In this document: positions 1 to 41,182 of the stretch, piece by piece
Position numbering within the stretch: position 1 is the first letter of the stretch
How the letters are laid out: every line of letters starts with the position of its first letter
Assembly: GCA_030426345.1 (NCBI GenBank)
Contig: JAUHYU010000044.1
Location: 1-41,182, forward strand
From: Bacteroidia bacterium
GTDB taxonomy: Bacteria; Bacteroidota; Bacteroidia; Cytophagales; Cyclobacteriaceae
Direction: 5' to 3'
Length of the DNA: 41,182 nucleotides
Notes under the pieces: model-generated
What the model was told of the DNA's origin: nothing
What the model saw: only the letters and a program-made list of their open reading frames with translations
Databases searched by the model: none
Translations under genes and position numbers: made by a program

Positions 1-58
1 CCTCCAAAGGTATTTTTCTTAGCTAAAGCTCATTTTTATATGATAATAAATTTACTTT

Positions 59-943
59 GTGCTTTGCTCAATAATTATTGTGGAACTTCCTACTGTGTTC
101 ATAGACTTCTTAAGGCAACCATTTCACCTGCTTGACCGCAAAAAAAACCGATGGCTATTGATATTAGTCACAGGTATCTTTGCTATACTTTTTATGAACT
201 TATATGTGCCGTTTAATATCAGTAACTGGTACAAAAAAGATACTACCCCGCTCTTTATTATCCTTTCGAGCTTTGGATTAATTGGCATGATCGTATTAGC
301 CATTAGCCAGCTTGTAATCCGGGAAATTTTCAATATTCGCAAAGTTAAGATGTATGGCATCGTTCTGTGGTTCATAGTCGAGTTGATACTGCTCACCCTA
401 ACCATGTTCTTCATTTATGGGAATCCTGCACTTGAGGGGAGTAAATTGATCAATGAGCTCTACCTTACTTTCAAATACACCATCCTTATTTTAATCATCC
501 CTTACGCGGGAGTGTTGTTTTACCTATCCACTACGCAAAAGGGTGAAAGCATGGATGTGCTTTTGAGTGCGGGCAACCATCTAGTGAACATCCTTGATGA
601 AAACGGGGAATTACAGCTGGCTATTGATTTAGATCAGTTACTGTTTATTCAATCTGCTGATAATTATGTTGCAGTACATTTTATAAAAGGAGAAAATACC
701 ACCAAACAACTAGTGCGCACATCTTTGAAAAACCTGGAAAGGGAATTGGACGAACTTCCTATCCGCAGGTGCCATCGCTCCTTCATGGTAAATGTCAATA
801 AGATTTCTGTTTCCATGAAGAGCAATCAGGGTTTGTCACTGGAGTTAAAAGACTACCCCAAGGAATCCATTCCGGTTTCAAAAAACTATAAGTTCTTTTT
901 TACGCGACTGATTAAACGAAAAGAATTGCCTCAGGATGAATAG
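59..943 (+). CDS. membrane-anchored LytTR-family DNA-binding regulator
   Basis: This is probably a transcription regulator held in the inner membrane. Four hydrophobic segments lie at about residues 31-51, 65-88, 100-120 and 137-157. A C-terminal LytTR DNA-binding domain follows (about 185-285), recognisable by LLFIQSADNYVAVHF and by the RCHRSFMVNVNKI segment. There is no response-regulator receiver domain, so it belongs to the group of Bacteroidota proteins that join a transmembrane sensor region to LytTR. Its signal and target genes cannot be read from the sequence. The start is uncertain: stop codons in frame end at position 49, and only GTG codons (59, 80, 95) are available before the first membrane segment. 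The usual opening FLRQPF in this group fits any of them. It stands alone, followed by a separately promoted gene. Confidence 0.85.
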   Translation: MLCSIIIVELPTVFIDFLRQPFHLLDRKKNRWLLILVTGIFAILFMNLYVPFNISNWYKKDTTPLFIILSSFGLIGMIVLAISQLVIREIFNIRKVKMYGIVLWFIVELILLTLTMFFIYGNPALEGSKLINELYLTFKYTILILIIPYAGVLFYLSTTQKGESMDVLLSAGNHLVNILDENGELQLAIDLDQLLFIQSADNYVAVHFIKGENTTKQLVRTSLKNLERELDELPIRRCHRSFMVNVNKISVSMKSNQGLSLELKDYPKESIPVSKNYKFFFTRLIKRKELPQDE

Positions 944-1014
944 TTCACCCCAAATACTGATTTTTCGTCCCTAATACATGAATAATTAAAACCTCGTTGG
1001 TTTTTTTGCGATTA

Positions 1015-1044
1015 TTGTTTCAGGAAGTAAAAAAAGAATATTTG
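1015..1044 (+). promoter_or_regulatory. Bacteroidota-type promoter of the small secreted protein gene
   Basis: TTG at 1015-1017, a 19-base spacer, then AATATTTG at 1037-1044. This fits the Bacteroidota housekeeping pattern TTG-N19-TAnnTTTG with one mismatch. It lies about 30 bases before the ATG at 1074, a usual leader length. Confidence 0.5.
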
Positions 1045-1073
1045 TTTCACTTAACTAATTCATTAAAAATCGT

Positions 1074-1451
1074 ATGAAAAATTTAGTATTGAAAAATGGA
1101 ATTGTATTGGGATTTTTCCTGATGATGGTAGTCGGGAATGCTTTTGCAACTGAAAAAACGAAAAATGCGGTTGGTACATGGGCTTATGAAGCTCCAACAG
1201 CGCCTTATGAGTATTCCAAAGGAAAATTAATCTTCACTGAAAAGGGTGATGAGCTAGCAGGAAAAATCAAAATCGGAAATGAGGAAATCGCCATGAGAAA
1301 CTTAAAAGCAGATGGTGAAAATATTTCCTTCGGAACTTATGTAGAAGGAGAGTATGTTTCGATCAAGATCACATTTAAGAAAAACGATTTCTCCGGTACA
1401 GCAAATTCCTCTGAAGGTGCAATAAAACTTATTGGTAAAAAGATAAAATAG
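1074..1451 (+). CDS. small secreted protein, lipocalin-like beta fold suspected
   Basis: A 125-residue protein with a clear signal peptide: MKN, a hydrophobic core and VVGNAFA just before the likely cleavage at about residue 25. The mature part begins VGTWAYEAPTAPYEYSKG and then alternates charged and hydrophobic residues in a strand-rich pattern (GKLIFTEKGDELAGKIKIGNEEI, IKITFKKNDFSGTANS). It resembles small Bacteroidota proteins that start with a GTW motif and are predicted to form lipocalin-like barrels, but I do not recognise a named family. It has its own promoter and a strong terminator right after the stop, so it is a single-gene transcript. Its function is unknown; the product should be exported to the periplasm. 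Confidence 0.75.
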   Translation: MKNLVLKNGIVLGFFLMMVVGNAFATEKTKNAVGTWAYEAPTAPYEYSKGKLIFTEKGDELAGKIKIGNEEIAMRNLKADGENISFGTYVEGEYVSIKITFKKNDFSGTANSSEGAIKLIGKKIK

Positions 1452-1473
1452 CCTACTTGAGATCGATATAGTC

Positions 1474-1507
1474 AAGCCTGCTCCATGAAAATGGGGCAGG
1501 CTTTTTT
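1474..1507 (+). terminator. strong intrinsic terminator after the small secreted protein gene
   Basis: A 13-bp stem (1474-1486 with 1491-1503, one G:U pair) is closed by a GAAA tetraloop and followed by a T-run to 1507. It lies 23 bases after the stop. Its apex CTCCATGAAAATGG is the same as that of the terminator at 17685-17710. Confidence 0.9.
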
Positions 1508-1571
1508 GTGTCTTTAAACTTAATTACTTCCTGGGCACCTAAGATTGACACTCATAAAACCAGATCTTAAA

Positions 1572-1594
1572 TTCATGGATTTTAGGGGCTTTTT
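1572..1594 (+). repeat. interspersed 23-bp element, intergenic copy
   Basis: TTCATGGATTTT, then AGG, then GGCTTTTT: a full match to the element described in the findings. Twenty bases are shared exactly with the inverted copy inside rsmH at 3124-3146. Confidence 0.8.
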
Positions 1595-1816
1595 CCCATC
1601 TCCTTGAGTTAAAGAAGCGCATTAGCCCCCTCGATTAATTTGTATTCAATTGGCAAATCCATATTGACATTACCACTCTTCTCTACATATAAATCGCCTC
1701 ATTTATACTTAAAGCTATTATTTAAGCCAAATGGCCTAAATATCCATGCACTAAAATGCAACAAAAATCTGTTGTTGTTAAATGATAAAAAAATGTCAGA
1801 AAGTGGGGCAAAGTGG

Positions 1817-1846
1817 TTGAAATTGTTGCGTTAATTAATATCTTTG
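1817..1846 (+). promoter_or_regulatory. promoter of mraZ and the dcw operon
   Basis: TTG at 1817-1819, a 19-base spacer, and TATCTTTG at 1839-1846, an exact TAnnTTTG -7 box of the Bacteroidota primary sigma factor. The mraZ ATG is at 1877. This is the only good promoter I see before the tightly packed dcw genes. Confidence 0.65.
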
Positions 1847-1876
1847 TTCAAATAGAGTAAATTTATTCCCAAACGA

Positions 1877-2320
1877 ATGTCTTTTTTCTCGGGTGAATAT
1901 GAGTGTAAAATCGATGCTAAAGGAAGGATGACCTTGCCGTCAAAGGTGAAGTCAAAATTTCCCGAGGTATCCGGCAACCAAATGGTCCTCAGCCTCGGCA
2001 TGGAGCCATGCCTAGTTTTATACCCGATGGTGGAGTTTAGGAAAATCTATTCTAGGGTAGCATCTATGAATGAATTTGATGATGAACCCCGCATGTTTCA
2101 GAGAACATTTTCTAGAAGAATCTCCGAAGTTGATTTAGATAGTGCGGGAAGAATTTTAATTCCCAAATCTATGCTCAAATTCGCCAGCCTCGAAAAAGAA
2201 GTGACCATGGTTGGCATGGGCAACAGGATGGAACTATGGTCACCTGAAATTTTTGAAGAATACATTATCAATGACAATATAGAATTCAAAAAATTAGCGC
2301 AAAAACACTTAATTGATTGA
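1877..2320 (+). CDS. mraZ: MraZ, transcription regulator of the dcw cluster
   Basis: MraZ is an AbrB-fold protein that in other bacteria binds repeats upstream of its own gene and represses the dcw operon. The 147-residue length is usual. Both halves carry the family motif: YECKIDAKGRMTLPSKVK near the N-terminus and EVDLDSAGRILIPKSML around residues 84-100. It is the first gene of the cluster, 31 bases behind a good promoter. Its stop codon overlaps the next start in TGATG, so rsmH is probably translated by coupling. I did not find clear direct MraZ-box repeats between the promoter and the start, so autoregulation is assumed from the family. Confidence 0.97.
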   Translation: MSFFSGEYECKIDAKGRMTLPSKVKSKFPEVSGNQMVLSLGMEPCLVLYPMVEFRKIYSRVASMNEFDDEPRMFQRTFSRRISEVDLDSAGRILIPKSMLKFASLEKEVTMVGMGNRMELWSPEIFEEYIINDNIEFKKLAQKHLID

Positions 2321-3234
2321 TGTTTCCCGTGATGACATACCACAGACCTGTACTTTTAAAAGAAAGCATAGACGCACTTCAGTTACAACCCGAGGGCAAT
2401 TATGCTGATCTTACATTCGGAGGAGGTGGGCATTCCATGGCTATTTTGGAGCATCTCAAAGGTGGAAAGCTTTATGCTTTTGATCAAGATGCGGATGCAG
2501 CCGAAAACGCTGCCCGTATCACAAGCAAGTCATTTTTTTTTATTAAAAACAATTTCAGGTACGTTGATAAGTTTCTGAAAATCCATGGCGTCCCTCAGGT
2601 TGATGGGATTTTGGCAGATTTAGGTGTATCGTCACATCAGATAGATACCCCCGAACGTGGCTTTTCTACCAGGTTTCAGGGAGACCTCGACATGCGCATG
2701 GATACCAAATCCGCTAAAAGTGCCAAGCAAGTTATAAACAACTATACCGAGGAAGATCTACATCGGATTTTTGGAATGTATGGAGAAGTACGCAATGCTA
2801 AAAGTCTGGCAGCGGCTATAAAAGAAGCAAGAACCAGTACCAAGATTCAGACCGTAGATGATCTGAAATTATTGCTTAATTCATTTGCACCAAGAGGGCG
2901 TGAATACAAATATTATGCTCAGGTTTTTCAGGCTCTGCGCATCGAGGTCAACAATGAATTGGAAGCACTTAAAGAAATGTTAGCCAACTGCGTGAAAGTA
3001 TTAAAACCTGGTGGGCGGTTGGTGATCATTTCTTATCACTCGCTTGAGGATCGTCTGGTGAAAAATTTTATTAATAAGGGTAAGTTTTATGGTGAAGTCG
3101 AAAAGGATCTTTATGGCAATGAATTAAAGCCCCTAAAATCCATGACCCGTAAGCCTGTGATGGCAACAGAGGAAGAGGTCCATGAGAATAACAGGGCAAG
3201 AAGTGCAAAAATGAGGATCGCAGAAAAATTCTGA
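2320..3234 (+). CDS. rsmH: RsmH, 16S rRNA (cytosine-1402 N4) methyltransferase
   Basis: RsmH (formerly MraW) uses S-adenosylmethionine to methylate N4 of C1402 in 16S rRNA. The SAM-binding loop is visible as ADLTFGGGGHS near residue 30, followed by DQDADA. Later come DGILADLGVSSHQID, RGFSTRFQGDLDMRMD, and near the end VIISYHSLEDRLVK and RARSAKMRIAEK. The length of about 304 residues is normal. I take the ATG at 2320 that overlaps the mraZ stop; ATG 2332 (MTYHRPVLL) is the other candidate and matches typical RsmH openings. The gene contains two inverted copies of the CATGGATTTT core (2578-2587 and 3135-3144), the second in a near-full element. Confidence 0.96.
   Translation: MFPVMTYHRPVLLKESIDALQLQPEGNYADLTFGGGGHSMAILEHLKGGKLYAFDQDADAAENAARITSKSFFFIKNNFRYVDKFLKIHGVPQVDGILADLGVSSHQIDTPERGFSTRFQGDLDMRMDTKSAKSAKQVINNYTEEDLHRIFGMYGEVRNAKSLAAAIKEARTSTKIQTVDDLKLLLNSFAPRGREYKYYAQVFQALRIEVNNELEALKEMLANCVKVLKPGGRLVIISYHSLEDRLVKNFINKGKFYGEVEKDLYGNELKPLKSMTRKPVMATEEEVHENNRARSAKMRIAEKF
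2578..2587 (-). repeat. core CATGGATTTT of the interspersed element inside rsmH
   Basis: Exact 10-base core on the minus strand; the GGCTTTTT half is not preserved. It encodes KIHG in RsmH. Confidence 0.45.
3124..3146 (-). repeat. interspersed 23-bp element inside rsmH
   Basis: On the minus strand: GTCATGGATTTT, AGG, GGCTTTAA. It differs from the 1572 copy only at the edges. It sits in codons for LKPLKSM in the less conserved C-terminal part of RsmH. Confidence 0.75.
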
Positions 3235-3235
3235 T

Positions 3236-3610
3236 ATGGCTGACAATACCTATAAAGTACAAAAAGGTGGGAAAGCAAAAGGAAGTTTGTTTTCATTTAT
3301 TGGCGACAAGTTCAAGTTAGATTCTTTGTTTGCCGATGGCGTGCCGTCCAAATATATTCCGCACACCCTCTTTCTGACCTGTATTGGTATTTTTTATATA
3401 GGCAATAATCATTGGGCAGAAAAAACAATACGCAAAATCGACAATACACGCGTTGAGGTTGAGGAGCTTCGCGCAGACTATACTTCCCTAAAAGCAGATT
3501 ATATGCTAGCCAGTAAACAATCGGAAGTAGCCAGAAAAGTTAAAAAAATAGGGTTGGAGGAAAGTTATATCCCTCCAAATAAAATTGTGACGAAGGAAGG
3601 TGAATATTAG
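3236..3610 (+). CDS. ftsL: FtsL-like divisome protein
   Basis: This 124-residue protein occupies the FtsL position between rsmH and the division transpeptidase gene. It has a cytoplasmic N-terminal tail rich in lysine and glycine, one membrane segment (about residues 42-58, IPHTLFLTCIGIFYIGN), and then a predicted coiled coil (about 60-105, RKIDNTRVEVEELRADYTSLKADYML). It ends in IGLEESYIPPNKIV, a form typical of Bacteroidota FtsL-like proteins. FtsL joins FtsQ and FtsB to activate the FtsW-FtsI synthase at the septum. The start lies one base after the rsmH stop, and the end overlaps the GTG start of ftsI. Sequence similarity among FtsL proteins is low, so the call rests on topology and position. 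Confidence 0.85.
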   Translation: MADNTYKVQKGGKAKGSLFSFIGDKFKLDSLFADGVPSKYIPHTLFLTCIGIFYIGNNHWAEKTIRKIDNTRVEVEELRADYTSLKADYMLASKQSEVARKVKKIGLEESYIPPNKIVTKEGEY

Positions 3611-5693
3611 GAAATCCATAATATTAAGGGTTAGGATAGCATTCCTAATCATTGCGATTTTCGCTTTTGCAGCGTTAGCCAAAATTTTTATGCTTCAAAA
3701 TGCCGACGACAGAAAGTGGGCAAAAATCGCCGAAGAAGTAGATTTGCAATACCGTACTGTACCCGCCACCCGTGGCAATATTTATAGTGACAATGGAAGT
3801 TTGCTCGCAACATCACTCCCATCCTATCGCTTGGCATTTGACCCCACCAGAGCCAGTGACAAATTATATAAAAATGGCCTTGATTCATTAGCATACCTGT
3901 TATCTAGGCATTTCAACGACCAGAGCAGGGAGTATTATAAAAGAAAAATAAACAATGCTCGATTAGGAGGAAAAAGATACATCGTACTCAACAGAACTCT
4001 GGTAAAATATCAAGAAAAGAAAGAGATGACTAAATGGCCGATCCTTCGCGAAGGAAGACTGAAAGGAGGCATCATCTTTGAAAAGCTCGATACTAGATAT
4101 CGCCCATTTTCATATTTAGGCTATAGGACAGTTGGTTTTGTAAATGACAATAATGACGGTGCTGGACTGGAATACAGTTTCAATAAATACCTTGCCGGAA
4201 AAGACGGTGAAGCATTATATCAAAAAATAGCCGGTGGCAAATGGAGACCATTGCATAATGACTCCGAAGTGCGTCCGGAAGATGGCTACGACATCCATAC
4301 CACCATCAATGTAAACCTCCAGGATGTAACAGAATCTGCCTTGCTAAATGCATTGAAAGACCATGACGCGGACTATGGGTGTGCCATAGTGATGGAAGTA
4401 TCGACGGGCGAAATCAAGGCAATTTCCAATCTAACTAAAAACGAAAAATATCAAGACTACAGAGAGGTATTCAATTATGCCGTTCAGGGGCTTTCTGATC
4501 CGGGATCGACATTTAAGCTTGCCTCAATGATTGCTCTTTTGGAGGATTCTAATCTAAAGCTCTCCGATAGTATCGACACAGGTGACGGGGCCTATAAATT
4601 TTATAACCAAACTATGCGGGATCACAAGCCGGGAGGGTATGGAACTATTTCTGTGAAAGAAGCATTTGAATATTCTTCTAACATCGCAATCTCTAAGATG
4701 GTTTACAGCCAATTTGGCAGCGACCCGCAGCGATATATAGATTACATCAACTCCTTTGGGCTATCTCAGCCCCTTGGTTTTCAAATGATTGGCGAAGCCC
4801 TTCCTAAAATAAAAAATCCATCAGACAAGTCATGGAGTGGGATCACATTGCCATGGATGTCGATAGGCTATGAAGTAGAAATCACACCATTGCAAACACT
4901 TGCCTTTTATAATGCTGTAGCCAATGACGGCAAATTAATCCGCCCAATCATCGTAAAATCCATTACACACGCAGATGAGGAAATAAAAAGATTTGAAAGT
5001 CAAACATTGCAGAGAAAAATCTGCTCTCGACAAACTCTAGAGGAAGTTCAGGAGCTTCTGGAAGGTGTAGTTGAAAATGGCACGGCAAGGAATATCAAAA
5101 ATAGCTATTTCAAAATTGCCGGAAAAACAGGTACCGCCCAGAAAATCGTGAACGGAAGATATATTAAGAAATACAGCACTTCATTTGCTGGATATTTCCC
5201 TGCGAAAGATCCACAGTACAGTTGCATCATAATGATCGATAAACCAAAAGGATTCAGACAATACGGTTCTAATGTAGCTGCACCAGTTTTTAAAGAAATC
5301 GCTGATAATATTTATGCTCGTGATCTAGAAATGCATGCGCCTTATGTGGTAGAGCAAAAAGCCGAAGAAGGAATCTTTCCTGTCATCAAAGCAGGAAATC
5401 AGGAAGACCTCCAACGAATATGTACCGCACTATCGCTACCTCAACACCAGGTATCAGATGGGGAATGGGTAAAAGCCCAGGTGAAAAATAATGCTGTGTT
5501 ATGGACGACCGATGAAATAGCCCCGGAAGTCATTCCCAATGTGTTGGGCATGACTCTCCGGGATGCTATTTTTCTCCTCGAAAATCAAGGCCTTAGAGTT
5601 TACCATAATGGTAACGGTCGTATTACAGCTCAATCCATATTGCCAGGGCAAAAAATGACAAAGGGGAGTAGTATCACACTTACGCTAGGATGA
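3600..5693 (+). CDS. ftsI: division-specific class B penicillin-binding protein (FtsI/PBP2-like) with a PASTA domain
   Basis: This septal transpeptidase crosslinks new peptidoglycan together with FtsW. An N-terminal membrane anchor (about 10-30) is followed by the dimerisation domain beginning at RTVPATRGNIY. The transpeptidase domain carries the three active-site motifs: STFK with the acylated Ser303, SSN (359-361) and KTG (509-511). A single PASTA domain closes the protein (about 633-697, IPNVLGMTLRDAIFLLENQGLRV). The 697-residue length and the PASTA tail fit Bacteroidota and SpoVD-like division PBPs. The GTG start at 3600 gives MNIRKSIILRVRIAFL, a standard opening, and overlaps the ftsL end. 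Its stop overlaps the murE start in ATGA. Confidence 0.96.
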   Translation: MNIRKSIILRVRIAFLIIAIFAFAALAKIFMLQNADDRKWAKIAEEVDLQYRTVPATRGNIYSDNGSLLATSLPSYRLAFDPTRASDKLYKNGLDSLAYLLSRHFNDQSREYYKRKINNARLGGKRYIVLNRTLVKYQEKKEMTKWPILREGRLKGGIIFEKLDTRYRPFSYLGYRTVGFVNDNNDGAGLEYSFNKYLAGKDGEALYQKIAGGKWRPLHNDSEVRPEDGYDIHTTINVNLQDVTESALLNALKDHDADYGCAIVMEVSTGEIKAISNLTKNEKYQDYREVFNYAVQGLSDPGSTFKLASMIALLEDSNLKLSDSIDTGDGAYKFYNQTMRDHKPGGYGTISVKEAFEYSSNIAISKMVYSQFGSDPQRYIDYINSFGLSQPLGFQMIGEALPKIKNPSDKSWSGITLPWMSIGYEVEITPLQTLAFYNAVANDGKLIRPIIVKSITHADEEIKRFESQTLQRKICSRQTLEEVQELLEGVVENGTARNIKNSYFKIAGKTGTAQKIVNGRYIKKYSTSFAGYFPAKDPQYSCIIMIDKPKGFRQYGSNVAAPVFKEIADNIYARDLEMHAPYVVEQKAEEGIFPVIKAGNQEDLQRICTALSLPQHQVSDGEWVKAQVKNNAVLWTTDEIAPEVIPNVLGMTLRDAIFLLENQGLRVYHNGNGRITAQSILPGQKMTKGSSITLTLG

Positions 5694-7168
5694 TCTTATT
5701 AAAAGACATATTGTATAAAGTCTCTTTACAAGCTACCTCTGGAGATATGAACATCCCCATAGAAAAGGTGCAATTCGACTCTAGAAAAATAAGTAAAGGC
5801 GATTTATTTGTAGCTGTAAAAGGGACACAGGTTGATGGACATAACTATATCTCAACTGCAATTAAAAATGGTGCCGTGGCGGTTGTATGTGAAAAAGATA
5901 TCGCTCACATCGATAATGTTGCTATCGTCAGAACAGATGACAGCTCACATGCATTGAGCATCATCGCTGCCAATTACTATGGAAACCCATCATCTAAACT
6001 TAAGCTGGTTGGTGTAACGGGAACAAACGGCAAAACCACTACTGTATTTCTTTTGTTTGATCAGTTCCGAAAACTAGGGTACAACGTTGGGCTACTTTCT
6101 ACCATTATCAATAAAATCAATGAAGAAAAACTACCTTCTACCCATACTACGGGCGATTCTTTGCAAATAAATCATTTGCTCAAATCTATGGTAGATGCGG
6201 GATGTACACATTGTTTTATGGAAGTGAGCAGCCATGCCATCGACCAAAACCGGGTTGCCGGTCTACAATATGATGTGGCGGTCTTTACCAATATCACACA
6301 CGATCATCTCGATTATCACCTGACTTTTGATGCATATATTTCAGCTAAAAAGAAATTATTTGACAGCCTGAATCCGGAAGCTTTTGCATTGGTAAATGCC
6401 GATGACAAAAATGGAAGGATAATGGTTCAAAATACCAAAGCTAACAAAAAGACCTTTAGCGTCAGGGCGATGAGTGACTTCAAAGCCAAAATACTAACCA
6501 ATTCTCTACAGGGTTTAGAGTTGGAAATCGACAGCTTCAAGATATGGTTCAACCTCATCGGTGATTTTAACGCGTCTAACCTTGTCGCAGCATACGGCGT
6601 ATCTGTTTTGTTGGACGAAGATCCAGAACAGGCACTTGTAGCACTATCTGCAACCAATCCAATCCCAGGACGATTTGAGCGTGTGCCTCTAAAGAATAAT
6701 ACCATCGCTATAATCGATTATGCACATACCCCTGATGCCCTCAAAAATGTGCTTAAAACCATAACCAACGTACGTACCCACAAAGAACAGGTAATCACGG
6801 TAGTTGGTTGTGGTGGCAATCGCGACAAAGAAAAACGGCCGATCATGGGGGGGATTGCTTGCAAAATGAGCAATAAGGTCATTTTTACTTCCGACAATCC
6901 CCGGGATGAATCGCCCGAAGAGATCATTGAGCAAATGAAAGCAGGCGTAAGACCGTCTGACTTCAAAAAAACATTATCTGTTGTTGATAGAAAAGAAGCC
7001 ATCAAAACTGCGCTTATGCTGTCTGAGGGTAATGACATCATATTGATTGCTGGCAAGGGGCATGAGGATTATCAAGAAATCCATGGAAAAAAGAGGGATT
7101 TCAGTGATAAAAAAACACTACTCGAGCTTGAGGCCTTGTTGTACAACGATAAACCGGATCAAGAATAA
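5690..7168 (+). CDS. murE: MurE, UDP-MurNAc-L-Ala-D-Glu:meso-diaminopimelate ligase
   Basis: MurE adds the third amino acid to the peptidoglycan precursor in the cytoplasm, at the cost of ATP. The ATP loop GTNGKTTT is at about residues 111-118, and ITHDHLDYH marks the central domain. The substrate-selecting motif DNPRDE begins at about residue 402. DNPR is the form that binds meso-diaminopimelate, so the cell wall should be of the meso-DAP type, as expected in Bacteroidota. [13 protein letters not shown] near the C-terminus is also characteristic. Its start overlaps the ftsI stop (ATGA) and its stop overlaps the mraY start (TAATG). murF is not in this cluster. Confidence 0.97.
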
Positions 7169-8382
7169 TGCTATACTATCTATTCACATATCTTAAAGAG
7201 CAATTCGATTTGGTTGGTGCCGGGGTGTTCCAATACATCTCCTTTAGGGCAGGCATGGCGGCGGTTTTGTCCTTGATTATCACCATTGTTTTTGGCAAAG
7301 CTCTTATTCGGATGCTGCGCAGAAAGCAGGTTGGGGAGAGCATTCGTGACCTTGGGCTCGATGGCCAAATGGAAAAAAAGGGCACGCCTACCATGGGGGG
7401 TATCATCATAATCTTGGCGATAATATTGCCTACACTATTGTTTTCCCAAGTGGGAAATATATATGTAATACTGATTCTGATCGCTACTGTATGGATGGGT
7501 TTGATAGGCTTTTTAGACGATTACATCAAAGTATTTAAAAAGAATAAAGAAGGCCTTCGCGGTATTTTCAAAATATTTGGCCAGATCGGGCTTGGCCTTA
7601 TCGTTGGCCTCACACTGTTCTATCATAGCGATGTATTGGTTCGTGAATTTGCTCAAGAACAAATAATCGATAGTGATATGGAAATAAGTGAGTTGGTTTA
7701 TAAAGATGTCAAATCCACCAGATCTACTATTCCGTTTTTAAAAAACAATGAGCTGGATTATAGCTCTTTTACCTTTGGCCTTGGCGACTGGATGACCATG
7801 CCTATTTATGTTGGCTTTGTAATCCTCATCATCATGGCGGTATCTAACGGAGCCAATATCACAGATGGCATTGATGGGCTAGCTGCCGGCACATCCGCTA
7901 TAATCGGTCTGACCTTAGCCATTTTGGCCTACGTATCAGGCAACGTGATTTTTTCAGACTACCTTAATATTATGTATATCCCGGGCTCTGGAGAATTGGT
8001 GATTTTTTGTTCAGCATTTGTGGGAGCTTGTATTGGTTTCCTTTGGTTCAATGCCTACCCGGCCCAAGTATTTATGGGCGACACAGGAAGCCTTTCCCTT
8101 GGAGCAATCATCGCTGTATTGGCTTTGACAATCAGAAAAGAACTACTCATACCTGTATTATGTGGAATTTTTCTAATTGAAAATATGTCAGTAATCATTC
8201 AGGTTGCTTATTTCAAATATACTAGAAAAAAATACGGTGAGGGGCGCAGAATCTTTCTGATGTCACCATTGCACCATCATTACCAAAAAAAGAATTGGCA
8301 CGAGGCAAAGATAGTTACACGATTTTGGACGGTAGGTATCTTACTGGCCATATTGACATTAGCAACGTTGAAATTGAGGTAA
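7168..8382 (+). CDS. mraY: MraY, phospho-MurNAc-pentapeptide transferase
   Basis: MraY is an integral membrane enzyme that transfers phospho-MurNAc-pentapeptide to undecaprenyl phosphate, giving lipid I. Visible signatures are [13 protein letters not shown] (about 66-78), [12 protein letters not shown] (about 114-125), [15 protein letters not shown] (about 228-242), [11 protein letters not shown] and the C-terminal [11 protein letters not shown]. About ten membrane segments alternate with these loops. At 404 residues it is longer than the E. coli enzyme (about 360). The extra length is a polar insertion around residues 155-205 that I know from other Bacteroidota MraY, so it is not an anomaly. 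The stop codon runs straight into a copy of the interspersed element. Confidence 0.97.
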
Positions 8383-8403
8383 AAAGGCTTTAAAATCCAT
8401 GAA
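8381..8403 (-). repeat. interspersed 23-bp element between mraY and murD
   Basis: On the minus strand: TTCATGGATTTT, AAA, GCCTTTTT. It begins within the mraY stop codon and fills nearly half of the 55-base gap to murD, the only sizeable gap in the dcw operon. Confidence 0.75.
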
Positions 8404-8437
8404 ATCAGCATAGGAATACATAGCAAAGTTTAAATAC

Positions 8438-9811
8438 ATGAATGAAAAGGTAGTCATATTGGGAGGAGGAGAAAGTGGAGTTGGCGCGGCTATTTTGGCC
8501 CGGGCAAAGAACTGTAATGTCTTTCTGTCGGATAGTGGCCTTATTTCGTCCAAACATAAATCAACTCTTAAAGAACATCACATTGATTTTGAAGAAGGTC
8601 AGCATGATACGAATGCCATTTTATCTGCAACCGAGATTGTAAAAAGTCCGGGCATCCCTGATAATATACCGTTGCTAGTAAGTGCCCGTGAAAAAAACAT
8701 CCCGGTCATTTCGGAGATCGAATTTGCTATGCGTCATTCTAAAGCTACTTTTATCGGAATCACTGGCACCAATGGCAAGACCACTACGACCCTGCTCACT
8801 TACCATTTACTCAAGGAAAGCGGATATGATGTTGGCCTAGCAGGTAATATAGGCCATAGTTTAGCGCGACAGGTAGCTCATAGAGACAGGGATTATTTCG
8901 TATTGGAATTAAGCAGTTTTCAGCTTGATGGTATGACCAAAGCAAGATTGCACGTTGCGATACTGCTGAACATCACTCCTGATCATTTAAACAGATACAA
9001 CAACGACTTTCAGCTATATGCACAATCCAAAATCAGGATTGCCCGTAATATGCGAAAAGAAGATTTGTTGATTTATAACCATGGTGATACAACGGTTCTA
9101 GAGCAAATCAACCGTATAAAATCCCATGTGAGCTTGGCTCCGATTTCTTTGGAAAAGCAAGACAATTCTAACGCCTATACGGTAGATAAAAACCTGATGT
9201 TCAAAGAAAGGGATGTGTTTAAAAAGATTGCAAAAAAAATGCTCCCCATGCCAGGTAAGCATAACATGATCAATACCATGGCAGCTATCGAGGCCAGCAG
9301 AAAGATTGGTATGGATTGGGAAAGCATTATCGCAGCTTTAAAAACATTTAAGAATGCACCACATCGTTTAGAATATATAGGAAGCATTAAGGGTGTCGAT
9401 TTTTATAATGACTCAAAGGCCACAAACGTAGATGCCGTTTGGTATGCATTGGAAAGTTTTGATGTCCCTGTAATATTGATTCTTGGGGGATTGGACAAAG
9501 GAAATGACTATACCCAAATTGACGACTTGGTAAAGGAAAAAGTAAAAGCCATCACTGCATTGGGTATTGATAATACCAAAATAGAATCACATTTCAAGAG
9601 TTTTGTGGCCGATATGAATTCGACTGACAGTGTGTTCACGGCTGTAGAAATAGCCTATTCAAAAGCCAAACCGGGTGATGTGGTATTGCTATCTCCTGCC
9701 TGTGCGAGTTTTGATTTATTCAAAAACTACGAAGAGCGTGGAGAAAAATTCAGAGAGGCTTGCCTTGCTCTGAAAGATAAAATGGAAAGCAATTTAATGA
9801 TGATGCTATGA
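8438..9811 (+). CDS. murD: MurD, UDP-MurNAc-L-alanine:D-glutamate ligase
   Basis: MurD adds D-glutamate to UDP-MurNAc-L-Ala in the cytoplasm. The N-terminal UDP-binding segment VVILGGGESGVGAAILA is followed by the ATP loop [14 protein letters not shown] (about 107-120). ELSSFQLDG and NITPDHLNRY mark the central domain, APHRLEYIGSIKGVDFYNDSKATN the start of the C-terminal domain, and ILILGGLDKGNDY follows. The 457-residue length is normal. It is the only gene of the block preceded by a real gap (55 bases). The last four bases, ATGA, overlap the ftsW start, so the two are translationally coupled. Confidence 0.97.
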   Translation: MNEKVVILGGGESGVGAAILARAKNCNVFLSDSGLISSKHKSTLKEHHIDFEEGQHDTNAILSATEIVKSPGIPDNIPLLVSAREKNIPVISEIEFAMRHSKATFIGITGTNGKTTTTLLTYHLLKESGYDVGLAGNIGHSLARQVAHRDRDYFVLELSSFQLDGMTKARLHVAILLNITPDHLNRYNNDFQLYAQSKIRIARNMRKEDLLIYNHGDTTVLEQINRIKSHVSLAPISLEKQDNSNAYTVDKNLMFKERDVFKKIAKKMLPMPGKHNMINTMAAIEASRKIGMDWESIIAALKTFKNAPHRLEYIGSIKGVDFYNDSKATNVDAVWYALESFDVPVILILGGLDKGNDYTQIDDLVKEKVKAITALGIDNTKIESHFKSFVADMNSTDSVFTAVEIAYSKAKPGDVVLLSPACASFDLFKNYEERGEKFREACLALKDKMESNLMMML

Positions 9812-10965
9812 TCAAGAAATGGGCAAAGCAAAATCTAAAGGGAGACCCAGCAATCTGGTTGATTGTAGGGGCATTATCCGTTTTAAGCATCATGGTGGTA
9901 TATAGTGCCACCGGAACTTTGGCATATAAAAACATGGGTGGCAATACGGAGCATTATCTAGTCCGTCATGGCCTGCTTGTCATCCTTAGTTTAGTGGCTA
10001 TGTGGGCCGCACATCGCGTAGACTATAGATATTTTGCTAAAATCTCCAGACTTGCATTGATCATTTCTGTGCCACTGCTGATTTTTTCCTGGCAATTTGG
10101 CACAAACCTTAACGAAGCATCGAGATGGATCACCATCCCTATTATCAATAAAACATTTCAGCCATCTGACTTAGCCAAGCTTGCTTTAATCACCCAATTG
10201 GCAAGCATGCTGGCCAGAAGACAGCAGAATATCGATGATTTCAAAGAATCATTGGTGCCCATTTTACTTTGGTGCGGATTGATCTGTGGGCTTATAGCCA
10301 TGACAGATCTTTCTACTGCAGCCTTATTACTAGTTACTTGTATGATCTTGTTATTTATTGGCCGCGTACCCATGAAATATTTGGCCATGCTAACCTTTGT
10401 CGGCATAATCGCGGGAGCAATTGCCTTTTCATTTGGTCAGCGAAAGGAGACAGCCATCACCAGGATTCAGGATTATATCCAAGCTGATGAGGTACCATTT
10501 CAGGCCAAACAATCTTATATCGCCATAGCAACCGGAGGCATTTCGGGAAAAGGACCGGGCAATAGCGTGCGCCGCAATTTTCTCCCTCATTCATACTCAG
10601 ATTTCATTTTTGCAATCATCGTGGAAGAATATGGAATCATTGGTGCTTTTATCGTCATAGCATTGTATTTGGCATTGCTCTATCGCGGATTGATGACCGC
10701 CACTAAAAGTGAAAGAGCCTATGGCGGTCTGCTAGCTGCCGGACTTAGTCTGGCTTTAGTGCTTCAGGCAATGGTTAATATTGGTGTAACCGTAGGTTTG
10801 TTGCCCATCACAGGATTGCCACTGCCACTGGTAAGTATGGGGGGGACATCACTGCTTTTTACGGGTCTTTCATTGGGAATTATCCTTAGTGTAAGTCGTG
10901 GTGGAAGTGCTGATTTTGACACAACAAAGAAAAATAATAATAGAAAAATAGCCACAACGGCATAA
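9808..10965 (+). CDS. ftsW: FtsW, septal peptidoglycan glycosyltransferase (SEDS family)
   Basis: FtsW polymerises lipid II at the division site as partner of the FtsI-type transpeptidase. The 385-residue protein has about ten membrane segments. It shows the SEDS signatures EASRWITIPIINKTFQPSDLAKLALI (about 109-135), YQ/KQSYIAIATGG-type loop at about 230, NSVRRNFLPHSYSDFIFAIIVEEYG (about 252-276) and the C-terminal LPLPLVSMGGTSLL (about 334-347). The start overlaps murD by four bases. The next gene, murG, begins about 11 bases after the TAA but lacks an ordinary start codon there, so reinitiation from ftsW may be important for MurG synthesis. Confidence 0.96.
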   Translation: MIKKWAKQNLKGDPAIWLIVGALSVLSIMVVYSATGTLAYKNMGGNTEHYLVRHGLLVILSLVAMWAAHRVDYRYFAKISRLALIISVPLLIFSWQFGTNLNEASRWITIPIINKTFQPSDLAKLALITQLASMLARRQQNIDDFKESLVPILLWCGLICGLIAMTDLSTAALLLVTCMILLFIGRVPMKYLAMLTFVGIIAGAIAFSFGQRKETAITRIQDYIQADEVPFQAKQSYIAIATGGISGKGPGNSVRRNFLPHSYSDFIFAIIVEEYGIIGAFIVIALYLALLYRGLMTATKSERAYGGLLAAGLSLALVLQAMVNIGVTVGLLPITGLPLPLVSMGGTSLLFTGLSLGIILSVSRGGSADFDTTKKNNNRKIATTA

Positions 10966-10976
10966 TATATAATCGT

Positions 10977-12086
10977 ATCGAAAAGAAAAAAACATATCGA
11001 CTGATCATTAGCGGAGGGGGTACTGGAGGACACGTATACCCTGCCATTGCCATTGCCAACAAAATGAAGGAAATATATCCGGATACAGAAATTCTGTTTG
11101 TTGGTGCCAAAGGCAAAATGGAAATGGAAAAAGTTCCCGATGCCGGATATCGTATCGAAGGGCTATGGATCAGTGGCCTACAGCGCAAATTGACTTTCAA
11201 AAACCTTCTTTTCCCCATCAAGCTTTTGGTAAGCATGATAAAGATTAAGAAAATCATCGCTGCTTTCAAACCGGATGTGGTGATCGGAGTGGGTGGATAT
11301 GTCAGCGGACCTGCGCTACGCGCTGCGGCAAATAAAGGCATTCCTACCTTGCTACAGGAGCAAAATTCCTACGCAGGGCTTACCAATAAGTTATTAGCAA
11401 AGAAAGCCAAATCTATCTGTGTGGCTTATGAAAATATGGGCGTCTATTTCCAAAAGGAAAAAATTACGGTTACAGGAAATCCCGTACGCAATGACATTAT
11501 CAATGTAGATCAAAAACGTAGTCAGGCCATCAAATTTTTTGGACTTGATCCAAGCAAAAAAACCATTTTTGCCTTTGGCGGAAGCCTAGGTGCGAGAACT
11601 ATCAATGAAAGTTTGATCAAATATATTCCGGATCTCAACGCCTCTGAAATACAGGTGATCTGGCAAATAGGTTCATTCTATTTCAAAGAATTTGAGGATA
11701 GACTCAAAGGCATGGATTTAAAGCACATTCGACACTTTGAATTTCTTAAAGAGATGGACTTGGCCTATGCAGCGGCTGATGTGGTAATATCACGAGCTGG
11801 AGCACTTTCAATTTCTGAAATATGCCTTGCCGGTAAACCTGCCATTTTTGTTCCTTCGCCAAATGTGGCTGAAGACCATCAAACCAAAAATGCCATGGCA
11901 CTGGTAAAAGAAAATGCTGCCTTAATGATAAAAGATAGCGATGCTCTGGTAAACCTAGTTCCCGAAGCGCTAAAAATCGTTTGCAATGATGATCTCAGGA
12001 TTGAATTATCCGTCAACATACGTCGACTAGGAAAGCCAAATGCAGCAGAAAATATTGTCAAAGAAATCATCCGAATAGCGCAGTGA
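10977..12086 (+). CDS. murG: MurG, undecaprenyl-PP-MurNAc-pentapeptide N-acetylglucosaminyltransferase; non-canonical start
   Basis: MurG is a peripheral membrane GT-B enzyme that adds GlcNAc to lipid I to give lipid II. The donor-side loop ISGGGTGGHVYPAIAIAN, then VGVGGYVSGPA, FAFGGSLGARTIN, SRAGALSISE and AEDHQTKNA are all present. The odd part is the start. The conserved N-terminal loop is encoded upstream of the first ATG (11064), which would cut off the essential GGGTGGH. The frame stays open from 10944, but between there and 11064 it has no ATG, GTG or TTG. An ATC at 10977 would give an opening reading EKKKTYRLIISGGGTGGH, just where MurG usually begins; ATA at 10962 or 10965 and CTG at 11001 are alternatives. 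The gene is intact otherwise and overlaps murC by four bases. Confidence 0.9.
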   Translation: MEKKKTYRLIISGGGTGGHVYPAIAIANKMKEIYPDTEILFVGAKGKMEMEKVPDAGYRIEGLWISGLQRKLTFKNLLFPIKLLVSMIKIKKIIAAFKPDVVIGVGGYVSGPALRAAANKGIPTLLQEQNSYAGLTNKLLAKKAKSICVAYENMGVYFQKEKITVTGNPVRNDIINVDQKRSQAIKFFGLDPSKKTIFAFGGSLGARTINESLIKYIPDLNASEIQVIWQIGSFYFKEFEDRLKGMDLKHIRHFEFLKEMDLAYAAADVVISRAGALSISEICLAGKPAIFVPSPNVAEDHQTKNAMALVKENAALMIKDSDALVNLVPEALKIVCNDDLRIELSVNIRRLGKPNAAENIVKEIIRIAQ

Positions 12087-13474
12087 GAATTGAAGATAAA
12101 CATATCGTCTATTTCTTAGGTATCGGAGGCATCGGTATGAGTGCGCTGGCGAGGTGGTTTTTACATCTTGGTAAAAAAGTGTATGGCTATGACAAAACAG
12201 AAACCCCTTTGACGCTAAAACTTGTCGAAGAAGGGGCTATAATCCATTACGATGATGCTGTCGAGAATATAGCTTCAGAGGTGCTGAATGCGAAAGAAGA
12301 TGTGCTGGTCGTCTTCACCCCTGCGGTACCTAAAAACCACAAAGAACTCAATTATTTCCATGAAAATAATTTTTCCGTTCTGAAACGATCTGAAGTCCTC
12401 GGCCTCATCACCAAAGATTTGTATTCTGTGGCAGTAGCCGGAACTCATGGAAAAACAACTACTTCTTCGATGATTGCACACATTTTAAAAAGTGCAGGAC
12501 GGTCAAGCATGGCACTTATGGGCGGTATTTTACAAGGGTACGAATCCAACCTGATCATTGAAGGAGAGCATTCCAAAGATACCATTGCCATATTAGAAGC
12601 TGATGAATATGACAGGTCGTTTCTAAGGCTTTCTCCAGATATCGCTGTGGTTACATCCGCCGATCCGGATCATTTGGACATTTATGGAGCACATGAAGAA
12701 ATGAAATCTTCATTTCAGGAATTCATTCAAAAGGTAAAACCAAACGGGCACGTGTTCATCAATGAAATTCTAATTTCATGGCTAGCCATGGAAAAACAAG
12801 GCATTTCAAGCCACACTTATGCCTTAGGGGGAAAAGTTAATTACGCTAAAAATACTCACATTTCTGACACAGATTTTGTGTTCGATTTTCATGGAGAAAA
12901 TGATGTTTTAGAAGGAGTAAGACTGGCTATTCCTGGATACCACAATGTGGAAAACGCCATCGTTGCCATCGCTGTATGTCTGCAATTGGGTATCGAAAAA
13001 ACACATATTAAAGCGGCCCTCTCTTCTTTCAAAGGAGTTAAAAGACGATTTGAATACCATTTAAAAAGTGAAAACTTGGTATATATCGACGACTATGCAC
13101 ATCATCCAGTAGAGATCAAAGCCTTCATTGGTTCTGTAAAGCAGATGTACCCTGGCAAGAAGATCACGGCTATTTTCCAGCCACACCTCTTCACCCGCAC
13201 GAGGGATTTTGTGGATGGTTTTGCAGAAAGCCTTAGCATGGCTGATGAAGTGATTCTTATGAATATCTACCCAGCTCGTGAATTGCCAATTGAAGGGATC
13301 ACGTCAAAAATTATTTTTGATAAAATCACCCATAAGAATAAACATATTATTGAAGATGCTAAGCTCTTAGACACAGTAGACTCCATGGATTTTGAGGTCA
13401 TTTTAACGATAGGTGCGGGAAATATAGATCGGTTTGTTGCGTCAATTGCCACATTATTGAAAGAAAAGGTATGA
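12083..13474 (+). CDS. murC: MurC, UDP-N-acetylmuramate:L-alanine ligase
   Basis: MurC starts the peptide stem by adding L-alanine to UDP-MurNAc. It opens with the nucleotide-binding loop VYFLGIGGIGMSALARWF, followed by the ATP loop AVAGTHGKTTTSSM (about 117-130), EADEYDRSF, TSADPDHLDIYG, and GVKRRFEYHLKSENLVYIDDYAHHPVEI at the start of the C-terminal domain. FQPHLFTRTRDF also fits. The 463-residue length is normal. The GTG start overlaps the murG stop (GTGA) and the stop overlaps ftsQ (ATGA). A copy of the interspersed core lies in the codons for DSMDFEV near the end. Confidence 0.97.
   Translation: MRIEDKHIVYFLGIGGIGMSALARWFLHLGKKVYGYDKTETPLTLKLVEEGAIIHYDDAVENIASEVLNAKEDVLVVFTPAVPKNHKELNYFHENNFSVLKRSEVLGLITKDLYSVAVAGTHGKTTTSSMIAHILKSAGRSSMALMGGILQGYESNLIIEGEHSKDTIAILEADEYDRSFLRLSPDIAVVTSADPDHLDIYGAHEEMKSSFQEFIQKVKPNGHVFINEILISWLAMEKQGISSHTYALGGKVNYAKNTHISDTDFVFDFHGENDVLEGVRLAIPGYHNVENAIVAIAVCLQLGIEKTHIKAALSSFKGVKRRFEYHLKSENLVYIDDYAHHPVEIKAFIGSVKQMYPGKKITAIFQPHLFTRTRDFVDGFAESLSMADEVILMNIYPARELPIEGITSKIIFDKITHKNKHIIEDAKLLDTVDSMDFEVILTIGAGNIDRFVASIATLLKEKV
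13382..13404 (+). repeat. interspersed element, diverged copy inside murC
   Basis: TCCATGGATTTT, GAG, GTCATTTT: exact core, one changed base in the GGC triplet and one in the T-run. It encodes SMDFEVIL, so protein constraint could explain part of it. Confidence 0.45.
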
Positions 13475-14238
13475 AGTTGAAATGGAATAAAATATTGCCC
13501 ATCGCACAAGCCATTGTTCTGGTAACGATCATTTTCGGATCTATAGGTTTTGTAGAAAAACAGTATGCCGACAAAACTTGCACGTCTATCCATGTGGATA
13601 TTGACAACCAATTCGAAAATTATTTCATCAATGAATCAGACGTCATCGATCTGATCACGGACGGTGGAGATAGGCGTGTTGTAGGCGAATCTTTTGAAAA
13701 CCTTAATCTCAAAGAGATTGAAAATGAATTGCTCAACACAAAATTTATTCGTCAGGCAGAAGTGTATAAAGATCTTGATGGCAGCCTAATGGTCAATATT
13801 CATCAGAGCAGGCCTGTCGCCCGATTGATGAGCGATAAAATGAACGACAGATATATCAGCAACGAAGGCGAGATACTTCCCCTATCTAGGAGATACACTG
13901 CAAGGGTCGTATTGATCGATGGTGCATTTGCAGACAATGCAAAGCTTTATGACTTGAAAAAAACCGAAACCGGCATACAACTGATGGAATTGCTACAGTT
14001 TATAGAAAACGATAAATTTTGGAAAGCGCAAATCGCACAAATGACTATTGGTCGCAAAGGAAATATACACATGCAAACTCAGGTTAGCAAGCAGACAATT
14101 GAGTTCGGAAAGCCTGTTGATATCCATGAAAAGTTCAAAAAGTTAGAAATATTTTATAAGGAAATCTTGCCTTCTAAAGGTTGGAATAGCTATGAAAAAG
14201 TAAGTGTGAAATTTAAAGATCAAGTTGTTTGCGAATAA
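13471..14238 (+). CDS. ftsQ: FtsQ/DivIB-type divisome protein
   Basis: FtsQ is a bitopic membrane protein that links early and late divisome components through FtsL and FtsB. This 255-residue protein has a short cytoplasmic tail, one membrane segment (about residues 9-27, ILPIAQAIVLVTIIFGSIGFV), and a periplasmic part. The segment around FENLNLKEIENELLNTKFIRQAEVYKDLDGSLMVNIHQSRPVARL matches the POTRA-beta junction of FtsQ proteins. YISNEGEILPLSRRYTARVVLIDG follows, as in Bacteroidota members. Its start overlaps murC in ATGA, and ftsA begins nine bases after its stop. Position and motifs together make the call firm, although FtsQ sequences diverge widely. Confidence 0.93.
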   Translation: MKLKWNKILPIAQAIVLVTIIFGSIGFVEKQYADKTCTSIHVDIDNQFENYFINESDVIDLITDGGDRRVVGESFENLNLKEIENELLNTKFIRQAEVYKDLDGSLMVNIHQSRPVARLMSDKMNDRYISNEGEILPLSRRYTARVVLIDGAFADNAKLYDLKKTETGIQLMELLQFIENDKFWKAQIAQMTIGRKGNIHMQTQVSKQTIEFGKPVDIHEKFKKLEIFYKEILPSKGWNSYEKVSVKFKDQVVCE

Positions 14239-14247
14239 TATAAAATT

Positions 14248-15549
14248 ATGGAAAAAGATAAAATCGTCGTCGGCCTGGACATAGGAACCACTAAAATTTG
14301 CGTCATCGTCGGGCGCAAAAACGAGTATGGCAAACTCGAAGTATTGGGAATGGGGCAAGCGGTATCGGATGGGGTCATCCGAGGTATCGTATCAAATATT
14401 GACAAGACCATTTTTGCCATTGAAAAAGCTGTAGAAGAGGCAGAAAATCAATCCGGCATCAACATCCGTGTGGCGAACGTAGGTATTGCCGGGCAACACA
14501 TCAAAAGCTCAATCCAGCACGGAAGCATCACAAGAAATTCTGCGGATGATGAAATAACGATAGAAGACATCAATCGTATCACCAACGATATGTACAAAAT
14601 CGTGATCCCTCCCGGTAGTGAAATTATTCACGTGATGCCGCAAGATTATTATGTGGATTATGAAGACAGCATCAAAGACCCTGTAGGTATGTCTGGGGTT
14701 AGGCTTGAGGCTGATTTTCATGTGATCACTGCCCAAACCAATGCAATCAACAACATCAACAAATGTGTAAAACGTGCAGACTTAGAAATTCAAAACCTGA
14801 TCTTGGAGCCATTGGCATCGAGCCTGTCTGTATTGAGCGATGAAGAAAAAGAAGCCGGGGTTTGCCTAGTGGATATTGGTGGTGGCACTACTGATCTTGC
14901 TATTTTCCATGACAATATTATTCGCCACACTGCTGTCATTCCCCTTGGTGGAAACATCATTACTCAAGATATCAAGCAGGGATGCATGGTGATGCAACAT
15001 CAGGCAGAACTACTTAAAACAAAATTTGGCAGGGCCATTCCTGAAGAGGCAAGTCCGAACGAAATTGTTTCTATTCCAGGGCTAAGAAATCGTGCCCCTA
15101 AGGAAATTTCCATTAAAAACCTGTCGCATATCATTGAAGCGCGCATGCAGGAGATCATTGAACTGATACATTCTGAAATAATTACCTCAGGATATCAGTC
15201 CAAGCTTGCAGGTGGCATTGTGATCACTGGTGGTGGAGCGCAATTACAGGGATTGAAACAACTTTTCGAATATATGACTGGAATGGACGCCAGAATAGGA
15301 TATCCTAACGAGCACCTCGGCAAGAGCAAGATTGAGGCAGTAAAATCCCCGATGTATGCCACAACAGTTGGACTTGTACTTTCTGGTTTCAGGGCACTGG
15401 ATGAAAGGGAAAACAGGTACCAGGAAAAGACGGAATTATTCAATAGCAAAAAGGACAAACGCGACCGTGGAAGCGATATTTTTCGCAAAATCCTAGACAA
15501 GACCAAAGGCCTGTTGATTGATGACATTGACAATAAAGAAGATTACTAA
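14248..15549 (+). CDS. ftsA: FtsA, actin-like membrane tether of FtsZ
   Basis: FtsA is an actin-family ATPase that anchors FtsZ filaments to the membrane and recruits later division proteins. The phosphate-1 loop VGLDIGTTKICVIVGR is at residues 8-23. The phosphate-2 region VCLVDIGGGTTDLAIF (about 208-223) and the adenosine motif GGIVITGGGAQLQG (about 324-337) are clear. The insertion carrying the 1C domain (about 80-165) is present. The C-terminus is charged and ends without an obvious amphipathic helix as strong as in E. coli; the segment IFRKILDKTKGLL (about 413-425) is the likely membrane-targeting helix. The 433-residue length is usual for Bacteroidota. ftsZ follows after 33 bases. Confidence 0.96.
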   Translation: MEKDKIVVGLDIGTTKICVIVGRKNEYGKLEVLGMGQAVSDGVIRGIVSNIDKTIFAIEKAVEEAENQSGINIRVANVGIAGQHIKSSIQHGSITRNSADDEITIEDINRITNDMYKIVIPPGSEIIHVMPQDYYVDYEDSIKDPVGMSGVRLEADFHVITAQTNAINNINKCVKRADLEIQNLILEPLASSLSVLSDEEKEAGVCLVDIGGGTTDLAIFHDNIIRHTAVIPLGGNIITQDIKQGCMVMQHQAELLKTKFGRAIPEEASPNEIVSIPGLRNRAPKEISIKNLSHIIEARMQEIIELIHSEIITSGYQSKLAGGIVITGGGAQLQGLKQLFEYMTGMDARIGYPNEHLGKSKIEAVKSPMYATTVGLVLSGFRALDERENRYQEKTELFNSKKDKRDRGSDIFRKILDKTKGLLIDDIDNKEDY

Positions 15550-15582
15550 CAACATTATATAGAGGAACTAAACATTGCAGCC

Positions 15583-17115
15583 ATGATTGATAACACGTAT
15601 TCATTCGATATCCCAAAACATCACAAATCCATTATTAAGGTAATTGGTGTTGGTGGTGGTGGAAGCAACGCCGTCAACCACATGTTCAGCTTAGGTATAA
15701 AGGATGTGGAATTTGTAATTTGCAATACAGATTCGCAAGCCTTAATGACAAGCCCTATTCCAAACAAACTTCAACTGGGGATCAACCTCACAGAAGGGTT
15801 GGGTGCCGGGGCCAATCCTGAAAAGGGCATGAATGCCGCAATAGAGAGCAAAGAAGATATCAGAAACCTATTGAGCGACGATACGAAAATGGTCTTTATC
15901 ACTGCCGGAATGGGTGGCGGAACGGGTACAGGTGCCGCTCCAATCATTGCCAAAGTTGCTAGAGAGTTGGGGATTTTGACGGTAGGAATTGTCACTGCCC
16001 CGTTTGGCTTTGAGGGAAAAAAGAAAATGAATCAGGCAGAAGCCGGGATCAACGAGTTGAAAAATAATTGTGATACAGTCTTAGTTATTCTGAACGATAA
16101 GTTGCGCGAAGTATATGGTAACCTTCCGATACGAAATGCATTTGCACAAGCAGATAACATTCTGACCACAGCCGCTAAAGGTATCGCTGAGATCATCACG
16201 GTACCCGGCTACGTTAACGTGGATTTTGAAGATGTGAAAACTGTAATGAGCAGCTCTGGATCAGCGGTCATGGGATCCTCAACCACTGACGGTGAAAACA
16301 GGGCTCGAAGGGCAGCAGAAGAGGCTTTGGCTTCGCCTCTCCTCAATGAGAAGGATATTCTAGGTGCGCAAAAGGTTCTATTATCCATAATATCCGGAGA
16401 GGATGCAGAATTGCAAATGGACGAACTCTCTGAAATCACTGATTACATTTCGGAGATGGCCGGTGACGAAGCCGAAGTGATATTCGGTCACGGTATCGAC
16501 TCAGGGTTGGGTGAGAGTATCCGTGTAACAGTGATTGCTACAGGATTTGAGCATAGCCCAAATGTACCTCAAGCAAGAAAGCAAACGGTAATTGATTTAG
16601 ACACTAATCGTGAGGTAAAAAAGGATGATGGACAAATTGACATATTTGCTGAACGCAAACCTGCTCCAGAACCCATTCCACAACAACCGGAGCTTTTCGG
16701 CAACTCCAGAACCTACGTGTTCAACAAACCTGAAACAACTCCTGTCAAGGACGAGGAAGAATTGAGCACACATTTTGTTGGCTTGCACGATGATGTGCTC
16801 GACAATATCGGTGAGCCACATGAAAAAAGGTTTAAAGAACAACCCGAACCTGTAAATAACCAATTGGATTACAAACGGGATAATCTCCAACAACAATCCA
16901 AAGAACGGATAGAAAAATTAAAAAGTCTGAAACAAGGAAATAATCCTCCTGACGAAGATTACAGGGATAAATGGGATACTCCGGCGTACATTCGAAGAAA
17001 TGTCAATCTCCAAAATGTACCACATTCTTCGGAAAAAAACATTTCTAGATATAATCTGAATGATGATAATAATATCTTAGGAAACAATAAGTTTTTACAT
17101 GACAATGTAGATTAG
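15583..17115 (+). CDS. ftsZ: FtsZ, tubulin-like division ring protein
   Basis: FtsZ polymerises with GTP into the Z-ring. The nucleotide loop GVGGGGSNAVNHM is near residue 22, the tubulin signature GGGTGTG at residues 111-117, and the NADNIL-type T7 region reads FAQADNILTTAAKGI. The core ends near residue 330, followed by a long, charged, low-complexity linker of about 170 residues, giving 510 residues in all. The C-terminus ends NNKFLHDNVD, the short conserved peptide seen in Bacteroidota FtsZ, which would bind FtsA. This is the last gene of the dcw operon. Its TAG stop overlaps the stop codon of the convergent FMN reductase gene, so no terminator separates them. Confidence 0.97.
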   Translation: MIDNTYSFDIPKHHKSIIKVIGVGGGGSNAVNHMFSLGIKDVEFVICNTDSQALMTSPIPNKLQLGINLTEGLGAGANPEKGMNAAIESKEDIRNLLSDDTKMVFITAGMGGGTGTGAAPIIAKVARELGILTVGIVTAPFGFEGKKKMNQAEAGINELKNNCDTVLVILNDKLREVYGNLPIRNAFAQADNILTTAAKGIAEIITVPGYVNVDFEDVKTVMSSSGSAVMGSSTTDGENRARRAAEEALASPLLNEKDILGAQKVLLSIISGEDAELQMDELSEITDYISEMAGDEAEVIFGHGIDSGLGESIRVTVIATGFEHSPNVPQARKQTVIDLDTNREVKKDDGQIDIFAERKPAPEPIPQQPELFGNSRTYVFNKPETTPVKDEEELSTHFVGLHDDVLDNIGEPHEKRFKEQPEPVNNQLDYKRDNLQQQSKERIEKLKSLKQGNNPPDEDYRDKWDTPAYIRRNVNLQNVPHSSEKNISRYNLNDDNNILGNNKFLHDNVD

Positions 17116-17636
17116 AATGCAATCAACTGGCTGGATTGTTTATGGATTTTAGAGAGATATTTTCCATCCGAAATCCGGTTATCCGTCATGTAATTACCAA
17201 TAGTTGGAATCCGTAGACGTAAGGCAAGCACGTGGGTTCCACAATAATGCAAAATATCGGTAAAGTGACTCAGGGCGATTCCCGCGCCCTGATCACCAGC
17301 TGATATTCCTACCAAAGCACCCTTCTTTCCTGTCAGTGACTTCGACCTGTCCAACCCATCAATAAATGCTTTTAAAACCCCTGGAAAAGAACCGTTATAC
17401 TCCGGAATGATAAATACAAACTTTTTTGAGCTGTTCATCAATTCCCTAATTTGGTTGAAATGCTCATTTTTACCTACGTTTTCATAAAGAGCAGAATATA
17501 TATAATCCAGAGGCAATTCACTTAAATTAAGAATGGTACTGTCTTGGCCCTGCTCTTTTAATATTTCAGAATATTGAATGGCGACATGCTGAGAAACAGA
17601 ATCCTTCCTATTGGTACCTACAACGATCGTGATCAT
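17112..17636 (-). CDS. NADPH-dependent FMN reductase family protein
   Basis: A 174-residue flavodoxin-fold protein of the NADPH-dependent FMN reductase/azoreductase family. The N-terminal loop VVGTNRKDSVSQHVA would bind the FMN phosphate, and PEYNGSFPGVLKAFIDGLDR (about 98-117) is the family signature. GKKGALVGISAGDQGAG follows. Such proteins pass electrons from NAD(P)H to flavin and then to quinones or other acceptors; the substrate here cannot be told. Its stop codon overlaps that of ftsZ on the other strand. A terminator-like hairpin stands 49 bases before its start. No good promoter was seen between that hairpin and the ATG. Confidence 0.88.
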   Translation of the reverse strand: MITIVVGTNRKDSVSQHVAIQYSEILKEQGQDSTILNLSELPLDYIYSALYENVGKNEHFNQIRELMNSSKKFVFIIPEYNGSFPGVLKAFIDGLDRSKSLTGKKGALVGISAGDQGAGIALSHFTDILHYCGTHVLALRLRIPTIGNYMTDNRISDGKYLSKIHKQSSQLIAF

Positions 17637-17673
17637 TTATTGATGATTAATATTGAAACAAGCCACAAAGATT

Positions 17674-17710
17674 GAAAAAAAATACCTAACTCCATGAAAA
17701 TGGAATTAGG
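17674..17710 (-). terminator. intrinsic terminator on the minus strand upstream of the FMN reductase
   Basis: Stem 17685-17695 with 17700-17710 (one mismatch), four-base loop, followed on the minus strand by an eight-T run (17674-17681 region). The apex CTCCATGAAAATGG is shared with the terminator at 1474-1507. It lies upstream of the reductase gene, not behind it. Confidence 0.7.
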
Positions 17711-17784
17711 TTCTTCCAACTCGCCATGTATATCAAGAAAAATCCACTTATGGGAATGAATGCATTGATACTCCAAATAGGATA

Positions 17785-17807
17785 AAAAAGCCTCAGAAAT
17801 CCATGAC
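17785..17807 (-). repeat. interspersed 23-bp element, intergenic copy with one core change
   Basis: On the minus strand: GTCATGGATTTC, TGA, GGCTTTTT. One base differs from the core CATGGATTTT. It lies between the two minus-strand terminators at 17685-17710 and 17833-17860. Confidence 0.65.
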
Positions 17808-17830
17808 TTTTAACTAAAGACCGTATTACT

Positions 17831-17860
17831 AAAAAGGTTCAAGTACCAACTTGAACCTTT
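17831..17860 (-). terminator. intrinsic terminator of the FecR-like/CHASE2 pair
   Basis: A perfect 12-bp stem (17833-17844 with 17849-17860) around an ACCA loop, followed on the minus strand by a short T-run. It lies 23 bases after the FecR-like gene stop and should end that transcript. Confidence 0.85.
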
Positions 17861-17882
17861 CGAGATATTATAAATTTGACAG

Positions 17883-18782
17883 CTATCTCATTAATCCATT
17901 TCGCTTTAGAAATCCTTCATAAAGTTTAGCAAAGCCAAGTGAATCCGGAGAGAGTGCCATGGCTTTTCGGTAGTAAGTAAGCGCATCTACTAGCAGTTCA
18001 TTCTCCTCAAAAAAAGTAGCCAAAAGCAATTTATTCAGGGAGTCCTCTGAGCTACCCATCTGGATTATATCACTATATTCATCATTCAAAGAGGCCTTTG
18101 CATCATCAGAAAGCCTCTTAATTCCATAATCTCTGGAATAGACCTCATCATTGCCTTTGGCTCTCACGTTAACGATCATCAACGATTCCTTTTTCAAGTT
18201 GGCCCCTTCCATATCCATAGTGAAACTTGTGCCGCGCACAGTCTGCTCATCAATCACCTCATCAAACATATTTTTTATCGTTAACACATAATCTTTGATA
18301 TCATCCGTCTGCTGCCAAGAAACCACGGCTTCATTGCCAAAGACATCCATGGCACTTGGAAGGTATACTTTTATCAAGCCCTCTTCACCACGCTCCACGG
18401 CTCCCGTCACGTTCAGATTTTGATTGCCATTCGAACTAAGGTTCAATTTATCCATTAAAAATTTACCGTATTTGTCCAGCACGGTAGATGTCTGATCCGA
18501 TACTCTTTGCTCCAATTCCGAAACAGTAAACTGGCCAGACTGTTTTAGTTCGAGACTCGATCCTGTTGACTCATGTACCAAGGCCACATAGCCATCACTT
18601 GCAACTTTCAGTTCATCATCCTTGGTAAGTGCCGAACCCAAAAGCACAGGAGCAAAAGCAGACCCCGAACCATAGGTATTTTCACCTTTGTTCAAAATAA
18701 CCGAAAACACAGATTGCTGTGCCATCAGACTGCCCACCAGCACACCTTGGATTATTAGAATTAGTAATACTCTTTTCATCAT
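17883..18782 (-). CDS. secreted FecR-like protein with C-terminal TPR-like segment
   Basis: A signal peptide (MMKRVLLILIIQGVLVGSLMAQ) sends this 299-residue protein to the periplasm. The first part (about 25-95) has the FecR-type pattern: GSALTKDDELKVASDGYVALVHESTGSSLELKQSGQFTV, in which an exported domain presents a 'level is too high/low' style beta sandwich. The middle is beta-rich. The end (about 245-290, NKLLLATFFEENELLVDALTYYRKAMALSPDSLGFAKLYEGFL) looks like one or two TPR helices. It is encoded nine bases after a CHASE2 protein on the same strand, and FecR-like plus CHASE2 is a recurring pair in other phyla, so they probably act together as a periplasmic sensing or scaffold unit. The start could also be ATG 18779. 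Confidence 0.75.
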   Translation of the reverse strand: MMKRVLLILIIQGVLVGSLMAQQSVFSVILNKGENTYGSGSAFAPVLLGSALTKDDELKVASDGYVALVHESTGSSLELKQSGQFTVSELEQRVSDQTSTVLDKYGKFLMDKLNLSSNGNQNLNVTGAVERGEEGLIKVYLPSAMDVFGNEAVVSWQQTDDIKDYVLTIKNMFDEVIDEQTVRGTSFTMDMEGANLKKESLMIVNVRAKGNDEVYSRDYGIKRLSDDAKASLNDEYSDIIQMGSSEDSLNKLLLATFFEENELLVDALTYYRKAMALSPDSLGFAKLYEGFLKRNGLMR

Positions 18783-18791
18783 CAAATTATT

Positions 18792-20057
18792 TTAGTTGTT
18801 ACTATATATTTTATTGTTGTCCTTATATACTTTAAATATGAGCTTTCGCCCTTGCTTCGAAAATAAGTTCTTGATCAAGCCGAAGCACACTTCCAAAGAA
18901 TCCCCAGCAAGTGCAATCATGATGGTTGCCAGTGTTAAGTTTGTCTTGTAATTAAACCAATGAAAAACCATGACGTTAAATGTAAGAATCACGAATACGC
19001 CCAAAAGCTGTAATGATTTGGTAAGGCCATCGTACCACTGTGGCAGCCGCCAATAAATCCATGTAAAAAATAGGACGGTAAGAAAGCATATAACAACGCC
19101 TGACACAATGCTCGAAAACTTGCTTTGCTCATTTATATAATCTTCATCCAAAATCATCGAAATAATATTGGCATGAATCACTACGCCAAACATGTCAGGG
19201 TTTGACCTTCCTGCATATTTTATGTTAAGGGGTGTATAGAATTTATCTTCCCACGATCGGTCATTGAAGTCCTGACCCATGTATCCAAACAACACAATTT
19301 TACCTTTTATAAGCTCGGGAGTGAATTTTCGTTGAAAAACATCCGCGACATCCAGTGCAGTAAATCTCCCGCTAAATTTGGATTGGCCAAAATCCATCAC
19401 ATTTCCGCGGTAATTAATGATTTCAGCTTGGTTATCGCGATCCAAAAAAGATCTTGCCTTTTCTGCATCATATAACTCTGCGACCTTGACGGAAAACGCC
19501 AACTCATCCCGTCCTTTGATTTCTTTCTTTGGAGGAAAAGACCGGCATACTTTGAATTGATGCTGGGTCAGCGCATTGGTTTCTAAATTGGCAAACCCCG
19601 TCTGGCCTACATTGAACAGCGGGTTGGAATACCGGATAGAATCGTACGCATCTGTCATGAAATTATATTGTAATTCACTGACAACTACCAGATTTTTGAT
19701 ATTTGTAAGTGCCCTGTTCAAAATTAAATCTCCAAGCGAATCTTGCTTCAGGTGCCGAAAATAGCTATCGATGCCTATTACTGCAGGTTCGAATTGATTG
19801 ATTATTGATAGTTCCTGAGCTATCTCCCTTCTGGAAAGATTACCAATATTTACCATCACCACATTTCTATCCACCTTCGGATTCTCCCTGATTTCTGAAA
19901 ATACAAGATCGGTCATTTCCACGTCACCTATGGCATCCCCAATTGGATCCAACAAGCTGAACTCTCCTAAAAAACGTGTTGCCTGGGTCAGCAGGATTAG
20001 GGAAATAATAAAAGATGTTCCAAAAATAGCATCAATTAGAATTCCCTTCTTAAACAT
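18792..20057 (-). CDS. stand-alone CHASE2-domain membrane protein
   Basis: A 421-residue protein with an N-terminal membrane segment (about 8-25) and a large periplasmic CHASE2 sensory domain (about 30-310). The domain is recognised by VVMVNIGNLSRREIAQELSIINQFEPAVIGIDSYF, KIVLFGYMGQDF and the closing GVVIHANIISMILDEDYI. Three hydrophobic segments follow (about 318-340, 352-370, 375-392). CHASE2 normally feeds a cytoplasmic kinase or cyclase, but here only a short tail of about 25 residues remains after the last membrane helix, so any output must go through a partner. The neighbour is a FecR-like secreted protein encoded nine bases downstream. The signal sensed is unknown. Confidence 0.85.
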   Translation of the reverse strand: MFKKGILIDAIFGTSFIISLILLTQATRFLGEFSLLDPIGDAIGDVEMTDLVFSEIRENPKVDRNVVMVNIGNLSRREIAQELSIINQFEPAVIGIDSYFRHLKQDSLGDLILNRALTNIKNLVVVSELQYNFMTDAYDSIRYSNPLFNVGQTGFANLETNALTQHQFKVCRSFPPKKEIKGRDELAFSVKVAELYDAEKARSFLDRDNQAEIINYRGNVMDFGQSKFSGRFTALDVADVFQRKFTPELIKGKIVLFGYMGQDFNDRSWEDKFYTPLNIKYAGRSNPDMFGVVIHANIISMILDEDYINEQSKFSSIVSGVVICFLTVLFFTWIYWRLPQWYDGLTKSLQLLGVFVILTFNVMVFHWFNYKTNLTLATIMIALAGDSLEVCFGLIKNLFSKQGRKLIFKVYKDNNKIYSNN

Positions 20058-20364
20058 CTTGTGCGCTCATTTTTGATAGCTGATTAAAATAAAGTGAAAA
20101 TTTAGAAAAAGCACATCCCACATTTCCGTGTAATTTTTGATAAATATTACCCACGCCACAATTGGAAGTCAAAAACAAATAGCCGCGACTAAATAGAATT
20201 GAAAGAATGCTGACGGAAATGGCTATGTTTTGATACAAGGAAGTATTTGATCATATTCATTCCTGCCATAATGTCATCGAAAAAGATGCCATTTGCAGTT
20301 GGCATAACCCTTGATAGTGAACGGTCGATGAAAGAAATCAAATTTGAATTATAAATAAAATATC
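20058..20364. other. 307-bp divergent intergenic region, CHASE2 gene / dnaK
   Basis: It should hold the promoters of two divergent genes. I find no exact TAnnTTTG box. The nearest thing before dnaK is CAAATTTG at 20339-20346 with GTG 19 bases upstream, a poor match. No CIRCE inverted repeat is present. A 62-codon minus-strand frame (20050-20238) overlaps the CHASE2 start and has no protein character. Confidence 0.6.
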
Positions 20365-22305
20365 ATGGGAAAAATCATAGGAATTGACTTAGGTACTACC
20401 AACTCCTGCGTTGCCGTAATGGAGGGTAACGAACCAGTTGTAATCCCTAACAGCGAAGGAAGAAGAACAACACCTTCTATTGTTGCATTCCTCGACAATG
20501 GAAATGGAGAACGAAAAGTTGGTGATCCGGCCAAGCGCCAGGCGATTACCAACCCTGAAAATACCATAAGTTCCATCAAGAGATTTATGGGAAAAAAGTT
20601 CAGCGAGGTAAGTGATGAAAGAAAAAACATGTCCTACAAGGTTGAAAAGGGCAACAATGACACTATTAGGGTGAAAATCGGAGATCGATTATATACTCCA
20701 CAAGAATTATCTGCCATGGTACTTCAAAAAATGAAGTCAACAGCAGAAGATTATCTAGGCACCACAGTTTCAGAGGCAGTAATTACCGTTCCGGCATACT
20801 TCAATGATGCGGAAAGACAAGCTACAAAAGAGGCTGGTCAGATAGCAGGTTTGGAAGTGAAAAGAATTATCAACGAGCCTACTGCTGCCGCATTGACTTA
20901 TGGCTTAGACAAAAAAAATCAGGATATTAAAATTGCAGTGTTTGACCTTGGAGGCGGAACATTTGACATTTCTATCCTAGAACTCGGCGATGGCGTTTTC
21001 GAAGTAAAATCTACCAATGGCGATGTGCACCTAGGAGGAGACGACTTCGATTCTAAAATTATTAACTGGTTGGCAGAGGAGTTTTTGAAGGATGAAAATA
21101 TAGATCTAAGAAAAGATCCAATGGCACTTCAGCGATTGAAAGAAGCTGCTGAAAAAGCCAAAATTGAACTTTCAAGTTCTACTAGTACAGAAATCAACTT
21201 GCCGTATATCATGCCTGTTGATGGAATTCCAAAACACTTAGTGCGAAATCTCTCTAGGGCAAAATTTGAGCAGTTGACTGATGATCTGGTACAAAGAACA
21301 TTGGAGCCTTGCAAAAAAGCGTTGGAAGATGCCGGCTTGACCGCATCGGATATTGACGATGTCATTTTAGTTGGTGGATCCACTAGAATCCCAAAAATAC
21401 AGGAAGAAGTAGAATCATTCTTTGGAAAAAAACCATCTAAGGGTGTGAACCCTGATGAGGTAGTTGCTATTGGTGCAGCGATCCAGGGTGGTGTGTTGAC
21501 AGGTGAAGTAAAAGATGTACTTCTATTGGACGTAACGCCATTATCCCTGGGAATTGAAACCATGGGTGGGGTATTTACTAAATTGATCGAATCGAATACT
21601 ACGATCCCAACAAAAAAATCTGAAGTATTCTCTACTGCGGCTGACCAACAGCCATCTGTTGAGATTCATGTATTGCAAGGAGAGCGTCCATTAGCCAAAG
21701 ACAACAGGACTATTGGCCGGTTCCACTTAGACGGAATCCCACCAGCTCCAAGAGGAGTGCCTCAAATCGAAGTAGCTTTTGATATTGATGCCAACGGTAT
21801 ATTGCACGTAAGTGCTACGGATAAAGGCACAGGAAAAGAGCAAAAAATCCGTATCGAAGCTTCTTCGGGATTGACAGACGAGGAGATCGAAAAAATGAAG
21901 CAAGAGGCTGAGGCCAATGCAGAATCGGATAAAACAGAAAAGGAAAAAATTGAAAAGGTAAACGCTGCTGATTCAATGATCTTCCAGACAGAGAAGCAGT
22001 TGAAAGAATATGGCGAGAAACTTTCCGAAGGAAATAAAACTGCCATTGAGGGTGCGCTGCAAAGTCTTAAAGATGCACACAAATCTCAAGACTTGGCTGC
22101 CATTGACGCTGCTTTGGAAACTGTAAATAAAGCTTGGGAAGGTGCTGCTCAAGAAATGTATGCTGCTACTGGCGGGGCACAGCCCGGTGCTGAAGGTGGC
22201 CCACAGGCTGGAGCTCCTACTGACGAGACTGCAGATCAAGATAGTTCTGATTCTGATGTATCTGATGTCGAATACGAAGAAGTGGATGACAAGGAAAGTA
22301 AATAA
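20365..22305 (+). CDS. dnaK: DnaK, Hsp70 chaperone
   Basis: DnaK binds exposed hydrophobic stretches of unfolded proteins in an ATP-driven cycle with DnaJ and GrpE. The 646-residue protein opens with [20 protein letters not shown], the phosphate loop of the actin-like ATPase domain. It also shows [34 protein letters not shown] and [14 protein letters not shown]. The interdomain linker [19 protein letters not shown] marks the start of the substrate-binding domain at about residue 390. The tail is acidic and rich in Gly/Ala, ending [13 protein letters not shown]. It stands alone, without grpE or dnaJ, and ends in a strong terminator. Confidence 0.98.
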
Positions 22306-22324
22306 TAAGCTAAATATATAAAGC

Positions 22325-22357
22325 AAAGCCCCAATCCAGATGGATTGGGGCTTTTTT
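22325..22357 (+). terminator. intrinsic terminator of dnaK
   Basis: A 13-bp GC-rich stem (22325-22337 with 22342-22354), a four-base loop and a T-run to 22357, 20 bases after the stop. The 3' arm TGGATTGGGGCTTTTTT resembles the interspersed element with bases missing in its middle. Confidence 0.9.
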
Positions 22358-22368
22358 CATTTTAGGGC

Positions 22369-23346
22369 TCAACAAAGCACCCAAAATCCATGAAATTGGT
22401 TGACTGTCTTGCTGAGACTAAATATCTGATGCATTAATAAAATATAAATCCTTTTCAGATACCACCAAAACGGAATGGAAATGATAGCATCAAACCAACC
22501 ACCAATCGAAGAATTCCTAATATTATACGGCTCATATTCCTCTATGTAAAAAGCACTAATACCACCTATTGATATTTTTCTGCTTTCATCCAAATTAATA
22601 TTTATCCGGTTTGACTCGGCTCCATCAGCCAGATCATACATGGAAATTTCAATATTTTTTCGTTTGCCAATCTTATAAGCATAGGCAATGCCAGTCTTAT
22701 CAGCAGGAAAATACTTTCCCTTATAAATGATATATGTGACGATTTGTGGGCATCCTACATCCAAAGCTTTTTTGAGCTTTTCCCATTCCATCACCTTTTT
22801 GTTCTTAAGCCAGTTTTTCCCACTCAATGGAATATGTAGATCAAAATCAACCTTGACTTTAGTATAATAACCAGTGGACTGAACTACTTCCTTGACTTTT
22901 TCTGCAATACTATTTTCTCCAATCCAAGAATCTGGCATCAACGCTGATATTGTAACCGCTTTTAGCTGATTGGCAGTTTTAATTCTAATACCTTCATCAG
23001 TTCTCTTCTTTAGGTATGTCTGGAAGTTTGACCTTCTTTTACTTTGTAAATTTTTGAATCTTCTAGGAATTACTTTTTTAGCATGATAATAGTCCATTAC
23101 CATAAAGTATAATCCAATACTTAAAATGCCTTGAGAACCCATGCTCATTTTACTCCAACCGCTCAGCCATGGTTCTATTTCGTATGCCGGAATCGCGCCA
23201 AGATAGTTTTGCCTTATATAACCTAATATATCTGACTTTATCTCCTCAAAAAATGATGGATTGGGCAGGGTTTGAAATTGCTTAAAATGCTCTTGCTGTG
23301 TGATGTTTAGCCCATCAATGAAAGGTTGAAAGCCATTAAAATCCAT
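22369..23346 (-). CDS. unknown 325-residue protein, last gene of the DUF2589 operon; possible inactive papain-like fold
   Basis: I do not recognise this protein with confidence. Two segments recall bacterial C39/papain-like hydrolases: MGSQGILSIGLYFMVMDYYHA (about 68-88), where such enzymes have a Cys-Gly-Gly motif before an aspartate-tyrosine helix, and CPQIVTYIIYKGKYFPADKTG with AYAYKIG and EISMYDLADGAES (about 200-245), where they have a His and an Asp. Here the expected Cys and His are absent, so if the likeness is real it is a non-catalytic member. A hydrophobic stretch near residues 287-310 (FDAIISIPFWWYLKRIYILL) may touch membrane. It begins 16 bases after the preceding gene. Both its first and last codons lie inside copies of the interspersed element. 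Confidence 0.65.
   Translation of the reverse strand: MDFNGFQPFIDGLNITQQEHFKQFQTLPNPSFFEEIKSDILGYIRQNYLGAIPAYEIEPWLSGWSKMSMGSQGILSIGLYFMVMDYYHAKKVIPRRFKNLQSKRRSNFQTYLKKRTDEGIRIKTANQLKAVTISALMPDSWIGENSIAEKVKEVVQSTGYYTKVKVDFDLHIPLSGKNWLKNKKVMEWEKLKKALDVGCPQIVTYIIYKGKYFPADKTGIAYAYKIGKRKNIEISMYDLADGAESNRININLDESRKISIGGISAFYIEEYEPYNIRNSSIGGWFDAIISIPFWWYLKRIYILLMHQIFSLSKTVNQFHGFWVLC
22372..22394 (-). repeat. interspersed 23-bp element at the 3' end of the 325-residue gene
   Basis: On the minus strand: TTCATGGATTTT, GGG, TGCTTTGT. Exact core. It encodes the last residues FHGFWVLC before the TGA. Confidence 0.7.
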
Positions 23347-23349
23347 GAA
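23327..23349 (-). repeat. interspersed 23-bp element at the start of the 325-residue gene
   Basis: On the minus strand: TTCATGGATTTT, AAT, GGCTTTCA. Its ATG is the start codon of the 325-residue protein, which therefore begins MDFNGFQ. Confidence 0.75.
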
Positions 23350-23362
23350 AATTATTTGACAC

Positions 23363-23695
23363 TTATTTATTGTACGTATGGTTCTTCATCACCTCGATCA
23401 GCTTGCTGTATCCTTTGGGTTCAGGACATTCCGAAATACTGATATCAACTTTCATGGATTTATAACCAAATAAATGATATCGAGTTGGCTCTGTCTCAGA
23501 AGGATGCTCTCCTTCACCACTATCCCCTTTCTTCTGAAATCTGCCTCCAAATGCACTGATTTTCCATGACCGCAAAAGCACCTTTTGTTGAAAAATATAT
23601 GCTAAAGTCATCGAAAATCCATGGCTCAGTCTGTGGATAAACTTACCCCAAACCCCGAATTTAGTTATGTCGCTCTGCTGCTCGCCGGAATTCAT
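23363..23695 (-). CDS. unknown 110-residue protein of the DUF2589 operon
   Basis: No family is recognised. The protein is basic in its first half (FGVWGKFIHRLSHGFSMTLAYIFQQKVLLRSWK), with one moderately hydrophobic stretch (about 25-41) that could be amphipathic. A Gly/Glu-rich linker follows (KKGDSGEGEHPSETEPTRY), then a short strand-like C-terminal part (MKVDISISECPEPKGYSKLIEVMKNH). It starts nine bases after the zinc-ribbon gene and is followed after 16 bases by the 325-residue gene, so it is very likely co-transcribed. A diverged copy of the interspersed element overlaps the codons for SHGFS, and TTCATGGATTT recurs near its 3' end (23451-23461). Confidence 0.6.
   Translation of the reverse strand: MNSGEQQSDITKFGVWGKFIHRLSHGFSMTLAYIFQQKVLLRSWKISAFGGRFQKKGDSGEGEHPSETEPTRYHLFGYKSMKVDISISECPEPKGYSKLIEVMKNHTYNK
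23603..23625 (-). repeat. interspersed element, diverged copy inside the 110-residue gene
   Basis: On the minus strand: GCCATGGATTTT, CGA, TGACTTTA. The core is exact but the second half is poor. It encodes SHGFSMT. Confidence 0.45.
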
Positions 23696-23704
23696 ATAGA
23701 AAAA

Positions 23705-23929
23705 TTAACTAAATGATTTTTTTACCTTGTTGGCTTTTTGGAGCGCCTCATCCAAATTGCGTAGCTTGTCTAACCCCGATTTAGATTCCTGCCTGTCTAT
23801 GGTTAGCTTTAGCCCGCAATTGCTGCAAAAAATAGCCGCATTGTGTAAGAGCACTTCAATCGTTGTAGGTATGTGGCTACCGCAGTCCGGGCATTTGAGT
23901 CCTGCTGATTGGCCTGGTGAATTTTCCAT
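23705..23929 (-). CDS. small zinc-ribbon protein of the DUF2589 operon
   Basis: A 74-residue protein with two CxxC knuckles, CPDC (residues 13-16) and CSNC (35-38), separated by 18 residues. This should bind one zinc ion as a zinc ribbon. The C-terminal half is a charged helix (SGLDKLRNLDEALQKANKVKKSF). Zinc ribbons of this size usually mediate protein or nucleic-acid contacts rather than catalysis. It follows the second DUF2589 gene by four bases, so the two are surely co-expressed; its role in the operon is unknown. Confidence 0.75.
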   Translation of the reverse strand: MENSPGQSAGLKCPDCGSHIPTTIEVLLHNAAIFCSNCGLKLTIDRQESKSGLDKLRNLDEALQKANKVKKSFS

Positions 23930-23933
23930 AGTT

Positions 23934-24509
23934 CTATTTTTTTTGCTCCGTAATTGATACGTTTTCCGACATCAAATTAAAAAGCCTTCCCAACCCTGCC
24001 GGAACATCTGCTTGCTCCATCCTGATGTTTACTTTTATCTGCATATCCAAGGCACTTTTTCGGGAAACATCAGATTGCTCCCTCCCAATGGTTCCCTTCA
24101 TGTCACGTGGCATCGTTTCAGAAAACCCCTTCATCAGTGAATTCTTTTCGGTATTCTCCAATTCCATAGTCTGATGCACTTTTGGGTTATCGACGATCCT
24201 CACATAAAAGTCGAGATTGGCATCCTTAATCTGTAGTGCAGGAATCGGTACGAGCGAAAGCAACGGAACTTCCACTTTGAAAGTTCTTGTATCACCATTT
24301 GAATCAGTTCTTTCATGTTTGAAAGTAACCATCCTCAAGTTTCCAAAGTCTTCCAATGACTTGTCACTGCCATCCTGCGGCTTTTCGGTGAAGCCAACTT
24401 CCCTGATAAATCTAGCTGTTGCGAATGCAGCGTTCGATTCTGCCTCCACTAAAGCTTGCAAGGGAGCTCCCATGAGCTGATACAAAGACATTGCGGATTG
24501 ATTTGCCAT
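23934..24509 (-). CDS. DUF2589-like protein, second copy
   Basis: This 191-residue protein is a paralogue of the 186-residue DUF2589 protein encoded at 25299-25859. Shared features are the Ala-rich N-terminal helix GAPLQALVEAESNAAFATARFIREVGF, the strand pair VTFKHERTDSNGD then FKVEVPLLSLVPIPALQIKDANLDFYVRI, a variable polar middle (about 120-155), and the C-terminal IKVNIRMEQADVPAGLGRLFNLM. The DxPAG motif near the end is kept in both copies. DUF2589 has no assigned function that I know of. The beta-rich core and amphipathic helix suggest a structural or assembling protein. It has no signal peptide, so it acts in the cytoplasm or is exported by an unknown route. It starts nine bases after the 258-residue gene. 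Confidence 0.8.
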   Translation of the reverse strand: MANQSAMSLYQLMGAPLQALVEAESNAAFATARFIREVGFTEKPQDGSDKSLEDFGNLRMVTFKHERTDSNGDTRTFKVEVPLLSLVPIPALQIKDANLDFYVRIVDNPKVHQTMELENTEKNSLMKGFSETMPRDMKGTIGREQSDVSRKSALDMQIKVNIRMEQADVPAGLGRLFNLMSENVSITEQKK

Positions 24510-24518
24510 AATATTGTT

Positions 24519-25295
24519 TTATTCCGGGTTTAATGACCTCCAGGTCTTTCCTTCGTGTTCTACCTTGGACCAAATATAATTGCGCACACGCGCCTTCACT
24601 TTTATGGATGAAATAGCAGTATCAGGTGCTTCTGCCAACTTATCCACCGTCACCTCCACCGTTGCCCTGAAATCTGCATCACCATTGTAACTTTCCTCAA
24701 GGGGCTTTTTAATGGATTTAAGATGGTTTTCTATTTTCAAATTGGCAAAAACCTTTTTCTCAATATCCTGTAATTGATTCTCAGTAAGACCAGAATCGCC
24801 TAATTGTTCCTCAAGGTTGGACTTTAGTAATTGTTTGATATCGCTAAGTGCCTTTCCAACATCAAATTTGCCATCATGCATCAATTGCGCTCGATGATTT
24901 TGAAAATAAATCAGCAAACTCTGGCTTAGATAAATCCTATGCTCCAATCCCTCCAACCGATTTGCAGTTTGTTCAGATAAATTAGCGAATTTTCCTGAAG
25001 CAGCACGCATATTTTCAAACAGCCCATCTGAAAGATTCCCGGCTATTTTAGTGAAAATGGTGGCGGTAGAAGATTCTCGACTCTCATCCTGATCTGTGGT
25101 TGCTTCTAATCCAGCCATCACAAATTTCAAATCCACTTCGACCTCATCTACGTCGGTTCTGGGAAGAGGAAATTTTCTCAACAACGGATCCTGCTCATAA
25201 TATTTGCTGATGTTTCTCGAATAAAGATCAGAAGTAACTCTCGCTTGGGCAATATCCCTAAAAATAGAACCAAGTATTTGCTGAAGTTCAGCCAT
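24519..25295 (-). CDS. unknown 258-residue helical protein between two DUF2589 genes
   Basis: No named family is recognised. The first 90 residues include ILGSIFRDIAQARVTSDLYSRNISKYYEQDPLLRKFPLPRTDVDEVEVDLKFVMAGLE, where a helix leads into PLPRTDVDEVEVDLKF, a strand that recalls the PIPxxxIDDMNINFK strand of the neighbouring DUF2589 proteins. The centre (about 85-190) is strongly helical and polar. The end (FRATVEVTVDKLAEAPDTAISSIKVKARVRNYIW) again forms paired strands. It thus looks like a distant relative of DUF2589 with a large helical insertion; this is inference. Its start is three bases after the first DUF2589 gene. There is no signal peptide. Confidence 0.7.
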   Translation of the reverse strand: MAELQQILGSIFRDIAQARVTSDLYSRNISKYYEQDPLLRKFPLPRTDVDEVEVDLKFVMAGLEATTDQDESRESSTATIFTKIAGNLSDGLFENMRAASGKFANLSEQTANRLEGLEHRIYLSQSLLIYFQNHRAQLMHDGKFDVGKALSDIKQLLKSNLEEQLGDSGLTENQLQDIEKKVFANLKIENHLKSIKKPLEESYNGDADFRATVEVTVDKLAEAPDTAISSIKVKARVRNYIWSKVEHEGKTWRSLNPE

Positions 25296-25298
25296 AAA

Positions 25299-25859
25299 TT
25301 AAGGTTTTTTGGAATTCTGTTGATCTTGCTGTTTGTCAATCGTGGCTGTAAGGATATTAAGAATCTTTGCCATTCCGGCCGGCATATCATCCTGAACGGC
25401 ATGCACGCCGACATCAATCGTATACTCCACAGAATACTTGGAATTCTTTGTGGATGTAGAATCCTTTTTGCTAGAAACTGAAGCACTCATTTCGGCCTTT
25501 GCAAACCAATAACTTGCCCCAGCTGTCAGCGAAGCACTTACTTCTTTACTTTTTTTCTCGCTTTCTTCCGACTCAGTGGATTGTGACATGCTCGCCTTGA
25601 AGTTGATATTCATGTCATCAATGCGAATAAATGGAATTGGCACGATCGTCAAAAGTGGAACTTCCAACGTTTGTTCGTCACTTTTGGTGCCATACTTAAA
25701 TACCACATTTACAACCTTGTCATCCTTGTCAAACCCAACGCTTTTGATAAAATCAACTGTTGATAACGCAGCATTTGCCTGCGCCTGAATGGCGGCATTC
25801 ATAGGCCCGCCAATTAGCGCTCCAAATGGAATGGATGCTAACCTTTGCTCTAAAGCCAT
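25299..25859 (-). CDS. DUF2589 protein, first gene of a six-gene operon
   Basis: A 186-residue protein of the DUF2589 family. An Ala-rich helix (IPFGALIGGPMNAAIQAQANAALSTVDFIKSVGF) is followed by the strands VVNVVFKYGTKSDEQTLEVPLLTIVPIPFIRIDDMNINFKASM. A Ser/Lys-rich region then contains ASLTAGASYWFAKAEMSASVSS. The C-terminal strand and motif read YTIDVGVHAVQDDMPAGMAKILNIL. It heads a run of six minus-strand genes with gaps of 3, 9, 4, 9 and 16 bases. The 174-base region upstream shows no exact TAnnTTTG box. The biochemical role of the family is unknown to me; the repeated occurrence of two copies with a third similar protein suggests a hetero-oligomer. Confidence 0.85.
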   Translation of the reverse strand: MALEQRLASIPFGALIGGPMNAAIQAQANAALSTVDFIKSVGFDKDDKVVNVVFKYGTKSDEQTLEVPLLTIVPIPFIRIDDMNINFKASMSQSTESEESEKKSKEVSASLTAGASYWFAKAEMSASVSSKKDSTSTKNSKYSVEYTIDVGVHAVQDDMPAGMAKILNILTATIDKQQDQQNSKKP

Positions 25860-26033
25860 AATTTTGAGGTTTAGTAAAAAAAAGAATCAACTAAATATAT
25901 GAATAATTAACATCTTTCTAAAAAATGATGGGAATCTTTCATCATATTCCATTCCTTCAAAAAAAGCATTTATGAACTGATCGGATTAAACCGCTGTGGC
26001 TTTTAGCTTGTCATACTAACTTCTGACTGGTAA

Positions 26034-27956
26034 CTAGTTTTCTTCGATAGAAAATTCTATTCTCCGGTTGATCTTTTGGCCTTCCTCAGTATTGTTGGTT
26101 GCGAGAGGTTGGGATTCACCAAAGCCTTTATATGTTAAATTATCAGATGAAATCCCTTGCTGTATCAGAAAATTGTAAACTGATTTGGCCCGCTTTTCAG
26201 ACAAATCGAGATTGTAATTTTCTGCCCCTTGGTTATCTGTATGGCCAGAAATCATAATTTTCACATCTGGATTTAGAGACAAAAAACTGACTATTTTATT
26301 GAGTTCAGTTTCTGAGCTTTGCGTCAATTGGGCACTATTGAATTCAAAAAATATATTGTTCAGCCGAACAGTATTTCCCTTTTTGATGGGTTTTAGATAA
26401 ATATCCTTTTTGATTTTATCACTGTCCTCAACCTTGATATCAAAAGATTGACTTTCGAATAAATACCCCTCGCGCTCAATGTAAAGTGCAATTTTGCTTT
26501 CCTCATTTAAAATGGAAAAATACTCCCCTGTGACAGGGTCGGAAGTAAATATTGCCAACGGTTCTTCAGACCCCAAGTCAAACAGCTCAATTTTTGCATC
26601 AAGAGGTTCTTGGGTATCAGCATCATACACATTTCCCGTAAGGTAAATACTCCGATTGTCTAAGATGCCTTTTTGAGGAAATTCAAATCCATATAGTAAA
26701 CTTTGCTTTTTCCCATCTTTCCCAATTCGTTCAAATGAGTAATAACCATTTTTTCCATTGGTGGAAACGAACAGCGACACTTGATCTTCATGGGTATTAA
26801 CAGGGTATCCAAGATTGGTTGGGCGCATCCATACCCCATCCTTCAGCTCACTTTTGTAGAGATCAAATCCTCCAAACCCCGGAAATCCCTTCGAAGCAAA
26901 AAACAAGGTTGTTCCATTAACGTGGATAAATGGCGAAACTTCATCTTCTTTGGTATTTACTCCAGGCCCAAGGTTTACAGCCTTCTGCCATTCTTGATCT
27001 GCATTTAGTTTCGACATCCAAATGTCTCTTTTTCCAAATCCTCCACTCCTATCTGAAATGAAAAATAATTTTCTTCCATCTGCCGACAAAGTTGGTTGGG
27101 AATCCCACGAAATTGAATTGATATTTTCGCCAAGGTTCTTCGGCACGCTCCACTCCTCTCCGGTTTTGTAAGTGATATACAAATCGCACCCCCCAACAGA
27201 AGGCCGTCCCTCACAGTTGGTAAAAATAAGTGTACGCCCGTCTGCTGAGATGGCACAAGTACCTTCATTGAATTGTGAATTGATATTTGGAGAAATAGAA
27301 ACGGGGGTTTTCCATTGGCCACTTTGATCCTTTTCACTGATCATGATGTTTTCGTCATGGCTAAAGGACACCCCACTTCTTGCAGTGTAAATGATCGTAT
27401 TTTCATCCGCTGTCAGCACCGGAAAGTATTGGAGCGGAAAGGCATTTAAGGTTTCAGAAAGTGCCTCTGGATGGATATACAAGGGTTTTTTGATATTTTC
27501 TAAGGCAAAACTTATATTGGTTCGAAGATCCTCTACATCAGCTCTAATACGCGGATTGGAAATGCCCATCCGCTCCAATTCCTGTAACATTCCAGCAGAC
27601 TCCTCATATCTACCGGTATTGAAATATACCTTACCGAGAGAGTAATAAACGTTTTTATATTTATAAGAATGTGGTGCAATCCTTACAATTTCTTCCAAAT
27701 GCTTTTGTTGGCCAGGTACATTTCGCAACAATTCATAGGAAAATGCTAGCTTTAAGTGTGCCTCCAGAAAATCATTGTCTTTTGCTACGGCGTCGTTCAA
27801 CTTCTCAATCGCCTCCGGAAATTTCCGTTGCCGCAAAAGCAGTTGTGCGTTCTCATACAGCTTTATCGCCTTTTTTGATTTAGTAGAATAGCCAGGCTGA
27901 CCAAATGTGAACGATGAGATTAACAAAAATATGACTAGAAAAACAGTACCTTTCAT
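26034..27956 (-). CDS. OmpA-family outer-membrane-associated protein with TPR, PD40 propeller and CRD domains (PorE-like architecture)
   Basis: A 640-residue exported protein. The signal peptide (about 1-19, ending TFGQ) lacks a lipobox cysteine. TPR helices follow (about 25-150), then PD40 beta-propeller blades (about 180-400) with repeated 'ADGRTLIFTNCEG' and 'ADGRKLFFISDRSGGFGKRDIW' type sequences. Next come a carboxypeptidase-regulatory-like beta domain (about 437-512) and a C-terminal OmpA peptidoglycan-binding domain (about 530-640) with SGHTDNQGAENYNLDLSEKRA. This is the same domain order as PorE of the type IX secretion system, but many paralogues share it and PorE itself is a lipoprotein. 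It probably anchors a complex to peptidoglycan. Confidence 0.88.
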   Translation of the reverse strand: MKGTVFLVIFLLISSFTFGQPGYSTKSKKAIKLYENAQLLLRQRKFPEAIEKLNDAVAKDNDFLEAHLKLAFSYELLRNVPGQQKHLEEIVRIAPHSYKYKNVYYSLGKVYFNTGRYEESAGMLQELERMGISNPRIRADVEDLRTNISFALENIKKPLYIHPEALSETLNAFPLQYFPVLTADENTIIYTARSGVSFSHDENIMISEKDQSGQWKTPVSISPNINSQFNEGTCAISADGRTLIFTNCEGRPSVGGCDLYITYKTGEEWSVPKNLGENINSISWDSQPTLSADGRKLFFISDRSGGFGKRDIWMSKLNADQEWQKAVNLGPGVNTKEDEVSPFIHVNGTTLFFASKGFPGFGGFDLYKSELKDGVWMRPTNLGYPVNTHEDQVSLFVSTNGKNGYYSFERIGKDGKKQSLLYGFEFPQKGILDNRSIYLTGNVYDADTQEPLDAKIELFDLGSEEPLAIFTSDPVTGEYFSILNEESKIALYIEREGYLFESQSFDIKVEDSDKIKKDIYLKPIKKGNTVRLNNIFFEFNSAQLTQSSETELNKIVSFLSLNPDVKIMISGHTDNQGAENYNLDLSEKRAKSVYNFLIQQGISSDNLTYKGFGESQPLATNNTEEGQKINRRIEFSIEEN

Positions 27957-28049
27957 CCAATTAAAATTTACTGTAACATAGCCAATTCTAAATAATAATC
28001 ACATATGGGCATGCCCCAATAATCCCCCCAAAATGGCATATGTCATAAA

Positions 28050-28676
28050 TTACGGGATATTCATGAATTTATGTACCTGTAACGATATTTCCCAGCGGGG
28101 ATTGTTTTTGACGTATGCTATGATTTGCGGTAGCATTTCATCAGCCTTAGACCATTCCGGTTGTAAATAAAGCTTACAGCCTGTACTAACTTTCGCTGCC
28201 ATTTGTTCACCCCACTTGAAATCATGTTTGTTAAAAACAATTACTTTAAGCTCATCTGCACTTTGAAATACTTCTGGCAGTGGTTGCTTGAATTTTTTTG
28301 GAGAAAGGCAAATCCAATCCCAAACCCCTGTTAGCTTATAGGCTCCGGAAGTCTCCAAATGTGTGTTAAATCCATGGATTTTCAGTGCTATTGTCAACAC
28401 TTCAAGGTCATACATCAATGGCTCTCCGCCTGTAATCACAACCATTTTGGAAGTGGATTCCTGCGCCATAGCAATCATGTCACTTACTGCAACAAACTCA
28501 TGATCTCCGGCATTCCAAGATTCCTTTACATCACACCAAGTGCACCCTACATCACACCCTGCCAATCTGATGAAGTACGCCGCCTTTCCAGAATGAAATC
28601 CCTCACCCTGAACGGTATAGAAATTTTCCATCAATGGAAGTTTCATATCGATTTCGGCAAGTTCTGTTTTGTCCAT
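28050..28676 (-). CDS. queE: QueE, 7-carboxy-7-deazaguanine synthase
   Basis: QueE is a radical-SAM enzyme that turns 6-carboxytetrahydropterin into 7-carboxy-7-deazaguanine on the way to queuosine. The Fe-S cysteines are in CDVGCTWCDVKESW (a Cx3Cx2C arrangement) after the opening PLMENFYTVQGEGFHSGKAAYFIRLAG. MVVITGGEPLMYDL is the SAM-contact motif, and HLETSGAY follows. The 208-residue length is usual. The other queuosine genes (queC, queD, queF) are not in the window. It lies 37 bases after folD on the same strand. A diverged copy of the interspersed element falls in the codons around KIHGFNTH. Confidence 0.93.
   Translation of the reverse strand: MDKTELAEIDMKLPLMENFYTVQGEGFHSGKAAYFIRLAGCDVGCTWCDVKESWNAGDHEFVAVSDMIAMAQESTSKMVVITGGEPLMYDLEVLTIALKIHGFNTHLETSGAYKLTGVWDWICLSPKKFKQPLPEVFQSADELKVIVFNKHDFKWGEQMAAKVSTGCKLYLQPEWSKADEMLPQIIAYVKNNPRWEISLQVHKFMNIP
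28371..28393 (+). repeat. interspersed element, copy inside queE
   Basis: TCCATGGATTTT, CAG, TGCTATTG: exact core, weak T-run. It lies antisense to the queE codons for KIHGF. Confidence 0.5.
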
Positions 28677-28713
28677 TGCTTAAATAACAAATATTGGGGA
28701 AAAGTATTTGGTG

Positions 28714-29598
28714 CTAATTGTATATTTTTTTCTCTGCGGCAAGCAGCGTATTCATCAACAAAGATGCCCTGGTCATTGGTCCCACACCTCCAGGCACAGG
28801 GGTGATAAAACTGCACTTTGGAGCCACACTGTCAAAATCCACATCGCCTTTCAATGCAAATCCGCTTTTCTTAGATGCATCCTCTACACGGGAAATTCCC
28901 ACATCAATGACCACAGTATCTTCTTTAATCATATCCCCGGTCAAGAATCCAGGAATACCCAATGCCGCAACGACAATATCCGCCTGCAACGTCATTTCCT
29001 TGATATCTTTCGTCCTGCTATGGCACAACGTGACCGTACAGTTGCCTGGGTAGCCCTTTCGCGAAAGCAGGATGCTCATTGGCGATCCTACGATATCACT
29101 CCTTCCGATGACCACGCAGTGCTTGCCAGAAGTTTCAATTTCATACCTTTCTAACAATTGCAAAATACCATATGGTGTAGCAGAAATATATGCAGGAAGA
29201 CTTTTGGCCATGCGCCCAACATTGACGGGGTGAAAGCCATCTACGTCCTTTTCAGGTTTTATCCTATCAGTAACTTTTTGTACAGAAATATGATCTGGAA
29301 TCGGCAATTGAACGATCAATCCATCAATGTCCGGATCGTCATTAATTCTTTCTACTTCTTCTAAAAGTTCCTCCTCAGTCACTGAATTGTCGAACCGCTT
29401 CAGGGTGGACTTGTACCCGACCTGAGCACAATCTTTTACCTTATTGCTGACATAGGCTTCGCTCGCTCCGTCATTCCCCACCAAAATTGCCGCAAGATGG
29501 GGAATTTTACCTCCCTTGATTTTTATTGCTTCTACCTTTTCAGCAATTTCAATTCTAATGTCCGAAGATGTTTTTTTTCCGTCGAGTAGTGTTGCCAT
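28714..29598 (-). CDS. folD: FolD, methylenetetrahydrofolate dehydrogenase/cyclohydrolase
   Basis: FolD interconverts 5,10-methylene-, 5,10-methenyl- and 10-formyl-tetrahydrofolate with NADP+. The catalytic lysine lies in [16 protein letters not shown] (near residue 55), and [12 protein letters not shown], the second signature, follows at about 94. The NADP-binding loop is [18 protein letters not shown] (about 160-177), and the C-terminal signature is [17 protein letters not shown] (about 268-284). The 294-residue length is normal. It has the housekeeping one-carbon role, and sits between lepA and queE, all reading leftwards. A 116-base gap with a copy of the interspersed element separates it from lepA. 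Confidence 0.97.
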
Positions 29599-29665
29599 GC
29601 CTGTTTTGAATTTAATATAGAGTTGGCTATTTATATTTTATGGATTATCCGAAAAACAGTTGCCT

Positions 29666-29688
29666 GTCATGGATTTTTAATGCTTTTT
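29666..29688 (+). repeat. interspersed 23-bp element between folD and lepA
   Basis: GTCATGGATTTT, TAA, TGCTTTTT: exact core and full T-run, in the short gap between lepA and folD. Confidence 0.75.
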
Positions 29689-29714
29689 TCAACTAACATT
29701 TATCACAACTAAGA

Positions 29715-31502
29715 TCAATCCAACTTGAGCACTGCCATAAATGCCTCTTGAGGAATTTCCACATTCCCCACACTTTTCATACGTTTCTTGCCCTTTTTCT
29801 GCTTCTCAAGAAGCTTTCTCTTCCTTGTAATATCTCCACCGTAGCATTTTGCCAATACATTTTTTCGCATGGCTTTCACGCTTTCTCTCGCAATAATCTT
29901 GGTACCAATAGATGCCTGTATGGCAATCTCAAACATCTGGCGAGGTATCAATCCTCTTAATTTTTCACAAAGTCGCTTGCCCCATTCGTAAGCCTTGTCT
30001 CGATGCACAATGGCCGATAGTGCATCTACTTTATCACCATTGAGCATAATATCCAACTTCACCATGGTTGATTTTTGATATCCAATCAACTCATAATCCA
30101 AAGAAGCATAGCCACGAGAGATGGTTTTCAAACGGTCAAAAAAGTCAAAGACAATTTCTGCCAAAGGCAATTCAAACGTTAATTCTACACGATCACTAGT
30201 GAGATAAACCTGATTTTTGATCACCCCGCGCTTGTCGATAGCCAAGGCAATAATCGGCCCGATATAATCTGATTTCGAAATGATTTGTGCCTTGATATAT
30301 GGCTCCTCAATATGCGATATCGTATTAGGCTCCGGCATTTCGGCAGGTGCGTTTACTTCCAAAAAGGTTCCATCAGTCTTGATTGCCCGAAACTGCACCG
30401 ATGGCACAGTAGTAATCACGGTCATGTCAAACTCTCGCTCCAGCCGTTCCTGAACTATTTCCATGTGCAGCATTCCGAGGAACCCACACCTAAACCCAAA
30501 ACCAAGTGCTACGGATGTTTCAGGCTCCCACACCAACGAGGCATCGTTAAGCTGTAGCTTTTCCATGGAGGCGCGAAGCTCCTCATATTCGCTGGTCTCT
30601 ACCGGGTAAATGCCTGCAAAAACCATGGGTTTCACATTTTCAAATCCTTTGATTCCTTTGGCACAAGGACGGTCCACATGCGTGATCGTATCCCCAACTT
30701 TTACTTCTTTGGCAACTTTGATTCCGGAAATAAGATATCCAACATTTCCGGCACTGATTTTATTTGCTGGTTGTTGTTTGAACCCTAGCACTCCTATTTC
30801 ATCAGCATCGTATGTTTTTCCGGTATTGATGAATTTTACTTTATCCCCTTTTCTTATTTCTCCATTGAATATTCTGAAGATAACTTCTATTCCCCTGTAT
30901 GAATTGAAAACAGAATCGAAGATCATGGCCTGTAGCGGCTCGTCTGGGTTACCGCTTGGTGCAGGCACTCGGTTTACAATGGCTTCCAGAATTTCAGCAA
31001 TTCCAATCCCTTCCTTTGCGGATGCATAAACTACATCATCTCCATCTATACCAAGCAGATCGACTATTTGGTCTTTTACTTCTTCGGGTTGTGCACCAGG
31101 AAGATCAATTTTATTGATTACCGGAATGATCTCTAAATCATGCTCCATGGCAAGATAAAGATTGGAAATGGTCTGCGCTTCGATACCCTGAGATGCATCC
31201 ACAATCAACAAGGCCCCTTCACATGCCGCGATTGACCTGGATACTTCATACGAAAAATCCACGTGCCCGGGAGTGTCGATAAGATTTAGAATATAATCCG
31301 CACCCTCATAGTGATAATTCATTTGAATTGCATGGCTTTTGATCGTGATCCCCCGCTCGCGCTCCAAATCCATATTATCGAGCAACTGCTCTTGCATCTC
31401 CCTCGCGGTCACAGTAGAAGTGGCCTCCAAAAGGCGATCGGCCAAGGTGCTTTTTCCATGGTCGATGTGTGCGATAATGCAGAAATTCCTTATTTTTTCC
31501 AT
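29715..31502 (-). CDS. lepA: LepA (elongation factor 4), ribosome-associated GTPase
   Basis: LepA is a translational GTPase that acts on the ribosome, helping initiation or back-translocation. The P-loop [14 protein letters not shown] is at about residues 9-22; [14 protein letters not shown] and NKIDLPGA complete the G domain. [20 protein letters not shown] marks domain III, and the C-terminal LepA-specific domain carries [39 protein letters not shown]. The length is 595 residues from the ATG at 31502, which gives [16 protein letters not shown] as in other LepA; an in-frame TTG six bases earlier is less likely. An exact -7 box lies 18 bases upstream. Confidence 0.97.
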
Positions 31503-31519
31503 ACCCAAAAAACGAACTG

Positions 31520-31527
31520 CAAAAGTA
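31520..31527 (-). promoter_or_regulatory. -7 box of the probable lepA promoter
   Basis: On the minus strand TACTTTTG matches TAnnTTTG exactly and would start a leader of only about ten bases before the lepA ATG. A TTG at the ideal 19-base distance is missing; the nearest is 24 bases upstream. Confidence 0.4.
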
Positions 31528-31607
31528 GGTATTATTAAGAGAATTCTGCACCAACTGGATTAAAAAATAAAAAAAAGGCCTAGCCGCTTATGGATGATTC
31601 GCTCATC

Positions 31608-31630
31608 AAAAAGCCTTAAAAATCCATGGA
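31608..31630 (-). repeat. interspersed 23-bp element upstream of lepA
   Basis: On the minus strand: TCCATGGATTTT, TAA, GGCTTTTT. Exact core and complete second half. It overlaps the outer stem of the hairpin at 31575-31617. Confidence 0.8.
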
Positions 31631-31807
31631 TTTGAAATGATTTAAAGAATGGGTTCTTAGAGACAAGGAACAATAAGTCGATGCATAATGAAGATATCAC
31701 TGATAAGTGACTAAACAAATGCTTTAAGTTATGGTTATTGCCTTATCTGACTAGGTTTAGCTATCACGCTAGGTATTCAAATTTCTTGAGATTAAAATAT
31801 TCTTAAA

Positions 31808-32461
31808 ATGGCTGCTACAAAAAGAAAGAAAATCACCAAAGAACAAATTGTCTCAAAATACATGGATTATGTATTGGAAGAGGAGCGATTGCCTGTTTCA
31901 GTTTTCAAGTTTTGTAAAAACATAAAAATATCTGAAGCAGAATTCTATGCTCATTTTGGCAATTTCGAAGCAATTCAATCCTCCATTTGGATAACATTTT
32001 TCCAACATACACTCACCCTGATCGAAAAGTCTCAAGAGTACTCAAGGTATGACAACCGAGGGAAATTACTTGCATTTTACTACACCTTCTTTGAGTTGTT
32101 GACCGCAAACAGAAGTTATGTATTATTTGCCTTGGATCAAAAGGGGGATCTTTCCGGGAAAATCAGACAGCTGGCTCCTCTATCAAAACTTTTCAAAGGG
32201 TACCTGGCCAAAGAAAACATGGTAAGCGAAGACGTCAACAAAAAACTCCAAATTCCAACTGCTGCGATGGAGGAATTGGGTTGGGGCCAATTTTTGGTCA
32301 TTCTGCGATTTTGGATTAAAGACCAGTCTCCGGGATTTGAAAAGACCGATGTCATGATCGAAAAATTCGTCAATACGGCTTATGACATTTCCGACTACAA
32401 GCCACTTGAGAGCATTGTTGATTTTGCCAAATTCATCATCAACGAAAAAGCCATTTTATGA
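31808..32461 (+). CDS. TetR-family transcription regulator
   Basis: A 217-residue TetR-type repressor. The helix-turn-helix occupies roughly residues 12-57 (KEQIVSKYMDYVLEEE, then SVFKFCKNIKISEAEFYAHFGNFEAIQSSIW), and the rest is an all-helical ligand-binding and dimerisation domain. The first helix lacks the usual Ala-rich core and the domain looks diverged, but the FYAHFGN turn is characteristic. Its last four bases (ATGA) overlap the start of a UbiB-type kinase gene. This TetR-kinase pair recurs in Bacteroidota, frequently near photolyase and carotenoid genes, so it likely regulates its own operon and possibly the convergent photolyase group. Confidence 0.85.
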   Translation: MAATKRKKITKEQIVSKYMDYVLEEERLPVSVFKFCKNIKISEAEFYAHFGNFEAIQSSIWITFFQHTLTLIEKSQEYSRYDNRGKLLAFYYTFFELLTANRSYVLFALDQKGDLSGKIRQLAPLSKLFKGYLAKENMVSEDVNKKLQIPTAAMEELGWGQFLVILRFWIKDQSPGFEKTDVMIEKFVNTAYDISDYKPLESIVDFAKFIINEKAIL

Positions 32462-33804
32462 AGACTATCGATGCCATCCCTGTGAGTAAAATCGGTCGGG
32501 CAAGCAAATTGATTTCCACGGGATTTAAAGTTGGCGCAAATCAATTGAAATACTACGGTGAGAAAATCACAAATCCGGAAGATGCTAAATCCAATTTGGA
32601 TCAAAATAACGCTGAAGATATTTACAATGGTTTGGTTCAGCTAAAAGGCAGTTCTCTAAAAGTAGCTCAAATGCTGAGCATGGACAAAACAATGTTGCCT
32701 GAAGCTTACGTCAACCAGTTTTCCTTAGCTCAATTTTCCGTACCTCCACTTTCCCCTCAACTAGTGGTAAAGACATTTAGAAAATACTTCGGCAAAAGTC
32801 CTGAGGAATTATATGACCATTTTGATTCTAAATCCCATCATGCAGCCAGTATCGGTCAAGTGCATAAGGCCAAGCTGAATGGTAAAGAATTAGCAGTCAA
32901 AATCCAATATCCCGGAGTGGCCGATAGCATTTCATCCGATCTAGCCATTGTCAAACCATTTGCTAAACAGCTCCTCAATCTTAAAGGAAATGATACGGAA
33001 AAATATTTTAAAGAAGTCGAATCAAAATTGATCGAGGAGATAGATTATTGCCTTGAACTAAAGCGCAGCAAAGAAATAACCACTCGATGTGGAATGATTT
33101 CAAATCTCAAATTTCCAGATTATTACGATGCGCTTTCAAATGAAAAAGTAATTACGATGGACTGGATGCATGGAATTCATCTATCAGATTTTGTAAAAAA
33201 ACAGCACCCTAAAAATGTCACTGATAAAATAGGACAGACGCTTTGGAATTTTTATATGTTCCAAATCCATGGGCTAAAAAAAGTACACGCGGATCCACAC
33301 CCAGGCAATTTTCTAGTAGATGAAAACCACAATCTGGTTGCTTTGGATTTTGGGTGTATCAAAGAAATTCCTCAAGAGTTTTATCGCCCTTACTTCGAAT
33401 TGATTGATCCAGCATGCATCAATAATGACGAAGTTTTCGAACAAAAACTACTCGAATTGGAAATACTTCGCGATGATGATTCGGAAAAAGAAAGTCGCTT
33501 TTTTAAGCAGTTCTTTAAAGAACTGCTGACTTTATTTACCAGGCCATTTCAGCAATCCTCTTTCGATTTTGACAATGATGATTTCTTCATGGAAATTGCT
33601 AAAAAGGGTAAAGGACTGGCAGATGATAAGGAGTTTCGCAAATTCAATCAAAATCGCGGATCAAAACACTTTTTGTATATGAATCGCACTTTCTTTGGGC
33701 TTTACAATTTGCTCTATAGTCTCAAGGCAACCATCCAAGTGAATGAGTTTGAGAAATATTTATCAGGCCATGAGAAAAGTGAACATATGGAAGTTCCTCA
33801 ATAA
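32458..33804 (+). CDS. UbiB/AarF/ADCK-family atypical kinase-like ATPase
   Basis: A 448-residue member of the UbiB family, kinase-like ATPases tied to quinone and lipid metabolism. The Ala-rich loop AASIGQVHKA (129-138), the lysine in LAVKIQYPG (K148), the catalytic loop HADPHPGNF (277-285) and DFG (297-299) are present. In place of the family's KxGQ motif the sequence reads KVAQ (68-71, within KGSSLKVAQMLS), so the glycine is replaced by alanine. No membrane helix is evident at the C-terminus, unlike E. coli UbiB. The gene is translationally coupled to the TetR gene and ends 17 bases from the convergent photolyase gene. Confidence 0.9.
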   Translation: MKTIDAIPVSKIGRASKLISTGFKVGANQLKYYGEKITNPEDAKSNLDQNNAEDIYNGLVQLKGSSLKVAQMLSMDKTMLPEAYVNQFSLAQFSVPPLSPQLVVKTFRKYFGKSPEELYDHFDSKSHHAASIGQVHKAKLNGKELAVKIQYPGVADSISSDLAIVKPFAKQLLNLKGNDTEKYFKEVESKLIEEIDYCLELKRSKEITTRCGMISNLKFPDYYDALSNEKVITMDWMHGIHLSDFVKKQHPKNVTDKIGQTLWNFYMFQIHGLKKVHADPHPGNFLVDENHNLVALDFGCIKEIPQEFYRPYFELIDPACINNDEVFEQKLLELEILRDDDSEKESRFFKQFFKELLTLFTRPFQQSSFDFDNDDFFMEIAKKGKGLADDKEFRKFNQNRGSKHFLYMNRTFFGLYNLLYSLKATIQVNEFEKYLSGHEKSEHMEVPQ

Positions 33805-33821
33805 GCTCCTCTCCCTACTTG

Positions 33822-35099
33822 CTAACTAAGAATTCCGGCTTTATAGGTTTCCAAGGCTCTATTTCTGGCAAACTTATGATCGATCATTTGCACTGGATAT
33901 TTAGATGATCCCAATTCCGGAATCCATTTTTTGACATAAGCCTCCGACTTATCGAATTTTCTCAGCTGTTCCATAGGATTAAAAATCCTAAAATAAGGAG
34001 CAGCGTCACAACCGGTTCCTGCCGCCCACTGCCAGTTCCCATTGTTCGAAGACAGTTCGTAGTCCAGAAGTTTTTTGGCGAAGTAAGCTTCCCCCCAGCG
34101 CCAATCAATCAAAAGATGTTTGCATAAAAACCCAGCGACTACCATCCTCACACGGTTGTGCATATAGCCTGTATTATTCAACTGCCTCATTCCCGCATCA
34201 ACAAGTGGGTAGCCTGTTTCACCATTGCACCACTTTTCAAAATCATTCGCATCATTCAACCATTGAATTCCATCGTATTTTGATCGAAAGTTTTGCGTGA
34301 CAACATTTGGAAAGTGAAGGAGAATCTGCATAAAAAATTCCCTCCAGATCAATTCACTTAAGAATGTCTGATCACTCGCCTTGAGTTTCGCGATAACTTG
34401 CCGAATGCCTATAGTCCCGAATCGAAGATGTGGGCTCAAATAGCTTGTAGAATCCATGAATGGGTAATTGCGGGTTTCTGCGTAAGTGTCGGCATTGTTG
34501 AGGACAAAGTCCCTTACAGTAATCTTTGATTCAATAAAGCCCAAAAATTCCATGGATGGGAAAGGGTATTGCTCTTTATGAAAGTTTGTGAATGTTATTG
34601 GGGGTTTGATTTTTTGTGGATTATAAAGCTCTAGCCATTTATTTTTATATGGCGTAAAGACTGTGTAAGGCGTTCCGTCTGCTTTCATGACTTCCGATTC
34701 CTCATGGATTACCTGGTCTTTGAAAGCAATGAGCTCAATGCCATTTTCGGCCAGAAGCTTTGCTATTTTATAATCTCGTTCAATCGCATACGGTTCGTAA
34801 TCCTTATTGATGAAAACACTTTCTATAGCATATTTATCGATCAAGTCTTTCCAAACTTCTCCTATTTTTCCTTTTAGAATTAAGACTGAAGAACCATTTG
34901 CTTGCAAGTTTTGGTTTATTCCCTTGAGCGTCTTATAAATGAAATTCACACGTGGATCATTGTCCGGTAATTCGTCCAGAATGCTTTCATCGAAAATGAA
35001 AATAGGCAAGACGTTTTTCTTTTGAGTTATCGCAGCATGCAAAGCAGTGTTGTCTTCCAACCTCAAATCTCTCCTGAACCAAAAAATCGATGTCTTCAT
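33822..35099 (-). CDS. phr: class I CPD photolyase (cryptochrome/photolyase family)
   Basis: A light-driven DNA repair flavoprotein that splits cyclobutane pyrimidine dimers. The N-terminal Rossmann domain begins SIFWFRRDLRLEDNTALHAA. The FAD-binding domain (about 200-425) shows SELIWREFFMQIL, GETGYPLVDAGMRQLNNTGYMHNRVRMVVAGFL, and NNGNWQWAAGTGCDAAPYFRIFNP, the signature of bacterial class I CPD photolyases. The 425-residue length is short but usual in Bacteroidota. It is the third of three leftward genes after a cupin and an SDR/DUF2867 protein (18-base gap), and faces the TetR-kinase pair. A variant of the interspersed element lies in the codons for SMEFLGFI. Confidence 0.94.
   Translation of the reverse strand: MKTSIFWFRRDLRLEDNTALHAAITQKKNVLPIFIFDESILDELPDNDPRVNFIYKTLKGINQNLQANGSSVLILKGKIGEVWKDLIDKYAIESVFINKDYEPYAIERDYKIAKLLAENGIELIAFKDQVIHEESEVMKADGTPYTVFTPYKNKWLELYNPQKIKPPITFTNFHKEQYPFPSMEFLGFIESKITVRDFVLNNADTYAETRNYPFMDSTSYLSPHLRFGTIGIRQVIAKLKASDQTFLSELIWREFFMQILLHFPNVVTQNFRSKYDGIQWLNDANDFEKWCNGETGYPLVDAGMRQLNNTGYMHNRVRMVVAGFLCKHLLIDWRWGEAYFAKKLLDYELSSNNGNWQWAAGTGCDAAPYFRIFNPMEQLRKFDKSEAYVKKWIPELGSSKYPVQMIDHKFARNRALETYKAGILS
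34535..34556 (-). repeat. interspersed element, variant copy inside phr
   Basis: On the minus strand: CCATGGAATTTTT followed by GGGCTTT. The core has one shift (GGAATTTT for GGATTTT) and the second half is good. It encodes SMEFLGF. Confidence 0.4.
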
Positions 35100-35117
35100 T
35101 TAATAGAAAATAAACTC

Positions 35118-36542
35118 TTAAGAATTACCATTCGTTAGTTTTTTTAGCATTCCATTGAATATCGCTCCATGAAAAGGAAGAACTGCAAACCAGTATAACC
35201 TTCCCATTAAACCCAGAGGTCTAAAAGTAGCCATCTGAACCAGTTCGCCGGAAACAACTTTGAATTCGAGCCAGGCCTCGCCGGGCAATTTCATCTCTGC
35301 AATTAGAAGTAACCGACCTTCGCTTTTATTAGCATAAAGCACCCTCCAAAAGTCTAGGGCATCGCCAACATGCAGAGAATCAGGATTTGTACGGCCTCTT
35401 CTCAATCCAACACCTCCAACGATTTTGTCCATAAAACCTCTCAATTTCCATAGCCAATCCCCATAATACCAACCTGTTCGTCCGCCTATACTCCATATTT
35501 TATCAATACACGCTTCCCTATTTTGGAATGCCATTTTGCGTGTATCTATAAAACACCCAAAAGTAGGCACTTGAATAAAATCAGAAATATGACTCCTCAT
35601 GCCACTACTTGCATAAGCATCTTTCCAGCTAGAAATAATTTCGTTGTTTTCAATTTTACTGAAAGCTTTGGCCAAAGCCTCTCTATAACTTATAGGAGTT
35701 ACACTTAAAATATTATTGAGCTTGGTGTTCCGACAAATCACCTCCATTTTCATGCTGTTGACCAAAGCCACGGCAAGTTTATAGGAAGTCGAAGTGACGA
35801 AATAAAGCCAATAAGAAGACAGCCTTGGCGTCATGACCGGAACAGTGTAAATTTTCCGATTTAATTTCCGAATCCGACCAAACTCTAGAAGCATCTCTTT
35901 GTAGGAAAGAATGTCAGGGCCGCCAATATCAAAATCCTGATTGTAGGTTTTCGAATTAAAAATTGTTTTGGTTAGAAAGGAAATCACGTCTGAAATTCCA
36001 ATCGGCTGACATCGATTATCTATCCATTTTGGGGTAACCATGATTGGAAGTTTCTCAACTAAATCCCGAATAATCTCAAAAGAGGCGCTTCCTGAGCCGA
36101 TTATAATTCCAGCTCTTAGCGTTGTGAAATTGTAATTGCCTGCACCGAGTTCTGATTCAACTGTTTTCCTTGAAGTCAAATGCTTTGACAATTGTGTTTC
36201 ATTTGCAATGCCACTCAAATAAACCACGTGATTAATTTTTGTCCCCTTCAATGCATCCCTGAAATTTATGGCTGATTCTCGCTCAAGCACTTGATAATCT
36301 GAAGATTCAGACATCGAATGAACCAAATAATACGCGCCATCAATGTTTTTCGGGATATTGTTCAAAGAGGCCTTATCTAAAAGATCAATTTGAATAATCT
36401 GAATTTTTTGGAGGATAGATTCGGGGGGATTGAACCGGCTTTTATCTCTTACGCAGCAAATAACCTCATGACCATCTTCGACCAAAATCGGAAGAAGCCG
36501 TTTGCCGATATAACCTGTTGCCCCTGTAAGCAGAATCTTCAT
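35118..36542 (-). CDS. SDR/NAD-dependent epimerase-like protein with C-terminal DUF2867 domain
   Basis: A 474-residue two-domain protein. The N-terminal Rossmann domain begins KILLTGATGYIGKRLLPILVEDGHEV and shows YYLVHSMSES and the NAD-binding pattern of atypical short-chain dehydrogenases. The C-terminal part (about 330-470, with GGRTGWYYGDWLWKLRGFMDKIVGGVGLRRGR, DALDFWRVL, LIAEMKLPGEAWLEFKV and TFRPLGLMGRLYWFAVLPFH) matches DUF2867, an SRPBCC-like domain. This fusion is widespread in Bacteroidota and often sits in light-induced clusters beside photolyases. The substrate is unknown. It reads with the photolyase and the cupin. Confidence 0.88.
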   Translation of the reverse strand: MKILLTGATGYIGKRLLPILVEDGHEVICCVRDKSRFNPPESILQKIQIIQIDLLDKASLNNIPKNIDGAYYLVHSMSESSDYQVLERESAINFRDALKGTKINHVVYLSGIANETQLSKHLTSRKTVESELGAGNYNFTTLRAGIIIGSGSASFEIIRDLVEKLPIMVTPKWIDNRCQPIGISDVISFLTKTIFNSKTYNQDFDIGGPDILSYKEMLLEFGRIRKLNRKIYTVPVMTPRLSSYWLYFVTSTSYKLAVALVNSMKMEVICRNTKLNNILSVTPISYREALAKAFSKIENNEIISSWKDAYASSGMRSHISDFIQVPTFGCFIDTRKMAFQNREACIDKIWSIGGRTGWYYGDWLWKLRGFMDKIVGGVGLRRGRTNPDSLHVGDALDFWRVLYANKSEGRLLLIAEMKLPGEAWLEFKVVSGELVQMATFRPLGLMGRLYWFAVLPFHGAIFNGMLKKLTNGNS

Positions 36543-36572
36543 TCATACTATACAGTCGAACGGCTATATTGT

Positions 36573-36595
36573 TTCATGGATTTTATGGGCTTTTT
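36573..36595 (+). repeat. interspersed 23-bp element between the SDR and cupin genes
   Basis: TTCATGGATTTT, ATG, GGCTTTTT: a perfect copy within the 120-base gap between two leftward genes. Confidence 0.8.
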
Positions 36596-36662
36596 CATCT
36601 CATTACTTAGTAAGGGGCTTGAACTACCAATACTACAACCTCATTGCCAGAAGGACATCATT

Positions 36663-37166
36663 CTATAAATTCGTAAGTCGAGTAACAATTTTTTCATGTT
36701 GTGGGAATTGAGAAATAAGTTCCTTTCTACTTCCCATTTCGAAATCTTCAAAACTAAAGCCGGGCGACACGGTGCAACCGACTAATGAAAAATCGCCATT
36801 ATTTATTACTTCTGCTGCAAACCAGCTTCCACTCGGAACGATCAGTTGAGGCTCTTCCCCGTTCACAAAATTACGTCCAATGACAAAATACTCATAATTC
36901 CCTTCTTCAGAAATTGTGTGAAGTCGAATGGGTGAGCCATCATAAAAGTGCCAAATTTCATCTTGGTTTATTCTGTGAAAAGCGGAAAAACTATCTGACG
37001 TCAGCAGAAAATAGATACAAGTCGAATAATTCCTTTTTCCATTATAGCTTGGATCGAGACTATCCTCTTTGATTTCGCCTTGGCTTCTATATGTTTCTTT
37101 AAAAAACCCTCCTTCGGGATGTGGTTTTAACTCTAGCCTTTTTATAATTTCATCTCTTGAGCCCAT
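36663..37166 (-). CDS. DUF985 cupin-fold protein
   Basis: A 167-residue member of the DUF985 family of small cupin-fold proteins. It opens GSRDEIIKRLELKPHPEGGFFKETYRS, the family hallmark, and continues with STCIYFLLTSDSFSAFHRINQDEIWHFYDGSPI, LIVPSGSWFAAEVIN and LVGCTVSPGFSFEDFEMGSRKELI. The histidines in AFHR and IWHFY and the acidic residues nearby could bind a metal. The biochemical role of the family is not settled. It is the first of three genes (with the SDR/DUF2867 and photolyase genes) reading leftwards, separated from the next by 120 bases, so co-transcription is likely but not certain. Confidence 0.9.
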   Translation of the reverse strand: MGSRDEIIKRLELKPHPEGGFFKETYRSQGEIKEDSLDPSYNGKRNYSTCIYFLLTSDSFSAFHRINQDEIWHFYDGSPIRLHTISEEGNYEYFVIGRNFVNGEEPQLIVPSGSWFAAEVINNGDFSLVGCTVSPGFSFEDFEMGSRKELISQFPQHEKIVTRLTNL

Positions 37167-37314
37167 CCATTTTCACAATTTTAAAAAAGCTTAAAAAAAT
37201 ACTGCTGCACAACAAATCTTATGACCTTTGCCATGTATCACACCAACAAAACCATCTTATTTCCATGAAAACCCATTTATCAAGTTTTGCCTTATAATGA
37301 AGCACATCTGAATA

Positions 37315-37350
37315 GAAAAATAAGGAACCAAAAAAAATTTCGGTTCCTTA
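37315..37350 (-). terminator. intrinsic terminator of the catalase gene
   Basis: A perfect 9-bp stem (37321-37329 with 37342-37350) around a 12-base A/T loop, followed on the minus strand by a T-run (37316-37320). It lies 28 bases after the catalase stop. Confidence 0.8.
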
Positions 37351-37378
37351 TAGTAAAGTTGATGTGCTTTAGATTTCT

Positions 37379-38842
37379 TTATGATAGATCAAGATCAGCG
37401 GGGTTGATTCCCAAAGCCTTGGCAACTCCTTTCCCATATTCCGGGTCAGCTTTATAGCAATTTGAAATATGCCTTTCCTGAATGAAAACCTCCGCGCCAC
37501 CGATCTGACGAGCCGTATTATCAAATAAAACCTGCTGTTTCTCGGGTGACAACATCCTAAATAAATTGCCCGGTTGGGTATAGTAATCGTCATCTTCGCG
37601 ATGGTCATAGTGAAAGGCGTCACCTTCCAGCTTTAAAGCAGGCTCAGCATGTTCTTTGCTCTCAGCCCACTGTCCATAGCTGTTGGGCTCATAGTGCAGC
37701 GTTGATCCTTCATTGCCATCCACACGCATAGATCCATCTCTATGCGGATTATGGAATGGACACTGCGGCTTGTTCACGGGTATTTGATAATGGTTTACTC
37801 CAAGCCTATATCGTTGGGCATCTCCATAAGAGAAGAGACGACCCTGAAGCATTTTGTCTGGCGAAAACCCAATACCGGGAACGACATTCGCCGGGTTAAA
37901 AGCTGCCTGCTCCACGTCTGCAAAGTAATTTTCGGGATTCCTGTTAAGCTCCATAACTCCCACGTCAATCAGTGGATAGTCAGAGTGCGGCCAGACTTTC
38001 GTTAAATCAAACGGATTAAAACGGTAGTCTTTCGCATCTGCTTCAGGCATGATTTGAACTTTTAAATTCCATTTTGGAAAGTCTCCATTTTCAATGGCAT
38101 CAAAAAGATCTCGCTGATGGCTTTCCCGATCCTGACCTACAATTTTTTCAGCTTCCTCATCGGTCAGGTTTTGGATGCCTTGTTGTGTTTTAAAGTGGAA
38201 TTTCACCCAAACCCTTTCATCATCAGCGTTGAGGAAACTAAAGGTATGACTGCCATAGCCATTCATATTTCGATAAGATTTCGGAATGCCCCGTTCGCTC
38301 ATCGTAATGGTGACTTGGTGAAGTGCCTCAGGGAGAAGTGTCCAGAAATCCCAGTTGTTGTTGGCACTTCTCAGATTTGTTTTGGGATCACGCTTTACGG
38401 CCTTATTAAGGTCAGGAAATTTGTATGGGTCTTTTAGAAAGAACACGGGAGTATTATTTCCAGCTAAATCCCAATTGCCCTCTTCAGTATAGAACTTCAT
38501 GGCAAACCCTCTTATATCCCGTTCGGCATCTGCCGCACCTCTTTCTCCTGCAACCGTAGAAAAGCGAACAAATACATCTGTTTTTTTACCAATTTCAGAA
38601 AACAATTTCGCCTTAGTATATTTCGTAATGTCATGCGTCACAGTAAATGTCCCAAACGCTCCAGAACCTTTTGCGTGCATGCGTCTTTCAGGAATTACCT
38701 CTCTGTCAAAATGAGCAAGCTTTTCTAGAAACCAAAAATCCTCTAACAACATTGGCCCTCTTTTGCCCGCTGTTTTTACATTTTGATTTTCGGCAATGGG
38801 TCTGCCTGATACTGATGTGAGTTTCTTCTTTTCGTCTTTCAT
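37379..38842 (-). CDS. katA: monofunctional haem catalase, small-subunit clade
   Basis: Catalase splits hydrogen peroxide into water and oxygen. The 487-residue length marks the small-subunit clade 3 type. The catalytic histidine is His56 in RRMHAKGSG, the asparagine lies in GNNTPVFF (129-130), and the haem-ligand tyrosine is Tyr339 in [43 protein letters not shown] is a strong family signature. There is no signal peptide, so it is cytoplasmic. It is followed by its own terminator. Upstream on the same strand are a dicarboxylate symporter and a Dps protein; together with Dps it forms a peroxide-defence pair. No OxyR or PerR gene is in the window. Confidence 0.97.
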
Positions 38843-38883
38843 ATTTTATGTTCTTTAATGATAAACTGTTGCTTTGTTCGAAA

Positions 38884-40203
38884 TTATTTTACGGTGGCTA
38901 CACTAGGCTTTTCGCCATAAAATTTATTAAAAATTACGCTGGCAGTCAGGTCTCCTGTTACATTTACAGAAGTTCTAAACATTCCTAGAATTCGGTCTAT
39001 ACCGATAATCACAATAAGTCCGTCTACAGGAATACCAGCGCTTTGCAGCACCGATGCTAGGATAATAACTCCTCCTCCTGGTATAGCAGGTGTACCTATA
39101 GAGGCCGCTACCACAGTAAAAGTAATTAATATAAGATTTGCTACCGATAGTTCAATACCATAAGCTTGGGCCATAAATAATGTTGTAACGCATTGGAACA
39201 AGGCAGTACCATCCATATTAATAGTAGCTCCTATGGGAATGACAAAGTCGCGAATATTTGGTGCAACCCCTAGTTTCTCATCTGCGGTTTTCATAGAGAG
39301 GGGCATCACAGCGGCAGAACTAGCGGTAGAAAAAGCCAATAATTGCGGTGCACTTATGGCCCGTAAAAATTTAATAGGGCTTGTTTTGGTTACTGTTAAA
39401 ACCAAGATTAAATAAAATACCACGAGTAGGAATAGACCAATAATTACAACGGCCATATAGTACCCTAGCCCGAGGAAAATTCCAATGCCGGTTCTTGAAA
39501 GCAATGCTGCCATTAAGCCAAATACAGCATAGGGTACCAGTATCATGGCCCATGATACTACAATCATGCAAATTTTTTGAATAGCTTCTGAAAACCGAAT
39601 GATAGGAGTGGCTGTTTTTTCAGTAAGTTGGGTAACAGCTACGCCAATGAGGATTGTAAAAATTACTACACCTAACATTTCACCCATCAATATTGATTCA
39701 AGGGGATTGTTGGGGATTAGGTTGGAAATTGCATTTGGAATATTTTCAATAAGGTTGGTTTGATCAATGGGTTCCGCCAGGTTTTCATTGCTATTGGGAA
39801 AGCCTCCAAGGGAATAAATATATTGGCCAGGTTTCATTACCAGAGTTACAATTACGCCAATAAGAATGGCAACCGTGGTGGTAAACACAAAGTAAATTAA
39901 GAGCCACAGGCCAAAGGATTTAAGGTTCTCTGATGTATTACTCACTATTCCCGTAAGGATCGAAGTAAAAATCAAAGGGATCATTATCATCTGAACCAGT
40001 CGCATAAAAACTTGACCGGGAAGGTCAAACCATTCTGCTAACCTAGCACTTGCTGCCTCAGAAATAAGACCAGTGCTGGGGTTGAGTAAAATCCCAACAC
40101 CCGCACCCAGCACCAAACCTACAATTACCTTCAGCCACAGTCGCCCTTTTATCAAGCGCTCCAAATGAATGGTTAAATTTTGAAGAGGTCTAAAGGTTAT
40201 CAA
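38884..40203 (-). CDS. dicarboxylate/amino acid:cation symporter (DAACS family)
   Basis: A sodium- or proton-coupled transporter of the glutamate/C4-dicarboxylate family. Eight membrane helices and two re-entrant loops are evident. The first loop carries FSTASSAAVMPLS (about 290-303); NMDGTALFQ (about 328-336) lies in helix 7; GTPAIPGGGVIILASVL (about 366-382) forms the second loop; and DRILGMFRTSVNVTGD (about 402-417) in helix 8 contains the substrate-contact Asp/Arg region. The 439-residue length is normal. The start must be TTG at 40203: the upstream frame hits a stop at about 40230 and offers no ATG, and the first internal ATG would remove the first helix. The preferred substrate cannot be told. 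Confidence 0.92.
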   Translation of the reverse strand: MITFRPLQNLTIHLERLIKGRLWLKVIVGLVLGAGVGILLNPSTGLISEAASARLAEWFDLPGQVFMRLVQMIMIPLIFTSILTGIVSNTSENLKSFGLWLLIYFVFTTTVAILIGVIVTLVMKPGQYIYSLGGFPNSNENLAEPIDQTNLIENIPNAISNLIPNNPLESILMGEMLGVVIFTILIGVAVTQLTEKTATPIIRFSEAIQKICMIVVSWAMILVPYAVFGLMAALLSRTGIGIFLGLGYYMAVVIIGLFLLVVFYLILVLTVTKTSPIKFLRAISAPQLLAFSTASSAAVMPLSMKTADEKLGVAPNIRDFVIPIGATINMDGTALFQCVTTLFMAQAYGIELSVANLILITFTVVAASIGTPAIPGGGVIILASVLQSAGIPVDGLIVIIGIDRILGMFRTSVNVTGDLTASVIFNKFYGEKPSVATVK

Positions 40204-40308
40204 GGCGAGGTCTTTATTTCGATCATGTTATTAGCATTCAAAGGATAAACTCAGTTCTAGGTACTGGCTTCGCCAAGTCCTAATTTAGGTTTTTGGAGTT
40301 TTGAAATG

Positions 40309-40782
40309 TTATTTTAAATAAGCGGAATACATCCAAACTAATTTTTCCTGCTCACGAATGTAGTCGCTCATCAGTGCATTGGTTCCTTCGTCACCTGCAT
40401 CTCCTGATAAATCCAAAATTTCGCGTTGTAGCACGATGATAATCCCGAATGATTTAATGGTGTCTTGTACATCTTGAATCCCATCCGACACTTCTGAGCT
40501 CTCTTCAATTTTGGCTTCTTTTTGATAAACCGAGAATTTGTGGTTTGGGGTGTGGCCAAGCGTACGAATGCGTTCTGCTACTTCATCAATTTTTATAAAT
40601 AAGTCTTCGTAAAGCTCCTGGAATTTATCGTGTAGTTCGAAGAATTTATCACCTTTAATGTTCCAGTGATATCCCCTGATATTTTGATAAAATATTGAAT
40701 AATCTGCTAATAGTTCATTGAGTTTTTCTGCAAGTACTTTTGACTTTTCTACGTCTAATCCTATTGAATTTAAATTAGCCAT
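40309..40782 (-). CDS. dps: Dps-family ferritin-like DNA-protection protein
   Basis: Dps proteins form twelve-subunit shells that oxidise iron with peroxide and store it, shielding DNA. The 157-residue protein shows the ferroxidase residues in NIRGYHWNIKGDKFFELHDKFQELYEDLFIKIDEVAERI (about 34-72): His39, His51 and the Asp/Glu pair some 11-15 residues later. RTLGHTPNHKFSVY follows as in Bacteroidota Dps. The ending LVWMYSAYLK is also typical. There is no strongly basic N-terminal tail, so DNA binding is uncertain. It sits near the catalase gene, with a symporter gene between, in a peroxide-defence setting. Confidence 0.93.
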   Translation of the reverse strand: MANLNSIGLDVEKSKVLAEKLNELLADYSIFYQNIRGYHWNIKGDKFFELHDKFQELYEDLFIKIDEVAERIRTLGHTPNHKFSVYQKEAKIEESSEVSDGIQDVQDTIKSFGIIIVLQREILDLSGDAGDEGTNALMSDYIREQEKLVWMYSAYLK

Positions 40783-40827
40783 TTTTCTGGTTTTTTTAAG
40801 ATTTATAATTGTTTTATTGTTTGCTAA

Positions 40828-41182
40828 TTATCGGTTGATGTCAACCAATATCTTTACCTCCGAAGGGTCTTGGGTCAGTGCTTCAAATCCCTTTTCTACA
40901 ATCTCATCCAATGAGATAACACTCGTGATTAGTTTTTCCACAGGCAATCTTCCACTATTGATTAAAGCAATGGTCTGGGGAAAAATATTGCGATAGGCAG
41001 CCGTTCCTTTGATGGTCAACTCTCTTAATGTATGATTCAAAGCATCGTGGGTCACTTTTTTACCAAAAAGGGCAACTAATATGGCCGTACCTCCGTTTCG
41101 AAGGCTATTGATGCCCGTATCAAAAGAAGCCTGAACACCAGCCGCATCAATAAAAATATCAACACCAAAACCGGTCATTTCC
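40828..41182 (-). CDS. zinc-type alcohol dehydrogenase, C-terminal part (gene cut by window edge)
   Basis: Only the last 118 or so residues are inside the window; the gene continues beyond 41182. The visible part is the end of the NAD(P)-binding domain and the C-terminal segment of a medium-chain dehydrogenase: GFGVDIFIDAAGVQASFDTGINSLRNGGTAILVALFGK, ELTIKGTAAYRNIFPQTIALINSGRLPVEKLITSVISLDEIVEKGFEAL and the ending PSEVKILVDINR. This pattern is that of sorbitol/(R,R)-butanediol-type zinc dehydrogenases. The zinc ligands would lie in the missing N-terminal part, so the substrate cannot be judged. The gene ends 45 bases before dps. Confidence 0.85.
   Translation of the reverse strand, partial: EMTGFGVDIFIDAAGVQASFDTGINSLRNGGTAILVALFGKKVTHDALNHTLRELTIKGTAAYRNIFPQTIALINSGRLPVEKLITSVISLDEIVEKGFEALTQDPSEVKILVDINR

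Follow-up and report, generated by a model that had tools for sequence, protein, structure and literature searches.

The DNA analysed here comprises positions 1–41,182 of contig JAUHYU010000044.1; 'the window' means this whole stretch of 41,182 nucleotides. The source is a Bacteroidia bacterium of the Cyclobacteriaceae (assembly GCA_030426345.1), apparently uncultured. Its genome, here G000, spans 5.12 Mb in 182 contigs and is rated 98.65% complete. An initial annotation of the window described a degenerate 23-bp element, consisting of a 10-bp core and a second half. All 12 of the exact cores that it listed were found at the claimed positions and strands. The chance expectation given, 0.1–0.2 copies, was slightly low; 100 dinucleotide shuffles contained a mean of 0.44 cores and a maximum of 2. 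When up to three mismatches to the 23-bp pattern were allowed, there were 13 matches in the window, compared with 0.08 in shuffles. The exact cores at 2578 and 23614 are missing from these 13 matches and the second half is weak in both. Both reported near copies, at 17796 and 34545, were confirmed; another lies at 34449.

Full matches to the pattern are found at 1572..1594 (plus strand; the core starts 123 bp past the end of ORF 1074–1451), at 31608..31630 (minus strand, between the divergent ORFs 29715–31508 and 31808–32461) and at 36573..36595 (plus strand, between ORFs 35118–36542 and 36663–37166). Elements with one mismatch are at 8381..8403 (minus), with a core starting 10 bp past the end of ORF 7168–8382, at 22372..22394 (minus), at the 3′ end of ORF 22369–23346, and at 29666..29688 (plus), between ORFs 28714–29598 and 29715–31508, the latter of the LepA family. 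Two mismatches separate three others from the pattern. The first, 13382..13404 (plus), lies close to the 3′ end of an ORF on the same strand (12083–13474) that encodes a Mur ligase and was taken for murC. The second, 23327..23349 (minus), spans the start of ORF 22369–23346, so that the ATG of this ORF comes from the CATGG of the element. The third, 28371..28393 (plus), is within ORF 28050–28676 on the opposite strand. The mraW-family ORF 2317–3234 contains, on the strand opposite to it, an element with both halves and three mismatches (3124..3146, minus) and an exact core with a weak second half (2567..2589, minus). Another exact core with a weak second half, 23603..23625 (minus), is within the mechanical ORF 23363–23695. 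Of the near copies, that at 17785..17807 (minus, core CATGGATTTC) is intergenic. Those at 34438..34460 (minus, three mismatches) and 34534..34556 (minus, core CATGGAATTT) are both within the photolyase ORF 33822–35099.

The word is not a peculiarity of the window. The whole genome contains 1,474 cores (288 per Mb; 762 on one strand and 712 on the other). The two-part pattern is present 465 times, and its backwards control gave 0. The copies thus extend well beyond the window, and local duplication, named by the initial annotation as a result that would undo its proposal, does not account for them. As a control for the bare core, the backwards pattern is weak; the core exceeded it in 12 of 12 sampled genomes outside the genus (in G007, for example, 91 bare cores against 14). 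A fourth-order expectation is therefore the better yardstick. By this measure, 20 unselected G000 loci, not chosen for matches, contained 80 cores where 8.8 were expected. The core is the top 10-mer by excess score in the genome sample, and in two 100-kb sets of unselected loci CATGGATTTT ranks top, with 28 and 24 copies. Chance as the source of the copies is ruled out by the window shuffles and the genome-wide counts. A codon-aware background was the other result named in advance. In 100 synonymous shuffles of 576 sampled ORFs, the mean number of coding cores was 16.4 and the maximum 25; the real number was 116. Codon usage as the cause is thus ruled out.

Copies occur inside and outside genes. 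In the 20 unselected loci, 41 cores were within ORFs (155 per Mb), 37 were outside (1,170 per Mb) and 2 were on an edge. About half of the copies are inside ORFs, and the density between ORFs is eight- to ten-fold that inside. Between ORFs, density is highest where the ORFs are convergent (3,779 per Mb), followed by tandem (1,638) and divergent (1,034) arrangements. Coding copies favour the strand opposite to transcription (81 of 116, with 60.5% expected; p 0.046). Similarly, of 47 single copies in tandem gaps, 31 are antisense to the genes (p 0.04). This lean is not predicted by the uptake model set out below. Within contigs of the sample, we found no replication strand polarity (χ2 33.3 on 37 df). 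Segregation and recombination marks were among the suggestions of the initial annotation; those of the polar kind, such as KOPS or Chi, are unlikely because this polarity is absent within contigs. More broadly, very strong over-representation in one lineage would suit a mark that is polar or linked to methylation, of the KOPS, Chi or HIP1 type. The word is long, mostly non-palindromic and has degenerate parts, unlike those marks, and we regard this origin as very improbable. HIP1 of cyanobacteria is likewise a short and highly over-represented word. However, HIP1 is an 8-bp palindrome connected with methyltransferases, as described in the parts of the source consulted (PMC4390886), and the present word exceeds this length and is usually not a palindrome.

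Tolerance of change differs sharply along the core. Among copies that kept the second half, 110 were exact; single changes numbered 9 at the five CATGG positions and 42 at the five ATTTT positions. The changes concentrate outside CATGG, as would be expected of a motif that is recognised and not of a repeat that decays evenly. Coding copies retain the second half and AT-rich tracts near positions −15, −4, 18 and 29. The phase contrast of these tracts recurs in 62 copies outside the defining set (equalled in 4 of 2,000 nulls). It fails in G003 alone (739 of 2,000 nulls), and a free periodogram of the AT-rich flanks was not sharp; both observations count against the uptake model. No common flank was found past about 35 bp.

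Some copies elsewhere in the genome form perfect palindromes with CATG at the centre, and their arms reach up to 28 bases; these were not remarked on in the initial annotation, and none from the window is in the list of palindromes. Palindromic pairs number 17 in the sample and account for 34 of 244 cores. For comparison, about 10% of uptake sequences are in inverted repeats, according to the sections consulted of PMC1939737. Coding copies have little dyad symmetry (5.17 of 17 pairs, compared with 4.37 in the control). Conversely, a dyad of 11 or more pairs was present in 39 of 118 intergenic copies and in none of 115 coding copies.

Three palindromic copies, folded as RNA, gave strong hairpins. 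Together with the peak density between convergent ORFs, this would suit a signal of the lineage for transcription termination or RNA processing. However, three single copies from the window folded no better than shuffles, about half of the copies are within ORFs, and single copies in tandem gaps favour the antisense strand. The palindromic hairpins, examined as terminators with a 3′ U run downstream of genes, have their U run inside the stem. As an account of the word such a signal is most improbable, and it could hold only for the hairpin subset.

We compared gene copies with the same position in related species. The core differed by 1–9 bases, and 23 of 25 site-by-relative comparisons, covering 13 coding sites, were gap-free. 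In the window, site 2567..2589 has 1–4 core differences in four orthologues, site 13382..13404 has 5–9 in six, and both alignments are gap-free, as is that of site 3124..3146 in four orthologues. With 23 of these comparisons free of gaps, the gene copies examined are not remains of an inserted element but arose by substitution. The earlier suggestion of a trace left by a short amplified element therefore does not hold for them. Mobile palindromes of the REP or MITE kind, short and with half copies as relics, could otherwise be proposed. REP/BIME or MITE-type palindromes reach high, species-specific numbers and form intergenic hairpins. The perfect inverted repeats, the higher density between ORFs and the abundance in one species with few copies in its sisters resemble this. 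Conversely, the palindromic copies are a minority here, about half of all copies are in ORFs where dyad symmetry is slight, single changes are unevenly spread and the flank is not shared past about 35 bp. A mobile origin is thus highly doubtful.

Sister species have about a fifth or fewer of the cores of the host and 4% or fewer of its two-part copies. They also spell the word differently. At spacer position +10, 20 of 26 copies in two sister species have T, compared with 14 of 74 here (p 2e-7; the difference was spotted before testing). Other sampled Bacteroidota contain stray copies only. No replacement word of comparable number was found in samples of three congeners without the element (G001, G004 and G006), nor one of similar number in 100 kb from each of four more distant genomes. 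A viral origin was also considered and set aside; 67 stretches of the viral collection contained a single match apiece.

The main rival to the uptake model is a binding site for an abundant chromosome-organising or silencing protein of the nucleoid type, with about 1,500 sites kept by selection on chromosome structure. The constraint on CATGG and the phasing of the AT tracts are in keeping with a protein that bends DNA, and copies lie within and outside genes on both strands. We know of no protein with such a site. Against this explanation, positions turn over between related species, sister species have far fewer copies, and spacing looks random; copies were not clearly more even than random, which also counts against the uptake model. 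On balance, we consider a nucleoid-type site unlikely, if still to be taken seriously.

The initial annotation proposed the site of an abundant DNA-binding system and listed uptake among several options. The general part of that proposal fits the constrained core, the tolerated AT changes, the origin of the gene copies by substitution and the dialects. Our preferred reading, at a probability of roughly 0.5, is that the word marks self-DNA for recognition and has spread because uptake is biased towards it, by a route independent of pili. Nearly everything tested matches the USS and DUS systems, with the exception of the uptake machine. The sections consulted of PMC7811141 and PMC1939737 describe the USS of Haemophilus influenzae and other Pasteurellaceae as having 1,465 cores in one genome (1,474 here), an exact inner core with AT tracts whose shape matters, evolution by point mutation (PMC7811141), no orientation bias and an excess in non-coding DNA. 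Density is higher in Pasteurellaceae with the Hin type, at about 1,000 USS10 per Mb, than the 288 cores per Mb here. The USS also differs in its unrelated sequence and its phylum, and the type IV pilus parts were not found in the host. The DUS of Neisseriaceae is one word with species dialects and, in one species, overlapping dyad pairs, as reported in the parts consulted of PMC3630211. It is unlike the present word in sequence and in its pilus with a ComP receptor, which is unsupported here as pilus parts were not found; moreover, the dialect difference here sits in the spacer.

Under the uptake model, a surface or periplasmic DNA receptor would use direct readout for the rigid CATGG heart and shape readout for the AT-rich tracts, which are about 11 bp apart. 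Word-bearing DNA from lysed kin would be taken up preferentially. The outer-membrane step would not depend on a pilus, and imported DNA would pass ComEC, gain protection from DprA and recombine. Since word-bearing DNA would be preferentially taken up and recombined, a chance mutation towards the word would reach more genomes than a mutation in the opposite direction. Such drive would fill intergenic DNA first, then genes where the protein allows. Head-to-head copies may also have come to serve as bidirectional transcription terminators.

In both families known to have uptake words, a type IV pilus machine initiates the process (PMC7811141, sections consulted). In the host genome, no T2SSE pilus ATPase scored above the cut-off (one match, at 7e-4, fell below it), and neither the T2SSF platform protein nor a secretin was found at the rated completeness of 98.65%. 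ComEC and DprA are present in open frames (in 19 of 19 and 8 of 8 genomes, respectively). Both are equally frequent in congeners without the two-part word, and are thus not discriminating. These machinery results also weigh against the uptake model. A ChlI-domain ORF of 513 aa was taken for ComM by its domain and size. In Riemerella columbina, also of the Bacteroidota, a preference for own DNA is reported; in the parts consulted of that paper, the authors list only A/T-rich k-mers, whose role was untested (PMC7965970).

Strong uptake-word preferences are described, in the sections consulted of PMC7811141, for two families, both with type IV pilus machines. In the titles and abstract openings searched, no uptake-like word was described for Bacteroidetes/Bacteroidota, Riemerella or Cytophaga, or in work on Cyclobacteriaceae palindromes. 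Among the matches listed for the core 10-mer or its complement, no title concerned a bacterial repeat. Nothing on phased tracts in USS was found in the literature searched. As far as that literature goes, a self-DNA uptake code outside Pasteurellaceae and Neisseriaceae would be the first. The full statement, that a pilus-independent receptor of a Bacteroidota lineage recognises the 23-bp word, that biased uptake wrote some 1,500 copies and that dialects separate sister species, is put forward tentatively, at somewhat less than even odds. If true, it would be a third, independent case, with the implication that DNA self-marking evolves repeatedly, and the word could serve as a bait with which to find the DNA importer in these bacteria. 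The sister species, with few and differently spelled copies, would then allow molecular drive to be traced from its beginning. If the word is instead the site of a chromosome protein, a set of some 1,500 sequence-specific sites would be unusually large.

All 12 exact copies of the 10-bp core, which joins a CATGG and an ATTTT part, lie where the initial annotation placed them in the window; dinucleotide shuffles contain 0.44. Allowing up to three mismatches, the 23-bp pattern has 13 matches in the window versus 0.08 in shuffles. Across the window's genome (G000) there are 1,474 cores (762 and 712 by strand) and 9 and 5 copies of the reversed pattern, a backwards control that is lenient for the bare core, since genomes outside the genus also surpass it. 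For CATGGATTTTNNNKGCTTT the count is 465 (238 and 227 by strand), and 0 and 0 for the control. Expectations were also derived from a fourth-order model. In a 41-locus sample (724,588 bp), half of whose loci were picked for hits, we counted 244 cores against 21.5 expected, and the core ranked first among all 10-mers by excess score. In the 20 loci whose choice did not depend on hits (296,747 bp) the values were 80 and 8.8, a density of 270/Mb.

The consensus is TY, CATGGATTTT, three mostly purine bases, G or T, GC and TTTTT. Outside it there is little conservation past ~35 bp. When lengths of 0 to 19 before GCTTT were scanned, the spacer between the halves proved fixed: 4 bases in 104 copies, 5 in six and another length in five. 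Single changes were unevenly distributed. The 15 variants of CATGG had observed/expected ratios of 0.3 to 1.9, with no clear excess; those of ATTTT ranged from 0.5 to 5.1, and 8 of 15 stood at 2 or above. With the second half required, there were 9 single changes in CATGG versus 42 in ATTTT, and 110 exact copies. A neutrally decaying repeat would lose all positions alike. The uneven loss argues instead that some reader holds CATGG.

Coding and intergenic copies alike have recurrent AT-rich stretches around positions −15, −4, 18 and 29. These phases were picked after the profile had been seen and, on the same data, the phase contrast was above all 1,000 nulls in each class. In 62 previously unused copies, pooled, it was reached by 4 of 2,000 nulls; the corresponding numbers were 48 for 18 further G000 copies and 5 for 21 copies from G002, a genome of the same genus. 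The contrast was absent from 23 copies of G003 (739 of 2,000 nulls reached the same value) and from ten copies of G001, G004 and G006 (1,544 of 2,000), all of that genus. A free periodogram peaked at 11.5, not sharply.

By mechanical ORF calls, chosen by length, 41 of the 80 cores in the unselected loci are in ORFs (155/Mb), 37 between ORFs (1,170/Mb) and 2 across an edge. For all 244 sampled cores the numbers are 120, 114 and 10. Density between ORFs was highest in convergent gaps (3,779/Mb), followed by tandem (1,638/Mb) and divergent (1,034/Mb) gaps. A set of 576 ORFs contains 116 cores, 19 of them with the second half; synonymous shuffles of these ORFs gave 16.4 (maximum 25) and 0.6. Of 162 pairs of adjacent single copies, 92 are co-oriented. 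Copies lean to the strand opposite transcription. This lean is explained neither by a word for uptake of self-DNA, the reading we favour, nor by its chief rival, in which the word is the site of a nucleoid-type chromosome protein.

A relative's matching protein was available at 13 of the 116 coding sites, giving 25 site-by-relative pairs, six of them from one Mur ligase site. Two pairs have a gap at the site. The other 23 align gap-free there, 1 to 9 bases off the core, so in the genes compared the copies arose through base changes and are subject to turnover. The 19-bp two-part word in the MraW-family ORF lies within a well conserved stretch.

Two-part copies number 17 in G002, 19 in G003, 8 in G005 and 2 in G006 (control 1), with none in G001 and none in G004. 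A family scan matched 23 of 390 genomes: five belong to the genus, and the remaining 18 have a single match each; the backwards control matched six genomes outside the genus. A phylum scan matched 11 of 395: besides G000 there were ten genomes, each having one or two matches, and the control gave one. We take the matches outside the genus to be strays. Core densities per Mb, observed genome-wide versus modelled from samples, were 51.7/23.8 (G002), 23.3/13.9 (G003), 34.6/11.4 (G004), 18.6/10.5 (G006) and 13.9/9.0 (G001). The G004 value, three times above the model in a genome lacking two-part copies, is likewise accounted for by neither uptake nor a nucleoid protein. By Mur ligase identity, G002, G003 and G005 are closest to G000 (72–74%; others 67–69%). 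Position +10 is T in 20 of 26 G002 and G003 copies versus 14 of 74 in G000, which prefers A (p 2e-7); +13 is T in 21 of 26 versus 24 of 74, G000 preferring G (p 2e-5). These counts exclude hairpins, and the difference was noticed first and tested afterwards. The two forms are dialects of the word.

Seventeen copies in the sample are head-to-head with a common CATG; one falls within an ORF and another reaches an ORF edge. Thirteen of the 17 have palindrome arms of 16 bases or more, counting the spacer, and in one the arms reach 28. Three palindromic copies gave strong hairpins when folded as RNA, their U run lying within the stem; three single window copies folded no better than shuffles. Pairs in this head-to-head arrangement may also serve to terminate transcription in both directions. 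At least 11 of 17 dyad pairs were present in 39 of 118 intergenic versus 0 of 115 coding copies (means 8.70, control 4.78, and 5.17, control 4.37). Hence, the basic unit is the single word.

In number, strand symmetry, intergenic excess, substitution origin, inverted pairs and dialects the element resembles the USS and DUS uptake sequences of Pasteurellaceae and Neisseriaceae, as portrayed in the passages cited (PMC7811141, PMC1939737, PMC3630211). Unlike in those bacteria, the pilus machine was searched for and not found in G000. ComEC was found in 19 of 19 genomes searched and DprA in 8 of 8, and we take a 513-aa ChlI-domain ORF of G000 to be ComM. For T2SSE there was no match above cut-off in G000, and 3 of 19 genomes searched have one; T2SSF was absent from G000, the only genome searched, and secretin from G000 and seven relatives searched. 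The searches thus did not recover the outer-membrane step known from uptake-word bacteria. As they gave no pilus machine and uptake itself was not observed, we withhold USS/DUS membership; by analogy, the element appears to work like an uptake word. In the same phylum, Riemerella columbina reportedly favours DNA of its own kind, and the cited part of that report lists A/T-rich k-mers only (PMC7965970). A strong match to the T2SSE ATPase does exist in the more distant relatives G008 and G042, in contrast to the seven genomes that make up the window's genus here. Two cores, at positions 2465 and 3889 of locus L069, fall within what is probably comEC itself.

Two 20-kb stretches of sampled G000 loci have no core. 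L039:1-20000 (G000:C41) has 23 mostly short ORFs (at least 400 bases), 22 on one strand, as well as a RhuM/Fic-type protein and a 132-bp repeat whose copies are separated by 7.5 kb, and might be an acquired island. L043:1-20000 (G000:C45) has ordinary-looking genes (S-AdoMet synthetase, polysaccharide export, M23, LysM).

Window ORFs include MraW-family, Mur ligase (taken for murC), HSP70, LepA, photolyase and catalase. For the Mur ligase, the top five named records (67–74% identity) are metagenome bins, three assigned to Cyclobacteriaceae and one each to Cytophagales and Bacteroidetes. By this kinship the genome is of Cyclobacteriaceae type, and its organism is presumably uncultured, since the best records are such bins. 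At window 23338-23347 (−) the element's CATGG provides the ATG of ORF 22369-23346, an ORF lacking any Pfam match. Directly after the element at 22372-22394 is a terminator-like inverted repeat (~22323-22357, −) whose 3′ arm resembles a shortened element.
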